From Falsochrobactrum shanghaiense (lineage in GTDB: Bacteria; Pseudomonadota; Alphaproteobacteria; Rhizobiales; Rhizobiaceae), in contig NZ_QGDB01000002.1 of the NCBI RefSeq assembly GCF_003149535.1, forward strand, positions 682,001 through 746,000: DNA of 64,000 bases. The letters run 5' to 3'. Below, piece by piece: positions 1 through 64,000 of this stretch (position 1 is the first letter of the stretch; every line of letters begins with the position of its first letter). The notes beneath the pieces were generated by a model. It was not told where the DNA came from. It was given only the letters and a program-made list of their open reading frames with translations, and searched no databases. Made by a program: the position numbers and the translations under genes.

Positions 1-90
1 TGCCAAGGGCGAGCGTCATTGGACATGATACACCAAATAGTAACCCGCCGGGGTGCGCTTCCATGGAGAGGCGGGGCAGGTGTTGTTGAT

Positions 91-167
91 TGGTTGCGGC
101 AGGTGGGATTTGCACCCACGACCTCCTGGTTATGAGCCAGGCGAGATAACTACTTCTCCACTCCGCA
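91..167 (-). tRNA. phage tRNA-Met (CAT), slightly irregular
   Basis: The minus strand folds as a tRNA with anticodon stem CCTGG/CCAGG around the loop CTCATAA, giving anticodon CAT. The D-arm, variable loop AGGTC and T-arm (GTGGG/CCCAC) are clear and resemble an initiator tRNA body. It is irregular. The T-loop reads TGCAAAT instead of TTCAAAT, one extra base separates the T-stem from the acceptor, and the acceptor stem has at least one mismatch. CCA is encoded. It lies 5 nt from a second tRNA. It may be a phage-borne, partly decayed or unusual tRNA. Confidence 0.7.
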
Positions 168-171
168 GAAC

Positions 172-248
172 TGGTCAGGGATGATGGATTCGAACCACCG
201 TCTCGCGGGTCCAAGCCGCGAACTTTAACCAGACTAAGCTAATCCCTG
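172..248 (-). tRNA. phage tRNA-Pro (TGG)
   Basis: The acceptor CAGGGAT/ATCCCTG, anticodon stem CGCGG/CCGCG around CTTGGAC (anticodon TGG) and T-arm GGTGG-TTCGAAT-CCATC pair well. The discriminator A is followed by an encoded CCA. It forms a pair with the tRNA-Met next to it, downstream of the leftward early operon, so it is most likely phage cargo rather than a chromosomal gene. Confidence 0.88.
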
Positions 249-948
249 TTAATAGACTGCTCCACGTAGAAGGCTTGAGCGCCGTCCTTCTACGCAACCG
301 CGTAATCGCGCGCTGGCGCGCATCGAAGCAGAGGCCGGAGCAAAGACGCGGATGACATGAGCAGAGCCGCAGACATAAAAACTAACCGCGGCGCGGGAGC
401 CAGAATAACTGACTACAACCGCGCCGCTATCCCGTCTGCTGGAGGAGAAAACAGCGCCGGGGATAATGGATAAGCCACAAGACACCATTTCACGCGTCGC
501 GCCATAAAGGCCGGTGACTGCGCTACTTCCGCATCGCGGAGGGTCGGCGACTTATTCATGAATAAGTGGACGCGTAGATTAACGTGGCAGCGCCCAAGCC
601 ACATCATAGAGACAGCAAACGAACGACCGTGCACGGCCTTTTCAGCATCCGGGTGCCCATGGTTGTCCCGACCACGATGTGACGGTCGCCGCTCCTGCGC
701 ATAATGCAGACGGGTTGCGCTCATCCGTATAACGATACTGCGTTTGCTGTTGGCGTCAGCGGCCCATGGGTAACTGTGCTGCAAGTGCAGCGTCCATCGC
801 CTGCCGCTGAATAGTTACCCCACACTCAGCGGCTGCAACGAAGTGCAGCATGGCGCAGGGTCCGCTCGATGGCGGAAACAGTGTGGGGCAACCACAATGG
901 CGGCTGAACCCCTTCACTATACTCCGCACGAGATCGCGTTTTATGGAC
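249..948. other. 700-nt stretch without a convincing gene; structured DNA
   Basis: No reading frame here has a good start, ribosome site and protein-like composition together. The longest minus frame (413-784) can only begin at TTG without a Shine-Dalgarno. The stretch holds a perfect 16-bp palindrome (551-566). It also has a 9-bp inverted repeat CCCCACACT (818-826) / AGTGTGGGG (880-888), enclosing a GCTGCA/TGCAGC hairpin (832-849). This would suit a structured leader, a processed RNA around the tRNAs or an intergenic control region. Confidence 0.4.
551..566. repeat. perfect 16-bp palindrome
   Basis: CTTATTCATGAATAAG reads identically on both strands. It lies in the gene-poor stretch upstream of the phage tRNAs in the leftward direction and could be an operator. 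No neighbouring regulator can be tied to it. Confidence 0.5.
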
Positions 949-1863
949 CTATGCCGCGTATTTTTTTATTGCGGCGGCAAGGTTGTCATTAGCCGCGAGC
1001 AATGCCCGCTTACCGCCTTTTCTACGCGAGTACTCTCCAGCCATACCGATTGACTGGCCCACATCCTTGTAAGTTTTCGCCTCCAGTGCGGCATCAAGCG
1101 CATCTCGGTCCCGGTCTTTTAGTTCCTGCAAGGCGTCAAACCAGACGTCTCGATCAATCATCGCTGACAGTGTGTCTTCCCATTTTTCACCGCCACCGCC
1201 AGCGCAGGTTGTTTTCCTCATGCCGAGGAAACTATCAGCAGCCTTCGGTGAGCCGCACGGCAAGCCCTTCGGGAAATGCGTATATGTAACTTTCTCCATA
1301 TCGGTATTTGCGTAAGCTTCAGCCAATATCGCCTTGGATTGCTCCGCGGTGTAATTCTCGCCGTTGCGCCTTTTACCATTCGGAATGTAACGGTGCGGGG
1401 CCGTACTCAACATATCCTCGAAATACTGGTTGCTGGCCTTGATTTCTTGTGGGTTCGCATCGCCACCAGAAACACGGTCAGGCTTATCTCGCATCCCCAT
1501 CATCGCACCCGCTGGCATTCGTATGTCTGCCTGAATGACCTCGCCGTCGATACCTGTCACGTAGCCCTTCTCTGTCAACCGTCCATCGCTGAAGCGCAGT
1601 CGACCAATGCGCACAATCTGACCATCGCTATTGCGCTCAATGTCGTCTGTTGCAACCTGCCGCATGATTTCCTGTACCGATGGCGTCTGCCTCCAATCCC
1701 GCTCATATCGCATATCGGCAACCTCCTCTGGATCGGCATTGTCATTTGCTGTGGCCACGGCCCAGTTGGTTTGCAATGGCTCAAATTTTTCTTCTGGCCT
1801 GCTGCGATACGCCTTCAATGCCTGAAGCTGATCGGCCATCGACCCGCGTCTGTTTTTGCTCAT
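949..1863 (-). CDS. phage protein of unknown function (304 aa)
   Basis: I do not recognise a family. The protein is hydrophilic with no signal or membrane segment. A central part is rich in charged residues and glycine, with a CAGGGG stretch. It carries ANDN twice, near residue 39 and in the last 16 residues, and ends KKYAA, which resembles an ssrA tag. The start codon overlaps the stop of the VRR-NUC gene by ATGA, so the two are translationally coupled. It is the last gene before the tRNAs. Confidence 0.75.
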   Translation of the reverse strand: MSKNRRGSMADQLQALKAYRSRPEEKFEPLQTNWAVATANDNADPEEVADMRYERDWRQTPSVQEIMRQVATDDIERNSDGQIVRIGRLRFSDGRLTEKGYVTGIDGEVIQADIRMPAGAMMGMRDKPDRVSGGDANPQEIKASNQYFEDMLSTAPHRYIPNGKRRNGENYTAEQSKAILAEAYANTDMEKVTYTHFPKGLPCGSPKAADSFLGMRKTTCAGGGGEKWEDTLSAMIDRDVWFDALQELKDRDRDALDAALEAKTYKDVGQSIGMAGEYSRRKGGKRALLAANDNLAAAIKKYAA

Positions 1864-2393
1864 ACGTTGCCCTCCGCTCGCTCGATTTCTGTCCGGTCAT
1901 CATTCCCCGCGAGGAATGCCAGCACGAGTGCGACGGCCTTCTCTGCCGCCTCTTCCTCGCTGGCTGCGGTGACTATCTCCACGACATGCCCTAAACGGGC
2001 CAAATTCGCGTGCCTGTCGCGTTGTGCTACTGTTGGGCGACTTCCCTTCACCTTATTCTCGATTAGCAGCAGGCGGCCAAATTTGGCGTAAATACGTAAA
2101 TCCGGCTCTCCGGCTGTCATCCCGGTGGCTATTGCGATGGTGCGAGCCTTGGGACCGCGACGCTCTGCGTTCATGTCGCCAGCAAGGAGAAATTCCCCTC
2201 CGTACTGCGGTAGCTGGCGCAAGCGGCGAACCTGCGCCGCTTGTAATTCCCATTCCAGCGGCAGGGCTGGCTTGGTGGTGACTTTACCGTTGCGTGTCGT
2301 GATTTTGGTCCGAACGCCGTTGATGCGGACGGTTTGGGTTTTGGTGGTGGGTCTGGACGTAGGCGAAAGCGCGCGTGCGCTGCTGCGTGCCAT
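1860..2393 (-). CDS. VRR-NUC-type nuclease
   Basis: At 177 aa it has a basic, proline-rich N-terminus and then a PD-(D/E)XK core: AGEPDL, a strand ending LLIENKVKGS, then a Q followed by a helix and VVEIVTA. This order is that of stand-alone phage VRR-NUC endonucleases (PF08774), which probably process branched or damaged DNA. The start is fixed by AACACGAGGAG seven bases upstream. It is the first gene of a two-gene unit with the 304-aa gene. Confidence 0.8.
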   Translation of the reverse strand: MARSSARALSPTSRPTTKTQTVRINGVRTKITTRNGKVTTKPALPLEWELQAAQVRRLRQLPQYGGEFLLAGDMNAERRGPKARTIAIATGMTAGEPDLRIYAKFGRLLLIENKVKGSRPTVAQRDRHANLARLGHVVEIVTAASEEEAAEKAVALVLAFLAGNDDRTEIERAEGNV

Positions 2394-2398
2394 ATCTG

Positions 2399-2430
2399 CT
2401 CCTCGTGTTATGGTCGTGGCTGGTAAGGCC
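2399..2430 (-). promoter_or_regulatory. start-associated motif plus hairpin
   Basis: On the minus strand AACACGAGGAG ends just before the VRR-NUC start. A short stem GGC/GCC with loop CTTACCA lies about 8 nt further upstream. The same loop sequence recurs in the hairpin before the Gp157-like gene. Confidence 0.6.
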
Positions 2431-2766
2431 GGTGGCGCGGAGTTAACGGGCGCCGATCTGCGCGGTATGCAGAAACAGTGAAAATGACTCCAACCGATTT
2501 AGCAAGTGTTTTTTTGGCGGATGGCGTAACCCGGCCTTTCAGGTTGTATTTTTAAAATCTCTTTTTTCCTAAAAAGCGCACACTTCTCAAATTACTAGAA
2601 CTGTGCGCTGCACGCTTTGTGCACAAGTTTCTATATAAGAACTCTTGTGCACGAAAAGCAGCGTGTATTTGCACAAGTCTTTTGGTGTTTTTTGAGAACT
2701 GTGCAAGAAGTCTTGGGCAAACTTCTAGTTGCATTTTAATTGTGACAGTCGGTTGTATTAATGGCT
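2431..2766. promoter_or_regulatory. AT-rich intergenic region with TGCACAAG repeats
   Basis: No gene is visible. The stretch is much more AT-rich than its surroundings. It holds a 9-bp inverted repeat GTGCACAAG (2619-2627) / CTTGTGCAC (2644-2652), with further related copies TGCACAAG near 2671 and TGTGCAAG near 2703. It lies after the DUF892 terminator and before the leftward VRR-NUC gene, so it probably contains a promoter with operators. An iteron-like replication region is a weaker alternative. Confidence 0.45.
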
Positions 2767-2799
2767 AAAAAAAGAGAGGAAGGTGGCGCCCTTCCTCTC
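2767..2799 (-). terminator. rho-independent terminator of the DUF892 gene
   Basis: In the minus direction a perfect 10-bp stem GAGAGGAAGG/CCTTCCTCTC with a six-base loop is followed directly by seven T. It starts 15 nt after the DUF892 stop. Confidence 0.9.
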
Positions 2800-2814
2800 G
2801 TTTGAAACAAAAAA

Positions 2815-3288
2815 TTATGCCTTGTTAATTTGGCTGATTGCCAGATTCGTGAGTTTATTATTGGCGGCTTTCTCCTGGTCTAATATCTGTGTCAGCAAGG
2901 TATGGGCTTCGGTGTGTCCAAGTTCCTTTGCCCATTCACGTAGCGAGCCATACCTAGCAATCTCGTAATGCTCCACCGCCTGACATGCGGCCAATAGACC
3001 GGCGTCGAGAGCCGTTCCGCTTGCCTCTTCCATCAAGCCATCCGCTTCCTTGATTAGCCCTTCGATAGCATCGCATTTCTCGGCGGTAGGCTTCAGCTTG
3101 AGAGACTTAAACACCTCATTCAAGATCGTGATCTGCCCCTTGGTTTCTTCAAGGTGCTCCTCGGCTGCTTTCTTCAGTTTGGCACTTTTGGCCGCTTTGG
3201 CCACTTTCGGAAGCGCCTTCGTAATGGCATTTTCTGCGTAATAAATGTCCTGCAAGGTATGCTCGAAAATATCAGACAGAGTTTTCAT
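2815..3288 (-). CDS. DUF892 / YciF-like ferritin-fold stress protein
   Basis: This 157-aa all-helical protein begins MKTLSDIFEHTLQDIYYAEN and has the acidic/His pattern of the DUF892 family (PF05974), whose members are small ferritin-like helical bundles linked to stress. AGGAGG six bases before ATG at 3288 sets the start; an upstream in-frame start is not needed. It has its own terminator and no overlap with phage genes, as expected for a moron expressed from the prophage. Whether it binds metal is unknown. Confidence 0.88.
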   Translation of the reverse strand: MKTLSDIFEHTLQDIYYAENAITKALPKVAKAAKSAKLKKAAEEHLEETKGQITILNEVFKSLKLKPTAEKCDAIEGLIKEADGLMEEASGTALDAGLLAACQAVEHYEIARYGSLREWAKELGHTEAHTLLTQILDQEKAANNKLTNLAISQINKA

Positions 3289-3660
3289 GATCGTCCTCCT
3301 GGTTGGAAAGGCGAAACGAAACAATCGCTGATATGTTCCTTATTAAAAAGCTCGCGACTTGAGCCAAGTCCTGATATTTTGGCCAAGTGATTCCGTCGAC
3401 AATGAATAACATTATCGAGGGTCGATCAGATCGAGAACGCATTTTGCCGCTTTCCTGCCCCAACCGCACGCAACAATGGTTATCTTTAGGGCCACCTCCT
3501 ATGCGGGGGCATGGTTTGAAACGGGCGAAAATCCTCACACACCATCAGAAACAGATGATGGTCAGCTCTATGCAGTTTGAGGGTAGGCTTTTGCCGCAAC
3601 AATCTGATAAATAAGACGTATTAATTGGCCTATGTTAAATAATAAAGACATCAATTGCTT
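3289..3660. other. intergenic region between divergent cargo genes
   Basis: No gene is visible. It separates the leftward DUF892 gene from a rightward membrane-protein gene and must hold a promoter for each. I see no clear operator. Confidence 0.4.
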
Positions 3661-3951
3661 ATGACACTTTACAAAAAAGCATGGCTATTTCTGATTATGG
3701 TGTCTGTTATCGTGATGACATCCCCTGACTGGACCAGAGGCATCGGTGATGTGATCGGGGTGAGCAACGTTACGATTGGATCAGTCGTTTTGGTCTTCGG
3801 CGCCCTTTTGTTCATGTTCGTATTTGTATGCCCCAAATGCTCGTTTTCACTTTTCAGAAGCGAGGGTTTTTTTGGCTTGTATATTTACCATCCATGGCCC
3901 AGCAAAGTCTGCTCCAGGTGCGGGCACAATCATTCTAGCGCTGATCGCTAG
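3661..3951 (+). CDS. small membrane protein with CxxC pairs
   Basis: The 96-aa product has two hydrophobic segments (about residues 6-20 and 33-53). They are followed by CPKC and, near the end, CSRCGH, which could form a zinc ribbon. The family is unknown. The region is AT-richer than the phage core and stands alone between the DUF892 and lipocalin genes. ATG at 3661 is preferred over a TTG two codons earlier. It shares a bidirectional terminator with the convergent lipocalin gene. Confidence 0.6.
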   Translation: MTLYKKAWLFLIMVSVIVMTSPDWTRGIGDVIGVSNVTIGSVVLVFGALLFMFVFVCPKCSFSLFRSEGFFGLYIYHPWPSKVCSRCGHNHSSADR

Positions 3952-3987
3952 AATCCGCGCCCCAAATGGTCACCTACTCCACTACAG

Positions 3988-4015
3988 CAAAAGCGGAGCC
4001 GAAGCCCCGCTTTTG
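3988..4015. terminator. bidirectional terminator
   Basis: CAAAAGCGG (3988-3996) pairs perfectly with CCGCTTTTG (4007-4015). The A- and T-rich stem ends give a usable terminator in both directions, between the convergent genes at 3661 and 4562. Confidence 0.8.
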
Positions 4016-4028
4016 TTATTCCTGGTTG

Positions 4029-4562
4029 CTAGCGTTTTTGCTCCACCCATAGAATGGAATCTGGGTCAACTCCGAGCTGCCGTGCAACGCTGATTGCCTT
4101 GGCCTTAATTTCCTTAGTCAGCGTGGGCTGACGGGACAGTACCCAGAAATACTTTTCGGGTTTGTCTCCTGCCACGATTGACCATTGGTACTTTCTATCC
4201 AGTGCGACGACGTTATAACCCCCATAAAACGGCCCGAAGAAAGAAACCTTCAAGGCGCCAACTTCTGAATCACCCGCAAATTTCGCCTTCCCTGTAGCGC
4301 TCCTGAATGAACCCTTTTGCGGGTCATACCCCGCATTAACGACCTTGATTGTTCCATCGGTGTTCATCGAATAATGAGCTGTTGTGTGGGTCATTCCTCG
4401 CTCAAACCGATTCTCGACACGTCCAAGCTCGTACCATTTTCCAAGATAACGGTCAGGATCAAAACCACTGACTGCTTGGACCTGCGGCGATCGATTGGTC
4501 GTATGGCATGCGGCCAACGCTCCTGCCAGTAAGGTAAAGGCCAGTACTGATCTCTTTTTCAT
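4029..4562 (-). CDS. blc: outer-membrane lipocalin lipoprotein (Blc-like)
   Basis: The 177-aa protein starts with a lipoprotein signal ending LAGALAAC. After it comes the lipocalin motif YLGKWYELGR with NRFERG, and later a SWIVAG-like stretch and the C-terminal helix typical of bacterial Blc. Blc binds fatty acids or lysophospholipids at the outer membrane. ATG at 4562 is preferred over a GTG three codons upstream. A host-envelope gene inside a phage early region, with its own terminator, looks like lysogenic-conversion cargo. Confidence 0.88.
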   Translation of the reverse strand: MKKRSVLAFTLLAGALAACHTTNRSPQVQAVSGFDPDRYLGKWYELGRVENRFERGMTHTTAHYSMNTDGTIKVVNAGYDPQKGSFRSATGKAKFAGDSEVGALKVSFFGPFYGGYNVVALDRKYQWSIVAGDKPEKYFWVLSRQPTLTKEIKAKAISVARQLGVDPDSILWVEQKR

Positions 4563-4648
4563 TAATACCACCAGTTAATATATCGGCATCGAGTTAAAGC
4601 TGAACTCAACATTTGGTTCCATTCCGCTGTGCTGCCGGCTGCTATGTC

Positions 4649-6886
4649 CTAACCCGCCCGCACAAACGTGGCCATCTCCCGCCGCACCGGATCCCGCTCC
4701 TCGACCTTCGCCAAGAAGCCCTCCTTGAACAGCGCCTTGGTAATGAGGCTGGCACGCTTCTTTTCTGCATCGTCGTCAAGGTCCAGGCCCAGCGCATAGG
4801 CAACCGCGCGCCCTACCCAATCCTTGGCCTGCGGAGCCTGCTTGTATGTACCGCCGTTGACTGTACCCCGTATGGCTTCTTTTTGCTCAACCGTCAGCGT
4901 GTCGGCCACCTCCTCGCTCGTCGGCCAAGCCCATGCCGTCACGACAGGCGCGTGGTCTTGCGGCTGTGTAAGCCCGCGCCCGTTGCCGAGCGCTACAGAC
5001 TCAAGTTTGCGCCAATCGGCCTTATGTGAAAGCGCAGAAAGGTTGGACTTGCCGTAGATCATGCTGAAATACGAAAAGCGGTCTGGAACTGGAAGGCCAG
5101 CCTCATTTGCCTGCGCCTCCGTCATACGATTCAGCACGCGCACCGAACGGGCCGCGCCAATCAGGGAAACCGCGCCGCGCGCATCCTCAACGGTTGCCTC
5201 GCGCCCTTCCTGCTGTTTGCGAAGGTGGTGCACAATGTCGATAGCGCAGTTGGTGTGGTCCGCGATCTGTGCCCATAACTTCGCCACCTTGTCGATGGCG
5301 CCGTTATCATTTTCATTGACCTGGTGCGTTGATACAAATGGGTCCACAATCATCACATCGATACCAAGCTCCTTGATAGCCGCCACAACGGCCTCAACGA
5401 CAGGCTCCTGTATTTTGACGCCCTTCTTATCGTCGATCGCAACTACAAGCTCCTGCTCGCGCCCGGTATCGAGGAACAGATGCCCTTCAATATCCTCCTG
5501 CTTTAAATTGAAATGGATGCACGCCGCCATGATACGGCGCTCTAACTCGTCGCGCGGGTCTTCGGCATTAAACAGCCAGACCTTCATGCGTTTGGGCGGC
5601 TTGATGCCGTTCAACGCCTTGCCGGACGCCATGGCGAGGGCCTCCACAATGCTGTTTGCCGTCTTGCCAAGGCCGCCAGGAGCGACGGTCACCGACACAT
5701 ATTTGCGTATAAAATGCTTGCCGAAAGCAAATTCACGACGCGGCAGCGTGGAGGGGTCTTTCCACTGGAACGGCGTGGCGATGATCGCGCGTTGGTGTTC
5801 TTGCTCAATGGGTTGCGTCGCATTGCTATCATCTTGAACAAGGTCGGTTTTGGTGACGGCTGTGGCGACTGCCAACGGGCTGGCGTCGCCGGGGTCTGCG
5901 TCTTGCGTCGGCGTATCTTGCGTCGCCTTGTTCCGCTCCGCTTTTGCCAACCCGTTTTCGATCATGCGGCTGATGTCTTCAAGCCGGGTGTTGTCATTAG
6001 CAGACTGCGGCACCGAACGGGGATGGCTGATTCCCGCGCGCAGACCATTGTCGATCGTTTTCACGCAGCGCGGCCAGTCCCTGGCCCACCCGCGCGCCAC
6101 GTCTTGTAGCAAGGCACGCGCTTCGGATTCCGCGAGCGCGGCAGCCCCGACGAACGTGCCCAGCCGAAACGCCGCGTCGTTCAAGCGGTTGTTGCGGTTT
6201 CCCATCGGCTCCATGGCAAGGTCGTCTAGCTCGGATTGCACTGCGCGCTCGACATAACGATCGTTGATCGTACCGGAGACAGATGGTGCCACCGTGTGGC
6301 TGTCGTAAGAACGCGGCAGCACAAGCTCTAGCAACCAGCCCGGGGCATCAGCTGGCTCCATATCGACCAGCCAACTATAGGGCTTGCCTACCATTGGAAC
6401 GCTGCCAGCCGCAATAACGTAACCGCCATCGCCGCGCACATCGATGCCAGCACCCAGAGCGCCACGATTGCGAACGCCTGCCTTGTGCTTGAAGAAATAA
6501 TGGCGGCCGCCGCTTGTGGTTTCAGCGGTTAGCGTGGCGGGCAACGGGCCGTGCTGCTCTTCCAGCGCAACCAGCGTATCCGGCCCGCCGTGCTTCGGGT
6601 CTATGTCCAGCACCCACGCGCCGATAGCCGCCCCCGTCGGCACGCCGATCATTGCACCGGGATTGCGGCGCCAGAGTTCACGAACAATGCGCTCATTCAG
6701 AGTGGCGCCGCGGAAGCCGTTGCTGGTAAGCGGTGTTTTAGTGGCTAGAATTTCCATCTCGCCAGTTTGTGGATGGACTAACTCCTCGTCGGCGGCGCGG
6801 CATGGGAATACGGGCCAGCCTCTGGCGGCATAGTCGAGGGCGACGTCGAGCATGGGGTCGGTTGTGATGGCTGGGCTAGGCTGCAA
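4649..6886 (-). CDS. phage replication protein: primase-polymerase fused to a RepA-like ATPase
   Basis: This 745-aa protein starts with a bifunctional primase/polymerase (AEP) domain: RGWPVFPC (22-29), catalytic DID (94-96) and SGGRHY (125-130). A linker with ANDN (296-299) leads to an AAA_25/RepA-type ATPase with Walker A GGLGKT (404-409) and a Walker B-like VMIVDPF. Such fusions prime and unwind at phage origins. The start appears to be TTG at 6886, because CACGAGGA lies 8 nt upstream; ATG 11 codons later is the alternative. A phage sliding clamp and helicase lie further upstream in the same operon. Confidence 0.9.
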   Translation of the reverse strand: MQPSPAITTDPMLDVALDYAARGWPVFPCRAADEELVHPQTGEMEILATKTPLTSNGFRGATLNERIVRELWRRNPGAMIGVPTGAAIGAWVLDIDPKHGGPDTLVALEEQHGPLPATLTAETTSGGRHYFFKHKAGVRNRGALGAGIDVRGDGGYVIAAGSVPMVGKPYSWLVDMEPADAPGWLLELVLPRSYDSHTVAPSVSGTINDRYVERAVQSELDDLAMEPMGNRNNRLNDAAFRLGTFVGAAALAESEARALLQDVARGWARDWPRCVKTIDNGLRAGISHPRSVPQSANDNTRLEDISRMIENGLAKAERNKATQDTPTQDADPGDASPLAVATAVTKTDLVQDDSNATQPIEQEHQRAIIATPFQWKDPSTLPRREFAFGKHFIRKYVSVTVAPGGLGKTANSIVEALAMASGKALNGIKPPKRMKVWLFNAEDPRDELERRIMAACIHFNLKQEDIEGHLFLDTGREQELVVAIDDKKGVKIQEPVVEAVVAAIKELGIDVMIVDPFVSTHQVNENDNGAIDKVAKLWAQIADHTNCAIDIVHHLRKQQEGREATVEDARGAVSLIGAARSVRVLNRMTEAQANEAGLPVPDRFSYFSMIYGKSNLSALSHKADWRKLESVALGNGRGLTQPQDHAPVVTAWAWPTSEEVADTLTVEQKEAIRGTVNGGTYKQAPQAKDWVGRAVAYALGLDLDDDAEKKRASLITKALFKEGFLAKVEERDPVRREMATFVRAG

Positions 6887-6945
6887 TTGCGTTATCCTCG
6901 TGTGTGGTAGTGGTGTGGCTGTTTAAATGTCGGTACGTGATACAA

Positions 6946-7257
6946 TCAGAACGGTGCCTCCGCTAAAGCCGCACGCATCCCCCGCCCGCACCCTTCCCAC
7001 GCGGCTTTCACCAGCATGCGTGCCTCTAGCTCATCCATGTCGGCAAGGTCGGTCTTTTGGATGGACTGCAAGTATTCCCCAACCGCCTCGACGCCTGTAT
7101 CAAGCGCGCGAAGTTCGTACGGGTCCAACCGACGCCGATGCCTGATATGTTCGGCAATGTCGCCGCATTCCTTGCATAGCCAGCGGATGGGTTCGCGGCC
7201 TTCCTGCACCCCCAGGCCTACGGCATGGCGGGCGCAGACGTGGCAGATGTCGGTCAT
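6946..7257 (-). CDS. small zinc-finger phage protein (DUF6511-like)
   Basis: The 103-aa protein begins MTDICHVCARHAVG and has two CxxC pairs (CHVC, CKEC), suggesting one zinc site, then an acidic helical C-terminus. It resembles small phage proteins grouped as DUF6511; its role is unknown. The start at 7257 overlaps the methyltransferase stop by ATGA. A longer N-terminal extension in the same frame would run inside that gene and is rejected. Confidence 0.72.
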   Translation of the reverse strand: MTDICHVCARHAVGLGVQEGREPIRWLCKECGDIAEHIRHRRRLDPYELRALDTGVEAVGEYLQSIQKTDLADMDELEARMLVKAAWEGCGRGMRAALAEAPF

Positions 7258-8642
7258 GCGGCGCTCCTGAAATTGTCGTTGGCTGGCGCATGCATCTTGA
7301 GCATGCCCGTTGGCACATTCGTGCCGGCTTCTGCAAAAGACGCCACCGGCAGATCGCGCCATTCGCCTTTCAATTCGCCATGATCGTAATGAGCGGTGGC
7401 GGGGAGGATAGACACGAGCGTGCCGCCAGGTTTTAGGAACTTCAAAGCATGGCGAACGTGCTTGACATAGTGCCGCCCATAGAAAGGCGGGTTCATCACC
7501 ACTGTGTCGAACTCTGGAGCAGCAGGCTGTTCGAGAAAATTTGCCGTCAGGACATTGTGCCCCTTAGCCCTCGCTTGCGCCGCCCTGCCCGCATGGTATT
7601 CGATGCCGAAGACATGATGTCCACGAGCGCGGATAGCATCCATGATCCGGCCGTCGCCGCATGACGGCTCCAGAATATTCGACGGCTCCGGTGGATTGTG
7701 CCGCCATTCCGTCAGGTTATAAACACCGGCGAACTCCAGCGCCCGGTCAATAACTGCGTCTGGCGTCCAGTAGAATTGCAGGTCTTTGGAAACTGCCGTG
7801 CTGGCGCGGGGCTTGGCGTCATCCTCCTCGGCGTCGGGCAGCACGTCGCCGTAGAACTCGGCCAGAGCCATATTGATGTCGCGCTGTGCGTCTGGCCCGA
7901 AATACAGATGGCCGTTGCCATTCGCGTAGCGTTTCAGCCAAACATCGCGCCCGATGATGGTTTCTGTTTCGTCACTGCCTGCGCGCTGACGTGCTGTGTT
8001 GCCCTTCGGCACTTCTCTGGTTACGCGCAGTGTGTCGCCGTCTTCCAAGATCAGCGACAGCTCATGATACTCAATCAGCGGTTTGCCTTGATAGGCTGCC
8101 AGCGCATTCAGAACGTCGCGCAGGCGGTCGCGGCCATACCCATGAATACTGCCAAGTCCTGATATAATCACACGCTTGGGCAGGCCCTTCACGCCAATCT
8201 TGACCTTGCTATGAGACTTGTAAGCCGGATCCAGATCGGCAAAGACCTCGGCAAGTCCGCGCAGAATGTGCGAGCGCGGATTCTCCAAGTATGGCCCGAA
8301 CGTCGCCTTGGCATTGTCAAAGGTCAGCTCTGGCGGGTCAGCCAGCGTGCGCTCGAATAGCTTCTTGTCCTTGGCGCTGGCGATGCGGTCGATCTGGCAG
8401 CGGTTATAGAGCGTCTTCCAACCAGACGCGCGCAGGTTCTTGCGCATCTCATTGGCAGACACGTGCGCGCGCCCACGCAGGACGGGATTGACGTATGTGC
8501 CCATGATCGTGCCTGCCATCTCGACGGCGATGCAGGCGCCCTCATACGCCTTGATGGCAGCGTCGACGTTATCGATCTTGCGCTCGTACTCGTCGATAAT
8601 GTCGAGGACTGTGCTTTGGCGCGCAGGTGCGTTGTAGGTCAT
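7254..8642 (-). CDS. DUF4942-methyltransferase fusion
   Basis: The N-terminal half matches DUF4942-type phage proteins. The C-terminal half is a class I SAM methyltransferase: ILEPSCGDGRIMDAI is the SAM motif and VVMNPPFYG the NPPF catalytic motif of amino-methylases. N6-adenine methylation of phage DNA, as protection from restriction, is the likely role. At 462 aa it appears complete. It ends with ANDNFRSAA, an ssrA-like tail. It is coupled to the genes on both sides by ATGA overlaps. Confidence 0.85.
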   Translation of the reverse strand: MTYNAPARQSTVLDIIDEYERKIDNVDAAIKAYEGACIAVEMAGTIMGTYVNPVLRGRAHVSANEMRKNLRASGWKTLYNRCQIDRIASAKDKKLFERTLADPPELTFDNAKATFGPYLENPRSHILRGLAEVFADLDPAYKSHSKVKIGVKGLPKRVIISGLGSIHGYGRDRLRDVLNALAAYQGKPLIEYHELSLILEDGDTLRVTREVPKGNTARQRAGSDETETIIGRDVWLKRYANGNGHLYFGPDAQRDINMALAEFYGDVLPDAEEDDAKPRASTAVSKDLQFYWTPDAVIDRALEFAGVYNLTEWRHNPPEPSNILEPSCGDGRIMDAIRARGHHVFGIEYHAGRAAQARAKGHNVLTANFLEQPAAPEFDTVVMNPPFYGRHYVKHVRHALKFLKPGGTLVSILPATAHYDHGELKGEWRDLPVASFAEAGTNVPTGMLKMHAPANDNFRSAA

Positions 8643-9235
8643 GCTGCCACCCTCCCTAACATATCCTGATTGTCATTAGCCGCTGCTGAAATAGCCGCCA
8701 CATACTTCCCCGTTTCATTCCCCCACGCCGACCAACCCGGCCACGCTTGGCGTGCGAACAGTTCAAGGTACGGGCCGTCGACCAGCGCTTCTATGCGCGC
8801 GTATTGCTCGTCTGGCTTGCGGGAGTGCTCCCGCCTAGGCGCACGGATTAGCTGCCGAACGCCTTTGCTCTTGCGCTTGGGACGACCCCGCTTGAACAGG
8901 TGGCAGATTTCGACTTCCTGCCGGGTCCAGTAGCCCATGCCCATCCGGCCTTTATCCCAGACGAGCGCCACAGAGACAGGCTGGAATCCCCACGCAGCCG
9001 CCACGTCAAACGCAGCGGCTTGAAGATGTGAAACCGTCCACATGAACAGCAAGCAGTCCTTGGCCGCGACGTCTGCAACAGGCAAGGCTTTGATGTCATC
9101 CAGCGACATAACCGCGTAGGGTTGCTTGCCCCGCGCTGGCGCAACATTATCATTCGCGTAGGTTCTGAATGACCATGGCGGGTCGGCTAAGATACAGCCG
9201 TATTGGCCGCTCGGTAGCGGTTCATTCATCATCAT
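8639..9235 (-). CDS. MT-A70 family adenine methyltransferase
   Basis: The 198-aa protein opens with YGCILADPPWSF, where DPPW is the catalytic motif of MT-A70 N6-adenine methylases, and has the C-terminal GNETGKYV segment. It makes a second adenine methylase next to the NPPF enzyme. ANDN occurs twice, near residue 27 and 13 residues from the end. Three ATG codons run in a row. AACACGAGGAG is only 3 nt from the first but 6 or 9 nt from the next two, so the true start may be 9232 or 9229. Confidence 0.9.
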   Translation of the reverse strand: MMMNEPLPSGQYGCILADPPWSFRTYANDNVAPARGKQPYAVMSLDDIKALPVADVAAKDCLLFMWTVSHLQAAAFDVAAAWGFQPVSVALVWDKGRMGMGYWTRQEVEICHLFKRGRPKRKSKGVRQLIRAPRREHSRKPDEQYARIEALVDGPYLELFARQAWPGWSAWGNETGKYVAAISAAANDNQDMLGRVAA

Positions 9236-9238
9236 AAT

Positions 9239-9284
9239 CTCCTCGTGTTTCGTGGTGGTAACCTGCCAGTTGGTGGCTGGCGGG
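9239..9284 (-). promoter_or_regulatory. start-associated motif plus hairpin
   Basis: AACACGAGGAG precedes the MT-A70 start. Upstream, CCTGCCAG (9262-9269) pairs with CTGGCGGG (9277-9284) over eight positions with one wobble. Confidence 0.65.
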
Positions 9285-9290
9285 GTGTTG

Positions 9291-9428
9291 TTACTGAAAT
9301 GGCCAGTAGGGCGGCTGGCTACTGATGCATTGACCGCAGAAATAGTCGGCCAAATAAAGCGGGCCGTAAGTAAGCGCCACGGCGAGCAGTATATGGCGCG
9401 GGCGAATTTTCGCTAAGATTGCAAACAC
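9291..9428 (-). CDS. small membrane-associated peptide (45 aa)
   Basis: A GTG start at 9428 overlaps the end of the 65-aa gene, and AAAGGA lies about 7 nt upstream. The translation starts MFAILAKIRPRHILLAVA and then gives a hydrophobic segment, a CGQC pair and a short polar tail. The composition looks protein-like and it fills an otherwise empty 177-nt gap. The family is unknown; a thiol or metal role for CGQC is only a guess. Confidence 0.5.
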   Translation of the reverse strand: MFAILAKIRPRHILLAVALTYGPLYLADYFCGQCISSQPPYWPFQ

Positions 9429-9610
9429 GCCGCCATCCTTTCGCCGCCGCCTTGCTGCACAGCAGCAATTGGGCGGGTAAGGTCAGGAAACCAGTCGTCG
9501 TAGGTGGCGACGTCGATCATTGCTTCTTGCAGAGAGTACATGTCATTGATGTACGCGTCATAGTTTGGCTCATACTCGTACGTGGCCATTAGCCATGCGC
9601 ATCCACCCAT
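9413..9610 (-). CDS. small acidic phage protein (65 aa)
   Basis: No family is recognised. It is rich in Tyr, Asp and Glu (ATYEYEPNYDAYINDMYS). The ATG at 9610 overlaps the Gp157 stop as TGATG, so it is translationally coupled; a later ATG (MATYEYEP) is possible. Confidence 0.6.
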   Translation of the reverse strand: MGGCAWLMATYEYEPNYDAYINDMYSLQEAMIDVATYDDWFPDLTRPIAAVQQGGGERMAACLQS

Positions 9611-10143
9611 CACGCCGCCCTCACCGTAATTGTTTCGGCACCGACGCGCAGCGCTGCACCCGGCACATCTTCGCCAGCATCCAGCGCGGCCTTAATGGCT
9701 GTCTTATCGGGCTCACGCTTCAACTTAACAACGTTATCGGGCAGCAGGCTTTCGTCCATAATCTCAACCCCGGCGCGACCCTTGCCTATCGACACGGTTG
9801 CTTCCGGCAGACTAACCTTGTTCAGGTCGGCGGCTTTCAGCAGCCGCAACAGCAGCGCACGCATGGCGTCCTTGCGTCTGGCGTAGCGATCCTTTCGCGC
9901 GGCCAAGTCCTTGGCGCGCTCGCCAATCGCTTGCACCATCGCGTTTGCATCGCGCTCGATTGCCACGATGCGCCCAAGCACACGGTGCGCGTCGGTTTCA
10001 CCCTCGATCATGTCGGCGCGCAGTTCTTCGTCTTCGGCCAGTTCGGGGTATGCCGCAACCAAGTCGGCAAACTCCCGTTCCAGCACCGTGACGTCATAGG
10101 CTAGGTAGTTCTGTACTTTCGTGTTGTCAGCTTTGTTCTGCAT
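9610..10143 (-). CDS. Siphovirus Gp157-like protein
   Basis: The 177-aa protein has a long central coiled coil rich in Glu, Arg and Lys, followed by the basic and strand-rich tail (VSIGKGRAGVEIMDESLLP) of the Gp157 family (PF05565). In Streptococcus thermophilus phages this family is linked to phage resistance and replication. The C-terminus is VRAA, whose codons sit in the overlap with the next start. The start is set by AACACGAGGAG. Confidence 0.82.
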   Translation of the reverse strand: MQNKADNTKVQNYLAYDVTVLEREFADLVAAYPELAEDEELRADMIEGETDAHRVLGRIVAIERDANAMVQAIGERAKDLAARKDRYARRKDAMRALLLRLLKAADLNKVSLPEATVSIGKGRAGVEIMDESLLPDNVVKLKREPDKTAIKAALDAGEDVPGAALRVGAETITVRAA

Positions 10144-10148
10144 GATTG

Positions 10149-10189
10149 CTCCTCGTGTTTTTTGGTGTAAAGCGGCTGGTAAGGCCGCT
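10149..10189 (-). promoter_or_regulatory. start-associated motif plus hairpin
   Basis: AACACGAGGAG precedes the Gp157-like start. Upstream a perfect 6-bp stem AGCGGC/GCCGCT holds the loop CTTACCA (minus-strand reading), almost the same loop as before dnaN (CTCACCA). Confidence 0.7.
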
Positions 10190-10197
10190 GCTAGTGG

Positions 10198-11373
10198 TTA
10201 ATCCTTATACGGGTCTTTTTCTGACTTGCCCGCCATAATCACGCCGAACGGGCGTAGCGTATGCTCAATCGAAATGGTCCCGGCGTGTTCTGCCAGCACA
10301 TCAGGCAGGCGACGATAGGCTTGCGGCGCTTCATCAAGGTCACCACCGAGGACGGTGACGCCCTTGTCGGCTAGCCATGCCTGCCACTCGTCATGCCGAA
10401 CCTTACCAGGCTGGCGAACTTTCTTACCCGTCTCTGGATCGCGAACAAATCGCCCTCGCGCTTCGGTGCGCGACATGACGCGACCAGCGCCATGGACTGT
10501 TGAATAAAGCGCGGCGCGGCTTTCTTCATTATCAACGCCCCGCAAGATCACCGCGTCATCACCCATGGAGCCACCGACGAAGCCATACTGCCCCGGAAAG
10601 GCTGGCGTTGCGCCCTTACGAACAACCCACATATCCACGCCGCCATGCGTCTCGCGCCATGCGAAATTGTGGTGGTTATGGACGCTGAATGTCACGTTGC
10701 CGCCGATAATCTGGCGCACCTTCTCGACTACCCATTCACGGCCCGCATAGGCATATAGCCCGCCAAGCGCGGTCCCGGCCAGATACCCGCGCCCCTGGTC
10801 ACTGTCGGCCTCCAGCAAGGCAGGCGGAACTTCCATTCCGTCTTTTGCCCCGGCCATAGCGAGATATTTGGTTGTAATCTTGTGACCGAGACCCCGCGAT
10901 CCGAAATGGACCCCAATCCAAGTCGCGCCGGCCTCATCTTCAAACAGGTCAACATAATGATTGCCACTGCCGACGGTGCCGAGTTGAGCGCGGGCCATAG
11001 ACTTCAAGTCCTCGACGTCTGCCTCCCCCCAAAGGTCGCTATCGAATAGGTCGTGATCGATTCGCTCATCATTCTTTCGACCGACGCCGAATGACACGAC
11101 CGCTGCAATATCTTGCAGGATGGTTGCCACGCGCGGTTTCAGCTCCGCAGCGGGGGTATCAAGCCTCACAGCCATATTCCCGCATGCAATGTCAAAGCCG
11201 ACGCCGCTGATGCTGATATGGTCAGTGTAACCCACTACGCCGCCGATTGGATGGGCGTAACCAAGATGGCCATCCGCACACAAAACACCGGCAGCAGCAC
11301 TACCCGTGGCCATGCAGGTCTCCATCTGCTTCATAGTGCGGTCGTCATGCTGGCCGTAAATCTTGTAGGACAT
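10198..11373 (-). CDS. rtcB: RtcB-type RNA ligase
   Basis: The 391-aa protein has the RtcB order of motifs: DGHLGYAHPIGG, GVGFDIACG, GTVGSGNHYVD (metal site), HFGSRGLG, VHNHHNFAW and the C-terminal histidine region. RtcB joins 2',3'-cyclic phosphate or 3'-phosphate ends to 5'-OH ends and repairs cleaved tRNAs. The start MSYKIYG is fixed by AACACGAGGAG; a frame extending 19 codons upstream crosses that motif and is rejected. Phage tRNAs and a nucleotidyltransferase elsewhere in the operon suggest RNA repair. Confidence 0.9.
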   Translation of the reverse strand: MSYKIYGQHDDRTMKQMETCMATGSAAAGVLCADGHLGYAHPIGGVVGYTDHISISGVGFDIACGNMAVRLDTPAAELKPRVATILQDIAAVVSFGVGRKNDERIDHDLFDSDLWGEADVEDLKSMARAQLGTVGSGNHYVDLFEDEAGATWIGVHFGSRGLGHKITTKYLAMAGAKDGMEVPPALLEADSDQGRGYLAGTALGGLYAYAGREWVVEKVRQIIGGNVTFSVHNHHNFAWRETHGGVDMWVVRKGATPAFPGQYGFVGGSMGDDAVILRGVDNEESRAALYSTVHGAGRVMSRTEARGRFVRDPETGKKVRQPGKVRHDEWQAWLADKGVTVLGGDLDEAPQAYRRLPDVLAEHAGTISIEHTLRPFGVIMAGKSEKDPYKD

Positions 11374-11459
11374 ATGATTCTCCTCGTGTTTTGGATGGTT
11401 GGTTGGGCAGTCCGGTATGCACTCTAACACGCCTCGCAGCCGTTACTGTTAATGGGGTG

Positions 11460-13244
11460 TCAAAATGGTATCTCGTCTTCCAATAATTCAGCCAGTCCGG
11501 CAGACAAGCGGCCATAATTCTCCGCTGGTTCATTGTCATTGCTAGCCTCCGGCGCGTTGTCATTGGCAGCACCCGCCACAAGCGCACCAACCTTGTAATC
11601 TTTCACATTCCAATATCTGCCATTCGGAACGACGCTGATTTCAGCGGTCGGGCCAAGCTCGTTCTGGCGATCCAGCCATTCCATGACTGTCTTTGGAAAT
11701 GGCCGCTGACCGCCATGGGCTGCCCACCAGCGATGCGCCTTGGATTGTGCGAAGCCGGTATGTTGTGGGCATAACCATTCGTTGATCGACGTGTAGCCGG
11801 TCATGTAGCTGCACTTCACTGAGGGCGGCTTGTCACCCTTCCCCTCGTGGAATGTAAAACTGCGGCCTGTTACCGTGCGCCATTCAGCGGCAGCCACACT
11901 GACGATAGGGGCGTCGGCTGCAACGCGGGTTAGCTTTTCTTCCTCATTTGGGGGGAAGTCGTAGCCGCAGCAGGGGCACTTCATCAGGCTGATATGCACC
12001 TTCTCCCCGCAACCGATATTGCCGTTGCTGTCAGTTTCTTGCGGGCAAATCTTAATGGGCGGCTCGCCGTCTCCCTTGGAAGGCGCTTTTGGCGCAACCA
12101 TATCGACCGGGCCATGCCGATCAACCAGCTTGGCAAAATCCAGAACCAAGCAGTTCGGCTTAGGTCCGGCTGCAATTGCCGCAAGGCGCTCTTCAACCGT
12201 ATTCAGCGGCATACCTGCTGCGTATAGCGGGCGCGTCCCCCTGCCCGCCATCTGGACATACAGGGCTAAGCTCAGAGTCGGACGCATGAAGGCAATTAGA
12301 TCAACACCCTTGTGATTAAAACCGGTAGTCAAAACTGAATTGTTCGTGACGCATTGCAGCTTATAGGACTTAAAATCCTCAAGGATGCGCCGACGCTCCT
12401 CTTTCGGCGTGTCGCCTGTTACCGCTTCACAAGAAATGCCACGCGCACGGAACTCATCCCGCACATCCAGAGCGGCCTTTACGCCTGCGCAGAAGCACAG
12501 CCAAGAGCGCCGATCCGCGCCTTTAGCAATAATCTCCGAGACAACCGCATCATTCAGGTCGGCACGATTGACCGCGGCCTCCAGCGCGCCTTGCTTATAA
12601 TCACCCCCGAGGCGGCCAACGCCTTTTACGTCGTACTCGGTCGCAGTCGGCTTGCTGGTGAGAGGCGCAAGAAACCCGTCGCGAATGCCGTCACCGACGC
12701 CGTAGGTATAGACGATCTGGTCAAACAGACGATCCTCTCCCTCGTCCAGCCGCCCACTATCAAGGCGATAGGGCGTTGCAGTGAGGCCCAGGATTTTCAT
12801 ATCTGGATTGATAACCAGCAATGCATCAATGAACCGGCGATACATCGTGTTGTTGTTAACTGGTATCAAATGACATTCATCGACCATAAGCACGTCGACG
12901 TGACCAATCTGTCCAGACTTATTATGTACCGTTTGAATGCCAGCAAATACAATCTGACTGCGCGCATCACGCCTGCCGAGGCCGGCAGAATAAATGCCAG
13001 CGGGCGCGAAAGGCCAAACACCAAGAAGCTCAAGATAATTTTGCTCAATTAATTCCGCGACATGCGTCACAACCATAATGCGCATATCCGGCCAGCCTTC
13101 AACAAGGCGCTGGATAAGGGACGCCATCACCAAGCTCTTGCCCGTCCCTGTCGCGAGGTCAACCAGCGGGTTGCCAGCCTCCTCTTGCCAATAATCAAAG
13201 ACACCGGCTATTGCTTCTGTTTGATAGTTTCGTAAGGTTAGCAT
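11460..13244 (-). CDS. RadD-like SF2 DEAD/DEAH helicase
   Basis: The 594-aa protein has a Q-motif-like NYQ (7-9), Walker A ATGTGKS (31-37), DECH (122-125), a motif VI (QMAGRGTRP) and four cysteines in a zinc-binding segment (CPQE...CGE...CPCC). This is the layout of RadD/YejH helicases, which act on replication and recombination intermediates. The tail contains ANDN and SNDN about 30 residues from the end. It sits among recombination genes. No start-associated motif precedes it. Confidence 0.9.
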   Translation of the reverse strand: MLTLRNYQTEAIAGVFDYWQEEAGNPLVDLATGTGKSLVMASLIQRLVEGWPDMRIMVVTHVAELIEQNYLELLGVWPFAPAGIYSAGLGRRDARSQIVFAGIQTVHNKSGQIGHVDVLMVDECHLIPVNNNTMYRRFIDALLVINPDMKILGLTATPYRLDSGRLDEGEDRLFDQIVYTYGVGDGIRDGFLAPLTSKPTATEYDVKGVGRLGGDYKQGALEAAVNRADLNDAVVSEIIAKGADRRSWLCFCAGVKAALDVRDEFRARGISCEAVTGDTPKEERRRILEDFKSYKLQCVTNNSVLTTGFNHKGVDLIAFMRPTLSLALYVQMAGRGTRPLYAAGMPLNTVEERLAAIAAGPKPNCLVLDFAKLVDRHGPVDMVAPKAPSKGDGEPPIKICPQETDSNGNIGCGEKVHISLMKCPCCGYDFPPNEEEKLTRVAADAPIVSVAAAEWRTVTGRSFTFHEGKGDKPPSVKCSYMTGYTSINEWLCPQHTGFAQSKAHRWWAAHGGQRPFPKTVMEWLDRQNELGPTAEISVVPNGRYWNVKDYKVGALVAGAANDNAPEASNDNEPAENYGRLSAGLAELLEDEIPF

Positions 13245-13259
13245 TCGGGGGGGCTTTCT

Positions 13260-13856
13260 TTGAAAAGTGACGCGGACGGTGGTTTTTCTAGCGTAATTCT
13301 GGCGCTGGCAGTTGTGCTTTACATTACGATTGTCTGCTTAACTTTTGCTGGCTTGGTCGCGACTAAACCTACGGTTGGCATCGCCTTTTTGGAATTTGTA
13401 AAAGAGTACGGAGCCATTGTTGCCGGTATCCCGGTTTTGATCGCAGTTTTAGTAGCTAAACAGCAGTTGGATGCTAGTAATAGGCAGCATGTGGCGACAT
13501 TAAAGAGGTCGTTTCAGAAAGAACTTGATGCACTGAATACTGCTAAATCATCCCTAATCGTCGTTTTAAATTTATCAGCACATGAGATTATTAAGAAATG
13601 CACTGCTGGCAATATTTTACCCTCTATACTTTCAGGTAATGAAGCGGAGTTAATCATAGACAACCTCCCCAAACGCATTGCCGAGGCAATTTTATGGTGC
13701 AACGAAGAAATTAATCGCAGCATCGTACGATACGGCCTTGGCCAACTTGATCTTTCCCAATTTGATGAGAGATTACAATTTATACAAATACGTGCAAAAC
13801 TTGCGCTAGGAGATGTTCAGGCAATCTACGATGAAAGGGCGAAATACTGGTCCTAA
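13260..13856 (+). CDS. lone plus-strand membrane protein (198 aa), possible moron
   Basis: Two strong hydrophobic segments (about residues 11-32 and 48-64) are followed by a cytoplasmic helical domain with coiled-coil character. The family is unknown. It is the only plus-strand gene inside the leftward operon and is clearly AT-richer than its neighbours. It begins at TTG (13260) after a G-run and ends one base before the nuclease gene. This position fits a separately expressed moron, for example an exclusion or anti-phage membrane protein, but that is inference. Confidence 0.75.
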   Translation: MKSDADGGFSSVILALAVVLYITIVCLTFAGLVATKPTVGIAFLEFVKEYGAIVAGIPVLIAVLVAKQQLDASNRQHVATLKRSFQKELDALNTAKSSLIVVLNLSAHEIIKKCTAGNILPSILSGNEAELIIDNLPKRIAEAILWCNEEINRSIVRYGLGQLDLSQFDERLQFIQIRAKLALGDVQAIYDERAKYWS

Positions 13857-14840
13857 TCACGCCACCCTCCGCTGTTCATTGTCATTCGCCGCCCCATCCA
13901 CCCACACACTACCGTCATGCATTTTGTAAGTGACTGTTTCGGCCTCTTCATCGCTATCAATCTGCTCTCCAGCAATTAACCCCGGCAGGTATAAATGAGC
14001 AGGGCAGCCTGCCAGTTGCTCATCATGCGACAATGGCTTCGCCCACCGGGCGCAAGACCATGAGCCGCCATCCTCCGGTGTGCTGTATAGGCACGTCCGA
14101 CAATTCACGCGCGGCCATGCATCTTCGTGGCAAATGGCGCGATGCTTGCACCATCCGCACGCAAACGCCATTTTTGCATTCGGGTCTTCGTGCAGCTTTG
14201 CCGGTGGTTCATGCGCATCAATGATGCGCTGCGCTCGCGCTAGCAGGCGCATGACATATTCCGCATCAAGATGGACACGCTCGGCGTAAAGCTCGTCCGT
14301 GTCTTTGCAAACTGCCAAGTAGATTCCACGGTCCCGCCCACGCAGATAGCAATAGGTTTGCAACTGGCCGTAATGTAAAGGCTTGCTCTCCTTAACACCG
14401 CGTTTTTTGAGGTCAGTGAATGACTTGAGATTATGCGACTTGATTTCACCCACATGGATTGTTTTCGGCGCTTCAGGAAGCCCCAGAATTTCAGAGTCCA
14501 GATAACCACGCACATGCTTGCCGCACGCTTCCACCATGATTTGATCCAGCTTGCCGGTGCGCGGATTGTGCTCGTGCGAAACCACTTCGCAGCCGATCAT
14601 GCGCAAGTTTTCAATCCAGCGCTCCTCCTCCATGACGCCGGTCTCAAATATGCGCAGTGTTCTACCGCCGATATGCTCCGCGTGTGATGCCCAGCGGAAT
14701 TCATAGAACAGCTTGCGCTCGCATTCTTCTGCGAGCGTACTGACCGATATGGACCGGCCTTCACGCGGATTATTATTCGCCTCATAGGCCGCGTAAATCG
14801 CGGCCACGGTTGGGGATATGACTTGAGGGAGCGGGGCCAT
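13857..14840 (-). CDS. PD-(D/E)XK (Cas4/RecB-like) nuclease
   Basis: The 327-aa protein carries VRGYLDSEI and HVGEIKSHN, the D...EXK core of RecB-type nucleases, then YGQLQTYCYL. Cysteines towards the C-terminus (CGWC, CHE, CRTC, C) could hold an iron-sulfur or zinc site as in Cas4/AddB. It is probably the exonuclease partner of the Sak4-like recombinase. It ends with ANDN and RRVA. Confidence 0.85.
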   Translation of the reverse strand: MAPLPQVISPTVAAIYAAYEANNNPREGRSISVSTLAEECERKLFYEFRWASHAEHIGGRTLRIFETGVMEEERWIENLRMIGCEVVSHEHNPRTGKLDQIMVEACGKHVRGYLDSEILGLPEAPKTIHVGEIKSHNLKSFTDLKKRGVKESKPLHYGQLQTYCYLRGRDRGIYLAVCKDTDELYAERVHLDAEYVMRLLARAQRIIDAHEPPAKLHEDPNAKMAFACGWCKHRAICHEDAWPRVNCRTCLYSTPEDGGSWSCARWAKPLSHDEQLAGCPAHLYLPGLIAGEQIDSDEEAETVTYKMHDGSVWVDGAANDNEQRRVA

Positions 14841-15049
14841 TAGTGCTGCTCCACGCCATGGCCGAGGTGCTCTAGAATGCGTTGATACACGTCACCTTCT
14901 TGGTATGACACACCGTTGTAACAGTGGGCGCTTGGCTGCAAATCTAGCACAAGTAGCCCATCGATATAGACGAGCGCGCCTTCGGCCCATGACGAGCCGC
15001 ATGTTTCGCAATCATAAGTGTCGTCAAGCCATTCGATACTGATTTTCAC
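14840..15049 (-). CDS. small cysteine-containing phage protein (69 aa)
   Basis: MKISIEWLDDTYDCETCGSS has one CxxC. It is acidic with no membrane segment, and the family is unknown. It overlaps the nuclease start by one base and the gene upstream by ATGA. Confidence 0.65.
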   Translation of the reverse strand: MKISIEWLDDTYDCETCGSSWAEGALVYIDGLLVLDLQPSAHCYNGVSYQEGDVYQRILEHLGHGVEQH

Positions 15050-15237
15050 TTAACCACCTCCAACTCGCGCAATAGACATTTGACGAACGGCATCAAGCTG
15101 GACGCCTCGTGGATTTCTACTTCGTATTCGCCATCTTCTGCAAACGCGACTTCGGTCACACCTTCGCGGCGCAGCGCATATTCAATGGCGTTGAAGATCG
15201 CGGTTTCGGTAAGGGTGGGCGGCCCACGCCTTTTCAT
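15046..15237 (-). CDS. small phage protein (63 aa)
   Basis: A short mixed helix/strand protein of unknown function, between the clamp gene (12-nt gap) and the 69-aa gene (ATGA overlap). The start MKRRGPPTLTE is the only ATG that fits the frame. Confidence 0.65.
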   Translation of the reverse strand: MKRRGPPTLTETAIFNAIEYALRREGVTEVAFAEDGEYEVEIHEASSLMPFVKCLLRELEVVK

Positions 15238-15249
15238 CGGCGTCCATCG

Positions 15250-16299
15250 TCATGTCCTCATCGGCATCAAGACCGCAGTCCACTCGCCCTCGCCCTTGAT
15301 AACGGCAGGCGAGCCTGCATCACCAAAAGCAAAGCGCACGCTCGGTTCATCCAACGCGCCAAGCATGTCGTTGACATACCGGCTGTTAAAGCCGATCTCC
15401 AAAGGCTCGCCTTCGAACGTGGCCTCAACTTCGTCGCTGGCCTTGTCTGCCAGTGACAGGCGCAGCACATCGCCGACGGCGAATTTCACGGCACGCGACC
15501 TGTCATCAGCAACCGCGGCGACACGCTCCACAGATTTCATGAGGGCTTGCCGATCGACGGTAAGTACATTGCCGTTGCCGGTGGGAATCACGCGCACATA
15601 GTCGGGAAATGTGCCGTCGATCAGCTTGCTCGTGATAACCGTCGAGCCAGACGTGACGCGCACCTTGTTCTGGGACAGTTCGACCGTAACCGCACCTTTC
15701 GGCAGTAATCCTACGAGCTTGCGCGGCAGAATGACGCCGCCCTCCAACGAGGAAGGCAGGGTACCGGCAGGGCCGATGTTGCGCATAAGCCGGTGGCCGT
15801 CCGTTGCGACAGCAACCAAGCGGCCTTCGACAGCATGCAGATATACGCCAGCCAGATAATAACGGGTCTCTTCGGTCGAGATGCAGTGCACACACGGCGC
15901 TACAAGCGTAGCCAGATCAAGCTCCAGCGTCGTGTCAAACTTACCGGCGCTGAATGACGGAAAGTCTTCTGCAGGCAAGACGTCGAGCTTATACCGGCTC
16001 TTGCCAGACTTGACGATAAGCTGATGACCTTCTGCGGTTAGCGATATATCGCCGGTCGCACGCTTGGCTATGTCAGCAAGCATTTTGCCGGGAACAGTTA
16101 CGCTACCCGGCTGGCAGTCCAGCACCGGCAGGCTGGTCGCTATCTCCACGTCCAGATCGGTGCCGGTCAGGCGCAACTGGCCGTCCTCGACTGCCAAGAG
16201 TGCGTTGGCGAGAATAGGGATTGTGTTTCTTGTTTCAATCGCCTTGGTCACAATTGCCAAGGCGTGCGCAAGGTCTGCGCGGTCGAGCGTGACTCGCAT
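15250..16299 (-). CDS. dnaN: phage DNA polymerase III beta subunit (sliding clamp)
   Basis: At 349 aa it spans the three clamp domains. It starts MRVTLDRADLAHALAIVTKAI and ends with VLMPMRT, the usual clamp C-terminus. LAGVYLHAVEG and ATDGHRLMR are typical clamp segments. It is a little shorter than chromosomal DnaN (about 370 aa). The clamp tethers polymerase to DNA; a phage copy suggests it recruits host polymerase or MutS/ligase to phage forks. AACACGAGGAG fixes the start. Confidence 0.93.
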   Translation of the reverse strand: MRVTLDRADLAHALAIVTKAIETRNTIPILANALLAVEDGQLRLTGTDLDVEIATSLPVLDCQPGSVTVPGKMLADIAKRATGDISLTAEGHQLIVKSGKSRYKLDVLPAEDFPSFSAGKFDTTLELDLATLVAPCVHCISTEETRYYLAGVYLHAVEGRLVAVATDGHRLMRNIGPAGTLPSSLEGGVILPRKLVGLLPKGAVTVELSQNKVRVTSGSTVITSKLIDGTFPDYVRVIPTGNGNVLTVDRQALMKSVERVAAVADDRSRAVKFAVGDVLRLSLADKASDEVEATFEGEPLEIGFNSRYVNDMLGALDEPSVRFAFGDAGSPAVIKGEGEWTAVLMPMRT

Positions 16300-16305
16300 G
16301 AAAAT

Positions 16306-16349
16306 CTCCTCGTGTTCGGCAGTGGTAGGCGCGGTGGTGAGCCGCGCCT
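16306..16349 (-). promoter_or_regulatory. start-associated motif plus strong hairpin
   Basis: AACACGAGGAG precedes dnaN. Ten bases upstream a perfect 8-bp stem AGGCGCGG/CCGCGCCT holds the seven-base loop CTCACCA (minus-strand reading). No T-run follows, so it is not a terminator. Confidence 0.75.
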
Positions 16350-16357
16350 GTTGGTGG

Positions 16358-16567
16358 TTAGTGACTATACCAAGTGCGCATAGGCGGTAGGTCGCCGAAC
16401 CACGGCTTGCCGATTGGCGGGAATGTCTGGGGCGGCTGGCTAATCTTTTCGGCGATTACGCGGTCCAGCTTACTTGCAATGGCCGCCCACTGCTCTGCAT
16501 CAGGTGCGCCATCGATAAACGAAGTGCTGAAACCTTCCAGCCATGCCTTAAACTCGGATAAAGTCAT
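16358..16567 (-). CDS. small phage protein (69 aa)
   Basis: A helical N-terminus (MTLSEFKAWLEGF) and a proline-rich tail, family unknown. It overlaps the nucleotidyltransferase stop by ATGA and is therefore coupled to it. Confidence 0.68.
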   Translation of the reverse strand: MTLSEFKAWLEGFSTSFIDGAPDAEQWAAIASKLDRVIAEKISQPPQTFPPIGKPWFGDLPPMRTWYSH

Positions 16568-17400
16568 GCTGCTTCCTTTCTGCCCTGTAGGACTTCATCG
16601 GCGAGAGGCCAGCCGTCTTCGTCAAGCTCTGTCGGTACGAACTCAACGCCATTCAGGTTTGCGATATGCCGCAACAAATCTTCCGCATTGCCCGGCATAT
16701 TGTCATTCGCCGGCTGCACCCATGGCTCGCTTTCTGCGTCCTCGACGGTCAGCGCTTCGATGGCGGCATCAAGCGTAAACGGCTTGTCCTCATTGCCGAG
16801 AACAATCTTGTCGCCGTAAGCGCCGCCAATCTGGTCCTTCAAGTCTTCCCACGATTCTATACGAACCCCGCGAACAGCGAGCGCGATTTTCATCATGTCG
16901 CCTTTGCCGATCGTATATCCACGCTGCTGGTACTTCAGGACGCGCGTTGCGGACGCCAGTGGGTAACGCGTGCCGGGATTGAACTTCAAGAAACGCTGGC
17001 TATTGTGCTTCAAAAAGTCGGGGTGGAAGATGAACCCGGAATCGGGGTGCCCGTCCCTCTGGTGTACATCCAAATCCAGCGCGCCCATGCAGACGGTGTA
17101 ATCAAAGGCCGCAAAGATGGCATCGGCGGTCGGGAAATAATCAAAGTGCATCAACTGTGCGATGGTGTCGCCGCTGACGAACGTCACGGCACGCTTGCTG
17201 GCAGCAACGCACCACAGGCCGTCTTCGTATGCCTGATAGACGCCGGTCTCGAATGCGCGGCGCGATTTGAAATACACGTCCACGTCGTTGATTTTCGCGT
17301 TGGTGAACGCGCTCGTGACAGCGCCGCCAGCAATGAAAGCGCCGTCAAAGCGCAGCGGACTTGCCGCCATAATCAGTTTTCGTTCGGCTTCGTAAGCCAT
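16564..17400 (-). CDS. Pol-beta-type nucleotidyltransferase
   Basis: The 278-aa protein has FIAGGAVTS (GG at 25-26) followed by DVDVYF (39-43), the GG...DxD signature of the Pol-beta nucleotidyltransferase fold, and a downstream helical part with ANDN. The third acidic residue is not obvious. Such phage proteins are often labelled nucleotidyltransferases; substrate candidates are tRNA 3' ends, other RNAs or antibiotics-like small molecules. Placement with rtcB and tRNAs favours RNA. The start follows AACACGAGGAG. Confidence 0.78.
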   Translation of the reverse strand: MAYEAERKLIMAASPLRFDGAFIAGGAVTSAFTNAKINDVDVYFKSRRAFETGVYQAYEDGLWCVAASKRAVTFVSGDTIAQLMHFDYFPTADAIFAAFDYTVCMGALDLDVHQRDGHPDSGFIFHPDFLKHNSQRFLKFNPGTRYPLASATRVLKYQQRGYTIGKGDMMKIALAVRGVRIESWEDLKDQIGGAYGDKIVLGNEDKPFTLDAAIEALTVEDAESEPWVQPANDNMPGNAEDLLRHIANLNGVEFVPTELDEDGWPLADEVLQGRKEAA

Positions 17401-17406
17401 GCGTAT

Positions 17407-17462
17407 CTCCTCGTGTTCGGTTCGGTGCGATGGTTGCTACCGGCGCTTTCGCGCCAGTAGCA
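17407..17462 (-). promoter_or_regulatory. start-associated motif plus long hairpin
   Basis: AACACGAGGAG precedes the nucleotidyltransferase. Upstream, a 12-bp stem (17435-17446 with 17451-17462, one wobble) closes a GAAA tetraloop in the transcript. It is the strongest of the series and has no T-run. Confidence 0.78.
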
Positions 17463-17474
17463 GGTTGGTTTAGA

Positions 17475-18023
17475 TTAACCCCAAGGGCGCTTCTTGCCCT
17501 CCGCTGCCGCCGCTGGCTGGTTGCTGTTAGCAGCCGCAGGCCGGTTATCATTGGCCGGGCGCGGCGCGGTGGGCTGGGTGGCGTCGATCTCCGCAGGAGG
17601 CACATTGCCTTCATCTGGATAGTAATAGCGCTTGATCTCCGCACGTGCCGGATATTGCCCGTCCTTTGAAGGGCGGCCAAGTGCAACGCGAGCCGTGAAG
17701 GACTTGAAAAGCAGGTCTTCGGTGTCGTCCACCGCCGACACGCCGATCGCGCGGCAGAGCGACGCAAGTTGGCGCTGCCCTATCTCCTGCGCTTGCGGGT
17801 TTTTGTTTTCGATATTGTAGTTCGTGAAAAGCTTGCGGCCTTCCTGCTCTTGCGGCTCAAGCACCTTCATCGTGGTCTTGAGAATTGTTCCGCTGCCGGT
17901 CGATGTCGCAGCAACGTCCGCCGCTTCAACTTCCATGACATACGTGCCGTTGGGCAACTCCGCATAATCGGATTGGGTCGTATCGTGATCTGTCGCATTA
18001 AATCTTGTGGCTAGTTTCGCCAT
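17475..18023 (-). CDS. DUF669 family phage protein, possible ssDNA-binding partner
   Basis: The 182-aa N-terminal domain (LPNGTYVMEVEAADV, LCRAIGV) fits DUF669 (PF05037), usually encoded next to phage recombinases and thought to act at single-stranded DNA. The tail is disordered, rich in Ala, Pro and Asn, contains ANDN, and ends KKRPWG, a short tip like those on SSB-type proteins. It lies two genes downstream of the Sak4-like ATPase. The start follows AACACGAGGAA. Confidence 0.82.
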   Translation of the reverse strand: MAKLATRFNATDHDTTQSDYAELPNGTYVMEVEAADVAATSTGSGTILKTTMKVLEPQEQEGRKLFTNYNIENKNPQAQEIGQRQLASLCRAIGVSAVDDTEDLLFKSFTARVALGRPSKDGQYPARAEIKRYYYPDEGNVPPAEIDATQPTAPRPANDNRPAAANSNQPAAAAEGKKRPWG

Positions 18024-18050
18024 AGGTATTCCTCGTGTTTGTGGTGGTGG

Positions 18051-18221
18051 TTAGAACGGTGAAGGAAAGAAGCCGCCTGCAATGAGCAGCCATGTTGTGA
18101 GGCCGACGGCAATGAGTGACGACCAGATGCTGTAATTTGGTCGTGGCTTTCCGTGCATCGCTGCTGACGCGCCAAAACCAGTGGCCATCAGAACCAGCAT
18201 GACTATCTGTGGCCACCCCAT
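18051..18221 (-). CDS. small two-segment membrane protein (56 aa)
   Basis: The ATG at 18221 overlaps the Sak4 stop as TGATG. The product starts MGWPQIVMLVLMATGFGASA, has a short loop (HGKPRPNYS) and a second hydrophobic segment ending GGFFPSPF. Small proteins of this plan are common in rhizobial prophages; function is unknown, and a holin-like role is unlikely in this early operon. Confidence 0.72.
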   Translation of the reverse strand: MGWPQIVMLVLMATGFGASAAMHGKPRPNYSIWSSLIAVGLTTWLLIAGGFFPSPF

Positions 18222-19009
18222 CACGCCGCCTCCTTCTGCGCCGCGTTGTCATTACTAGGCAACCAATACTTGGAAAGATCAGCGAAGCCCTGCCCTTTGC
18301 GATAGAGAACTGAATCTGGATGCGGATAGCGGGTCTTGGCCATAAATCCCGCTCCTTCAGACAAATGAATCTGACGCTCCTTGCCGCCCTCAGCTCGCGT
18401 AACCTTTGTTTGGCGCGCGACCTCCTTTTCTTTGATGCTGATGCGGTAATTCATGAATGCAACCACATCGGACTTTTCGCGCACCAAGGCGTTTGCTCGC
18501 TTGTGGAGCTTAGGCTGGTATCGTGAATACGGATCGGACGTAGGGCTGTCGAAACGAACGATTTCAGGGTGCGCCAGCATCACAACATAAATGCCTGCAC
18601 GTGCGAGCGCAGACACCGCCGCCATGAGTTCATTCCATTCAGTGTCGGCCTCGACGTAGCCTTTCCCGTACCCTGCGTCCTCGACACTGTTAATGCCAAG
18701 ACGCGCTGCCGTCGCCCGCCAGACAAGCGGCTCCAGCCCGTCAAGGCTATCGATAATGACGGTCTGGCGGTCGTGGTCTTCGGTCAGCAGTTCGCCAATG
18801 ATGTTCAACAGATCATCAAAGCTTTCGATGGTGCCCGGCGTTGCAAGTTCAATGTCAGACGGCGGGCGCTCGCCTTCCGTGGCCAGATAGATCGGGTTCG
18901 GAAATTCGGCGGCAAGGCTGGTTTTGCCGATGCCGTCCACGCCATAAAGCAGCATGACTGGTGGGTCGTGTCTCTTTGTGGATTTCAAGCTGGATAGGCT
19001 GATCGCCAT
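18221..19009 (-). CDS. Sak4-like RecA-fold ATPase (AAA_24)
   Basis: The 262-aa protein has Walker A GVDGIGKTSL, Walker B TVIIDSLDGLE and a HPEIV segment, as in AAA_24 / Sak4 phage recombinases that assist strand annealing with a phage SSB. The start MAISLSSLKS is chosen because AAGGAGAG lies 5 nt before it; the longer frame has unlikely composition. The tail contains SNDN and KEAA. With the DUF669 protein and the Cas4-like nuclease it forms a recombination set. Confidence 0.87.
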   Translation of the reverse strand: MAISLSSLKSTKRHDPPVMLLYGVDGIGKTSLAAEFPNPIYLATEGERPPSDIELATPGTIESFDDLLNIIGELLTEDHDRQTVIIDSLDGLEPLVWRATAARLGINSVEDAGYGKGYVEADTEWNELMAAVSALARAGIYVVMLAHPEIVRFDSPTSDPYSRYQPKLHKRANALVREKSDVVAFMNYRISIKEKEVARQTKVTRAEGGKERQIHLSEGAGFMAKTRYPHPDSVLYRKGQGFADLSKYWLPSNDNAAQKEAA

Positions 19010-19023
19010 CGTGCTCTCCTTTT

Positions 19024-19110
19024 TTAGATGATAGCCAGTATGAAGATGGTGACGAGGAACAGCACGGTTCCTGCCAGCGCGTACCCGCTGGGGTCTGGGC
19101 CGGCTGTCAT
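19024..19110 (-). CDS. 28-residue single-span membrane peptide
   Basis: The ATG at 19110 overlaps the previous stop as TGATG. The peptide is a polar start (MTAGPDPSG) and one hydrophobic helix ending FILAII. It is the third membrane peptide in a row. Confidence 0.5.
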   Translation of the reverse strand: MTAGPDPSGYALAGTVLFLVTIFILAII

Positions 19111-19364
19111 CACCCACCCCACAGATAAAGCAGCCCATAAAAGGGCAGAATGCCGTTCCAGAACACGACGCCCATGGCGACGAAGGCGAGCACCAAGGCA
19201 AGGGCAGCGTGCGCCAGCGACCGGCCTACGCGCCCCCCGCCGGGGATGCGTCCGGGTTGGATTAGGATGCGGTCGTCCTCGACGCGGTATTTGCTCCATG
19301 GGCTGTTGCGGCGTGTGTTGCCGGGGCGGTCGTTGACGGCGTAGTCTTTGTAGGGGTTAATCAT
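19110..19364 (-). CDS. small membrane protein (84 aa)
   Basis: It has a basic, polar N-terminal half (MINPYKDYAVNDRPG...) and two C-terminal hydrophobic helices ending LYLWGG. The ATG at 19364 overlaps the upstream gene by 8 nt. Function is unknown. Confidence 0.68.
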   Translation of the reverse strand: MINPYKDYAVNDRPGNTRRNSPWSKYRVEDDRILIQPGRIPGGGRVGRSLAHAALALVLAFVAMGVVFWNGILPFYGLLYLWGG

Positions 19365-19641
19365 GGCTCACCTCCAACTGATCCAGCTTGGCGCGGGCCT
19401 GCGGGATGCTGTAGCTGCGGCCGACATTGGTGGCCTTGGCCGAGATCGTGATAAACGCGATAATCGCGCCTACCCATTGCAACGCTACGCTCTGCAATAG
19501 GACACCAATACCTATGAGCGCAGCGAACAAGATAAATGTGCTTGCATCGCGCATCCACGACTTGAGCACCGTTTCGTGCACAATAATGACTTCGGGCTTC
19601 GACGTGGCTCTGCCGCCGCCCTCGTTGGGTTCTCTAAACAT
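19357..19641 (-). CDS. small membrane protein (94 aa)
   Basis: A polar N-terminus is followed by two hydrophobic segments (about 35-50 and 54-67) and a basic C-terminal helix. The family is unknown. The start is fixed by AACGAGGAGG, a variant of the phage start motif, with a CCCCGC/GCGGGG hairpin (19656-19677) just upstream. Confidence 0.7.
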   Translation of the reverse strand: MFREPNEGGGRATSKPEVIIVHETVLKSWMRDASTFILFAALIGIGVLLQSVALQWVGAIIAFITISAKATNVGRSYSIPQARAKLDQLEVSHD

Positions 19642-19709
19642 AATTCCTCCTCGTTCCCCGCCGCGAATGCAGCGGGGCTGGTAGGGTTGGCTGTGGTTGC
19701 TGTTGCGGG

Positions 19710-20597
19710 TTAGGCGGCGACTAGCTTGCTAGTTGCGATGATGACGGGCTGGTTGCCTCCGGTGTCAACAAATGACCATTTGTCGAACCGTGCCAGTTCA
19801 TAGCCGTATCCCCGATGCGTCTTGACGAAGCGGACCTTAGTCACCGTAGGGGGCGTGGGGTCTACCGTATTCTCCAGCCACGATTTTGTTGCGTCTGCAA
19901 CAACGCCCATGAGGTCGTCAAACGCTGACGAAACATTATCGTTATCGTTGCTGGCGGCTTCCTGTGAGGCAACCTGTGGCTCGTCGGCCCATTCGGCGAT
20001 GAGGTCGGCGCTGGTTTCCATAGTGCTATTGGCTCGCCCATCGCACCACCAGTCCGCCCCGTTATGCGTCGCGCGGTCTGCTGTCGTACGCATCGGCCCT
20101 ACCTTGCGCCCGTCGCGGGTGCGGTAGTATTTTCCTGATTGGATGCTGAGGACCGGCTCAATGCAGTCAGGCTTTGCACGTGTGTACTGGGGCTCCACAG
20201 ACAACGTCTGATAGTTATATGGTGGGTCTATATTCAGCAGGTATTCGCCGTTGTTCATGAGCTTGCCGTCCCACGATTCAATCGTAGCCAGTTTTCCAAC
20301 CGCGCCTATGGTGGATTTGCCGTCCTTTACCAATCGCACCCGGTCGCCGACCTTGAAGCGCGGTTCGTCGGACACGGCCCATTCACCGGTGTCCAAAGGA
20401 TAGGCTTCACCTGCATCATCAGTAATGATCACGCAGTTCCCACATGCGCCAGAAACGACATATTCTTTACCCGCGACAACATCCATTTCAGTCACAAGGC
20501 TTTTGACCCTATCCCCGACCTTCACGCGTCTTGCGCCCTTGCCGTATTCATCAGCCTGCACATCGACCTGCGCAGCTTCCATTGTTCGCGTGACCAT
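19710..20597 (-). CDS. KOW/SH3-like repeat protein (295 aa)
   Basis: Two segments, RRVKVGDRVKSL and RFKVGDRVRLV, look like small beta-barrel (KOW or SH3-like) repeats. A cysteine pair (CGNC) lies between them and a low-complexity SNDNDN stretch follows. It ends LVAA. The function is unknown; nucleic-acid or protein binding by the barrels is a guess. It overlaps the upstream gene by one base. Confidence 0.7.
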   Translation of the reverse strand: MVTRTMEAAQVDVQADEYGKGARRVKVGDRVKSLVTEMDVVAGKEYVVSGACGNCVIITDDAGEAYPLDTGEWAVSDEPRFKVGDRVRLVKDGKSTIGAVGKLATIESWDGKLMNNGEYLLNIDPPYNYQTLSVEPQYTRAKPDCIEPVLSIQSGKYYRTRDGRKVGPMRTTADRATHNGADWWCDGRANSTMETSADLIAEWADEPQVASQEAASNDNDNVSSAFDDLMGVVADATKSWLENTVDPTPPTVTKVRFVKTHRGYGYELARFDKWSFVDTGGNQPVIIATSKLVAA

Positions 20598-20896
20598 TAG
20601 GCGGCTCCCCTCGTTTTTGTTTTCGCCGTCAGCTTCACCTTCTTTGTGAAATCGACCGGAATGATGTTGTCTTCTGGTTCGGCTTGGCTACCACCCCCGC
20701 CGTCTTCATCATCAAACGGCTCGACTTCAAACCGCGATACTTCGGCGGCAACCAGCCCTTGGCCGGGGACTAAAAATCGCACAGTCAGCATCCTGCCAGC
20801 GTCACGGTCGCCAATGATGACGCCAAGCCAGCCTGTCAGCCGGTGGCGTACAAATTCGCCGGGCAAGTCCCAGCAATCTCCACAATCGCAGGTCAT
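20597..20896 (-). CDS. small phage protein with N-terminal cysteines (99 aa)
   Basis: MTCDCGDCWDLPGEFVRH has a CxCxxC cluster, then a beta-rich part (LTVRFLVPGQGLVAAEV) and an acidic, then basic, tail ending RGAA. It might be a small zinc-binding barrel protein like its downstream neighbour; no family is recognised. ATGA overlap with the upstream gene. Confidence 0.68.
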   Translation of the reverse strand: MTCDCGDCWDLPGEFVRHRLTGWLGVIIGDRDAGRMLTVRFLVPGQGLVAAEVSRFEVEPFDDEDGGGGSQAEPEDNIIPVDFTKKVKLTAKTKTRGAA

Positions 20897-21096
20897 GCCG
20901 CACCTCTTTTCTGTCTGCTGTAGCTAACCGGCGAGCCGGACACATAGCGCCCGTCAACCAAGCGCGCTGTGCGCCGGGCGTCTTCTTTCTGCGCAGCGGT
21001 GCGATAAGGCTTGCGGTTTGTCATGTCCCGCGTGCCAGTTCGTGTGTACTGCGTTTGGTGCGCCGTTTCCGGTCGCGTGTATTTATGGGATTTCAT
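20893..21096 (-). CDS. small basic phage protein (67 aa)
   Basis: Very rich in Arg, Lys, Thr and Tyr (KPYRTAAQKEDARRTARLVDG), as in small nucleic-acid-binding proteins; ends KRGAA. The start MKSHKYTRP is preceded by GGAGGAA. Function unknown. Confidence 0.62.
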   Translation of the reverse strand: MKSHKYTRPETAHQTQYTRTGTRDMTNRKPYRTAAQKEDARRTARLVDGRYVSGSPVSYSRQKRGAA

Positions 21097-21162
21097 AGTT
21101 CCTCCATGCTGGAGGTTAATCTTCGGCCCCGTTCCCTAGGCGGTCGGCCCTGCCTTAAAAGG

Positions 21163-21471
21163 CTAGTGGACGGTGGCTGTGCCTGCGCTAGCAGGGGCGC
21201 CGATAAAAGGCCCGTCCAGTAAGGTAATGCGCGGCATTGCGATATACATGTCGCGGCATAATGTTGAGCATCCACCGTTATGCGTGGAGCGTTTAACAAC
21301 CGTGCTTTCTGTCGGCGTTGGCGGCGGTAGTGCGGGCACTCTGTCTGCGAGCAGAGACCAAGCGTGGCCTCTGGTAATGCCCATCATTTCCGCGATCTTC
21401 CCGAATGACGCACCTTTTTTACGATGCGCGGCGGCTTTCGCCTGCAATTCCTGTCGTGGTGAATACTGCAT
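21163..21471 (-). CDS. probable helix-turn-helix protein (102 aa)
   Basis: MQYSPRQELQAKAAAHRKKGASFGKIAEMMG followed by TRGHAWSLL is a plausible HTH (resolvase/sigma-like), then a variable C-terminus. ATG at 21471 is fixed by AACACGAGGAG five bases upstream. The frame stays open for 137 more codons upstream, but that part crosses the hairpin and motif and is probably not translated. Possibly an early regulator. Confidence 0.62.
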   Translation of the reverse strand: MQYSPRQELQAKAAAHRKKGASFGKIAEMMGITRGHAWSLLADRVPALPPPTPTESTVVKRSTHNGGCSTLCRDMYIAMPRITLLDGPFIGAPASAGTATVH

Positions 21472-21473
21472 AA

Positions 21474-21523
21474 CTCCTCGTGTTTGGTTGGTGGTGGTTG
21501 ACAAATGCCGCGACTGGCGGCAT
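21474..21523 (-). promoter_or_regulatory. start-associated motif plus hairpin
   Basis: AACACGAGGAG precedes the HTH gene; a perfect 7-bp stem ATGCCGC (21505-21511) / GCGGCAT (21517-21523) with a five-base loop lies upstream. Confidence 0.72.
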
Positions 21524-21733
21524 CTGTCTGGCTGGCTGGGGTGGTACCCGGCAAGGAACGGGAGGGTTGGAGTTTTACTCCTCGTGGCCCGAACTAGTAC
21601 GGGCAGGCTGGCGAAGGGTGGTACCGGAGCATAACAGCCTGCTTTTTGTTTGGCGTGGCATCTGGCGCAGGGCGTTTCCTCGTGTTTGGTCACATGCCAG
21701 ATCATGCGTTCTGCAGGTGAGGCAGAATGGGGG
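21524..21733 (-). other. gap with two orphan start-associated motifs
   Basis: CACGAGGAG (21578-21586) and AACACGAGGAA (21676-21686) occur here, read leftward, without a clear gene after them. A frame beginning MIWHVTKHEETPCARC (start near 21704) contains a CxxC and runs through both motifs in frame with the HTH gene. Two GGTGGTACC copies flank the middle. The stretch could be a decayed small gene or a tiny zinc-ribbon gene. Confidence 0.4.
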
Positions 21734-22582
21734 TTAGGCCGCTTTATACTGCGACCAGATAATCGCGGCGAATTCCTGCCGGTCTGTTTCATCCAGCGCG
21801 GCCCACGCATCCCAGAACACTTGACGCTTTCTGTCCTTATTGGACGCCGTCGCCTTGGCTCCGCCAGCGGCGATAATTCCAAGCGCCTTATCGGCGGTTA
21901 TTGGTTTGGTTTCGGGGGCTGGCCGCGCGCTAACCTTTTCGCCACGCTCCGCTCGACTGATAAGGCTTTCGCGCTCATCCGATGGCAGCTTAGCGAGCGC
22001 GTCCATCTCGACACCCTTATCGAGGCTGGTGCCAACAATGCGGTGAATGTCGGGGCCGAGCACCCTGCCTCTCGCCGCGGCCATCCTGATCGCGCGGTCG
22101 GTCTTGCCAGATGCCGAGGCTGTTTCTTGGACGAATGATGCCTTATCCGTGTGGAAAAATTTGCCAGACGGTGATTGATTCCCACCGTGCTTTGTCTCCG
22201 GGTGGATCTCCTCATAAATAGCCTTACGCCGAGCAATGTGCGCCGCCTCTTCGGCTGGAGACAGTTCCGAACGGGCCAGATTCTCGTCGATTTCCATGAG
22301 CTCGGCATGAAGATCGTCAACGTCATGAACGACGCATTCTACATATTCTTCACCGTTCATTTTGAGTGCTGCCAAGCGGTGGCGGCCATAAATCAAAACC
22401 GCCACCCCGTCGCACAACTCTCCGTCATCCATGACGATTTCGTCACGGATGCAGACCGCCGGCGGGTTCATTAGTCCGACTTCGGCAATGCTCTTCGCAA
22501 TCTCTGCAACTTTATCTCCATCAGCATTACGATGGCGATTGCCGATAAATATGTCGTCAATGAATAACCGCCGACGCTCCAT
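21734..22582 (-). CDS. ParB-fold (ParB/Srx) DNA-binding protein
   Basis: The 282-aa protein has the ParB N-terminal pattern: GNRHRNADGDKVAEIAKSIAEVGLMNPPAV, then LIYGRHRLAAL (the GxHR motif), then an acidic EMEIDENLAR-like box (ELMEIDENLARSELS). The C-terminal part is helical. Phage ParB-fold proteins act as nucleases, regulators or CTPase switches rather than in partition. It is separated by 2 nt from a second ParB/DGQHR-fold gene, so they probably work together. It ends YKAA. Confidence 0.85.
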   Translation of the reverse strand: MERRRLFIDDIFIGNRHRNADGDKVAEIAKSIAEVGLMNPPAVCIRDEIVMDDGELCDGVAVLIYGRHRLAALKMNGEEYVECVVHDVDDLHAELMEIDENLARSELSPAEEAAHIARRKAIYEEIHPETKHGGNQSPSGKFFHTDKASFVQETASASGKTDRAIRMAAARGRVLGPDIHRIVGTSLDKGVEMDALAKLPSDERESLISRAERGEKVSARPAPETKPITADKALGIIAAGGAKATASNKDRKRQVFWDAWAALDETDRQEFAAIIWSQYKAA

Positions 22583-22584
22583 AG

Positions 22585-23685
22585 TCAGATCACCTCAGGC
22601 AAAGATGCGGGGGAAGTAGCTACAGCTAGGGACCGCCCTGCGCGCCAGATCAGGAAGTGGTGCACGATCCCACGTGTCCACTGCTGGCGTGTCCACTTGA
22701 CTGTCTTTTCGCGCAAAGCCTCGCGAAGCGTATAAATTGGGTTGCGACGCTTAAGCATCTCACCAGTACGGAATGCGGTGAAGAAATGACGAATGTCGTC
22801 TTCGTTCGCACCCAAGGAAAGAAGGTGGAGCGCGGCAACACCAGGCGCAGCAGCCCCAAGCCCCTTCTGTGGATTTCCGATAAGGGAATTGGCAAGAACG
22901 ATGTGCTCTTGGTTCTCGAAATAATAGTCTTGCGCTTCTGCAGGTGTGGCCGCGCGACCATTGTACATCTCGAACGCAAGGTTTGAGATAGCGGACATAT
23001 GCACGGCGTTAGGAATGCTTGCGATATTCAACCGATCAACGCCGGTGCGCTTACGACCGATATTAACGGTGCGCATCGATTCCTTGGTGACGCCGTACGA
23101 GACGACCGATTCAATTGGCTGGCCAGTCAGCAAGACGCCGAATGTGCGGTGCTGACCATCGTTCACCGTTCCGTCCTGGCATACAACGATTGACTCGCCG
23201 TTCAAATCAAATCGATGGGTCGCAATATCCCGCATAATAGCGGCGAGGTTCGCGGCATTAACTCGGCGGTTGCCGATGTTATGGACGAGTAGGATCTGCG
23301 CGCGTTCTGGCGAAATGATATGCACATTGGCGCGAGCGTCGCCATCGCGAACAAGGCGCTGATGCCATTCCGATGCCTTGGTGAACTCCGGCGTCCCACC
23401 GTAAATATAAAAGCCTTCATCCTTACCCGCGTTGATAAGGCGAGCGGCGATGCGCGCTGCATCTTCAAACCGGCCTTCACGCACAAGACGAAACACTTTT
23501 TCATGTTCGGTTTCTTCTGTAGCGGCAGCGCGAACTACCACCTTCGGCGCATCTTCCAGAATGCGCGGCTTAGGAACCGATGTTGGTTTATTGAATAGCG
23601 CCTCCGCGCGAGCGCGCTCTGGTGTGTATCTCTTTCGACGGTGCTCAACGGGGACCGTGCGGCTATTGGCCTGTACAATCTGCAT
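22585..23685 (-). CDS. DGQHR/ParB-like protein (366 aa)
   Basis: After a basic N-terminus, a mixed domain contains VVCQDGTVNDGQHRTFGVLL. GQHR is the core motif of the DGQHR/ParB-sulfiredoxin superfamily (also seen in DndB). A helical C-terminus follows. Without a search I cannot name a narrower family; many phages of Rhizobiales seem to carry such a protein. It is the first large gene of the leftward operon, with GAGGAGAAT before ATG. Likely a DNA-binding early regulator. Confidence 0.75.
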   Translation of the reverse strand: MQIVQANSRTVPVEHRRKRYTPERARAEALFNKPTSVPKPRILEDAPKVVVRAAATEETEHEKVFRLVREGRFEDAARIAARLINAGKDEGFYIYGGTPEFTKASEWHQRLVRDGDARANVHIISPERAQILLVHNIGNRRVNAANLAAIMRDIATHRFDLNGESIVVCQDGTVNDGQHRTFGVLLTGQPIESVVSYGVTKESMRTVNIGRKRTGVDRLNIASIPNAVHMSAISNLAFEMYNGRAATPAEAQDYYFENQEHIVLANSLIGNPQKGLGAAAPGVAALHLLSLGANEDDIRHFFTAFRTGEMLKRRNPIYTLREALREKTVKWTRQQWTRGIVHHFLIWRAGRSLAVATSPASLPEVI

Positions 23686-23767
23686 GTCATTCTCCTCTAT
23701 AGGTTGAAAATTCTCGTATTACGTGCTTATGTGAAGGGACTGGCGGCTTTCTTCGCGTGCTCGCTGT

Positions 23768-23834
23768 GTGTCGTGTTGGCGACCATTGGCCCTCTATAAG
23801 ACGGCCTTTTCACCAAAACCGACCACCACGACAC
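23768..23834 (+). repeat. long inverted repeat up to a ribosome site
   Basis: GTGTCGTGTTGG (23768-23779) pairs with CCACCACGACAC (23823-23834) at 11 of 12 positions. The right arm ends next to GAGGAG of the 40-aa gene, so the fold could limit access to that ribosome site, or the element may be an operator. Confidence 0.55.
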
Positions 23835-23849
23835 GAGGAGGCAAAGCAC

Positions 23850-23972
23850 ATGAAAAAGATTATCGAACGTCTGGTTCACGTACGCGCCTATGTTCGCTTA
23901 CGGTTCGGGAAGATTGAGTATGTCCGGGAGCACACACGCTCTTGGCCCAATCAATTATCCTTCGAGTTCTAA
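23850..23972 (+). CDS. small basic peptide (40 aa)
   Basis: ATG at 23850 follows GACACGAGGAGG, a copy of the phage start motif, at good spacing. The peptide (MKKIIERLVHVRAYVRLRFG...) is basic and amphipathic and ends QLSFEF. It lies between the two ParB-like genes' promoter side and the CI switch, facing right. Function unknown. Confidence 0.6.
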   Translation: MKKIIERLVHVRAYVRLRFGKIEYVREHTRSWPNQLSFEF

Positions 23973-24052
23973 TAATGTAGCCGCCAGCACCCACTAATAA
24001 GCATGTCAAACGCGCCAGCCGCGTTTTCAGCGGCCAGCGTCCCTTGTTGATT

Positions 24053-24106
24053 CTACGGTGGGTGATTGTCGTTGTCGGCGAAATAATGTCTGTCAGAATT
24101 TGTCAT
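24053..24106 (-). CDS. 17-residue ORF, first after the leftward promoter
   Basis: MTNSDRHYFADNDNHPP begins 7 nt after AACACGAGGAG and contains DNDN. It may be a leader peptide of the early operon or simply a small gene. Its only support is the perfect ribosome/start motif and its place in front of the operon. Confidence 0.4.
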   Translation of the reverse strand: MTNSDRHYFADNDNHPP

Positions 24107-24254
24107 TGTGTTTCTCCTCGTGTTTTCTAGCTGGTCAGTCTTGGGGCTAATTAAATCTTCAGGCTAGCTATCTGTCCGGCTTTGGTAACTCCGGCTTCTG
24201 CATATTGGCCTCCTTTTCGGTTGGCACCGTCTTTCTGTGGGGCGGTATGGAGTT

Positions 24255-24283
24255 ACAATAGTAGCACTACTACTTTATGTCAA
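24255..24283 (-). promoter_or_regulatory. leftward early promoter (PR-like)
   Basis: TTGACA (24283-24278), exactly 17 bases, then TATTGT (24260-24255), reading left. Operator 1 lies wholly inside the spacer, so repressor binding would block it. It drives the 17-codon ORF and the early operon. Confidence 0.75.
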
Positions 24284-24329
24284 CATTAAAATGTAGCAAC
24301 ACGACATTATTTTTTTGTGGTAGTGATCC
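24261..24329. promoter_or_regulatory. three CI operators
   Basis: Sites share a 13-bp pattern GTAGCANNACNAC with imperfect two-fold symmetry: GTAGCACTACTAC (24261-24273), GTAGCAACACGAC (24293-24305), and on the other strand GGATCACTACCAC (24317-24329, 10 of 13 equal to site 1). The third ends three bases before the CI start codon. Three graded sites between divergent units are the classic layout of a lambdoid-type switch. Confidence 0.72.
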
Positions 24330-24332
24330 GCC

Positions 24333-25016
24333 ATGACTAGGTTTGGGAAAAGGCTCACAGCCGCTCGTTTGGAAAAAGGTTATACGTCGCAGGCAAAAGC
24401 CGCTGCGCTCGTAGGGCTTGCTGCCGCCACATTTGGAAAGATCGAGCGCGGAGAAACCGTCCGCCCGAACAATTGGCGGCAGATCGCGCTCGCATTTGAT
24501 ATTCCTATCGATGAGGCGGACGAACTGATGAACCTGGACGCTCTGGACGCAGGCAAGGCATCTAAGCTGACAGCAGATATTCAGCCGGCTCAGCCCATTG
24601 TGCCGCGCCGGGCATTTAAAGGCGTGTCACCGGGGAAGACACCTGTTCTTGGGTATGCCGCGGCGGGCGATCCCGATAGGCTCGTGATGCTTGCCGATAT
24701 AGTAGACCAGATTGATACACCATATCAGTTAATTGGCGTTGAAGGCGCATATGCGCTCTACGTCTATGGCACATCAATGATCCCGCGCTATTACCCCGGC
24801 GAACTAGTCTTCGTTCACCCGAAGAAGCCTCTAACCGCAAATTGTTTTTGCGTTGTTCAGGTTGGTGCTGGCGCGCCAGAAGGCGCCTTTATAAAGCAGT
24901 TCAAGTCATGGAATGACATACTGACCGTTGCCCAATTCAATCCGGCTGAAGATATAACCTTTACAAGCGACGAGATATTTGACGTACACCGGATCGTTGG
25001 GGCGGGCGACGATTAA
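24333..25016 (+). CDS. CI-like repressor with S24 peptidase domain
   Basis: The 227-aa protein has an N-terminal XRE helix-turn-helix (about 5-60: SQAKAAALVGLAAATFGKIERGE) and a LexA/CI-type S24 domain with Ser148 (GTSMIPRYYPGE) and Lys188 (AFIKQF). AAAG (109-112) is a plausible self-cleavage site, so RecA-linked induction is expected. It faces right, against the leftward early promoter, with three operators between. The ATG at 24333 has a weak ribosome site. Confidence 0.93.
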   Translation: MTRFGKRLTAARLEKGYTSQAKAAALVGLAAATFGKIERGETVRPNNWRQIALAFDIPIDEADELMNLDALDAGKASKLTADIQPAQPIVPRRAFKGVSPGKTPVLGYAAAGDPDRLVMLADIVDQIDTPYQLIGVEGAYALYVYGTSMIPRYYPGELVFVHPKKPLTANCFCVVQVGAGAPEGAFIKQFKSWNDILTVAQFNPAEDITFTSDEIFDVHRIVGAGDD

Positions 25017-25078
25017 CCCCTTGCCCTTATGGCCGCAACTTGGCAGGGTGGCATCGTAGCAATCATAAGGGGGTGTAA

Positions 25079-25291
25079 ATGGCATTGCCGGATAATATTG
25101 CTTTAGAAAAACGTACTCAGGTCGCGTTTGTTGCGCAGCAACATATGATATTTTCGCTGTACTCAATAGCTTTAACGCGCGGTCTAATCCAAAAATCGGA
25201 CTTGGACCGCGTTTCTGAAGTTATTGACGATGAAGATGTGAAATCATTTATCAACGCCACCTTGGAGCCACTTAAGAAGGCTGGCAATTAA
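25079..25291 (+). CDS. small helical protein (70 aa)
   Basis: AAGGGGG lies 5 nt before ATG. The protein is helical, mildly acidic in the second half, with no known family. It is downstream of cI and ahead of a terminator, so it is probably co-expressed with the repressor during lysogeny. Confidence 0.65.
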   Translation: MALPDNIALEKRTQVAFVAQQHMIFSLYSIALTRGLIQKSDLDRVSEVIDDEDVKSFINATLEPLKKAGN

Positions 25292-25334
25292 TTCATCGCT
25301 GGTTTCGCGTAAGCGATCCCAGAAATCTTCTGAA

Positions 25335-25363
25335 AGCGGTTCATACTCATGGACCGCTTTTTT
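25335..25363 (+). terminator. rho-independent terminator of the cI unit
   Basis: AGCGGT pairs with ACCGCT, with a further CAT/ATG pairing inside the loop, followed by six T (25358-25363). It ends the cI transcript. Confidence 0.85.
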
Positions 25364-25563
25364 GTTGCCATTTCTCTGCACCCCGATTCTCCTTTTATCC
25401 GCCCATCTATTGCTGGCAGCAACAAGTATGCCCTATCACCACCACCCTTGCTACTTTTTATTGTTGACTATCGCTACTTTCTTCGCTACTACTCTTCTCA
25501 ACAGCACGAAGACAGCCACGCGGCCCGATCTGCTGACAGACCAAAACACGAGGAGACTTCAAC

Positions 25564-25857
25564 ATGAGCGACACACCAAAGAGAAGAAGACCGTTCACCC
25601 GCAAAAACGAAATTATCGGCGGCGGATTCTTTGTATTTCGCCGCGGCAAGAAGACTGGCCGCATAGGCCGCACCAAGTTCCCATACGAACACGGCTCGTT
25701 TGCGTCTGCGATGGCAGAAGCGACGCGCCTAGCAGCCCTGTGCCCCGGCGAGACGTTCGAAGTTTTCCAGACGAGCGGCGCTGTAGCGCGAGGCGAGCCG
25801 GTAGATGCGCCTGCACCGGCTGAATTGGCCGAGATCTCCGTAAAGGAGGCAGCGTGA
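25564..25857 (+). CDS. basic phage protein (97 aa)
   Basis: The N-terminal half is basic and glycine-rich (MSDTPKRRRPFTRKNEIIGGGFFVFRRGKK), the C-terminal half Ala/Pro/Glu-rich ending KEAA. The start follows AACACGAGGAG. Its end provides the ribosome site for the winged-helix gene (AAGGAGGCAGCGTGATG). Function unknown. Confidence 0.72.
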   Translation: MSDTPKRRRPFTRKNEIIGGGFFVFRRGKKTGRIGRTKFPYEHGSFASAMAEATRLAALCPGETFEVFQTSGAVARGEPVDAPAPAELAEISVKEAA

Positions 25858-26195
25858 TGAAGCGGAACCCCACAGAAGAACTTGCGAACATCCCGCTGTC
25901 GCGCGGACAAAAGAACATAGTCGATGCATTGGCAGCGATCTACCCGCGCCGCATGCATATCTTCGATCTCGTCAACCACGTCTATGCGCTAGACCCGAAT
26001 GGCGGTCCAGATAACGCCATGGGATCAGTGCGCACACAAATTTGCAACATCCGGAAGCGCCTGCCCGGCTTTGGCTGGACGATCCCAAAGACGTTCGACG
26101 TGCAAGGTCAGCATGGATGGTATCGACTGGAACCAGTCGCAAACGACAACACCTCGGCGAGCGAACAACAGGCAAGTGTAGGGAGGGCAGCATGA
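25857..26195 (+). CDS. OmpR-type winged-helix DNA-binding protein
   Basis: The 112-aa protein is a single trans_reg_C-like winged helix: PLSRGQKNIVDALAAIYPRR, HIFDLVNHVYAL, then VRTQICNIRKRLPGFGW as recognition helix and wing. There is no receiver domain. Stand-alone phage versions probably regulate transcription. ANDN and GRAA are in the tail. The start overlaps the previous stop (TGATG), with AAGGAGG 7 nt upstream. Confidence 0.8.
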   Translation: MKRNPTEELANIPLSRGQKNIVDALAAIYPRRMHIFDLVNHVYALDPNGGPDNAMGSVRTQICNIRKRLPGFGWTIPKTFDVQGQHGWYRLEPVANDNTSASEQQASVGRAA

Positions 26196-26458
26196 TGGCC
26201 CGCTGCAATCACAGCAACCGCTACACCCACGACCTTATCCCAGAGCGCGAATTTGACACAGAAGTCCTCGTTGACGACGTACGCAGCACAGCGCGTGCTG
26301 GCAGTGTAGAGCCAATGCGCCGCCCTGATTACCGCGCCAAGAAACACGCAAAGCCCCAACCGTGGATAAGATACGCACTGCGCGAAGCCGTTGAAATGAC
26401 AGTCGTTGTCGCTTTCTGCGTGGCTGTGTGCGCCGTAGCTGTGGGGGTGGCGGCGTGA
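26192..26458 (+). CDS. small protein with C-terminal membrane helix (88 aa)
   Basis: A polar, His/Arg-rich N-terminus (MMARCNHSNRYTHD) is followed by one hydrophobic helix at the end (VVVAFCVAVCAVAVGVAA). ATGA overlap with the winged-helix gene. Function unknown. Confidence 0.62.
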   Translation: MMARCNHSNRYTHDLIPEREFDTEVLVDDVRSTARAGSVEPMRRPDYRAKKHAKPQPWIRYALREAVEMTVVVAFCVAVCAVAVGVAA

Positions 26459-26598
26459 TCAGGGTTGCCATAGCCACCGACGCGCTGCGGACGATTTTTG
26501 CACGTAGCAACAACGACCCGCTTGGCACCAGCAAAGTCAACGATATGCGCCGAATTGCGGAAGAAGCGCTGGCAAGGCTGGGCGAGCACGGAAGATAG
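26455..26598 (+). CDS. small phage protein (47 aa)
   Basis: A GTG start overlaps the previous stop (GTGA). The product is MIRVAIATDALRTIFARS... ending ARLGEHGR, soluble and helical. Support comes from coupling and filling the gap. Confidence 0.45.
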   Translation: MIRVAIATDALRTIFARSNNDPLGTSKVNDMRRIAEEALARLGEHGR

Positions 26599-26680
26599 CG
26601 ACGGGGCGGCAAAGCCCCCCCCATACCCCTCTTTTTTGCGCGCTCACCAAGCGCACCACCCCGACCATGAGGAGATTTTT

Positions 26681-26980
26681 ATGCGTAACCACAACGCCAA
26701 CCGCCCGCGAGCCAGAAGACACGGAACAAGTAAGGCAAAGCCCAAAGTATACCGCACGCCAGAGCGCATCTTGACCGCCGCCGAGTTCCAGGCGCAAGGC
26801 ACCAGCGCCGCAGCGGTTCTGTCAATCGCCAATCTGCACGCACCCAGAGCCGCCGACGAATTGCGCAAGACGGCAATTGAGCTTGCCCGCATGACCGGCG
26901 AGCCTCTTGGACGGGGCTTGACGCAGGGCGGCGCGAAGCCCGCCAATGACAACCGTACGCCAGTACGGAGGGCAGCGTGA
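26681..26980 (+). CDS. basic phage protein (99 aa)
   Basis: The N-terminus is very Arg-rich, a helical middle follows, and the tail contains ANDN and ends RRAA. The start follows CATGAGGAG, a near copy of the start motif. A GGGGC/GCCCC hairpin lies upstream, as in the other motif copies. Function unknown. Confidence 0.7.
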   Translation: MRNHNANRPRARRHGTSKAKPKVYRTPERILTAAEFQAQGTSAAAVLSIANLHAPRAADELRKTAIELARMTGEPLGRGLTQGGAKPANDNRTPVRRAA

Positions 26981-27288
26981 TGGACGCCGTCCTCCACCAG
27001 CAGCGCGGCGTCAATGTCCGCGCACCGATAAATGTCCGCACCCGCAACCATTCGCGCAGACCAGTGAATTGCCGCGCTACCCACCCTCTGGTGCGGGAGT
27101 TATTCCGCGTTATCGACGCCACGCCTATAGCCTTGTCGGACGTGGCGCGCCTTTCTGGTGTTAATGACGCAACGATTAACGCATGGCGCAATGGCTATCG
27201 CCTGCCAGCCATCGACAAGCTGGATGCCGTCGCGCGGGTGTTTGGCCGCAAGCTGGCGATTGTTGAGGGAGGCGGTCATGGTGAGTGA
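26980..27288 (+). CDS. XRE-type helix-turn-helix protein
   Basis: The 102-aa protein has a basic N-terminus and then a clear Cro/CI-type HTH: DATPIALSDVARLSGVNDATINAWRNGYRLPAIDKLDAVARVFG. The start ATG overlaps the previous stop as TGATG. It may be a Cro- or CII-like regulator of the rightward unit. Confidence 0.82.
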   Translation: MDAVLHQQRGVNVRAPINVRTRNHSRRPVNCRATHPLVRELFRVIDATPIALSDVARLSGVNDATINAWRNGYRLPAIDKLDAVARVFGRKLAIVEGGGHGE

Positions 27289-27742
27289 TGAAGCCGTGAA
27301 GGCGGCAGATAAATCAATGGCTGATAGCATCGGTCATGGGATGCGGGAAAAGTGTTTAGATCACGCTCTCGCCGCCCTCACCGCTGCCGCACCTTATATG
27401 CAGGGAGCAGCGCGTGAACAGGCGTTGGACCTATCGGTACTAGAACGCTTGGCGAAAGTCGCTGACGACTATGATGAACCGGATGAGATCGGCCCGTTTC
27501 CTGACATTCAGGATGCGATGATAACCGTTCGCGATCTACGGCAAATCCGTAAGCTTCTCGCCGCCATCCGCGCCCTATCCTCCCCGGACCATGCCGACGC
27601 CGGTAAGTCGGTCGAAGCAGAAGCAGCCCGCACCTTACTGAACGGGGACCAAGGCAAGATTTATGCAGCGTGTGAGGGCATCAGCCGTGTTTATAAATTC
27701 ACGGAAGTTCTCGAACGTATAGCTTTGGAGGGCGCGGAATGA
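27278..27742 (+). CDS. helical phage protein (154 aa)
   Basis: The start MVSDEAVKAADKSM at 27278 overlaps the HTH gene by 11 nt. The protein is helical and acidic with no recognised family. The segment DHALAALTAAAPYM resembles the opening of many phage and host accessory proteins of Rhizobiales. Coupled to the next gene by ATGA. Confidence 0.7.
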   Translation: MVSDEAVKAADKSMADSIGHGMREKCLDHALAALTAAAPYMQGAAREQALDLSVLERLAKVADDYDEPDEIGPFPDIQDAMITVRDLRQIRKLLAAIRALSSPDHADAGKSVEAEAARTLLNGDQGKIYAACEGISRVYKFTEVLERIALEGAE

Positions 27743-28047
27743 GTAAGCCAGAATTTACGCCGGGGCCGTGGTCATTCCGCCAAAACCGCAATTGTTCGTT
27801 GGATTTTTTTGGTGAAGGTGGACAGAGGTTAGTACTCGGCAACACGTTCTTAATAAACCAAGACGCCAACGCCCATCTAATCGCCGCAGCGCCAAGTCTT
27901 TACCGATGTTTGGCAGAGGTCAGAAAGTGGATGGACACCGATGAATTTGGTCCGTGGGAAGCCGCATTCTGCGCTGAAATAGACGCAGTGCTCGCAAAAG
28001 CTCGCGGAGAAACCCACCCATCAGGAGGCGACCGTCATGGCGAGTGA
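27739..28047 (+). CDS. TPGPW-motif phage protein (102 aa)
   Basis: It begins MSKPEFTPGPWSF and has NAHLIAAAPSLYRCLAEVR, a combination seen in many small accessory phage proteins of unknown role. ATGA overlap upstream and 11-nt overlap downstream. Confidence 0.75.
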   Translation: MSKPEFTPGPWSFRQNRNCSLDFFGEGGQRLVLGNTFLINQDANAHLIAAAPSLYRCLAEVRKWMDTDEFGPWEAAFCAEIDAVLAKARGETHPSGGDRHGE

Positions 28048-28633
28048 AATATGCATGATGTGCAGACCGTTCCTAAGAACCACAGGATTTCATCCTGATT
28101 GCGCGTGGCATGGAACGAAGGCTCAAGAGCGGAACACCCGCCCCGCGCCTGCCGCTACAGATACGGGACTGGTGACGGTGGCATACTATCGAGTAAACCG
28201 AACACATCTTACGCATATTCCCCACAAAGGGTATGACGAACTCGTCACCCGCCAGAATGCCGAAGAACTATTGGCGGCGGTACGGGCGGAGAACGGAAAA
28301 CTTGAAGCAGCATGGTTGAAAGCCGAAGGGATTATCTCTGACTTGAAAGCCGACAACGCGGCGAAGGAAGCGCGGATTAAGGAGTTGGAGAAGATCAACG
28401 CCATCCTGATGGGCGACGACGAGGACAAGCCGCGTTACACAACCAAGCGGCTCAAGCAGGAAATTGCCCGTGCTACCAAAGCCCTCGAAACCAAACTCGC
28501 CGCTGCTGAAAAGGCGCTGGAGCCGTTTGCCAGACTTGAAATTCCATCTAAGCCGCAAGGTAATGCGGGAGCCTATTCAATCCGTCACAAGGATATTCTT
28601 GAAGCCCGCGCCGTGCTGGGAGGGAAGTTATGA
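28037..28633 (+). CDS. coiled-coil phage protein (198 aa)
   Basis: A short Cys-containing N-terminus (MCRPFLRTTGFHPDC) is followed by a long heptad-like helix (about residues 75-165) rich in Glu, Lys and Ala. This plan is like Ead/Ea22-type accessory proteins. Function unknown. It overlaps both neighbours. Confidence 0.72.
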   Translation: MASEICMMCRPFLRTTGFHPDCAWHGTKAQERNTRPAPAATDTGLVTVAYYRVNRTHLTHIPHKGYDELVTRQNAEELLAAVRAENGKLEAAWLKAEGIISDLKADNAAKEARIKELEKINAILMGDDEDKPRYTTKRLKQEIARATKALETKLAAAEKALEPFARLEIPSKPQGNAGAYSIRHKDILEARAVLGGKL

Positions 28634-28779
28634 TGATGCCGATCATTACCATCATCTTTCTTATTCCAGTTATCTTGTTCACAGCCATATTCTTGCGGGC
28701 AGTCTCCGCAAGAGTAGTGACGGGAAAGTGGCCACATCAAGATGATGTATCCCGACAGGTATTCGAGGATTTGCCATGA
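28630..28779 (+). CDS. single-span membrane peptide (49 aa)
   Basis: The product starts MMMPIITIIFLIPVILFTAI, one N-terminal membrane helix, followed by a short cytoplasmic tail ending VFEDLP. ATGA overlaps at both ends show it belongs to the coupled set. Confidence 0.65.
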   Translation: MMMPIITIIFLIPVILFTAIFLRAVSARVVTGKWPHQDDVSRQVFEDLP

Positions 28780-29039
28780 CCGACCTCATTACCCGCCTCT
28801 CCAAGCTAGACGCACCTGACAGGGAAGCGGATGTCAGAAAAATCGTCTGTCAACTGCTGGTTCAAATAGAAAGCAAGATCATCCGCTTCAAATTGCGTGA
28901 GACCACATACCAGTTGTCCGCCGAGCTTGGGAAACTCTCCCGTTCGGGCGTCAAATACGGACCATGTGCCGTCCGGTTCGCAGCGAGTGAAATAGCGTGT
29001 TCTGGGCATAGGCTTAGTCTCTTAATGCAACACATTTAA
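28776..29039 (+). CDS. possible truncated or chimeric phage gene
   Basis: It starts MTDLITRLSKLDAPDRE, like accessory phage genes, with an ATGA overlap and a ribosome site. From about residue 13 on, the DNA is the exact antisense of a more protein-like minus frame (28806-29009). The rest of this frame is therefore probably out of its original context, as if an inverted gene had replaced the body of the protein. Confidence 0.4.
   Translation: MTDLITRLSKLDAPDREADVRKIVCQLLVQIESKIIRFKLRETTYQLSAELGKLSRSGVKYGPCAVRFAASEIACSGHRLSLLMQHI
28806..29009 (-). CDS. small protein WTVFD-like (67 aa), antisense to its neighbours
   Basis: The product MPRTRYFTRCEPDGTWSVFD...TGEFP...GLTQFEADDLAFYLN has a coherent alternation of aromatic, turn and helix residues like many small proteins of Rhizobiales. 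AAGAGA lies about 10 nt before the ATG. It lies inside the rightward unit but faces left. I favour it over the overlapping plus frame. Confidence 0.5.
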   Translation of the reverse strand: MPRTRYFTRCEPDGTWSVFDARTGEFPKLGGQLVCGLTQFEADDLAFYLNQQLTDDFSDIRFPVRCV

Positions 29040-29091
29040 CCCAGAGATTCGGCACTTTCAACCGCCATCTTGCGCGCAAAGGAGGCCAACC

Positions 29092-29346
29092 ATGGCCAGT
29101 AAGGAACTGATCGAGAAGATGGCTCGGGCAATAGCTGATGCCGACATGGAAGATTACAGGGAGTTTTCGATTCTTTATGACGCAAAAGCTCAGGCCGCCA
29201 TCTCCACCATCCGCGCCTCGTACCGCCAAGCAATCGTTAATCTAGTTCAAGTGGATAGTCCCGGCGAATACAACCAAGGGCTTTTTGATGCGATTGATGC
29301 CATAGAATCTCTTTCCGCCTCCGCACTTGGGGAGCAGAGCGAATGA
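29092..29346 (+). CDS. small helical phage protein (84 aa)
   Basis: MASKELIEKMARAIADADMEDY followed by helices; acidic, function unknown. AAAGGAGG 8 nt upstream of ATG supports the start. ATGA overlap with the next gene. Confidence 0.7.
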   Translation: MASKELIEKMARAIADADMEDYREFSILYDAKAQAAISTIRASYRQAIVNLVQVDSPGEYNQGLFDAIDAIESLSASALGEQSE

Positions 29347-29540
29347 AGCTGACAGTGGCACAGATACTAGCCTTGCAGAAAGTGGAGCGGCGCGATTGGC
29401 CTGCCGGAGAACCTCGCAGAAGCTGGATCAATAAGGCAACTCTTTCAGTCCTAGAGCGGTTAGGGCTAGTTGAAGAGCACTTTCCAGACATTTTGCACCT
29501 AACGGACGCGGGACGCCAAGACCTGAAAGGCGGCGAGTGA
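29343..29540 (+). CDS. small winged-helix-like protein (65 aa)
   Basis: It has the layout helix, WINKATLSVLERLGLVEEHF, then a wing-like ILHLTDAGRQDL, as in small MarR-like phage proteins. Regulation of transcription is a possibility only. Coupled by overlaps on both sides. Confidence 0.65.
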   Translation: MKLTVAQILALQKVERRDWPAGEPRRSWINKATLSVLERLGLVEEHFPDILHLTDAGRQDLKGGE

Positions 29541-29980
29541 TGGCCCTATCGAGATTAGACAATGCAATCCGAATGGCAGTTGTGGCTCATGCAGGGCAAA
29601 CTGACCTAGCTGATCAGCCATATATTCTTCATCCGCTTCGCGTCATGCTTGCGATGGAGGCGGAAGATGAGCGGGTTGTAGCCGTCCTGCATGATGTTCT
29701 TGAGGACTGCTCTTGCTACACGGAGGGCGATATTCGTTTTCTGTTCGGCGATACGGTGGCCGATGCTGTAAGTGCGCTCACCCGCCAAGAGGGCGAAACC
29801 TATTCTGATTTTATTATTCGGTGCCGGGAGAACCCAATCGCAGCAAGAGTGAAGCTTGGCGACATAAAAGACAATATGTCTCCATCGCGCTCATCATCGC
29901 TGAAATTAAGCCATAAAATGCGCTACGAGGCGGCAATAAAAGTCCTGTCAGGCCGCGCCGCACTGCGGGAAAGGGAGTGA
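29540..29980 (+). CDS. HD-domain hydrolase, SpoT-like (small alarmone hydrolase candidate)
   Basis: The 146-aa protein matches the hydrolase domain of RelA/SpoT: HAGQTDLADQPYILHPLRV (17-35), AVLHDVLED (48-56, the HDxxED motif) and a later LGDIKDN in place of the usual K-x-x-DR-x-HN. It lacks a synthetase domain, so it should only degrade (p)ppGpp or a similar nucleotide. ATG at 29540 overlaps the previous stop. A phage hydrolase could blunt the stringent response; other nucleotide substrates remain possible. Confidence 0.83.
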   Translation: MALSRLDNAIRMAVVAHAGQTDLADQPYILHPLRVMLAMEAEDERVVAVLHDVLEDCSCYTEGDIRFLFGDTVADAVSALTRQEGETYSDFIIRCRENPIAARVKLGDIKDNMSPSRSSSLKLSHKMRYEAAIKVLSGRAALRERE

Positions 29981-29982
29981 GG

Positions 29983-30174
29983 ATGGCGGCATATACTTAC
30001 GCGGACACTGAGCGGTGGCTCAGCGACATTGCCGGCATCATCGGCGCCTACCCAGAAACGGAAGCGCGCTTGATACCGTTGTACGAACGGGTAGAGCAGA
30101 TGCAACGCAAACTTGTTGCGAACGACAATGTGCGGGATCGCATCAGATCACGGCTGCGTCAAACGGCAGCGTAA
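29983..30174 (+). CDS. small helical phage protein (63 aa)
   Basis: MAAYTYADTERWLSDIAGIIG... is helical, with ANDN 19 residues from the end and QTAA at the C-terminus. The GTG six bases earlier is less likely because GGGAG is well spaced only to ATG at 29983. It converges with the integrase gene and overlaps its end by 32 nt. Confidence 0.62.
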   Translation: MAAYTYADTERWLSDIAGIIGAYPETEARLIPLYERVEQMQRKLVANDNVRDRIRSRLRQTAA

Positions 30175-31498
30175 ACTTTTCCATTTGCTCTTTTCGCCAC
30201 TCCAAAGAACCGCCCATGCCATATCGTGGGCGGTCAACTGTATGGCCCATCAGCATTCGGCGCAATTCATCGTCCAGGCCCGCCTCTTTCATGCGGTCCT
30301 CAAAGGAATGCCGAAGCGAATAGACGGTATAGCCCGCGCCTTTTGGAAACAGTTCGTTGTCCTTGAAATATTTATTCAACGTTGCCGACAGCGTGTCTTC
30401 CTTGTTTTTGTAGCGAGGGAAGCCATTCCTATGCCTCTTAAATACCTCATGCGCTATGCCGACCAACGGCAGCTTGCGAATAGACGAAGCGGTTTTAATC
30501 TCACGCGGATCAGCAGCATCTTTTCGAGGTGCAATCAGGATATGCGGTACCTTATCAGCGAGGAATATGTGCTCGGCTGTAATGTTACAAAGTTCGCTTG
30601 GCCTGCATCCTGTTTCGATCATCGCCAAGACGATACCGCGAGCCTCTTGGTTTAAGCTTACGAGTGGGCCATAAGTCAGGAACTTCGCTTGGATGATATC
30701 CGTTGGGATAGGCGGGCGCGACTTTTCAACTTTCTCCGCAAAGCTCAGATCGCGGAAAGGATTTGGTCGATCCCTATCGCCCATGTGCTTGAAGTATTCA
30801 GCAAAGAGAACGCGCATTCCGCCCATCATGCGATTGCCCATGCTGGCGGATATTACTGCTTGGTTCTTTTCGGGGCGCGTTATTTTCTGGAGCCAGACCT
30901 TGTAGAATTTCTGCGCATCCTCGCGGGTTATATCAGCGATTGCTTTATCCGAGACAATTTTCACAAAATGGTCGATCGCCCGCTGCTTGTGTGCGCGCCA
31001 ACGTTTTTTCTGGATTTCGCTCTTGCCCGTCAGCTCATCGGGCGTGATCTCATCGAAGTAAATCCTCAAAGCCTGTGTCACGGACACAGATGGAACACCA
31101 GCCGCTCCGTAAACAGCGGTATTCTCGTCCACACTATCTCGACGATGTGTTAAGTGCGCCGCCAGCGCCTCATCTGTAAACGAAAGCAGCCTATCGGCTG
31201 ACACATATGAAATGCCGATAGCGTCGGCTCGCTTAATGGCGGCATCATAAAGTGCCCTTGCCTTATCGCCATCAGCCCCAGCCTTCAGCATCGCCCATAA
31301 CGCGTCGTCAGCAGATTCGTACTCATTGCGCTTCGTCATAGCCCGAGCGAGATCGTTTGTTTTCAGGCTTATGCGGATGATGGGAGCGCGACTATCCTTG
31401 TCTGCAACAGACGTGGGAACGCGGCGAACATACTGATAAACGCCGTCGCGATCTTTCAAATAACGATGAGGGTCTGATTTAATGCGATATCCAGCCAT
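30143..31498 (-). CDS. int: tyrosine integrase
   Basis: The 451-aa recombinase has an N-terminal arm-binding part (residues about 3-20, YRIKSDPHRYLKDRDGVYQYVRRVP), a SAM-like core-binding domain and the catalytic residues in TGCRPSEL (R), YSLRHSF (H/R), LMGH (H) and the tyrosine in RPRYGMG. This marks the right end of the prophage, 155 nt from the 3' end of tRNA-His. MAGYRIKSD is chosen as start; 27 codons upstream in frame are Cys-rich and unlikely. No excisionase is obvious, though small genes nearby could serve. Confidence 0.93.
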   Translation of the reverse strand: MAGYRIKSDPHRYLKDRDGVYQYVRRVPTSVADKDSRAPIIRISLKTNDLARAMTKRNEYESADDALWAMLKAGADGDKARALYDAAIKRADAIGISYVSADRLLSFTDEALAAHLTHRRDSVDENTAVYGAAGVPSVSVTQALRIYFDEITPDELTGKSEIQKKRWRAHKQRAIDHFVKIVSDKAIADITREDAQKFYKVWLQKITRPEKNQAVISASMGNRMMGGMRVLFAEYFKHMGDRDRPNPFRDLSFAEKVEKSRPPIPTDIIQAKFLTYGPLVSLNQEARGIVLAMIETGCRPSELCNITAEHIFLADKVPHILIAPRKDAADPREIKTASSIRKLPLVGIAHEVFKRHRNGFPRYKNKEDTLSATLNKYFKDNELFPKGAGYTVYSLRHSFEDRMKEAGLDDELRRMLMGHTVDRPRYGMGGSLEWRKEQMEKFTLPFDAAVI

Positions 31499-31652
31499 GA
31501 CGGGATTATAGCACCGAGTAGCACGCTTTGTATCGCATTTTGTTGCACAGTATGTAGCACAAAACGGTACGTTTAACATCGAACCAGCAATATAAAATAC
31601 GCCTAAGCGCTTGATATCACTATATAATTATCGTTTAATAGCGTGAAATTAA
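31499..31652. promoter_or_regulatory. integrase promoter and attachment region
   Basis: The gap between int and the 3' end of tRNA-His has GTAGCAC twice (31518-31524 and 31554-31560), plus TAGCAC at 31509-31514. This matches the first half of the CI operators. They may be integrase arm sites or CI sites. The core attachment sequence should run into the tRNA 3' half; its second copy lies outside the window. Confidence 0.55.
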
Positions 31653-31729
31653 TGGTACGGTCGGTTGGAGTTGAACCAACGACCTCAGGAGCCACAATCC
31701 TGCGCTCTAACCAACTGAGCTACGACCGC
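31653..31729 (-). tRNA. tRNA-His (GTG), probable attB
   Basis: All arms pair. The anticodon stem CAGGA/TCCTG surrounds TTGTGGC, anticodon GTG. The discriminator is A and CCA is encoded. No extra G-1 opposite C73 is present, as known for a group of alphaproteobacteria whose HisRS accepts A73 without G-1. The 3' end faces the integrase, so the prophage kept the tRNA intact. Confidence 0.95.
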
Positions 31730-32083
31730 GTACCTTGCTATCAGCAGTTTTACGCCTAGAGCGCTCGCTGACAGGGGGTCACATACGGAGAATCGGTTCA
31801 TATTGCAAGAGATTATAACGCCCTTTCAGCAAGAAATCCCCATTTGACCGCCAGAATGATCGGATCATTAAAATTGCTCGGGTTTTGCTTACCATATTTT
31901 ACGCATGAATGTGCGCAAATACGGATATTCGCCGGACACGTAAAATTGCCCGGCACGCATTAACTAATGGAACAGAAAGTGGGGTCCATATCAAAGGCCA
32001 ATATGGACCCGATGCCTCGATAGGCTTATTAACAGTAAGTTAAGAAGCCCAAGGGCGGTTGAACGAACAGGTAAAGGAACGGT
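31730..32083. promoter_or_regulatory. intergenic region upstream of pdhS with a 10-bp inverted repeat
   Basis: No gene is seen. GGGTCCATAT (31982-31991) and ATATGGACCC (32001-32010) form a perfect inverted repeat with 9 bases between, about 75 nt before the pdhS start. It could be an operator or an RNA hairpin in the leader; no T-run follows. Confidence 0.5.
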
Positions 32084-35000
32084 ATGTCCGAATCATACCC
32101 CTTCATCGATATTGCCGCGCTGGATGATGTCCGCGAAGGTTTTGTAAAGGGCGACGCGCAGCTCATACTCACGCGCGACCTTGCAACGATATTGTGGGTC
32201 AATGGCCCCGGTGCTGCGTTGTTTGGCTCTGGCCATATCGAAGATATGATCGGCCGCGAACCCGATCTGCCAATAGCCACCCGCCGCCAGATTGCCAGTT
32301 CCAGCGATGAGGCAGGCAATCAGGCCCGCATGGTGGCCGTTCGTCTTGGCGGCGGCGTGCGTTCGGAACTCACCCGCCTGCACATTTCCCGCATCACGCT
32401 TCCCTCTGGCGTCGAAGCGCTGCTGCTTGCAGCCTCGCAGCAGGATAAGCGGCCCCAAACGCTTATTTCAGGTCTGGCGAGCGACGCCACCCATGTGGCG
32501 CTGCTCGATGAAAAGGCTCAGCTCATTGCCGCCAATCAGCATTTTGCTTCTCTCGATATTTCTGAAAGCACGCTTGAAGACCTGATCGTCGAAGCTGCCG
32601 ATTCATCCGATCGTATCGTCAAACGCCGCATTCGCGCAGGCAAACACTCGGTTCCGGGCGCGATAGCGCGCCTGTCTGACGATCCGGCCCTGCATCTTCT
32701 TTGCGTGATTGGCGAAACGTCCGCAAATGCGCGGACCTCCCCCACGCCTGAAAAAGCTTCTGCCGCACATGAAACGCAAGAAGCGGTTTCCAGCGAGCAG
32801 ACTATCGTAGAATCGGGACCGAAAGCCTTCGCCTTCGACCGCGATGGCCCGCCTGCCCGTTTTATCTGGAAGACAGACGCGGATGGTTCTTTTACCGAAG
32901 TCTCGCCGGAACTGGGCGTCATCATCGGCCCGAATGCCGCAGACGTGATCGGAAGGCGTTTTGCAGAAGTCGCGACCGTCTTCGGTTTTGATACCGATGG
33001 GGCGATCTCCGCGCTTTTGCAGAAACGCGATACCTGGTCGGGCAAACGCCTGTTCTGGCCCGTCGAAGGGACAAATTTGCGCGTTCCGGTGGAACTGGCC
33101 GCGCTGCCTGTCCAGTCGCGCGACCGCGAATTCGTAGGTTTCCGTGGCTTTGGCCTTGTGCGTCCATCCGAGGCCGAGGAAGACCCCGAAGCGATTGGTC
33201 TGGTTCTGGCAGGCGGAATTCCGCAAAAACGCGAACCCGAAGCCACCCCTTCGGCAAGCGACGACGACATGGATGATGCGCTGGCTCTTACCGAGGAAGT
33301 CGCCAATGACGACCGCCCGGAAGCGACCATCCCGCAACCGCCACTCAACCTCACGCCCAATGAAGGGCGCCGCGACTCAGACAAGGTCATCGAGCTTCTC
33401 AATGCCGCCGCGCGGGAAAAAATCGCTGCCGATCAGGCAAGGCTGCTCAAGAAAGAGGAACACGCAGAGCCGCGACCCGAAGGTGGCCTGACTGCAACCG
33501 AGCGTAATGCTTTTCGCGAAATTGCGGATCGTCTGCGCAGGCAGGGCCTTGCCAATTCACGACAGGACGGCCACGCGGTAAAGTCCCCCGCACCTGAAGA
33601 CGTCAATGCAGGAACGCCGGTCTCGCAGGAACCAAAAGCCGACAAAACCCCAGCAGTTACGGCTACAGGCGGCAACCGCATTACGACGGACGAAACCACG
33701 CTGCTGGCCAATCTGCCTGTGGCGGTGCTCATTCATGCGGGCGATGAGATTCATTATGCCAATCAGGCGTTTCTGGACCTGAGCGGTTATGAAACTCTTG
33801 ACGCAATACACGAGGCAGGCGGCGTGGAAGTGCTGTTTAACAGCGAGCCTGACGACAGCGAAAAGCACCAGAGCATGATGCTGCGCCATGCCGATGGCGG
33901 TGAAGAGCCGGTGGACGCGCATCTGAATATCATCGGATGGCGCAACGGCCGTGCGCTCATGCTCAGCCTGATACCAGCGACGCCGGTTGCAGTGGAAGCA
34001 ACAGCCAAGGAAGACAATACCGAGAAACAGGCCCTTGATTCACAGGTCGAGGAACTGAAAACCATCCTCGATACAGCGACCGACGGGGTTGTCCTGATCG
34101 ATCCGGAAGGCCGCATACGCTCGATGAACCATTCCGCTGCTGCTCTTTTCGGTTATGAGAACGAGGAGACGGAAGGCAAGTTTTTCTCGATGCTTTTTGC
34201 CATTGAGAGCCAGCGTGCCGCAATGGATTATCTGCACGGGCTTTCCGACAATGGCGTGTTAAGCGTTCTGAATGACGGGCGCGAAGTCATCGGTCGTGAG
34301 GCAAAGGGCGGCTTCATTCCGCTGTTCATGACCATCGGCAAGCTGCCGCAGGCGCGCGGTTTCTGCGCTGTCCTGCGCGACATCACGCAGTGGAAGCGCA
34401 CCGAGGAAGAACTGACCAATGCGCGCAAGGAAGCCGAACGTGCCTCGTCTGAAAAAACCGAATTTCTTGCGCGCATCAGCCATGAAATCCGCACGCCGCT
34501 CAACGCGATCATCGGCTTTTCGGAACTGATGTCCGATGAAAGATTCGGCCCCATCGGCAATGAGCGTTATCGCGACTATCTTCGCGACATCAACCGCTCC
34601 GGTAATCATGTGCTGGCGCTGGTCAATGATCTGCTTGATATTTCCAAGATCGAAGCTGGCGCGCTCGACATGCAGTTCGAGGCCGTTTCACTCAATGACG
34701 CCATTGGTGAAGCCATCGCATTGATGCAGCCGCAGGCCAATCGCGACCGCGTGATCATCCGCTCCAGCTTCCAGTCCAACCTGCCCGATATTGTCGCCGA
34801 TGCCCGCTCCATCAAGCAGGTGGCGCTCAATCTGCTGTCAAATGCTGTCCGCTTCACCGCGACAGGCGGACAGGTCATCGTCTCGACCAATTACGAACTG
34901 AACGGCGATGTGGTCATGCGGGTGCGCGATACGGGCGTCGGCATGAGCAAGGCAGAAGTCGAACAGGCGCTCAAGCCTTTCCGGCAGGTCAACACCATGC

Positions 35001-35176
35001 AGCGCCGCCAGTTGGAAAACAACAAAGACTGGCGCAACGAGGGTACGGGCCTCGGCCTCCCGCTGACCAAGGCGATGGTCGAGGCAAACCGCGCCCAGTT
35101 CGCCATCGATTCGACACCGGGACAGGGAACGGTGGTCGAAATCGTCTTTCCGCCTACACGCGTTCTGGCGGACTGA
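32084..35176 (+). CDS. pdhS: cell-cycle histidine kinase PdhS
   Basis: The 1030-aa soluble kinase has a long variable sensor region, PAS domains at about 560-650 and 690-790, a HisKA domain with phospho-His800 (FLARISHEIRTPL) and a HATPase domain (LLSNAVRFT, GTGLGLPL). No membrane helix is seen. Length and order match Brucella PdhS, which sits at the old pole, acts on DivK and is essential for the asymmetric cell cycle in B. abortus. AAAGGAACGGT precedes ATG. Prophage insertion at tRNA-His lies just upstream but leaves a 350-nt promoter region. Confidence 0.92.
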   Translation: MSESYPFIDIAALDDVREGFVKGDAQLILTRDLATILWVNGPGAALFGSGHIEDMIGREPDLPIATRRQIASSSDEAGNQARMVAVRLGGGVRSELTRLHISRITLPSGVEALLLAASQQDKRPQTLISGLASDATHVALLDEKAQLIAANQHFASLDISESTLEDLIVEAADSSDRIVKRRIRAGKHSVPGAIARLSDDPALHLLCVIGETSANARTSPTPEKASAAHETQEAVSSEQTIVESGPKAFAFDRDGPPARFIWKTDADGSFTEVSPELGVIIGPNAADVIGRRFAEVATVFGFDTDGAISALLQKRDTWSGKRLFWPVEGTNLRVPVELAALPVQSRDREFVGFRGFGLVRPSEAEEDPEAIGLVLAGGIPQKREPEATPSASDDDMDDALALTEEVANDDRPEATIPQPPLNLTPNEGRRDSDKVIELLNAAAREKIAADQARLLKKEEHAEPRPEGGLTATERNAFREIADRLRRQGLANSRQDGHAVKSPAPEDVNAGTPVSQEPKADKTPAVTATGGNRITTDETTLLANLPVAVLIHAGDEIHYANQAFLDLSGYETLDAIHEAGGVEVLFNSEPDDSEKHQSMMLRHADGGEEPVDAHLNIIGWRNGRALMLSLIPATPVAVEATAKEDNTEKQALDSQVEELKTILDTATDGVVLIDPEGRIRSMNHSAAALFGYENEETEGKFFSMLFAIESQRAAMDYLHGLSDNGVLSVLNDGREVIGREAKGGFIPLFMTIGKLPQARGFCAVLRDITQWKRTEEELTNARKEAERASSEKTEFLARISHEIRTPLNAIIGFSELMSDERFGPIGNERYRDYLRDINRSGNHVLALVNDLLDISKIEAGALDMQFEAVSLNDAIGEAIALMQPQANRDRVIIRSSFQSNLPDIVADARSIKQVALNLLSNAVRFTATGGQVIVSTNYELNGDVVMRVRDTGVGMSKAEVEQALKPFRQVNTMQRRQLENNKDWRNEGTGLGLPLTKAMVEANRAQFAIDSTPGQGTVVEIVFPPTRVLAD

Positions 35177-35300
35177 TATAATGCATCCTGCTGGAGAAAC
35201 GTTGTAACGAATGCCGTTTTCGTACCGTCAGCAGTTTGCCTTGCTGTCATGATGGTTTACTGGTTGCAGCAGGAAATATGTTTCACTGATCGGATGGTTG

Positions 35301-37244
35301 ATGCGCTGGCCTAAATTTATGCGCCTTGTTATTGCGGTTGTCATTCTTGGTGCGGCGGCGGCGGCAACCCTGCTCGCGGTGATGCCCTTCATCGTTTCGA
35401 CAGATGCAATTCGTATACGCGTGGCGCAGGAGATCAGTGCCTGGACCGGATATAGCGTCGAATTGCGGCAGGCCCCGCGCCTGCGGGTCTTTCCCGTCTT
35501 GCGCGCTTCGCTCAGCGGCGTAACTTTAAGCAAAGTTTCCGGTCATGGCGCAGGGCCGTTGATGAGCGCCGACCGCATCGATGTGGAGCTTTCGCCTTTT
35601 GACGCGCTCATGGGGCGGCTTTCATTCTCCGAAACGCAAATCGTGCGGCCCCATTTCAACATTGGCGGCCCGGTTGAAAATTTTTCGGAGCTTCTCAACG
35701 CCATAGCCAGTTCCAACGGACGCCTTGGCACTGCCATACGCGCGCAGCGCGCATTGTTGAAGCAAGGTTCCAATGACGACAAGGCGCTTGCCGCGCAACT
35801 GGCATCGCAGCCTTTTGGCCGCGTCGTGGTGCGCGACGGCACGATCTCGTTCAATCGTCCCGATGCCGAAAATGATGCGGAAGATAAGCCCGATCCGCAA
35901 CAGCAGATCACCGCTTTGAATGCCACACTCGAATGGCCGCGCACCTCCAGTCCGGCAACTCTCAAGGGCAGTGGGCAATGGCGCGGTGAAGGCACGCAAT
36001 TCAGCCTGAGTGCAGCGCAGGCCCTGCCGCTTCTTGCCGGCGGCATGTCGGATGTGAGCGCAAGCTTCAATGCAACCCCTCTCAATCTCAGCTTTCAGGG
36101 CAAGGCCAATATTTCCGATGATCGCTTTTTTGAGGGCGCCCTTGGTATAAAAACCCCTTCCCTGCATGGCGCCGTGCGCTGGCTGGGCTTGCCGTCGGTG
36201 GTAGGGCGCACCGAAATCGGCGTTTTCTCGCTTGATTCAACGATCACCTCCACATCACACCGGCTCAAATTCGCCAATGTCGAAATGACCACAGACGAAA
36301 GCCCGGCCAAAGGCGTGATCGAAATCGGCTTCGAGCGCGAGCAGCCTGCCGTAACGGGAACGCTGGCTTTCGAGAAACTGGATTTGCGCCGGCTCTTTTC
36401 CATATTCGTGCCATTGCCCGATAACCGCCCCCGTTCGCCCAACGAACGCGACCAGAACAGCCGCGATATGATCGATACGAGCTTTATCGACCGTGCCGAG
36501 CTGGATTTGCGTCTTTCCGCCCAGAATGCGACTGCCGGACCGATTACGCTGACAGGTGTCGCCGCCGCCGTGCAGATACGCGGCGGACGCGCCATATTCG
36601 ATATTGGCGATGCCAGGGCATTCGACGGTATCGTGCAGGCCAATCTGCAAATCGTACGCGATCTGAAATCAGCCACGGGTGAATTGCGCTTTAATGCGTC
36701 CGACATCGCCAGCTCGCAATTGTTTGCAGCGCTGGGCTATGAAAAGCCATTCATCAACGGCAAGGGCAATATCTCGCTGTTCATGAAAGGACCGGCCAAT
36801 CGCTGGTCCAGCCTGCTTGCCAATGCGCAAGGCAATGTATCCGTGCAGCTCAACAACGGCCAGATGCAGGGTTTTTCGGTGCAGGACTTCTTGACCAAGG
36901 CGCAGAGCCAGCGCTTTTTCGCGCTTGAACGGCAGGAAAATGTCGCGCTCGCCTTTAACCGGCTGGACCTGAAGGCCAATCTTTCCGAAGGCGTGGCAAC
37001 CTTGGAAAATGCCCGCGTCGACACATCGGACGGCACGCTCAATCTGGCCGGTATCGTGCCTTTCGTGGATCGCAGCCTCGCACTTAGCGGTGAAGTGATC
37101 TTTCCCGGCACCCAGCCCGAGCAACAGCCCGACACTGCCGAAGGACAGCAGGCCGAAACGCCTGCGGCAAAGCCGCCGCTGCATTTCTTCGTCGGCGGCT
37201 CATGGGACCGGCCCTTTATTTCGCCATCGGGACCAGTGCAGTAA
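35301..37244 (+). CDS. AsmA-family membrane protein
   Basis: The 647-aa protein has one N-terminal membrane helix (about 7-30), the AsmA opening (TGYSVELRQAPRLRVFPVLRASLSGVTLS) and a C-terminal AsmA_2-like part ending in a proline-rich tail. AsmA-like proteins bridge or influence lipid traffic to the outer membrane. ATG at 35301 is taken rather than the TTG before it. It follows pdhS by 124 nt on the same strand. Confidence 0.85.
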   Translation: MRWPKFMRLVIAVVILGAAAAATLLAVMPFIVSTDAIRIRVAQEISAWTGYSVELRQAPRLRVFPVLRASLSGVTLSKVSGHGAGPLMSADRIDVELSPFDALMGRLSFSETQIVRPHFNIGGPVENFSELLNAIASSNGRLGTAIRAQRALLKQGSNDDKALAAQLASQPFGRVVVRDGTISFNRPDAENDAEDKPDPQQQITALNATLEWPRTSSPATLKGSGQWRGEGTQFSLSAAQALPLLAGGMSDVSASFNATPLNLSFQGKANISDDRFFEGALGIKTPSLHGAVRWLGLPSVVGRTEIGVFSLDSTITSTSHRLKFANVEMTTDESPAKGVIEIGFEREQPAVTGTLAFEKLDLRRLFSIFVPLPDNRPRSPNERDQNSRDMIDTSFIDRAELDLRLSAQNATAGPITLTGVAAAVQIRGGRAIFDIGDARAFDGIVQANLQIVRDLKSATGELRFNASDIASSQLFAALGYEKPFINGKGNISLFMKGPANRWSSLLANAQGNVSVQLNNGQMQGFSVQDFLTKAQSQRFFALERQENVALAFNRLDLKANLSEGVATLENARVDTSDGTLNLAGIVPFVDRSLALSGEVIFPGTQPEQQPDTAEGQQAETPAAKPPLHFFVGGSWDRPFISPSGPVQ

Positions 37245-37262
37245 ACGGCCTTTTACTTTTAT

Positions 37263-38084
37263 TTATGTCATGCGGAACGCCGCCTGCTCGTCGCGGCGGC
37301 GCTGCACTTCGCGGCGCTTGTTGATAACCGATGCGATGATGACGCCTATCGTCACCAGAGCAATCAGGATGGTACAGATCGCATTGATTTCAGGTGTTAC
37401 GCCAAGACGCACTTGGCTATAGATTTTCATCGGCAGCGTCGTCGCCCCCGGCCCCGATGTGAAGCTTGCAATCACCAGATCGTCGAGCGAGAGCGTGAAG
37501 GCGAGCATCCAGCCCGACACCACGGCAGGCAGGATGACCGGCAATGTGACCTTCATGAAGGTCGTTACCGGTGTCGCGCCCAGATCCATCGCCGCTTCTT
37601 CCAAAGAGCGGTCGAAGCTGAGCAAACGCGACTGCACGACTACCGCAACAAAGCACATGGAGAATGTGATATGCGCCAGTGTCACCGTCCAGAAACCACG
37701 GTCGAAATTCATCGCCACGAATAAAAGCAACAGCGACAGGCCGGTAATGACGTCGGGCATGACCAGCGGAGCATAGACCATGCCGGAAAACAGGATACGA
37801 CCGCGAAAGCGTGTGTAACGCGTGAGCGCGATGGCCGCGAACGTTCCCAGTACCGTGGCAATGGTTGCCGATAAAAATCCGACGCGGATCGTCACCCAGG
37901 CTGCATCCATAAGCGCCTGATTTCTGAACAACTCACCATACCAGCGGGTCGAAAAGCCCGCCCAGACAGTGACCAGCCGGGATTCATTAAACGAATAAAT
38001 GACCAGAAGCACGATCGGCAGATAGAGAAAGGCAAAACCGAGCGCCACCGAGGCAATATTGAAGCGGGACCAGCTATTTTGCAT
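37263..38084 (-). CDS. potI: putrescine ABC transporter permease PotI
   Basis: The 273-aa permease has six hydrophobic segments and the EAA loop (EEAAMDLGATPVTTFMKVTLPVILP). It is the last gene of potFGHI, with one base between it and potH. PotI with PotH forms the membrane channel for polyamine uptake. Its order and similarity place it in the PotI/PotC group. Confidence 0.93.
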   Translation of the reverse strand: MQNSWSRFNIASVALGFAFLYLPIVLLVIYSFNESRLVTVWAGFSTRWYGELFRNQALMDAAWVTIRVGFLSATIATVLGTFAAIALTRYTRFRGRILFSGMVYAPLVMPDVITGLSLLLLFVAMNFDRGFWTVTLAHITFSMCFVAVVVQSRLLSFDRSLEEAAMDLGATPVTTFMKVTLPVILPAVVSGWMLAFTLSLDDLVIASFTSGPGATTLPMKIYSQVRLGVTPEINAICTILIALVTIGVIIASVINKRREVQRRRDEQAAFRMT

Positions 38085-38085
38085 C

Positions 38086-38997
38086 TTACCTCCCCTTTTC
38101 CTGTTGCCGCGCCTGTATCTGCTGGAAGATGACGATCGGCACGATCAGCAGAAGAAGAAGCACCACCGCCACCGCAGACGAAACCGGCCAGTCGCGATTG
38201 GAGAAAAACTCGCTCCAGATCGTTTTGCCGATCATCAGCGTCTGCGATCCGCCCAGCAGATCGGGGATGACGAATTCGCCCACGGCTGGAATGAAGACAA
38301 GGAAGCAGCCTGCCACAACGCCCGCAAGCGACAGCGGGAACGTGATTTTCCAGAAAGCCGCAATCGGCGTGCAACCCAGATCCTGCGCTGCTTCGATCAG
38401 TGAATAATCCAGCTTTTCCAGCGAGGAATAGATCGGCAGCACCATGAAAGGCAGATAGGAGTAGACGATGCCGATATAGACCGCCGTATCCGTGTTGAGG
38501 ATGGTGAGCGGCGTATCGATGATATTGAGCCACATCAGAAACTGGTTGAGCAGACCTTCAGGCTTCAGAATCCCGATCCATGCATAGACGCGGATCAGGA
38601 AAGACGTCCAGAAGGGCAGGATCACCAGCATCAGCAGCGTCGCGCGAATGCTCGCTGGCGCGCGGGCGATGCCATAGGCCATCGGATAGGCGACGATGAG
38701 CGTCAGAACGGTTGAAATACCGGCAATGCGCACGCTCGACAGATAGGCTTTATAATAAAGCGGGTCGTCCAGCAGCCACAGATAATTGGCAAAGGAAAGC
38801 TGCTTTATGCTTTCCCACGCCTGTGCGAAGCCCTGCCCCAGATCAATGGTCGGCATATAGGGCGGAATCGCCATCGTGACTTCCGACAGGGAAATCTTGA
38901 AGACGATGAAAAACGGCACCAGAAAGAAGACCAGCAGCCACAGATAAGGCACTGCGATAACGAGACGGCTGGTGATGGAAGCGATCAGCTTGTGCAT
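38086..38997 (-). CDS. potH: putrescine ABC transporter permease PotH
   Basis: The 303-aa permease has about six membrane segments and the EAA loop (IEAAQDLGCTPIAAFWKITFPLSLAG). It is between potG (13 nt) and potI and pairs with PotI. Confidence 0.93.
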   Translation of the reverse strand: MHKLIASITSRLVIAVPYLWLLVFFLVPFFIVFKISLSEVTMAIPPYMPTIDLGQGFAQAWESIKQLSFANYLWLLDDPLYYKAYLSSVRIAGISTVLTLIVAYPMAYGIARAPASIRATLLMLVILPFWTSFLIRVYAWIGILKPEGLLNQFLMWLNIIDTPLTILNTDTAVYIGIVYSYLPFMVLPIYSSLEKLDYSLIEAAQDLGCTPIAAFWKITFPLSLAGVVAGCFLVFIPAVGEFVIPDLLGGSQTLMIGKTIWSEFFSNRDWPVSSAVAVVLLLLLIVPIVIFQQIQARQQEKGR

Positions 38998-39010
38998 GGG
39001 GCACTCCTCA

Positions 39011-40156
39011 TCAGGCTGTCAGTACCAAACCGGCGTCTGTGTCAAAGGACACCCAGACGCGCTCGTCATAAGTCAGCGGGTTATCCGTCTTGCGCACGGC
39101 GTTCAGGCTTGCGGCCTTGATCGTGCGCCCATTGTCGAGCCGCACATGAAAAACACTCATATCGCCAAAATAGGCAATGTCCCACAATTCGCCCTCGACC
39201 GCATTGACCGAAGTTTCTTCCGGTCTATCGCGCGTGATGCGGGTTTTTTCCGGGCGCACGGCATACCAGACCTTCTGGCCCGCTTCGAGTTGCTTGCGGG
39301 TTTCCGTCTGGATGTGAAAGCCGAATTTTTCGGTGGCGATTTCCGCTTCGCCATTGGCAGCCTTCACCACTTCGCCTTCGATAATATTCACATTGCCGAT
39401 GAAGTCGGCCACGAATTTGGAACTCGGCGCTTCATAGACTTCCGCTGGCGTCGCCACCTGCATGATGCGCCCCCTGTCCATCACCGCAATACGGTCGGAC
39501 ATGGTCATCGCTTCTTCCTGATCATGCGTCACCACCATGAAGGTAAGGCCCAGCTTGACCTGCAAATCCATCAGCTCGAACTGGGTCTGCTCGCGCAGTT
39601 TCTTGTCGAGCGCACCGAGCGGCTCATCGAGAAGCAGAACTTTCGGGCGCTTGGCAACGGCGCGGGCAAGCGCCACGCGCTGGCGCTGTCCGCCGGAAAG
39701 CTGATGCGGCTTGCGCTTGCCATATTGCTCCAGTTTGACCAGCTTGAGCATTTCGGCCACGCGCGCATCGATTTCCGATTTCGCCATGCCGTCCTGCTTG
39801 AGGCCGAAGGCAATATTATTCTCGACCGTCATATGCGGAAACAGCGCATAGGACTGAAACATCATGTTGACCGGTCGCTTATAGGGCGGGATGCCGCGCA
39901 AATCCTGACCATCCAGCATGATGCGGCCTGAAGTCGGCTCTTCAAATCCGGCCAGCATACGCATCAATGTGGTCTTGCCGCAGCCGGAAGCCCCCAGCAG
40001 CGAAAAGAACTCGCGATTGAAGACATTGAGCGACAGATCATCGACCGCGGTAAAATCGCCGAAAATCTTGGTCACATTCTCGAATGATATAAATGGCTTC
40101 GCAGCCGGATCATTCCATGGTGCGAATGTGCGGCGAAAGCTGCCAAAAGATTCCAT
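39011..40156 (-). CDS. potG: putrescine ABC transporter ATPase PotG
   Basis: The 381-aa ATPase has Walker A GASGCGKTT, signature LSGGQRQRVALARA, Walker B LLLDEPLGALD and a C-terminal TOBE domain. The start MESFGSFRRTF (40156) is chosen because the family begins here; a 70-codon frame upstream crosses a stem-loop and is rejected. Confidence 0.94.
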   Translation of the reverse strand: MESFGSFRRTFAPWNDPAAKPFISFENVTKIFGDFTAVDDLSLNVFNREFFSLLGASGCGKTTLMRMLAGFEEPTSGRIMLDGQDLRGIPPYKRPVNMMFQSYALFPHMTVENNIAFGLKQDGMAKSEIDARVAEMLKLVKLEQYGKRKPHQLSGGQRQRVALARAVAKRPKVLLLDEPLGALDKKLREQTQFELMDLQVKLGLTFMVVTHDQEEAMTMSDRIAVMDRGRIMQVATPAEVYEAPSSKFVADFIGNVNIIEGEVVKAANGEAEIATEKFGFHIQTETRKQLEAGQKVWYAVRPEKTRITRDRPEETSVNAVEGELWDIAYFGDMSVFHVRLDNGRTIKAASLNAVRKTDNPLTYDERVWVSFDTDAGLVLTA

Positions 40157-40220
40157 TCCGTTCCCCTGTTGCTGCTCAGGAACCCAAACGCCAAACAACC
40201 GGCCTGACGCTACAAGGCGC

Positions 40221-40254
40221 AGAGCGGCCCCCTGTCTGCACAGTGGGCCGCTCT
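40221..40254 (-). ncRNA. stem-loop between potF and potG
   Basis: AGAGCGGCCC (40221-40230) pairs perfectly with GGGCCGCTCT (40245-40254). There is no T-run in the direction of transcription. Such a hairpin after a binding-protein gene commonly stabilises its mRNA or lowers read-through, giving more PotF than PotGHI. It is an mRNA element, not a separate RNA gene. Confidence 0.6.
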
Positions 40255-40322
40255 TTACGATGTCAGAGGAAGCTTTACTTCCATGCGGGAGCCGATTGCA
40301 ATCCGCTCTTATAGGCCGAGTA

Positions 40323-41426
40323 TTACTGTCCTGTGACGATTTTGGTCCAGACGCGCGTGACGACACGCTGCGTTTTGGTGTCGTATGGCGTCGGCACGAA
40401 CAGCTTCTTCATTACTTCTTCATTCGGATAGATTTCCGGGTCGTCGAGGATTTCCTTGTTAATGAATTCCTGCGACGCCTTGTTGCCATTGGCGTAGAAA
40501 ACATAATCGGATGCCTTGGCCGCAACTTCCGGGCGCATGATATAATTCATGAATTCAAGCGCTTCGTCGACATTCTTCGCATCAGCCGGTATCGCCATCT
40601 GGTCGAACCAGATCAATGCGCCTTCCTTGGGGATCGAATAGCCGATTTCCACACCCTGATTTGCCTTTTCAGCACGATCGCGGGCCTGGAAAACGTCGCC
40701 CGAATAGCCAACCGCCATGCAGATGTCGCCATTGGCCAACGCATTGATATATTCGGACGAGTGGAACTTGCGGATATTGGGGCGGATTTTCAGATAAAGA
40801 TCCTGCGCCTTCTGAAGATCGTCCGGCGAAGGCGAGTTCGGATCAAGGCCGAGATAATTGAGCGCCGGGCGCAGCATTTCGCTTGCGGAATCGAGCAGAT
40901 AAATGCCGCAATCCTTGAGCTTGGCCGATTTTTCCGGGTCGAAAAGCGCATCCCATGAGTCAATCGTATCGGTGCCGAGCGCTTCCTGCACCTTGGCCTT
41001 ATTATAGCCGATGCCGGTGGTGCCCCACATATAGTTGATGGAATATTCGTTGCCCGGATCGTAGGTCGCAGCACGGGTCGAAATTTCGTCCCACATATTC
41101 TTGATATTGGGCAGCTTTTCCTTGTCGAGCTTCAAAAATACGCCCGCTGGAATCTGACGCCCCAGAAACTCGCCCGACGGCACGACCAGATCGTAGCCGC
41201 TGCCGCCTGCCAGAAGCTTGGTTTCAAGAAGTTCATTGGAATCATAAACGTCGTAAACGACCTTGATTCCGGTTTCCTTGGTAAAATCCGTAAGGATGGA
41301 ATCGTCGATATAATCCGACCAGTTATAGATATTGACCACCCGCTCCTGCGCACTTGCCGGGATTGCGGCAACGGATATGAGACCCGCCGCCATGGTTGTC
41401 GCCAGAAGAAAGGATTTGATCCTCAT
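40323..41426 (-). CDS. potF: periplasmic putrescine-binding protein PotF
   Basis: The 367-aa protein has a signal peptide (MRIKSFLLATTMAAGLISVAAIPASAQE) and the PotF/PotD fold: VVNIYNWSDYIDDSIL near the mature start, SIPKEGALIWFDQMAIP later. It captures polyamines for PotGHI. First gene of the operon. Confidence 0.94.
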   Translation of the reverse strand: MRIKSFLLATTMAAGLISVAAIPASAQERVVNIYNWSDYIDDSILTDFTKETGIKVVYDVYDSNELLETKLLAGGSGYDLVVPSGEFLGRQIPAGVFLKLDKEKLPNIKNMWDEISTRAATYDPGNEYSINYMWGTTGIGYNKAKVQEALGTDTIDSWDALFDPEKSAKLKDCGIYLLDSASEMLRPALNYLGLDPNSPSPDDLQKAQDLYLKIRPNIRKFHSSEYINALANGDICMAVGYSGDVFQARDRAEKANQGVEIGYSIPKEGALIWFDQMAIPADAKNVDEALEFMNYIMRPEVAAKASDYVFYANGNKASQEFINKEILDDPEIYPNEEVMKKLFVPTPYDTKTQRVVTRVWTKIVTGQ

Positions 41427-41565
41427 CGCCTACTCCATTCTGCACGACAATTTCCGGTGCAGGTTAAGGGTGGATAATTCAAGCTTCCACTTTTTTAGAT
41501 TGCACCGCATTCGTCAACAGGCTGACGCCATGACGAACACGAAAATTATTACTGTCATGAAATAT

Positions 41566-42972
41566 TCATTGGAAATCGAAGGCAGACAGGCCCGCGACCA
41601 TCTCATCCAGCCCAAGCGGGCGGGTCAGCGGCGGCTCGGCGCGGGTAATGCATCCCTGCCGCTCGCATAAGCGGCAAACAGGCCCGATTTCAGTGTTGAT
41701 CGATGTTCCCGCGCCGTAAACCGTTTCGCCTGCCTGCTCCAGTGCACAGGCCAGCAGCATCGCCGTTCGCCGCGGCCTTTCGTTGAAAGCGCCCTGCGGC
41801 CCCTCGATGGTGCGCGCAATCGCAAGATAGGCAGCACCATCGGGCAGTTCCACCGGCTCCACCAGCACCTGCCCCGCCTGCGCAAAAGCCGCATAGACCG
41901 GCAGCTTGGGGCATTGGCCGCCAAAGCGCATGGGGAAGCCTTCGGCCCCCGCCATGCGCAGGCGATTTCCCGCGTGATCGATCTCCATCAGGAAGAATGG
42001 CACTCCCGCAGAGCCGGGGCGCTGCAATGTCGTCAAACGGGTCGCCGCCTGCTGGAACGACACACCAAAACGCGAGCGCAGCACATCCACATCATAACGG
42101 GCGCGCACCGCCGCATCGCGAAACTGCCGATAGGGCATCATCAGGGCGTGCGCTGCATAGCGCGCCAGTTCAAATCGCGCGATGCGGCGCGCTTCACCCG
42201 ACGAAAGTTTCAGCCCTTCCGTTTCGGCACCGATCACCACCTGCATGCGGATCAGCGCCGCTTCCATGGCGACCTCCTGCAACTGGTCGAAAGGCGACAG
42301 CCGCTCGGAAATGAAAAGGCGCTGCGAATGCCGGTCATAGCGCCTGCGCCAGTTGGGCATTGTGGCGACCGGCAAGGTGCGAACCGTGATGCCGTGCTCG
42401 CGCCGCAGCCATTCCTTCAATGCGGACGACAGATCACCTTCGACTTTAAGCAGGCTGAAAAAGCTTTCCGCCTCTTCTTCGATCCTCGGATAGTGATTGG
42501 ACCGCCGCGCCATCACATCGCGCACCTCGTCCAAAGGCAGGCGCGCGGCGACAAGCTGCGCTTCGCTGCCCTCGTGTGAAAGCAATTGCGACAGGTCCGA
42601 CAGACGCTGCTGCTGTTCGCGATAGGCACGGTAAAGCTTGACGATGCCGCCTGCCGCATTCGGCGCCGCCTCGCCGATTTCGACCAGTTCCTGATCGCCG
42701 GGCAGTTCCCCTGTCAAAAGCGGATCGGAAAACACTTCCTTTAGTCCCGCAATCGTCACGCCGCTTTCCGCCTGAAGACTGTCCAGATCGAGCTTGTAGA
42801 CACTCGCCAGCTTCAAAAGAAGCTGCACGGTCAAAGGGCGCTGATTGCGCTCGATGAGATTGAGATAGGAGGGCGAAATGCCCAGCGCCTCGGCCATCGC
42901 CGTCTGGGTCAGACCGCGCTCGTTGCGAATGCGCCTTATGCGCGGACCGGCAAAAATCTTGCGCTCGCTCAC
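41566..42972 (-). CDS. ScfR/RamB-type XRE regulator
   Basis: The 468-aa protein has an N-terminal XRE HTH (IRRIRNERGLTQTAMAEALGISPSYLNLIERNQRP), then an IrrE-type (M78) domain and a C-terminal DUF2083/ScfR domain with clustered cysteines (CRLCERQGC). It is divergent from aceA. Relatives sense short-chain fatty-acid or acetate status and control isocitrate lyase. GTG at 42972 has GGAGGGG at 7 nt; the longer frame to 43074 overlaps the promoter and is rejected. Confidence 0.87.
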   Translation of the reverse strand: MSERKIFAGPRIRRIRNERGLTQTAMAEALGISPSYLNLIERNQRPLTVQLLLKLASVYKLDLDSLQAESGVTIAGLKEVFSDPLLTGELPGDQELVEIGEAAPNAAGGIVKLYRAYREQQQRLSDLSQLLSHEGSEAQLVAARLPLDEVRDVMARRSNHYPRIEEEAESFFSLLKVEGDLSSALKEWLRREHGITVRTLPVATMPNWRRRYDRHSQRLFISERLSPFDQLQEVAMEAALIRMQVVIGAETEGLKLSSGEARRIARFELARYAAHALMMPYRQFRDAAVRARYDVDVLRSRFGVSFQQAATRLTTLQRPGSAGVPFFLMEIDHAGNRLRMAGAEGFPMRFGGQCPKLPVYAAFAQAGQVLVEPVELPDGAAYLAIARTIEGPQGAFNERPRRTAMLLACALEQAGETVYGAGTSINTEIGPVCRLCERQGCITRAEPPLTRPLGLDEMVAGLSAFDFQ

Positions 42973-42989
42973 CCGTTTCCCCTCCGTGG

Positions 42990-43160
42990 CGCTATCGCTT
43001 TTACAATTCGTGACAAGATAGCTGCAAATAAGACGTTTGACAATATTTACAATTTTACATTCCAGGTCAGTCAAGTTTGAGACAGCGTTACCTCAATTTT
43101 TGGCCAGTTAATACGGTTTTTCTGGTGAAAGGCCGGAAGAACTGTAAATTCAGTCATAGA
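42990..43160. promoter_or_regulatory. divergent aceA/ScfR control region
   Basis: TTTACAATT occurs at 43000-43008 and 43046-43054, and a palindrome-like ACTGTAAATTCAGT starts at 43141. They are candidate ScfR sites controlling both genes. Confidence 0.4.
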
Positions 43161-43216
43161 GAAAACGTACATCAACGTTCTTCCAAATCCAGCTTCCAGT
43201 GTGAGGAGACACCGAA

Positions 43217-44506
<1,290 letters not shown>

Positions 44507-44539
44507 AACCGGCCAACCAATCGAACGGGAGTAACGATA

Positions 44540-44776
44540 ATGGCTTCGATTTCACGCGTTAAGGAAAGAGCGGAAGAGCAATCTTCCTCGATGAATACCG
44601 ACCAGCAAAGCGCAATCCGCCTGTTGGCCAACGATCTGCACCGCCTCAATCAGGCAGTCATGAATGCGGTCGAAGCCGGCGTCTCCGTCGAACTGGTCCG
44701 CTCCGCGCGTCATCATGGCGGCAGCGGCAACTGGGGTGATCTGCTCATCCCCGTTATCGTCAACAACAACAGATAG
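44540..44776 (+). CDS. small conserved protein downstream of aceA (78 aa)
   Basis: Helical, soluble, no known domain (NTDQQSAIRLLANDLHRLNQAVMNAVEAGVSVELVRS). It follows aceA by 33 nt on the same strand with CGGGAGTAACGATA before ATG, so it is probably cotranscribed. Function unknown. Confidence 0.8.
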   Translation: MASISRVKERAEEQSSSMNTDQQSAIRLLANDLHRLNQAVMNAVEAGVSVELVRSARHHGGSGNWGDLLIPVIVNNNR

Positions 44777-44907
44777 ACTCCGAAACCACCAATAATGAAT
44801 GTTTTACGGCTGGCTTTGCCAGCCGATTTTTTTAACAAAGCTGTATTTGTCAACGACGCCCGGTGCAGCTATCATGCCGAATATACGAAATCATTTTTTG
44901 GTGTTTG

Positions 44908-46338
44908 ATGTCAGCTGATACGACGGAAAAAAAGGCTACGCGCACTCCGCGTCGGCGTACTCCTCCTTATGTCAAGGCGGCACGAGGGGTAAAAAACTGG
45001 AAACAGGCGACCGAATGGCTTGCATGGCGTGACATCGAAGACATTGAATGCATTACCCCCGATCAGGCAGGGGTTGCGCGCGGCAAGATGATGCCGTCCA
45101 AGAAATTTACGTCCAATACATCGCTGGCATTGCCTTCGGCTGTGTTCATGACGACGATTTCCGGCGACTATCCCGAAGACGGCCACGGCTTCCAGTATCC
45201 CGAAGACGATGGCGATCTGAAATTGTTGCCCGACCTTTCAACGCTCTCACCCGTGCCATGGGAATCCGACCCCACGGCGCAGGTCATTTGCGATCTCGTC
45301 TATCAGGACGGGCGTGCGGTGGAATTCACACCGCGCAATGTGCTGCGCAATGTCGTCGCCGCCTATAACAAGCGCGGATTAAAGCCGGTGGTGGCCCCGG
45401 AGATCGAGTTTTACCTTGTGCAAAAAAATCCCGACCCGGATTATCCGCTGGTCCCGCCCGTCGGTCGATCAGGCCGCGCTATTGGCGGCGGACAGGGCTA
45501 TTCGATCGCTGGCGTCAATGAATTCGACGAACTGATCGACGACATCTATCATTTCTCCGAAGGTCAGGGACTGGAAATCGACACGCTGATCCACGAAGAA
45601 GGCGCAGGGCAGCTTGAAATCAACCTGCGCCATGGCGACCCGGTGGAACTGGCCGATCAGGTATTCATGTTCAAGCGCACGATCCGCGAGGCGGCACTCA
45701 AGCATGATATGTATGCCACCTTCATGGCCAAGCCCATTCAGGGCCAGCCCGGTTCGGCCATGCATATCCATCAGTCGATCGTAGACAAGAAAACCGGGCG
45801 CAATATCTTCTCGAATGAAGATGGCAGCGAGAGCGATGCATTCCGCCATTTTATCGGTGGTATGCAGCGCCATGTGCCCAATGCACTGGTCATGTTCGCC
45901 CCTTACGTCAATTCCTATCGCCGCCTGACGCCGGATGCGTCCGCACCCGTCAACGTCAAATGGGGTTATGACAACCGCACCACGGCGTTCCGCGTACCCC
46001 GTTCGGAACCGGGCGGCAGGCGTGTGGAAAACCGCATTCCCTCTTCCGACGCCAACCCCTATCTGGCGCTCGCCGCCTCGCTTGCCTGCGGCCTGATCGG
46101 GCTTATCCAGAAGATCGAGCCGGACCGGCCCGCCTCGACAAGCGTCAACACCAAGGAAATCGATCTCCCGCGCGGCCTGATCGACGCGGTGGAGCTTTTC
46201 GAAGACGATCAGGAGTTGCGCAATCTGATCGGCAGTTCCTTCGTCACCACCTATGCAGCGATTAAACGCGCCGAGTTTGAAACCTTCATGGAAGTCATCA
46301 GCCCTTGGGAACGCGAGTTCCTTTTGCTCAACGTCTGA
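44908..46338 (+). CDS. puuA: gamma-glutamylputrescine synthetase-like glutamine synthetase
   Basis: The 476-aa protein has the glutamine-synthetase catalytic core: APEIEFYL, EEGAGQLEINL, HIHQS, and NRTTAFRVPRSEPGGRRVENR. It lacks the GlnA adenylylation-loop pattern. Immediately downstream is a PuuB-like oxidase, and potFGHI is close, so the first step of putrescine catabolism (putrescine + Glu + ATP) is the best guess. Start MSADTTEKK at 44908; 15 upstream codons are rejected. Other GS-like ligases are possible. Confidence 0.85.
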   Translation: MSADTTEKKATRTPRRRTPPYVKAARGVKNWKQATEWLAWRDIEDIECITPDQAGVARGKMMPSKKFTSNTSLALPSAVFMTTISGDYPEDGHGFQYPEDDGDLKLLPDLSTLSPVPWESDPTAQVICDLVYQDGRAVEFTPRNVLRNVVAAYNKRGLKPVVAPEIEFYLVQKNPDPDYPLVPPVGRSGRAIGGGQGYSIAGVNEFDELIDDIYHFSEGQGLEIDTLIHEEGAGQLEINLRHGDPVELADQVFMFKRTIREAALKHDMYATFMAKPIQGQPGSAMHIHQSIVDKKTGRNIFSNEDGSESDAFRHFIGGMQRHVPNALVMFAPYVNSYRRLTPDASAPVNVKWGYDNRTTAFRVPRSEPGGRRVENRIPSSDANPYLALAASLACGLIGLIQKIEPDRPASTSVNTKEIDLPRGLIDAVELFEDDQELRNLIGSSFVTTYAAIKRAEFETFMEVISPWEREFLLLNV

Positions 46339-46348
46339 GCGGTTCCAG

Positions 46349-47635
46349 ATGCCCTATCAAAGCCCAATCGCGCCCGGCCTGTCATGGTACGAGGCAAGCA
46401 TAGCCGACCGACCGCAATATCCGGAAATGGATGGCGCTCGCAAAGCCGATGTCGTCATCATCGGCGGCGGCTATACAGGGATTTCCGCAGCCTATCATCT
46501 GGCCGCGCAAGGCGTGGATGTGACCCTGATTGAAGCCGCGCGCTTTGGCGACGGCGCATCCGGGCGCAATGGCGGACAATTCGGCACCGGCCAGCGCGCA
46601 TGGGCGGAAGATCTTGAAAAGCAATATGGTTTTGAACGTGCCAAGGCGCTGTTTGATGTGGCGGAAGAAGCCAAGGCCCATATGCTGGCCTTTGCTCATG
46701 AGCATGGCATCGACATGGAATATGTGCCGGGCCAGATTTCCGCCGCACACAGGCCGCGCTATCTCAAGGGTTACGAGCGCCACGCGGAACTGATGGCAAG
46801 CCGCTTCAACTATCCGCATATGCGCTATGTCGGGCGAGACGAAATGCAAGGCCTTCTTGGCACAAACCGCTATCACGGCGGCGTTTACGATTCAGGCACC
46901 GGCCACATTCATCCGTTGAAATTCCTGATCGGCACGGCCAAAGCCGCACACAAGGCTGGCGCGCATCTCTATGAAAACACCAGCGCCACCAAAATCAGCA
47001 CGGCAAGCGGGCGTGTCGAAGTAGAAACGACGCGCGGCACGATCACAGCCTCGAAAGCCCTCATTGCCGTGAACGCATATGGCGGCAATCTGGAACCGAT
47101 CAGTGCTTCGCATGTCATGCCGATCCGTTCCTTCATCGGTGCCACCGCGCCCTTGGGCCGTGACAGCTCCGTCATTCCCGGTGGTGAATCAGTCGATGAT
47201 TCGCGCTTCGTCGTGCGTTATTTCCGGCGCTCAAAGGATGGGCGTCTGCTGTTTGGCGGGCGCGAAGCCTATACCGCTGACAATCCGCGCGACATCAGCC
47301 ATCATATCCGCCGTCAGATCGCGGAAATCTACCCGGCTCTTGAAAATATCGAAATTACACATGCCTGGGGCGGATCGGTCGGCATAACCATGCCTCGCCA
47401 GCCTTTTGTTCGCGAGATCATGCCCGGTGTCATTTCTGCGGGCGGATATTCGGGCCATGGCGTCATGCTGGCCAATTATATGGGGCGGCTCTATGCCGAA
47501 GCTGTCACCGGCAGGCGTGAGAAACTCAGGCTATTTGAGGAATTGCGCGTGCCGTCCTTCCCCGGCGGGCGCAGTTTCCGCGCGCCGCTTCTGTTTCTCG
47601 CCTTGTCCTGGTACGCCTTGATGGATCGCATTTAG
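46349..47635 (+). CDS. puuB: FAD-dependent gamma-glutamylputrescine oxidoreductase-like
   Basis: The 428-aa DAO-type oxidase has the FAD motif VVIIGGGYTGISAAYHLA, GASGRNGGQFGTGQRAW and the C-terminal ISAGGYSGHGVMLANYMG. This matches PuuB/OrdL, which oxidise the amine of gamma-glutamylputrescine. The start MPYQSPIAPG lies 10 nt after the puuA stop. The TAG stop is provided by a palindromic repeat. Confidence 0.87.
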   Translation: MPYQSPIAPGLSWYEASIADRPQYPEMDGARKADVVIIGGGYTGISAAYHLAAQGVDVTLIEAARFGDGASGRNGGQFGTGQRAWAEDLEKQYGFERAKALFDVAEEAKAHMLAFAHEHGIDMEYVPGQISAAHRPRYLKGYERHAELMASRFNYPHMRYVGRDEMQGLLGTNRYHGGVYDSGTGHIHPLKFLIGTAKAAHKAGAHLYENTSATKISTASGRVEVETTRGTITASKALIAVNAYGGNLEPISASHVMPIRSFIGATAPLGRDSSVIPGGESVDDSRFVVRYFRRSKDGRLLFGGREAYTADNPRDISHHIRRQIAEIYPALENIEITHAWGGSVGITMPRQPFVREIMPGVISAGGYSGHGVMLANYMGRLYAEAVTGRREKLRLFEELRVPSFPGGRSFRAPLLFLALSWYALMDRI

Positions 47636-47785
47636 AGCATTTCCAGCAAAAGTGTGAAACGCCTCCGCAGGGAAATCAGTTCACTGGACTGATTTCTTTT
47701 CCTGCTCCGATACGTCCGGATAATGCGTAAAAACAAATAGATAGAGCGGTTCCAACGATTCCGTTTAAACAGGAGCCGCTCTAGC
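47633..47785. repeat. TAGAGC-type palindromic repeat, long copy
   Basis: Begins TAGAGCATTTCCAGCAAAAG and ends in a 12-bp inverted repeat TAGAGCGGTTCC (47742-47753) / GGAGCCGCTCTA (47772-47783). Its type is that of the short dispersed palindromic elements of Brucella and relatives (Bru-RS-like). It supplies the puuB stop codon. Confidence 0.75.
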
Positions 47786-47886
47786 AAGCAGCGCAATCAG
47801 TACCGCCCATAATCAGTACCGCATTGCCATTTCCGGCACAGCCTTTATCCTCCGCCAAAGAACCGGTTTTCTAAAGGAGAGCAACC

Positions 47887-48069
47887 ATGTGGATCATGCT
47901 GACGGATGTGAGCGGAGAGAAGGTCGCGGTCAATTTCAACCACGTTCTTTCCTATAATGCTTACGGAACCGGTACACGTATCGTGACGCTCAGCACCGAC
48001 CTGACCTTTTTCGTCAAAGAGTCGATCGAGGAAATCGAAACCAAGCTCGGCATCGACGTCAAAAGCTAG
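47887..48069 (+). CDS. small beta-rich protein (60 aa), FlbD/SwrD-like pattern
   Basis: MWIMLTDVSGEKVAVNFNHV...GTRIVTLSTDLTFFVKESIEEIETKLG resembles the strand pattern of FlbD/SwrD small proteins (L-x-G-x-x-V-N-x-x-I...T-x-V-x-L...V-x-E), but the fit is loose. AAAGGAGAGC precedes ATG. It stands alone, convergent with parE. Its TAG stop lies in another TAGAGC element. Confidence 0.72.
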   Translation: MWIMLTDVSGEKVAVNFNHVLSYNAYGTGTRIVTLSTDLTFFVKESIEEIETKLGIDVKS

Positions 48070-48086
48070 AGCGGATTCGGTGTTCC

Positions 48087-50204
48087 TTAAATATCGAGTT
48101 CTTCCACGAAAGCCGCACGATCCTGAATGAAGCGGAAGCGCGCTTCCGGCTTGGTGCCCATCAGTTCATCGACCGTATTGCGGGTTTCATCGATATAATC
48201 TTCATCGACCTGCACTCGCAAAAGCGTGCGCTTGGCCGGGTCCATCGTCGTTTCCTTGAGCTGCTCGGCGCGCATCTCGCCAAGGCCCTTGAAGCGCCCG
48301 ATCTCGATCTTGCCGCGTCCGGTAAACATGGTGCGCAGCAATTCGTCCTTATGCGCGTCGTCGCGCGCATAAGCGACCTTGCCGCCCTGGCTGAGGCGAT
48401 ATAGCGGCGGCACGGCCAGATAAAGATGGCCATTCCGGATCAGTTCCGGCATTTCCTGATAGAAGAATGTAATCAACAGCGACGCAATATGCGCGCCATC
48501 GACGTCCGCATCGGTCATGATGATAACGCGATCGTAACGCAGATCGTCTTCGCGATAATTCTTGCGCGTGCCGCAGCCCAGCGCTTGCACCAGATCGGCA
48601 ATCTGCTGGTTGGCGGTCAGTTTTTCGCGGCCCGCGCTCGCCACATTGAGAATTTTGCCGCGCAACGGAAGAATAGCCTGCGTGGCGCGGTTGCGCGCCT
48701 GCTTAGCCGAGCCGCCGGCCGAATCACCCTCGACAATGAAAAGTTCCGCGCCCGCAGCCGCGGTCTGAGTACAGTCGGCGAGCTTGCCCGGAAGGCGCAG
48801 CTTGCGTGTCGCGCTCTTGCGGACAGTTTCTTTCTCCTGCCGACGGCGCAGCCGTTCCTCCGCACGATCGACAACCCAGTCGAGCAGGCGCGACGCTTCC
48901 TGCGGCGACGCTGCCAGCCAATGATCGAACGGATCGCGGATCGCGTTTTCCACGATGCGCTGCGCTTCGGCAGTCGCGAGCTTATCCTTGGTCTGACCGA
49001 CAAATTCCGGCTCGCGAATGAAGACCGAAAGCATTGCCGCAGCCGATATCATCACATCGTCCGTGGTGATGATGGAAGCGCGTTTGTTATTGGTCAGTTC
49101 CGCATAGGCTTTCAACCCGCGCGTAAGTGCAATGCGCAGGCCCGCTTCATGAGTGCCGCCGTCGCCCGTTGGAATGGTGTTGCAATAGGAATGGACGAAA
49201 CTATCGCCGCCATACCATGACACCGCCCATTCAACCGCGCCATGCCCGCCCTGCTTTTCGGTCTTGCCAGCGAAAATTTCGCGCGTGACCTGATGTTCCT
49301 TGCCCAATGACGCGGAGAGATAATCTTTCAGGCCACCGGGGAAATGGAAAACCGCCTTTTCCGGTGTTTCCTTCTTGGGGTCGAGCAGTTGCGGATCACA
49401 ACTCCAGCGGATTTCCACGCCGCCGAACAGGTAGGCCTTCGAGCGCGCCATGCGGTAAAGCCGGTGCGGATCGAAACGCGCCGCCTTGCCGAAGATGTCC
49501 GGATCAGGATGAAAGCGAACACGCGTACCGCGGCGATTATGCACCTCGCCCAGATCTTCCAGCCCGCCCTGCGGCAGACCGCGCGAGAAACGCTGGCGAT
49601 AAAGGCGGCGATTGCGCGCGACCTCCACTTCCAGCACGTCCGAAAGCGCATTGACCACCGACACACCGACGCCATGCAGGCCTCCGGAAGTCTCATAGGC
49701 CTTGCCGTCGAATTTACCGCCTGCATGCAGCTTGGTCATGATGACTTCAAGCGTGGATTTACCGGGCATTTGCGGATGCTCGTCCACCGGAATGCCGCGG
49801 CCATTGTCTGTAACCGTCACAAAGCCGTCCACATCAATGCCGACTTCGATGAAATTGGCATGACCGGCAACGGCCTCATCCATCGAATTGTCGATGACTT
49901 CGGCAAAAAGGTGATGCAGCGCCTTCTCATCCGTGCCGCCAATATACATGCCGGGGCGCAGCCGCACGGGTTCCAGCCCTTCCAGAACCCGGATGGACGA
50001 TGCATTATAATCGTCATTCCCTGCCGCAGCAGGTGCGACCTTGGCCGCTGCGGGGACCGATGCGGGCTTCGGCGTAACTATGGACGGAGCGGACACAGGA
50101 CGAGGCGCGGCCTGCGGCGCAGCGGGGCTATTCGCCTGCTGCTCGGTCTGCCGTTCCCTGGCATTGTTGACTACTCTTGAAAAGAGATCGTTGCTGTCGT
50201 CCAT
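48087..50204 (-). CDS. parE: DNA topoisomerase IV subunit B
   Basis: The 705-aa protein has the GHKL ATPase motifs (AEVIDNSMDEA, GLHGVGVSVVNALS), a transducer region, and the TOPRIM domain (FIVEGDSAGGSAKQARN, IMTDADVDGAHI), then the gyrase-B C-terminal domain (FKGLGEM). With ParC it decatenates sister chromosomes. The disordered N-terminal tail (residues 15-45, Ala/Pro/Gln) is longer than in E. coli. Start MDDSNDLF at 50204; 48 codons further upstream are unlikely. Confidence 0.95.
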   Translation of the reverse strand: MDDSNDLFSRVVNNARERQTEQQANSPAAPQAAPRPVSAPSIVTPKPASVPAAAKVAPAAAGNDDYNASSIRVLEGLEPVRLRPGMYIGGTDEKALHHLFAEVIDNSMDEAVAGHANFIEVGIDVDGFVTVTDNGRGIPVDEHPQMPGKSTLEVIMTKLHAGGKFDGKAYETSGGLHGVGVSVVNALSDVLEVEVARNRRLYRQRFSRGLPQGGLEDLGEVHNRRGTRVRFHPDPDIFGKAARFDPHRLYRMARSKAYLFGGVEIRWSCDPQLLDPKKETPEKAVFHFPGGLKDYLSASLGKEHQVTREIFAGKTEKQGGHGAVEWAVSWYGGDSFVHSYCNTIPTGDGGTHEAGLRIALTRGLKAYAELTNNKRASIITTDDVMISAAAMLSVFIREPEFVGQTKDKLATAEAQRIVENAIRDPFDHWLAASPQEASRLLDWVVDRAEERLRRRQEKETVRKSATRKLRLPGKLADCTQTAAAGAELFIVEGDSAGGSAKQARNRATQAILPLRGKILNVASAGREKLTANQQIADLVQALGCGTRKNYREDDLRYDRVIIMTDADVDGAHIASLLITFFYQEMPELIRNGHLYLAVPPLYRLSQGGKVAYARDDAHKDELLRTMFTGRGKIEIGRFKGLGEMRAEQLKETTMDPAKRTLLRVQVDEDYIDETRNTVDELMGTKPEARFRFIQDRAAFVEELDI

Positions 50205-50496
50205 CTTTGTCCGAAAAGCTTTCTGTCTGAAACTGTCAAGACCACGTATTGTCGGCTTACGCGCCCGAATATCCTGTTGCGAATCACATGAATGATGCCA
50301 CGGGAAATCGCGAAAGGCGAATAAAGTTCGCCTTACGTTCTGCCTCATACGCTTTTATCAAAGGGTTTTGCACATTGATGGTACGATTTGCACCGGAATG
50401 GGCGCGAATGTCAAATCAACGACGCCTTTTTGATAATGACGATGGCAAGCGCCGGGCAATTGTCCTACAGCTTCTGGACGGGATGAGGAGCCAGGA

Positions 50497-51450
50497 ATGA
50501 ACACACAGGCAATGAACAAGGCGGAGATACATTCGGATCAATCCGGCAGTCATGTGCGGGGCATGGTGATCATGGTGCTGGCGGTTCTGATGCTTCCGCT
50601 GATCGATGCCATCGGCAAGTGGCTGGCCATGATGGACGATGTTCCGCCTGCAACCATAGCCTTCCTGCGTTTTGCGGTCCAATGCGTATTAATGTTCGCC
50701 ATACTCTTCGCCATGGGGGGCCTTAAAGGATTTCGCACATCGCATCTGACCGGCAATCTCGTGCGCGGCGCGTTGATCGGATTTGCAAGCCTGTGCTTCT
50801 TCATGGCGGTCAAATATATGCCGCTCGCCGACGCTATGGCCGTATTCTTCGCCGAACCGCTCATCCTCATTCTGATGTCGGCAGTTTTTCTCAAGGAAAA
50901 GATCGGCTGGCGCCGCTACAGCGCTGTAACCGTGGGCCTTATCGGCACGTTGATCGTCATCCAGCCCAGCTATGAAATTTTCGGCGCGGTTTCGCTGCTG
51001 CCGCTGTTATCGGCTGTGTGCTTTGCCACCTATCTTACGTTAAACCGGAAATACGGCGTGCAGGAATCTCCGCTCGTCATGCAATTTTATGCAGGCATCG
51101 GCGGTGGACTGCTGACAGCCGTCATCATATTCGCAACAAGAAATACGGGAATTGAAAACCTCCAGTTCAGCCTCCCGCACACCGCCTTTCCCTGGGTGCT
51201 GCTCCTGCTGCTCGGGACAATCGGCACCATCGGCCATCTGATGGTGGTGCAGGCTTTCAAGCTCGCCCCCGCCTCTCTGCTCGCGCCCTTTCAATATCTT
51301 GAAATCGTCACCGCCGTGATTGTCGGCCTGGTTCTCTTCGGTGACTTTCCCACGCCGTCGAAATGGCTGGGCATCGGCATTATTGTCGGCTCGGGCATTT
51401 ATGTCTTCATGCGCGAGCGGCAGATAAAGAGCAAAGCTGCATCCGTTTAG
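50497..51450 (+). CDS. DMT-family (EamA) transporter
   Basis: The 317-aa protein has ten hydrophobic segments in two EamA halves (FLRFAVQCVLMFAIL, FQYLEIVTAVIVGLVLFGD). Substrate unknown; such transporters export metabolites or amino acids. The N-terminal 20 residues are polar. The stop TAG belongs to the repeat that follows. Confidence 0.88.
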   Translation: MNTQAMNKAEIHSDQSGSHVRGMVIMVLAVLMLPLIDAIGKWLAMMDDVPPATIAFLRFAVQCVLMFAILFAMGGLKGFRTSHLTGNLVRGALIGFASLCFFMAVKYMPLADAMAVFFAEPLILILMSAVFLKEKIGWRRYSAVTVGLIGTLIVIQPSYEIFGAVSLLPLLSAVCFATYLTLNRKYGVQESPLVMQFYAGIGGGLLTAVIIFATRNTGIENLQFSLPHTAFPWVLLLLLGTIGTIGHLMVVQAFKLAPASLLAPFQYLEIVTAVIVGLVLFGDFPTPSKWLGIGIIVGSGIYVFMRERQIKSKAASV

Positions 51451-51551
51451 AGCGCATCCCGAAAAGCGTGAAACGGTTTTCGGACAAGATGCGCGGTAAA
51501 AACAAACCGTTAGAGCGCCGATCTGATTCCGTCAGATCGAAATGCGCTCTA
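51448..51551. repeat. TAGAGC-type palindromic repeat filling a convergent gap
   Basis: Outer ends TAGAGCGCAT and ATGCGCTCTA are inverted repeats. The element lies exactly between the DMT and lipB genes and gives both their TAG stop codons, one from each end. It may also act as a bidirectional terminator. Confidence 0.75.
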
Positions 51552-52331
51552 AGCGGCGCGCGCTCCGAAAACGGTTTCAAATGCCCTGCCCAGTGCGAGA
51601 TCGACATCATCCATCGTGACCGGCAAGCCAAGATCGACAAGGCTGGTGACGCCATGTTCGGCAATACCGCACGGCACGATGCCGCTGAAATGCTCAAGCT
51701 GCGGTTCCACATTGATTGAAATACCGTGGAAACTGACCCAGCGGCGCAGCCGGATGCCGATGGCTGCGATCTTGTCTTCGCAAGGTTCGCCATTGGCCAG
51801 CCGCGGCTTTTCGGGCCGCACCACCCAGACGCCGACGCGATCCTCGCGCCGCTCGCCCTTCACATTGAATTGCGCCAGCGTTTCAATGATCCATTCTTCA
51901 AGCGCCGCCACGAAAGCGCGCACATCCTCGCGCCTGCGCTTGAGGTCCAGCATGACATAAGCCACGCGCTGGCCGGGACCGTGATAGGTATATTCGCCGC
52001 CGCGCCCGGTCTCGAAAACCGGAAAACGGTCCGGCGTCAAAAGATCCTGCGCCCGCGCGCTGGTGCCAGCTGTATAAAGCGGCGGATGCTCCACGAGCCA
52101 GACCAGCTCGCTGGCCGTGCCCTCGCGGATAGACTGCACGCGCTCTTCCATGAAGCGCAGCGCTTCGTCGTAATCCGTCAGCCCGTCGGCGATAAGCCAT
52201 TCGACCGGCGGCGCATCCGCAGCCATCGGCAGAAAACGCGACTGCCGGGCGGTATCTTCTCGCGAAATTTGCATTTTCCCATTGAGAGCAGGCGAAAGAG
52301 GTGCGGAATTGTCGGTCATGATCGCATGCAT
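51549..52331 (-). CDS. lipB: octanoyltransferase LipB
   Basis: The 260-aa enzyme has the LipB motifs [12 protein letters not shown], the lysine in [19 protein letters not shown] and the cysteine in [15 protein letters not shown]. It moves octanoyl groups from ACP to lipoyl domains of 2-oxoacid dehydrogenases. A disordered 40-residue N-terminus precedes the domain; MTDNSAPLS four codons later is an alternative start. Confidence 0.95.
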
Positions 52332-52390
52332 ATGGCGGTTTTCTGAACGCGCTTCCAGATGTCAAATTGCCTCTGGCCACAATAAAAGCG

Positions 52391-53878
52391 TCAGGCGATC
52401 AGGTGTCCTGATCCTTTGTGACAATCGAAACCGGGAAAAACATCCGGGCTGATTGGGGCCAGTACATCGATTTTCAAGCCGGTGGGCGCAAATTCGATGT
52501 CACAGCGCGCTTTGAGTTCCTCGGCGAGCACCAGACGCAAAAGCCTCTGGCCGAAACCACGGCGCGATGGGCGGGCAACTTCGGGACCACCCGTTTCCAC
52601 CCAGCGCATCTGGAATTTTTTCTCTCCGTGATCCTCGACGATCTTCCAGTCAAACTCGATAATTCCGCGATCATTTGCCAGCGCACCATATTTCACCGCA
52701 TTGGTGGCCAGTTCGAAAAGCCCCAGCGACAATGAAACCGTCACACGGTCACTGACGAATAATGACGGTCCCGTCATGCGAATGCGATGCCCGAAAGTGC
52801 TGTTGAAGGGGGCCAGCGCCGTATCGGCGATTTGCTGGATCGTAGCGCCGCCCCAATCATCCTGGAGCAGCATGTCATGCGCCTGTGCGAGCGCTCGAAG
52901 GCGCTCGTTGAACAGCCTGCCTGCCTCCGCGGGATCGCGTGCATTGCGCAGCGTCTGATTGGCGATGGACTGCACCATGGCCATCGAGTTCTTGAAGCGA
53001 TGGGCTATTTCCCGCGCGACAAGAGCCTTGTCGGCTTCGGCTTTCTTGCGGTCGGTAATGTCCAGCATGACACCCATGAGCGTCGGCTCTTTTCCCAGCA
53101 GGGCCTTGGCGCGCGTTTCCACCCATACAGTCTGGCCGGTTTTACTGATGACCCGGTACTCCATCGAATAGGCTCCGCCGGATGCAAAGGCTTTCTGGGT
53201 CTGCTGGATAACCGCCATCCGGTCCTCCAGGGCAATCTGGTCCATAATCTGGTCAAAATGGACCGGCTCGTCATCCGTCAGGCCGAAAATGCGGCGGCAC
53301 TCGGCAGAAAAATTGATCGTTCCGCTTCGCTGATCACGAACCCAAAAGCCAATCTTGGCAACATCGGCGATATAATTGAGCTGATCCTCGTGCCGCTCGG
53401 TCGCCATGCTCAGCGTATCGCGCTCTTTCTGCAATTCGGCGAAACGCTTGAGTTCCTGTGTCACATCAAGTTGCGTTCCGACAAAATGCTGCAAAACCCC
53501 GTCGGGCGTCTTGACCGGCGATATATGCAGCCGGTTCCAGAAGGCCGTACCCGATTTCTTATAGTTCAAAATATCGATCTCGATCGGCGATTCAGCGGCA
53601 AAAGCCGCCCGGATGGCGCCCACATCCCGAGCCGAGGTGCCTTCGCCTTGTAAAAACCGGCAATTGCGCCCCATCACCTCCTCCGCCTCATATCCGGTCA
53701 ATTGCAGGAAGGCACGGTTGACGAAAACAACCGGATTGTCAGGCAGTCGCGGATCGGTGATGAGAATAGGCGTCGGCGTATGTTCCACCGCTGCACGAAA
53801 TGGATCAACTGGTTTTAGAATGGAATTTTCCGAGAAGGGACTGGACGGTTCGAAATCTGGTGCCACTGCAACCCCCAT
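52391..53878 (-). CDS. LOV-domain HWE-family histidine kinase
   Basis: The 495-aa soluble protein has a LOV domain with the flavin-adduct cysteine at Cys73 (GRNCRFLQG), a second PAS (about 170-280), and an HWE kinase domain with phospho-His293 ([16 protein letters not shown]) and [10 protein letters not shown] near the end. It is expected to bind FMN and be activated by blue light. In Brucella a LOV-HK controls virulence and the general stress response. ATG at 53878 is chosen over a TTG 10 codons upstream. No response regulator is adjacent. Confidence 0.93.
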
Positions 53879-54152
53879 GATACTCAAGGCATTATAAACA
53901 CAAACCAATCCAGAGCATTTGAATTTAGCTCATTATCGCTATTATCGCGAATTAATATAGGAAATTCTATTAGCCATATTGAATATAAAGATTAGGGCAT
54001 TTCCGGCACTTCTCCTCAGACAGCAACCGCGCCAGCTTGCGCAACCATGCAAGGCTTGCCGCAGAGCAGATGTGCATTATATGTTTTTCTATCATTCAGC
54101 GCACGTTCATCTTGCATCGGACATGATGTCGGCACTTGAACTGGAGAAGACG

Positions 54153-54626
54153 ATGATTAACACCTTGAAAAAACTTATGGTTGGGGTGGTTGGCGCAACT
54201 TTGATGGTCGGCACCATGGTACCCGTCTCCGCCGCTCCCATCATGCCTTCCGCCCAGATTACGGGCAACAACAGTATCGAGCATGTGCGTGACGATCGCC
54301 GGCGTCGCCATGGCGACCGGCACTGGCGCGGCCGCCATTCAGGCCCTCGTCACTGGCATGGCCATCGCGGCTATCGGGAGTATCGTCGGGGCTATCGTCG
54401 TCATAGCGATGGCTGGTGGTATCCGCTTGCAGCCTTCGGAGCCGGTGCGGTCCTTGGCGGGGCGCTTGCTTCACCGCCGCCGCCGGTCTACCGCGCCCCG
54501 GCTCATCGCTCCAGCAATGCTCATGTGCAATGGTGCTATGACCGCTATCGGTCCTACCGGGCTTCCGACAACACGTTCCAGCCCTATAACGGTCCGCGCA
54601 GGCAGTGCTATTCGCCTTATCGCTAA
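54153..54626 (+). CDS. BA14K-family protein
   Basis: The 157-aa protein has an N-terminal signal/membrane segment ([21 protein letters not shown]), a His/Arg-rich middle, a hydrophobic segment ([14 protein letters not shown]) and the C-terminal BA14K domain ([19 protein letters not shown]). The family was named from a 14-kDa immunogenic Brucella abortus protein with lectin-like activity and links to LPS. ATG at 54153 follows GGAGAAG. Confidence 0.9.
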
Positions 54627-54643
54627 AGCATTCCAGAAAAAGC

Positions 54644-54672
54644 CAGCCGCCCCGCCAAGGGCGGCTGTTTTG
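54644..54672 (+). terminator. rho-independent terminator of the BA14K gene
   Basis: A 9-bp stem CAGCCGCCC/GGGCGGCTG with a six-base loop is followed by TTTTG. Confidence 0.88.
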
Positions 54673-54886
54673 TTTCCAGACTTATCTTCCGTCACGCAGC
54701 CTCGGAGGCTATCAGGCACACAAATCCCTGCACCAATGCCGCAAACATGGCCGCGCATCGAAAATTTTTACAGCCCATCCCCTATTTTCGAATTTATATT
54801 GGAGAAAGGTGATTTTATGGTGTTGACCATTGCGAAAGCCGCCCTTATGTTCCGCCGCACTTCCACAGACGATTTGTCTGTTTCGG

Positions 54887-54962
54887 GAGCGCGTAGCTCA
54901 GCCGGTAGAGCAACTGACTTTTAATCAGTAGGTCCAGGGTTCGAATCCCTGCGCGCTCACCA
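54887..54962 (+). tRNA. tRNA-Lys (TTT)
   Basis: Acceptor GAGCGCG/CGCGCTC, anticodon stem ACTGA/TCAGT around CTTTTAA, and a T-arm with TTCGAAT all pair. CCA is encoded. Confidence 0.96.
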
Positions 54963-55024
54963 TTAAATCAAGACGTTATAGCTGCATCTTAATACGATAC
55001 ACGAGGCCGATAGCTTGCCCGGCC

Positions 55025-55930
55025 TTACCTCTGCGCACGGCGCGCTGCCCAGATTCCCACGAGAACGATCACGCCGCCTACGCCTTGCCAGGGCGTCAAG
55101 GCCTCGCCCAGAATCAGCCATGCCAGCAGCGCTGCGATAACGGGCTGAAGCAATAGTGTGAGCGATGAAAACGTCACCGGGAGCCATGCCAGGGCATAGG
55201 CAATCAGGCTCTGCCCAGAGGCCTGGCTCAACCATGACAGAGCGAACAGGACCGCCCAGCCCGCCAATGTGACCGGAATGAGCGTCGGCTCCGAAATCCA
55301 GGCAAAGGGCAGAATGGTGAGCGCCGCAGCACTGGAACTCCAGATCATGACCACCGGCGTGGAGAAGCGTTCACGCGCCTTGCCGAGCATGAGAATATAG
55401 GCGGCATAAAGCATTGCCGCAAAGATTGCGACGGCATCCCCCTTCAGGTCGCCGCCACCCAAAGCCTGCGGGCCGCCTTTCAGAATCACCACGCCGGCAA
55501 TCGTGATAATCAATGCGGCTGCAAACAAGCGGCGCGGCGCCTGCCGCAAGACGAGCCAGCAATAGAGTGTGACGAAAATCGGAGCCATATTGACGAGCAG
55601 CGTCGAATTCGCGACCGAAGTCATGTGCAGCGAGATATGCCATGCGGCCAGTTCGGCGGCGAGCACGATGCCGGGCAGAACCACAAGCCATATGTCACGC
55701 GCGCTACGCGGCCGCGCGGCTTTCGGCACGGGATGCCTTAGCGTCAGAAGAAGCAGCGGAAACAATGCCAGCGCCAGCCTCCAGAACGCGGTCGAAATCG
55801 CGCCGAGTTCCGATAGCCGCACAAAAATCGGCGAGCAGCCGATCACTATTCCGCCCGCAAAAAGTGCAATCAGCGCAAGCTTTAGCTGACGGCGTTTGGA
55901 ATCCGGCATGGTTTCGGTCGAGATTGTCAT
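55025..55930 (-). CDS. DMT-family (EamA) transporter
   Basis: The 301-aa protein has ten hydrophobic segments in two EamA repeats (GGIVIGCSPIFVRLSELGAISTAFWR near the start; VIAALLAWLILGEALTPWQGVGG near the end). Substrate unknown. It is unrelated in strand to its neighbours. Confidence 0.88.
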   Translation of the reverse strand: MTISTETMPDSKRRQLKLALIALFAGGIVIGCSPIFVRLSELGAISTAFWRLALALFPLLLLTLRHPVPKAARPRSARDIWLVVLPGIVLAAELAAWHISLHMTSVANSTLLVNMAPIFVTLYCWLVLRQAPRRLFAAALIITIAGVVILKGGPQALGGGDLKGDAVAIFAAMLYAAYILMLGKARERFSTPVVMIWSSSAAALTILPFAWISEPTLIPVTLAGWAVLFALSWLSQASGQSLIAYALAWLPVTFSSLTLLLQPVIAALLAWLILGEALTPWQGVGGVIVLVGIWAARRAQR

Positions 55931-56144
55931 TGAACGGCTCTTGATCTAGAAGATGGCATGGCTGCAAATGCGTGAGATACCGGATCACTTTGCTTCAAAG
56001 GCTCCTATCATGCCGGAACGATAACAAGAAGCAGATCTTGTGCGGCGCGCGTCAAAGCCGCAGGACAGTCGCCCCCGACAGGCCAATATTGCTATGGGCT
56101 GTCCGGGACAGTTTCGAATTTATTTTCAGACAGATGGGGCAGAT

Positions 56145-56747
56145 GTGAACAAAGCAGCTCTGCTGGCAATTCTTGGAGCATTCACAACCATGTCGGCTCA
56201 GGCGAGCGACAATTGGCAGGCCACCGAGATTATCCAGCCCTATGCCATCGCCGGACGCACAGCGCCCGATCTTTATGAATCCATCGGCGCCCGCGGCCCG
56301 AAAATTGGCAAAATCCGCGTCATTGCGCATACAAGTTACGTGCTGACATGGGACCGGAAATTTGACCGCAGCAACAATGCCTGCACCGTGATTTCCGCAA
56401 CCCCGAAGCTCAAGATCACCTATACATTGCCAAAACCGTCGCAAAAGCTCGCCTCCCCCGTCAAGGAGAGTTGGGACACTTTCTATGAAGGCATCCGCAC
56501 GCATGAACTGGTGCACGGCGACATAGCCAAGGACATGACGCGCGAGATCGTGCGCAAAACGGTTGGGCTTTCAGTCCCCAACGATCCGAAATGCCAGAAA
56601 ATTCGCAAGGTTCTGGCAAAGGAAATTACCGATATGGTCAATGTACAACGAGCGCAAGGACGCGATTTCGACCGGGTGGAAATGGGCAATGGCGGCAATG
56701 TCCACCAGCTCATTCTGGCTTTCCTGAATGGCGATAATCGTCCCTGA
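56145..56747 (+). CDS. secreted DUF922 putative zinc protease
   Basis: The 200-aa protein has a signal peptide (MNKAALLAILGAFTTMSAQA), the DUF922 core (YVLTWDRKFD) and RTHELVHGDIA, an H-E-L-V-H motif fitting a zinc metalloprotease. GTG at 56145 is chosen because the signal peptide starts there; a longer in-frame start at 56094 would bury it. Periplasmic function not known. Confidence 0.8.
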   Translation: MNKAALLAILGAFTTMSAQASDNWQATEIIQPYAIAGRTAPDLYESIGARGPKIGKIRVIAHTSYVLTWDRKFDRSNNACTVISATPKLKITYTLPKPSQKLASPVKESWDTFYEGIRTHELVHGDIAKDMTREIVRKTVGLSVPNDPKCQKIRKVLAKEITDMVNVQRAQGRDFDRVEMGNGGNVHQLILAFLNGDNRP

Positions 56748-56834
56748 ATGTCGTTTACTGGCGCGTTTGCGTTTGGTTTTGCACCTATATGATCAAACGA
56801 ACCCCTCTAAAGGTCTGGAATCGTGGAGAGAATA

Positions 56835-57236
56835 ATGGATACAAAAGCGCTCATTCAGGCATATTACACTGCGTTCAATGCCGGACAGACGGACGATATG
56901 CTGGCTCTTTTGCATGAGGATGTGGAACATCATGTCAATGAAGGCGAGGTTCGCCGCGGCAAGGAACTTTTCGCCCGGTTCAATCGCCATATGACTGAAA
57001 GCTACAAGGAAGAGCTGACAGATATGGTGATCTTCGTGAATGAAGGCGGCGATCGCGCGGCAGCGGAATTCATCGTGAATGGCACCTATCTTAAAACCGA
57101 TGAAGGACTGCCGGAAGCAAACGGGCAGACCTATCGTCTGCCTGCCGGCACATTTTTCGCGCTTCGGGACGGCAAGATCAGCCGGGTGACGACTTATTAT
57201 AATCTCAATGAATGGACCAGACAGGTCGTGGGATGA
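56835..57236 (+). CDS. SnoaL-like / ketosteroid-isomerase-related protein
   Basis: The 133-aa NTF2-fold protein (YYTAFNAGQTDDMLALLHEDVEHHVNEGE) starts at ATG 56835 after GGAGAGAAT. It is the first gene of a coupled operon with a GNAT and a nitrilase. The set is conserved, but its substrate is not known to me. Confidence 0.85.
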   Translation: MDTKALIQAYYTAFNAGQTDDMLALLHEDVEHHVNEGEVRRGKELFARFNRHMTESYKEELTDMVIFVNEGGDRAAAEFIVNGTYLKTDEGLPEANGQTYRLPAGTFFALRDGKISRVTTYYNLNEWTRQVVG

Positions 57237-57814
57237 TTACGGTTCATATATTGACCGGAGATGAGGTGAATGCTGCGCTGGATGAACTGGCGCAGCTTCG
57301 GATCGCGGTATTTCGCGACTGGCCTTATCTTTATGAAGGTGGTCTGGACTACGAGCGGGAATATCTGACAAACTATCGTTCAGAAGGGGCAATCATCGTT
57401 GCCGCTTATGACGGCAAGCAGATGGTCGGCGCTGCAACCGGCACGCCGATGGAAGATCATGCCGACGATTTCGGCGCGGCCTTCGCCCATCGGGCGGAAC
57501 CGCTGAACCGGATATTTTATTGTGCGGAATCAATCTTGCTGGCCCCCTATCGCGGACGCGGAATAGGCCATGCTTTTTTCGACAGCCGTGAAGCGCACGC
57601 CCGTGCACTCGGTCGCCAATACAGTGCTTTTTGCAGCGTCTCCCGCCCGGATGACCATCCCGCCCGCCCCGCCGATTATCGCCCGCTGGACAATTTCTGG
57701 CGCAAGCGTGGTTATGCGCCGCTGCCGCAGGTCGTGGCTGAATTTCCATGGAAAGATATAGGCGAGAGCGAGAGCTCGAAGAAACCCATGCAATTCTGGA
57801 TGAAAGAACTATGA
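57233..57814 (+). CDS. GNAT-family acetyltransferase
   Basis: The 193-aa protein has the acetyl-CoA loop APYRGRGIGHAFFDSRE and a WRKRGY segment. The ATG overlaps the upstream stop by ATGA. It likely modifies a small molecule with its neighbours; it is coupled to the nitrilase gene by ATGA. Confidence 0.87.
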   Translation: MITVHILTGDEVNAALDELAQLRIAVFRDWPYLYEGGLDYEREYLTNYRSEGAIIVAAYDGKQMVGAATGTPMEDHADDFGAAFAHRAEPLNRIFYCAESILLAPYRGRGIGHAFFDSREAHARALGRQYSAFCSVSRPDDHPARPADYRPLDNFWRKRGYAPLPQVVAEFPWKDIGESESSKKPMQFWMKEL

Positions 57815-58677
57815 GCCGCACCAAAATTGCCACCGCCGCCTACCCGCTAAGCTGGTTTGACAGTTTCGCCGCCTATGAAGACAAGATAACGCAATGGGTA
57901 AAAGAGGCTTCCGATTGTGACCTTCTGGTCTTCCCCGAATATGGTTCGATGGAGCTTGCCTCTCTGGGCGGGCGCGAGGTGGCAGCCGATCTGGAAGCAT
58001 CACTGCATGAAGTCGCGCGGCATGAAGAAGCGCGTGAGAAACTCCATATCGAACTGGCCCGGCGCTTCAATGTCCACATATTGATGGCTTCAGGGCCGGT
58101 TTTTGAAGGCGAGCGACCGGTCAACCGTGCGGTTTTGATCGGCCCCGAAGGCCGCATCGGCTTTCAGGACAAGCAGATCATGACGCGGTTTGAGCGCGAA
58201 GACTGGAACGTGGTCGGCTCGCCCGGCCTCAAACTGTTCGATACGCCGCTCGGACGGATTGGCATTCTGATATGCTACGACAGCGAGTTTCCGCTATTGG
58301 CCCGCATATTGGCGAAACAGCATGTCGAAATCATTCTGGTTCCCTCCTGTACCGATACGATTGCGGGTTTTAATCGCGTGAAGATCGGTTCAATGGCCCG
58401 CGCGCTTGAATCGCAATGCGTCGTTGTGCAGTCACCCATCGTGGGCGATGTGGACTGGAATCCGGCAGTCGATGAAAATTGCGGAGCGGCGGGAATATAT
58501 TGTCCCCCCGATGGCGTCTGGCCGGAAAGTGGAATACTCGCTTGTGGCGAACTCAACCAGCCCGGCTGGGTCAAGGCGGAGATCGAGTTGGAGAAAGTTG
58601 CCCAAAGTCGCCGCGACGGGCGCGTGCTGACCTTTGCCCATTGGCCCGAGAGCGAAGCCTGCCCGTTCAAGGGATAG
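57811..58677 (+). CDS. carbon-nitrogen hydrolase (nitrilase superfamily)
   Basis: The 288-aa enzyme has the E-K-C triad in LVFPEYG (Glu), FQDKQIMTRFE (Lys) and ILICYDSEFP (Cys). It probably hydrolyses an amide or N-carbamyl compound. Start MSRTKIATAAYP overlaps the GNAT stop (ATGA). Confidence 0.9.
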   Translation: MSRTKIATAAYPLSWFDSFAAYEDKITQWVKEASDCDLLVFPEYGSMELASLGGREVAADLEASLHEVARHEEAREKLHIELARRFNVHILMASGPVFEGERPVNRAVLIGPEGRIGFQDKQIMTRFEREDWNVVGSPGLKLFDTPLGRIGILICYDSEFPLLARILAKQHVEIILVPSCTDTIAGFNRVKIGSMARALESQCVVVQSPIVGDVDWNPAVDENCGAAGIYCPPDGVWPESGILACGELNQPGWVKAEIELEKVAQSRRDGRVLTFAHWPESEACPFKG

Positions 58678-58688
58678 CTCGACGCAAT

Positions 58689-58727
58689 CGTGACGCGTGC
58701 GCTCGATAATCAGGCACACGCGTCACG
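58689..58727 (+). terminator. stem-loop after the nitrilase operon
   Basis: CGTGACGCGTG (58689-58699) and CACGCGTCACG (58717-58727) form a perfect 11-bp stem. No T-run follows, so it may stabilise the mRNA end or act with Rho. Confidence 0.55.
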
Positions 58728-58739
58728 TCCCCCCCACCA

Positions 58740-58774
58740 ACCTTCCACTTGGCCTTCCACTTGGCCTTCCACTG
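58740..58774. repeat. 12-bp tandem repeat
   Basis: About three copies of GGCCTTCCACTT in the gap before the TetR gene. No coding role seen; useful only as a variable-number locus. Confidence 0.65.
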
Positions 58775-58887
58775 CAACCTTCCGCTTTGGCCCCCGCCTC
58801 GGAACTATCCCTATTTAAGCGGAACTGCCGCCCCCCAATAAATTATCCTTTGGTCGTATTATTCGGAAGATGCAGGCTTCGTCCGGC

Positions 58888-58916
58888 TTGACATTTAATC
58901 AATCGATTGATTAAAT
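58888..58916 (+). promoter_or_regulatory. promoter with palindromic TetR operator
   Basis: TTGACA (58888-58893), a 17-nt spacer and TTAAAT (58911-58916). A perfect 24-bp palindrome, half-site ATTTAATCAATC, covers 58893-58916, so regulator binding would block RNA polymerase. The -10 box ends only 6 nt before ATG, so the transcript is probably leaderless. Confidence 0.8.
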
Positions 58917-58922
58917 ATAGAC

Positions 58923-59630
58923 ATGAAAAAGCCCCCACCTTCCCAAGATGTGCCGCCGCCCCCATCCAGCGACCAGACGCGCACGGCCCTTATTCACGCG
59001 GCGCTGCATCTTTTTGGATCGAAAGGCTATGATGCGACTTCGACGCGTGAAATCGCAAATCTTGCCAAGGCCAATATCGGTTCCATCGCCTATCATTTCG
59101 GCAATAAGGAAGGGCTGCGGCTTGCGACAGCCGATTATATCGTTGAGACGATGCAGGGTCTGGCGGGGCAGGCTTTTGGATATTACGGGGCGATAAGCAC
59201 GGCCCCTGAAACAAAAGATGCGGCCCGCCAGCAGCTTGTTTCCGCTCTGGAGCGCATGGTCCATTTCATCGTGGCGCAACCGGAAGCGGGCGAAATCGTC
59301 CAGTTTCTCCTGCGTGAACTGGCCCATCCCACCGCAGCGCTCGATCGTATTTATTCCGGCGTATTCGAGCCGACCCATCGCAGGCTTTGCGCCATTTGGG
59401 AAACGGCGACAGGCGAAGCCGCCGAAAGCGAGAATACGCGGCTTACGGTTTTCACGCTGCTGGGTCAGGTGATCTATTTTCGCATCGGGCAGGAAGCCGT
59501 GAAGCGCCGCATGGGCTGGAACGCCATCGGCCCCGAACAAGAACAGGCGGTAGCGATCACCACGCGGCAGAATCTGTTGGCAATGTTCGCCGCCCGCGAT
59601 GAAGCGGAAAAAGGAAAAACCTTGCGATGA
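58923..59630 (+). CDS. CecR-like TetR-family repressor
   Basis: The 235-aa protein has a proline-rich N-terminus, the TetR HTH (ALIHAALHLFGSKGYDATSTREIANLAKANIGSIAYHFGNKEGLRL) and a CecR (DUF1956) ligand domain. It leads an operon of HlyD, ABC ATPase and permease, as cecR leads ybhGFSR in E. coli. It probably represses its own operon through the palindrome in its promoter. Confidence 0.9.
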   Translation: MKKPPPSQDVPPPPSSDQTRTALIHAALHLFGSKGYDATSTREIANLAKANIGSIAYHFGNKEGLRLATADYIVETMQGLAGQAFGYYGAISTAPETKDAARQQLVSALERMVHFIVAQPEAGEIVQFLLRELAHPTAALDRIYSGVFEPTHRRLCAIWETATGEAAESENTRLTVFTLLGQVIYFRIGQEAVKRRMGWNAIGPEQEQAVAITTRQNLLAMFAARDEAEKGKTLR

Positions 59631-60571
59631 GCCTTTTATGCATTCTTCCCTTTGCTTCATCCCTGTTTGCGGCGTGTGTGCCAACACCGCTTGCCGTTGG
59701 CTATGTCGAGGGCGAATTCGTGCAGCTTGCGCCGCTTCAGATTGCGCAGGTCAATGCCGTCATGGTCAGGCGCGGCGATCACATCGCAGCCGAGACGCCG
59801 CTTGCTGTGATGGAAGATACGGATGCCGTCATCGCGGTTGCGCAGGCGGAAGCCGCACTGGCACAGGCCGAGGCGCAACTGGCCAATTTGCAGGTCGGCA
59901 AACGCCCGGACGAAATCGCGGTTCTCGAAGCAGATCTCCGCATGGCCAGGGCACAGGCGGAAGAGGCTCGCCGCACCCTTGCGCGCACCCGCGACCTTGC
60001 CCAGCGCGGCGTCGTCACGCAGGCACAGCTTGACGATGCCGCAACCAGGCTGGAAGTCGCGGAAGCCGCCATCGGCCAGAGCACTGCCAATCTGGCCGTC
60101 GGTCGATTGCCTGCGCGCCCTGAAGAGATCAAGGCCGCTGAAAGCGCCGTCAAAAGCGCGAAGGCTCAACTCGACACAGCCCGCTGGCAGCAGGACAAAA
60201 GGGTGATAAAGGCACCCGCCGCAGGCCGGATAACCGACATTATCCGCAATCCGGGCGATATTGCCGGCCCCTCTGCCGCCGTCCTCACCATGTTGCCCGA
60301 CAATGCGGTTAAGCTGAAAGTCTATATCCCCGAAGACAGATTTTCGAGCATTGCAGTGGGCGAATTGCTCTCTGTGCGCTGCGACGGATGCGCACCGGGC
60401 CTGCAGGCGCGTATAAGCTATGTTTCCCCCGACCCGGAATTCACCCCGCCCGTCATTTATTCGCTCGAAACACGCCAGAAGCTGGTCTATCTCGTTGAGG
60501 CGCGCCCTGTTGATCCCTCCTCTCCCCTGCAACCCGGCCAGATCGTCGATGTCGATCTGCAAGCGGAATAG
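59627..60571 (+). CDS. HlyD-family membrane fusion protein (YbhG-like)
   Basis: The 314-aa protein has an N-terminal export signal with a lipobox-like LFAAC at 13-17, two half lipoyl motifs (VNAVMVRRGDHIAAETPLAV; KAPAAGRITDIIRNPGDI) and a long coiled coil of Ala/Glu repeats between. It bridges the exporter to the outer membrane. ATGA overlap with the regulator gene. Confidence 0.9.
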   Translation: MSLLCILPFASSLFAACVPTPLAVGYVEGEFVQLAPLQIAQVNAVMVRRGDHIAAETPLAVMEDTDAVIAVAQAEAALAQAEAQLANLQVGKRPDEIAVLEADLRMARAQAEEARRTLARTRDLAQRGVVTQAQLDDAATRLEVAEAAIGQSTANLAVGRLPARPEEIKAAESAVKSAKAQLDTARWQQDKRVIKAPAAGRITDIIRNPGDIAGPSAAVLTMLPDNAVKLKVYIPEDRFSSIAVGELLSVRCDGCAPGLQARISYVSPDPEFTPPVIYSLETRQKLVYLVEARPVDPSSPLQPGQIVDVDLQAE

Positions 60572-60582
60572 GCGGAGGTCAC

Positions 60583-61539
60583 ATGCCCAACGTCATTGAT
60601 GTAAACGGGCTGGTAAAGCGTTTCGGCGATGCCACGGTTGTCGATCATGTCAGCATGTCGGTTGCAGCCGGCGAGATCGTCGGCTTTCTTGGGCCGAACG
60701 GATCGGGCAAGACCACCACGATCCGCATCATGTGCGGGCTCCTGACCCCGGATGAAGGCAGCGGTCAGGTTCTCGGCTATGACCTGAGAACCCAAGGCGG
60801 ACTGATCAAGCGCGAGGTCGGCTATATGACGCAGCGTTTTTCATTTTATGAAGACCTGACCATTGCCGAAAATCTGGAATTCGTCGCACGCCTCTACCAG
60901 CTCAAACCTGCAAAGGATCACGTCAAACGCACGCTGGAGGAGCTTGGGCTGACCTCACGCCGCAACCAGCTTGCAGGCACGCTTTCGGGCGGCTGGAAGC
61001 AGCGGCTGGCACTGGCCGCCTGCATCATGCACAAGCCTAAGCTTCTGTTGCTGGACGAGCCGACTGCGGGTGTCGACCCCAAGGCGCGGCGCGATTTCTG
61101 GGATGAAATCCATCGCCTCGCCGAAGGCGGTCTCACGGTTCTGGTCTCCACCCATTATATGGATGAGGCCGAGCGATGCCACCGCATCAGCTATATTTCC
61201 TATGGCAAGCTTCTGGCGACCGGGACGGTCAGGGACGTCATCGAGCGGTCGGGGCTTACGACCTTCATCATCAGCGGCGAGCGGCTTGGCGAGATTGCAC
61301 GCGAGTTGGAAGGCGAACCGGGCGTCGATCAGGTCGCGCCTTTTGGCGCCACATTGCACGTTGTCGGCTCTGACAAGGCAAAGCTCGAAACAGCGCTTGC
61401 AAGAATAAGCCATAATGACGCAATCACTGTCAGCGCAGGCGAAACCAGCCTTGAGGACGTCTTTATCCAGTTCATGGCGCAGGCGCAGGCGCAGGACAAT
61501 ATGACCAGGGATGGCAAATCCGGAAACGGCACGGCATGA
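60583..61539 (+). CDS. ABC transporter ATP-binding protein
   Basis: The 318-aa ATPase has Walker A GPNGSGKTTT, signature LSGGWKQRLALA and Walker B LLLDEPTAGVDP, with an extra C-terminal domain as in drug and nodulation-type (NodI/YbhF) ATPases. E. coli YbhF is a fused double ATPase; this is a single one. The SGGWKQR signature is typical of the YbhF/YhiH group. Confidence 0.93.
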   Translation: MPNVIDVNGLVKRFGDATVVDHVSMSVAAGEIVGFLGPNGSGKTTTIRIMCGLLTPDEGSGQVLGYDLRTQGGLIKREVGYMTQRFSFYEDLTIAENLEFVARLYQLKPAKDHVKRTLEELGLTSRRNQLAGTLSGGWKQRLALAACIMHKPKLLLLDEPTAGVDPKARRDFWDEIHRLAEGGLTVLVSTHYMDEAERCHRISYISYGKLLATGTVRDVIERSGLTTFIISGERLGEIARELEGEPGVDQVAPFGATLHVVGSDKAKLETALARISHNDAITVSAGETSLEDVFIQFMAQAQAQDNMTRDGKSGNGTA

Positions 61540-62675
61540 AGGGCAACTGGTTTTCGTTTGCGCGCCTTGGCGCCATGCTGCGCAAGGAATTCATCCAGAT
61601 GCGGCGTGACCGCATTACTTTCGCCATGATGCTCGTCGTGCCGCTGATGCAATTGCTCCTGTTCGGCTTTGCCATCAACAATGATCCCAAACACCTGCCC
61701 AGTGCCTTGGTTGCAACCAGCAGCGATCACTATACGCGCGCCGTGGTTTCCGCACTGGAAGCGACGGGATATTACCGTTTCGACCATGTGGTTCGCAGTG
61801 CCGCAGAAGCCGAAGCGCTTATTGCCAGCGGGGCGGTGTCGTTCGTCGTAACCATTCCTTCCGACTTTGCCCGGCGCGTTGATGCCGGCGACAGACCGCA
61901 GATACTCATCGAAGCCGATGCCACCGATCCGTCGGTCGCAAGCGGAGCGATTTCAACGCTGGGAACGCTCGCCAATCAGGCGCTGCTGCGCGAACAGGGC
62001 AGGCAGGCGGAGGCGCGCGATGCCGCGCAGAGCCAGTTGGAGGTGGTTGTGCATCGCCGCTATAATCCCGAAGGCATTTCGCAATATAATATCGTGCCGG
62101 GGCTATTGGGCGTGATCTTGCAGATGACCATGGTGATGATGACCGCCATGGCGCTCACCCGCGAGGTCGAACGTGGCACCATGGAAAACCTGCTGGCCAT
62201 GCCTGCCAGCCCCATTGAAATCATGCTGGGCAAGGTCTTGCCGTTTCTGGTGGTCGGTGCTGTGCAGGTCGTGGTCGTCCTCGTCGCGGCAAGACTTTTG
62301 TTTTCCATCCCCTTTGCCGGGTCGCTGACACTGCTTTTAAGCTGTGTGCTGATCTTCGTGCTGTCTCTGGTGCTGCTTGGCTACACGATCTCGACGGCTT
62401 CAAGAACGCAGATGCAGGCCATGCAGCTCACCTTCTTCTTCTTCCTGCCTTCGCTGATGCTCTCAGGCTTCATGTTTCCATTTTTGGGAATGCCCGTCTG
62501 GGCGCAATTGCTGGGCGAGATATTCCCGCTCACCCACTTTTTGCGTATTGTCCGCGCGGTCATGCTCAAAGGAGCCGGGTTTTCCGACATAAGTTCCGAG
62601 ATAAATGCCCTTATCCTGTTCGTGCTGCTCTTTGCGGGGCTGGCGCTTTTGCGGTTCCGCCGCACACTTGATTAA
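61536..62675 (+). CDS. ABC-2 type permease (YbhS/YbhR-like)
   Basis: The 379-aa permease has one N-terminal helix, a periplasmic domain and five C-terminal helices, with KEFIQMRRDRITFAM at the start. Here one permease is present, where E. coli has YbhS and YbhR, so a homodimer is likely. ATGA overlap with the ATPase gene. Confidence 0.92.
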   Translation: MKGNWFSFARLGAMLRKEFIQMRRDRITFAMMLVVPLMQLLLFGFAINNDPKHLPSALVATSSDHYTRAVVSALEATGYYRFDHVVRSAAEAEALIASGAVSFVVTIPSDFARRVDAGDRPQILIEADATDPSVASGAISTLGTLANQALLREQGRQAEARDAAQSQLEVVVHRRYNPEGISQYNIVPGLLGVILQMTMVMMTAMALTREVERGTMENLLAMPASPIEIMLGKVLPFLVVGAVQVVVVLVAARLLFSIPFAGSLTLLLSCVLIFVLSLVLLGYTISTASRTQMQAMQLTFFFFLPSLMLSGFMFPFLGMPVWAQLLGEIFPLTHFLRIVRAVMLKGAGFSDISSEINALILFVLLFAGLALLRFRRTLD

Positions 62676-62692
62676 TACCCGTTCTACAGAAC

Positions 62693-63115
62693 TTAGGCCA
62701 TTGTCGAGGGTGATCGGCGCTTGAGCCATTTGCGCCAGATATGGATTTCACTTCTGCGACGCAACCGGCGCACGCGATGCGAATCGTGAGACAATATGAT
62801 CAGCCCAAGCGGCAGCATCCAGAAGCCCAGCACGGGAAGGAACCCCAAGGTGCCCCCGACGATAAGCGAACTGCCCAGTGTTCTCCGCATCACTATGGAT
62901 TGCGGCAGAGGGATTCGTCTTCCGAGAATCACTATGACGTGTTTGTGTGGTTTGGAGGTGTATTCGTCGTTCACCGGAGCGTTCTCAGCTATTGCAACAC
63001 AGGTTTCCCTGTTGAAATGTATCAGAGAACGCAAGGTTTCACGAATGGAATATAAAAAGTACAAAAAAAACAATTTAGCCCTTTGCAAAAGCGAAACCCT
63101 TTTGCTATACGCCAT
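62693..63115 (-). CDS. small conserved membrane protein (140 aa)
   Basis: A basic N-terminus is followed by RRIPLPQSIVMRRTLGSSLIVGGTLGFLPVLGFWMLPLGLIILS, two hydrophobic helices with a proline-rich turn, and a strongly basic C-terminus. The plan resembles PGPGW-type small membrane proteins. The start is uncertain; it may be at a later Met. Convergent with the ABC operon. Confidence 0.7.
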   Translation of the reverse strand: MAYSKRVSLLQRAKLFFLYFLYSIRETLRSLIHFNRETCVAIAENAPVNDEYTSKPHKHVIVILGRRIPLPQSIVMRRTLGSSLIVGGTLGFLPVLGFWMLPLGLIILSHDSHRVRRLRRRSEIHIWRKWLKRRSPSTMA

Positions 63116-63140
63116 CTCGCTGACGCAACGAGCGCCTATT

Positions 63141-63214
63141 CCCCGGTAGCTCAGCGGTAGAGCAACCGGCTGTTAACCGGTTGGTCGCTGGTTCGAATCC
63201 GGCCCGGGGAGCCA
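63141..63214 (+). tRNA. tRNA-Asn (GTT)
   Basis: Acceptor TCCCCGG/CCGGGGA, anticodon stem ACCGG/CCGGT around CTGTTAA and the T-arm with TTCGAAT are clear. Discriminator G, CCA encoded. Confidence 0.96.
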
Positions 63215-63383
63215 CTTCACTTTTCCAATAAAGTTCGCCGCTCAATTATTTCATTAAAGCAATATCTTGGCACGCAGTGGCGGATTTATCTGCTGGCAGC
63301 ATTCAGTCGCATCCGCAGAAGCAGAGCAAATGAACTGCTCTGCCTGCCTTTCGATATGACAGTGGGTCGGCCCCCTCACATGG

Positions 63384-63467
63384 TCAGGATAAATAACCCA
63401 TCAGCCATAGGATAATGATAATTGGAATGGGGATGCCAATCAGCCAGAGAAGACCGCCTTTGAACAT
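63384..63467 (-). CDS. 27-residue membrane peptide
   Basis: The product MFKGGLLWLIGIPIPIIIIL plus seven residues ending GYLS is one hydrophobic helix. GGAGAAAATA precedes the ATG. The start MFK..LWLIG.PIPIII is a pattern I recognise from tiny conserved peptides in many proteobacterial genomes, of unknown role. Confidence 0.72.
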   Translation of the reverse strand: MFKGGLLWLIGIPIPIIIILWLMGYLS

Positions 63468-63504
63468 TATTTTCTCCATCGTGTGTGTCCGGATATTCAA
63501 CGGA

Positions 63505-64000
63505 TCAACGCTGCGATGGTTCCTGAAAAACATTCACTGATATGCGTGAAGCTGCCGTTTCAAGTGCATGCCATAAGGTGCCAGCAGCGGAGCGCATGCC
63601 CAGGATAGCAAGGCGATCAGGTGCGCGGCGGATCACGAAGACGCTTAAATGCTCAAGATTGGTCCGTGTGGCCGAACCTGCCCCAAAGCGTGACGTATCG
63701 ATATTCACCAGCTTCGCCATGAGAGCGGTGATTGGCGCCTCGCCGCTTGCGGAATGGATTTCGAAAGCAACGAAACCATCCGTTTGCTCGGTCACGGAAC
63801 AACCCGGACAGATTGCCGACACCTCAGCTGCGAAATCACTTTCGGCACGCCCCTCGGCTTCGATCAGCCATTGATGAGGTGCCATCCATAGCGCCGCAGC
63901 GCGGTCATTGCCTGTCCAAAGGCCCGGTCCGGGCAGATCGAGGCCAAAGGGTGCGGGCTGTATGCTATCGCGGCGCAATGCGAGCGAAGCCAGGGCAAGG
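63505..64000 (-). CDS. soxG: sarcosine oxidase gamma subunit (5' end outside window)
   Basis: The frame fits SoxG: SIQPAPFGLDLPGPGLWTGND, WMAPHQWLIEA, and RTNLEHLSVFVIRR...ILGMRSAAGTLWHAL. It stays open to the window edge, so the N-terminus lies beyond 64000. In the SoxBDAG complex the gamma subunit belongs to heterotetrameric sarcosine oxidase, linked to one-carbon metabolism. Confidence 0.87.
   Translation of the reverse strand, partial: LALASLALRRDSIQPAPFGLDLPGPGLWTGNDRAAALWMAPHQWLIEAEGRAESDFAAEVSAICPGCSVTEQTDGFVAFEIHSASGEAPITALMAKLVNIDTSRFGAGSATRTNLEHLSVFVIRRAPDRLAILGMRSAAGTLWHALETAASRISVNVFQEPSQR

What the first reader, a model, noticed from the sequence alone, without database searches (positions are those of the whole stretch)
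2399..26680. A phage-wide start-associated motif, AACACGAGGAG, on both strands
Directly seen: AACACGAGGAG, or a copy with one or two changes, lies 3-9 nt before the starts of the VRR-NUC, primase (TTG start), MT-A70, Gp157-like, RtcB, dnaN, nucleotidyltransferase, DUF669, 94-aa and 102-aa HTH genes and the 17-codon ORF on the minus strand. It also precedes the 40-aa, 97-aa and 99-aa genes on the plus strand. Only GAGGAG is needed to pair with 16S rRNA; the AACAC part is conserved without that reason. This recalls the start-associated sequences of cluster K mycobacteriophages. It could be a binding site for a phage translation or transcription factor, or a recombination spacer.
Basis: partly seen in the sequence, partly recalled or inferred. 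Interest (0 to 1): 0.8.

Follow-up and report, generated by a model that had tools for sequence, protein, structure and literature searches.

The report
Phage RNA start-of-gene signal
Temperate viruses of soil bacteria place the same short RNA signal, often with a small hairpin, in front of many of their early genes; it looks like a tag that controls where protein synthesis starts on viral messages, and no description of it was found.

Summary
AACACGAGGAG occurs 9 times exactly in the window (0.03 expected), with at most one change before 82 of 792 genes called in nine related prophage loci, and before 0 of 388 host genes. It is not before the virion genes. It is the 3' end of a larger RNA element: an optional hairpin whose stem changes with pairing kept while its loop keeps ACCA, an A/C-rich linker rich in ACCA words, then the motif and ATG. 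Among 56 distinct leaders of the phage dnaN gene, chosen by protein homology alone, 38 have a hairpin of at least 6 bp with ACCA in the loop, with 16 different stem arms; shuffles average 0.2. Linker and hairpin extend to Rhizobium phage 16-3 and its kin, where AACAC is replaced by other A/C-rich words. A motif copy without a start codon sits inside a covarying ~150-nt RNA with no Rfam match. Best reading: an RNA module for translation initiation of early genes, analogous to the start-associated sequences of cluster K mycobacteriophages but a different element. A HTH/KOW-like/KOW-like gene cassette occurs with it and was not found in element-free relatives, so its products are candidate partners. 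No expression data exist; function and partner are inferred.

The parts
2399..2409 (-).
6894..6904 (-). CACACGAGGAT (2 changes), 7 nt before TTG of primase/polymerase (4649-6886)
9239..9249 (-).
9265..9281 (-). Leader hairpin GCCAG-CCACCAA-CTGGC of the methyltransferase gene
10149..10159 (-).
10171..10189 (-). Leader hairpin AGCGGC-CTTACCA-GCCGCT of the Gam-like gene
11380..11390 (-). AACACGAGGAG, 6 nt before ATG of RtcB (10198-11373)
16306..16316 (-). AACACGAGGAG, 6 nt before ATG of phage dnaN (15250-16299)
16327..16349 (-). Leader hairpin AGGCGCGG-CTCACCA-CCGCGCCT of dnaN; stem replaced with pairing kept in orthologues
17407..17417 (-). AACACGAGGAG, 6 nt before ATG of 278-aa gene (weak nucleotidyltransferase match; 16564-17400)
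18029..18039 (-). AACACGAGGAA (1 change), 5 nt before ATG of DUF669 gene (17475-18023)
20607..20617 (-). AAAACGAGGGG (2 changes), 9 nt before ATG of the 295-aa gene; marginal copy
21474..21484 (-). AACACGAGGAG, 2 nt before ATG of 102-aa HTH gene (21163-21471)
21499..21657 (-). Conserved structured RNA (covarying hairpins) holding a motif copy (21578-21588, GCCACGAGGAG, 2 changes) with no start codon
21660..21702 (-). Upstream hairpin ATCTGGC...GCCAGAT (by eye) enclosing motif copy AACACGAGGAA (21676-21686) without a start
24114..24124 (-). AACACGAGGAG, 7 nt before a 17-codon ORF
23830..23840 (+). GACACGAGGAG (1 change), 9 nt before 40-aa ORF (23850-23972)
25545..25555 (+). AACACGAGGAG, 8 nt before 97-aa ORF (25564-25857)
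26664..26674 (+). ACCATGAGGAG (2 changes), 6 nt before 99-aa ORF on the plus strand
21163..21471 (-). HTH gene, first gene of the co-occurring cassette
20597..20896 (-). 99-aa gene, SH3/KOW-type barrel predicted; candidate partner
19710..20597 (-). 295-aa gene, tandem KOW-like barrels predicted; some relatives carry an L7/L12 C-terminal-like domain; candidate partner

Best explanation
The motif is the Shine-Dalgarno end of a composite RNA element in the 5' leaders of early (replication, recombination, regulatory) genes of Rhizobiales temperate phages. Order 5' to 3': an optional hairpin of 5-10 bp with a loop of about 7 nt holding ACCA; an A/C-rich linker with more ACCA words; AACACGAGGAG (other A/C-rich words before GAGGAG in other lineages, CACCACAAGAGGAG for example); 2-9 nt; ATG. 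In the window's prophage it mostly marks genes that begin after an intergenic gap rather than by overlap with the gene before. Shown: the sequence pattern, its sense orientation, its register to starts, replacement of stems with pairing kept, restriction to phage regions. Inferred: it raises or gates ribosome loading at these starts, and the conserved loop and linker are read by a trans-acting factor, probably phage-encoded. The best candidates by co-occurrence are the two KOW-like proteins encoded just behind the structured RNA. That RNA, which holds a motif copy but no start, could be a regulated leader or a decoy for the same factor.
For: Enrichment: exact 9 vs 0.03 in the window; at most one change before 82 of 792 called genes in nine prophage loci vs 0 of 388 host genes. 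Register: of GAGGAG copies preceded by AACAC with at most one change, 93 of 105 sit 2-12 nt before the start of an ORF of at least 40 aa; of the other GAGGAG copies, 49 of 163. RNA level: ACCA in 32-nt leaders 134 vs 25.1 +/- 4.7 in composition shuffles, 69 non-redundant leaders; 19 of 51 distinct perfect hairpins upstream of motif genes have ACCA in the loop and none has TGGT, against 3 of 271 upstream of other phage genes and 1 of 190 upstream of host genes. Test on dnaN leaders not chosen for the element: 38 of 56, 16 stem arms, shuffles mean 0.2, at most 2 in 50 rounds. Orthologous stems replaced with pairing kept. Structured RNA: 92.6% of cells paired vs 81.4% shuffled, covariation 0.323 vs 0.148, 0 of 500. 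SD region more accessible than in other phage genes (0.58 vs 0.42) and host genes (0.47). Same-host-species contrast: X2_25 has the element, X2_26 does not, both from Sinorhizobium americanum.
Against: No expression or protein data. The hairpin is not general: DUF669 leaders 2 of 73, RtcB 0 of 9, VRR-NUC 1 of 13, Sak4-like 0 of 43, and it was seen before only 3 motif genes of the window. In dnaN leaders 18 of 56 lack an ACCA-loop hairpin by the rule used; five of these have the same stem with a GCCA loop and two a GAAA loop. GenBank starts the 16-3 dnaN gene 60 nt upstream of the start used here, which would put that hairpin in the coding region; AP-16-3 is annotated at the start used. Accessibility gain over the leaders' own shuffles is modest (0.58 vs 0.51). 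The word excess is modest in X2_25 (16 vs 8.4 +/- 2.5). AACAC is not conserved outside the lineage. 10 of 119 copies with at most one change have no start behind them. The cassette's co-occurrence rests on three element-free phages, two of them (AmM-1, RR1-A) only partly held; the 295-aa gene was not found in G008, G021 and the Falsochrobactrum stretch at the threshold. KOW assignments come from modest models (mean pLDDT 67 and 73) and the 99-aa protein has no fold match at E 0.001 or below.
Confidence: 0.6

Rival explanations
1. An ordinary strong Shine-Dalgarno with an unstructured A/C-rich leader, spread by common descent and leader swapping; read by the host ribosome alone, no special factor.
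For: GAGGAG is the part shared by all lineages (30 of 32 other-lineage dnaN leaders; the two without it were dropped from the position counts); SD region is more open; leaders can move between genes (L423 and L434 dnaN carry the nucleotidyltransferase-type leader).
Against: ACCA words exceed composition shuffles by z 23; loop sequence kept while stems change; CAC 24 of 24 in the lineage; relative X2_26 from the same host species does without it.
Confidence: 0.2
2. A transcription-side element of nut or Rho type: hairpin plus linear C-rich word acts in nascent RNA, with the KOW-like proteins, to keep RNA polymerase going (or stop it) across untranslated gaps.
For: Leaders are C-rich and G-poor (C 0.41, G 0.17; last 12 nt C 0.46, G 0.09); 8 of 9 motif genes with a measurable gap lie behind a gap of 48 nt or more; the top fold matches of the candidates are NusG (99-aa, weak) and Spt5 KOW domains (295-aa).
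Against: Fixed register to the start codon and fusion to the SD are not needed for antitermination; repeated before many single genes. A boxA was not searched for.
Confidence: 0.14
3. A DNA-level site: operator, promoter part or recombination boundary between gene modules.
For: Copies lie at gene borders; cluster K ESAS are reported to contain putative promoters (PMC11373665, passages); leader swaps seen.
Against: Not palindromic; in gene sense at the starts counted; promoter-like sites in 1800-21700 are at chance (13 vs 11.7); stem changes with pairing kept point to RNA.
Confidence: 0.06

Closest known systems
Start-associated sequences (SAS/ESAS) of cluster K mycobacteriophages (PMC3203893; PMC12699233; PMC11373665; passages of each)
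   Same: Short asymmetric repeat containing AGGAG a few bases before many early, non-structural gene starts; ATG favoured; rare in host; a second element upstream in part of the genes; a few copies without a start.
   Different: Different sequence (GGGATAGGAGCCC) and host phylum; ESAS is a 17-bp imperfect inverted repeat whose changes the authors found not to support RNA pairing, whereas here hairpin stems change with pairing kept around an ACCA loop.
nut sites (boxA/boxB) and NusG/LoaP/RfaH-type control through RNA or KOW domains (recalled; papers seen only as listings)
   Same: Small hairpin plus linear word in RNA; KOW-like proteins encoded by the phage.
   Different: Here the element is tied to the SD and start of many genes; boxA not searched for; no antitermination evidence.
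Cluster A stoperators (named in PMC3203893 passages, otherwise recalled)
   Same: Many copies of a short asymmetric site across a phage genome.
   Different: Those are described as acting in transcription regulation; these overlap the SD.

Membership tests
Cluster K start-associated sequences | 13-bp consensus GGGATAGGAGCCC | tested here: not met
   Motif is AACACGAGGAG; only AGGAG is shared
Cluster K start-associated sequences | Lies about 3-9 bp before start codons | tested here: met
   74 exact copies with a start: spacing 2-9 nt, 48 of 74 at 5-6
Cluster K start-associated sequences | ATG favoured as start | tested here: met
   103 ATG, 6 TTG of 109
Cluster K start-associated sequences | Confined to non-structural genes, rare in host | tested here: met
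   Window's prophage: no copy with at most two changes before called genes between about -23.6 and +1.8 kb, where 8 of 8 tested genes are tail, head or packaging; 0 of 388 host genes with at most one change. Not tested for the other prophages.
Cluster K start-associated sequences | Extended form: 17-bp imperfect inverted repeat of conserved sequence | tested here: not met
   Upstream hairpins have variable stems and a conserved loop
Known RNA family (Rfam 15) | Match above gathering score, or E up to 1 in the window | tested here: not met
   Window 1-32000: 5 hits, three tRNAs and two sub-threshold matches over one tRNA gene, none at the structured RNA; L142 and L145: none
nut site | boxA and boxB with processive antitermination | not tested
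NusG/Spt5 KOW proteins (candidate partners) | KOW/SH3 barrel | tested here: inconclusive
   No Pfam hit above cut-off in the window's two proteins; 99-aa best fold match NusG E 8.6e-3, next a Lon specificity factor E 9.1e-3; 295-aa best Spt5 E 2.6e-6 with TM about 0.2
L7/L12 C-terminal domain (relatives of the 295-aa protein) | PF00542 above curated cut-off | tested here: inconclusive
   X2_25 27.0 bits (cut-off 25.9) met; NV1.1.1 25.3 and TM3 18.1 below; not listed at E up to 1 for 16-3 or the window's protein

The most novel reading that the evidence does not exclude
Rhizobiales temperate phages carry their own translation-start system: KOW-like phage proteins, in some phages fused to a ribosomal L7/L12-type domain, bind ACCA-loop hairpins and linkers in early mRNA leaders and bring ribosomes or initiation factors to phage starts, while a structured leader RNA bearing the same motif tunes the supply of that factor.
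Probability: 0.2. Interest if true: 0.92.

Novelty: new variant of a known kind. Interest (0 to 1): 0.72.

Why it matters
What start-associated sequences do is called unknown or ill-defined in the cluster K passages read. This is a second, unrelated case, with clear RNA covariation, seen in many phages, and with a natural with/without pair recorded from one host species. That makes the question directly testable and names candidate protein partners. If a phage factor reads the element, it would be a virus-encoded way of choosing which mRNAs a bacterial ribosome starts on.

Tried and rejected
DUF6511 protein (6946-7257) as partner: present in the element-bearing phages compared but also in element-free X2_26, so not sufficient. 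The 128-aa gene at -267 to 119 looked element-linked on held stretches but has a clear homologue in X2_26 (44%, E 1.4e-28). dnaN was not found in X2_26 but is in element-free AmM-1 and RR1-A. L051 was first taken as element-free; its word count is unclear (7 vs 2.9 +/- 1.6) and it has a weak cassette hit (E 0.005), so it is not used; L046 is at chance (5 vs 4.4) and has no cassette hit in the 21 kb held. Pairing of AACAC with the 16S 3' end: none seen by eye against a recalled 16S tail; the held assembly gave no 16S match. Promoters near the motif: chance level. Genome-wide ranking of hairpin loops: uninformative, most hairpins lie in coding sequence. RNA model R1 in 26 of the 80 RtcB-selected viral loci: one chance-level hit. 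RtcB homology alone is a poor guide: exact motif copies in the 80 loci occur only in L041 (6) and L053 (1). R1 hits in other genera (G137, G150, G169) are weak; only G137 looks real by eye. MAFFT alignment A4 of dnaN leaders misplaces hairpins and was not used for pair counts. A6 held one wrong row (L145) and was not used.

Rows dropped before counts: of 80 dnaN loci, 77 had a match from the first residues; their distinct 80-nt leaders number 56. One search dropped 2 of 32 other-lineage leaders without GAGGA. One search sampled 80 per class. The pair counts use a structure derived from the same alignment, so percent paired leans towards it. Gene starts come from a simple caller written here, not from curated annotation; it prefers SD-like starts in all classes, so per-gene counts can be off (for example it missed the Gam-like gene at 9610-10143).

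Literature: searches listed no description of this element. Passages only were read in PMC3203893, PMC12699233, PMC11373665, PMC4729917, PMC5492332, PMC10460002; other papers were seen as listings. Subscription papers on phage 16-3 may be missing.


Full report
1. Check of the observation. Nine exact copies of AACACGAGGAG lie in the window where 0.03 are expected, 12 with at most one change where 0.75 are expected. At two changes the raw count is hardly above chance (20 vs 12.0), so the looser copies count only by position. The genome of 3.84 Mb has 14 exact copies, 11 of them in this prophage; the reversed control pattern gives 1. Of the other three, one lies in a stretch resembling a second prophage family by eye, one is 9 nt before an ATG in a host-like region and one is inside an 875-aa ORF.

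2. Host and relatives. A protein search with the phage dnaN finds 7 loci, the five closest in Brucella pseudintermedia, B. daejeonensis, two Ochrobactrum records and Falsochrobactrum ovis, so the host belongs to the genus Brucella as drawn by GTDB, with Ochrobactrum. In this genus 26 of 35 genomes hold exact copies; in the part of the place list that was shown, many cluster on one contig stretch. In a family sample of 297 genomes the counts outside the genus look by eye like those of the reversed control. In nine prophage loci the motif with at most one change stands before 82 of 792 called genes, and before 0 of 388 host genes from 400 kb of the same host (1 of 388 with at most two changes). 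In the window's prophage no called gene between about -23.6 kb and +1.8 kb has it; 8 of 8 genes tested there match tail, head or packaging families.

3. Register. Of GAGGAG copies in these loci, those preceded by AACAC with at most one change sit at a start in 93 of 105 cases, the rest in 49 of 163. Exact copies with a start lie 2-9 nt before it, 48 of 74 at 5 or 6; 103 of 109 starts are ATG, 6 TTG. In the window's prophage, eight of nine motif genes with a measurable gap begin at least 48 nt behind the gene before, while 33 of 72 other genes begin within 10 nt.

4. What the motif belongs to. The 32 nt before the motif are A/C-rich, but composition is not the whole story: the word ACCA occurs 134 times in 69 non-redundant leaders against 25.1 +/- 4.7 in shuffles of the same leaders. 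In the 100 nt before 82 motif genes, 19 of 51 distinct perfect hairpins show ACCA in the loop and none TGGT; before other phage genes it is 3 of 271 (TGGT 10), before host genes 1 of 190. The dnaN leaders make the point: GGCGCGG/CCGCGCC in this lineage, GCGCCGG/CCGGCGC, TGCCTGCCG/CGGCAGGCA, CCCGCACGG/CCGTGCGGG or TGCCGGATGG/CCATCCGGCA in others, around loops such as CTCACCA or CCACCAA. Exceptions in the same set: G003, G013 and G020 have a TTGCCAG loop and G005 has no such hairpin. For 16-3 GenBank places the dnaN start 60 nt further upstream than used here; for AP-16-3 it is the same.

5. Test on leaders not chosen for the element. dnaN homologues were fetched from IMG/VR by protein profile (80 loci); 77 had a match from the first residues. 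Of 56 distinct 80-nt leaders, 38 have a hairpin of at least 6 bp with ACCA in the loop, with 16 different 5' arms; shuffled leaders average 0.2, at most 2 in 50 rounds. Five more have the same stem with a GCCA loop. The hairpin is not universal: methyltransferase leaders 8 of 10, but DUF669 2 of 73, RtcB 0 of 9, VRR-NUC 1 of 13, Sak4-like 0 of 43. The words are more general: DUF669 leaders hold 3.26 ACCAC/ACCAA each against 0.47 in shuffles, Sak4-like 1.09 against 0.12. The helicase and Cas4-like genes, which lack the motif in the window, show no or little excess (0.21 vs 0.19; 0.28 vs 0.10).

6. How far it reaches. In 70-nt leaders ACCAC/ACCAA words exceed shuffles in phage 16-3 (28 vs 9.3), AP-16-3 (31 vs 9.9), RHph_TM3_3_14B (23 vs 7.8), NV1.1.1 (24 vs 7.5) and, modestly, RHph_X2_25 (16 vs 8.4 +/- 2.5), each with 3-5 ACCA-loop hairpins, and in viral loci L042, L043, L044 and L047. 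Their words before GAGGAG differ from AACAC. Aurantimonas phage AmM-1 (5 vs 4.8) and Rhizobium phage RR1-A (5 vs 6.2), which have distant dnaN genes, are at chance, with one such hairpin each. RHph_X2_26, related in primase, helicase, VRR-NUC and other genes, has 0 words in 59 leaders of the early stretch against 6.5 (and 0 of the reverse complement words), 3 in 32 (3.9 expected) and 2 in 27 (2.6 expected) in the rest, with plain AGGAG leaders. X2_25 and X2_26 are both recorded from Sinorhizobium americanum, so the host ribosome does not seem to demand the element.

7. A structured RNA with the motif but no gene start. In all nine prophage loci one copy (two changes in the window, at most one in the other eight) lies in an intergenic stretch without a start codon, inside a conserved RNA of about 150 nt upstream of the 102-aa HTH gene or its counterpart. 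In 21 sequences (19 distinct) the predicted 33 pairs hold in 92.6% of cells (81.4% shuffled; 40-53% when slid), with covariation 0.323 against 0.148, 0 of 500 shuffles. Two hairpins show CACCAC and TACCAC words in the loop and the motif copy leads into a third. A covariance model finds it in 19 of 35 genomes of the genus, including seven more divergent matches in a second prophage family with other genes behind it, and in 7 of 199 genomes of a family sample, the three outside the genus being weak. Rfam has no match. A further hairpin upstream encloses another copy in 6 of 36 loci viewed; in L170, L283 and L290 the GGA of that copy is changed while AAACACGA stays.

8. Candidate partner. Comparing gene content, three adjacent early genes (HTH, 99 aa, 295 aa) have homologues in the five element-bearing GenBank phages. 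HTH and 99 aa have them in all eight other prophage loci, 295 aa in five of eight (not G008, G021, Falsochrobactrum). All three are in L043 and L044; L042 and L047 show those parts that their held ends cover. No match better than E 0.009 was found in X2_26 (whole genome), none better than 0.04 in the held parts of AmM-1 and RR1-A. In 16 genomes of the host genus the 99-aa protein is in 8 of 8 with the prophage and 0 of 8 without motif copies, which follows from carrying the prophage. The 99-aa protein is predicted as a five-stranded SH3/KOW barrel (blocks of residues 11-60 at pLDDT 81-88), with NusG as best but weak fold match. The 295-aa protein is predicted as tandem barrels, best matched by Spt5/DSIF KOW regions at low TM. 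In X2_25 the protein has an L7/L12 C-terminal domain above Pfam's cut-off; in NV1.1.1 and TM3 just or well below. This is co-occurrence, not proof.

9. Mechanism. The SD at fixed register, the sense orientation, stems replaced with a kept loop, and a more open SD region argue for an RNA-level translation-start module. The conserved loop and linker words argue for a reader. Gating by the structured RNA is a further inference. The main rivals are an ordinary strong SD with open leader and a nut- or Rho-type transcription element.

10. Comparison. The nearest description found is the start-associated sequence of cluster K mycobacteriophages (PMC3203893, passages; survey of 188 phages in PMC12699233, passages). 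The way of working may be alike, but the sequence test and the inverted-repeat test are not met, so this is filed as analogous, not as a member.

Noticed in passing
window 21499-21702 (-); L121, L125, L126, L132, L135, L136, L139, L145: Conserved structured RNA with covarying hairpins upstream of an early HTH gene, no Rfam match, also in a second prophage family (L275-L277, L292-L295).
   Followed up: yes
L297:13515-14651, L298:13013-14155, L502:1389-2552: Phage early proteins combining KVGDRV-type (KOW-like) repeats with a ribosomal L7/L12 C-terminal-like domain.
   Followed up: partly
L423, L434: dnaN in these phages has the leader (GAAA-tetraloop hairpin) otherwise seen before the nucleotidyltransferase-like gene: leaders appear to move between genes.
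   Followed up: no
L043, L044, L047, L299 (upstream of RtcB), L296, L297: Repeated TTGACAAATTTGTAAAA-like sequences upstream of several genes in 16-3-type phages; could be promoters with repressor operators.
   Followed up: no
window 6946-7257 (-): DUF6511 protein with two CxxC pairs; among 50,697 phage records it was found in 7, all Rhizobium or Sinorhizobium phages.
   Followed up: partly
G000:C1:294404-294414 (L001, L019): Motif copy with a CTCACCA-containing hairpin just upstream and no start, resembling the upstream region of the second prophage family: likely a remnant element.
   Followed up: no
window 30143-31729: Integrase gene beside a tRNA-His gene, the probable attachment site; tRNA-Met and tRNA-Pro genes lie at 91-248.
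   Followed up: no
proteins printed: The cassette proteins of these phages mostly end in ...AA; this may follow from an SD/start overlap of the next gene, but a degradation-tag effect is possible.
   Followed up: no
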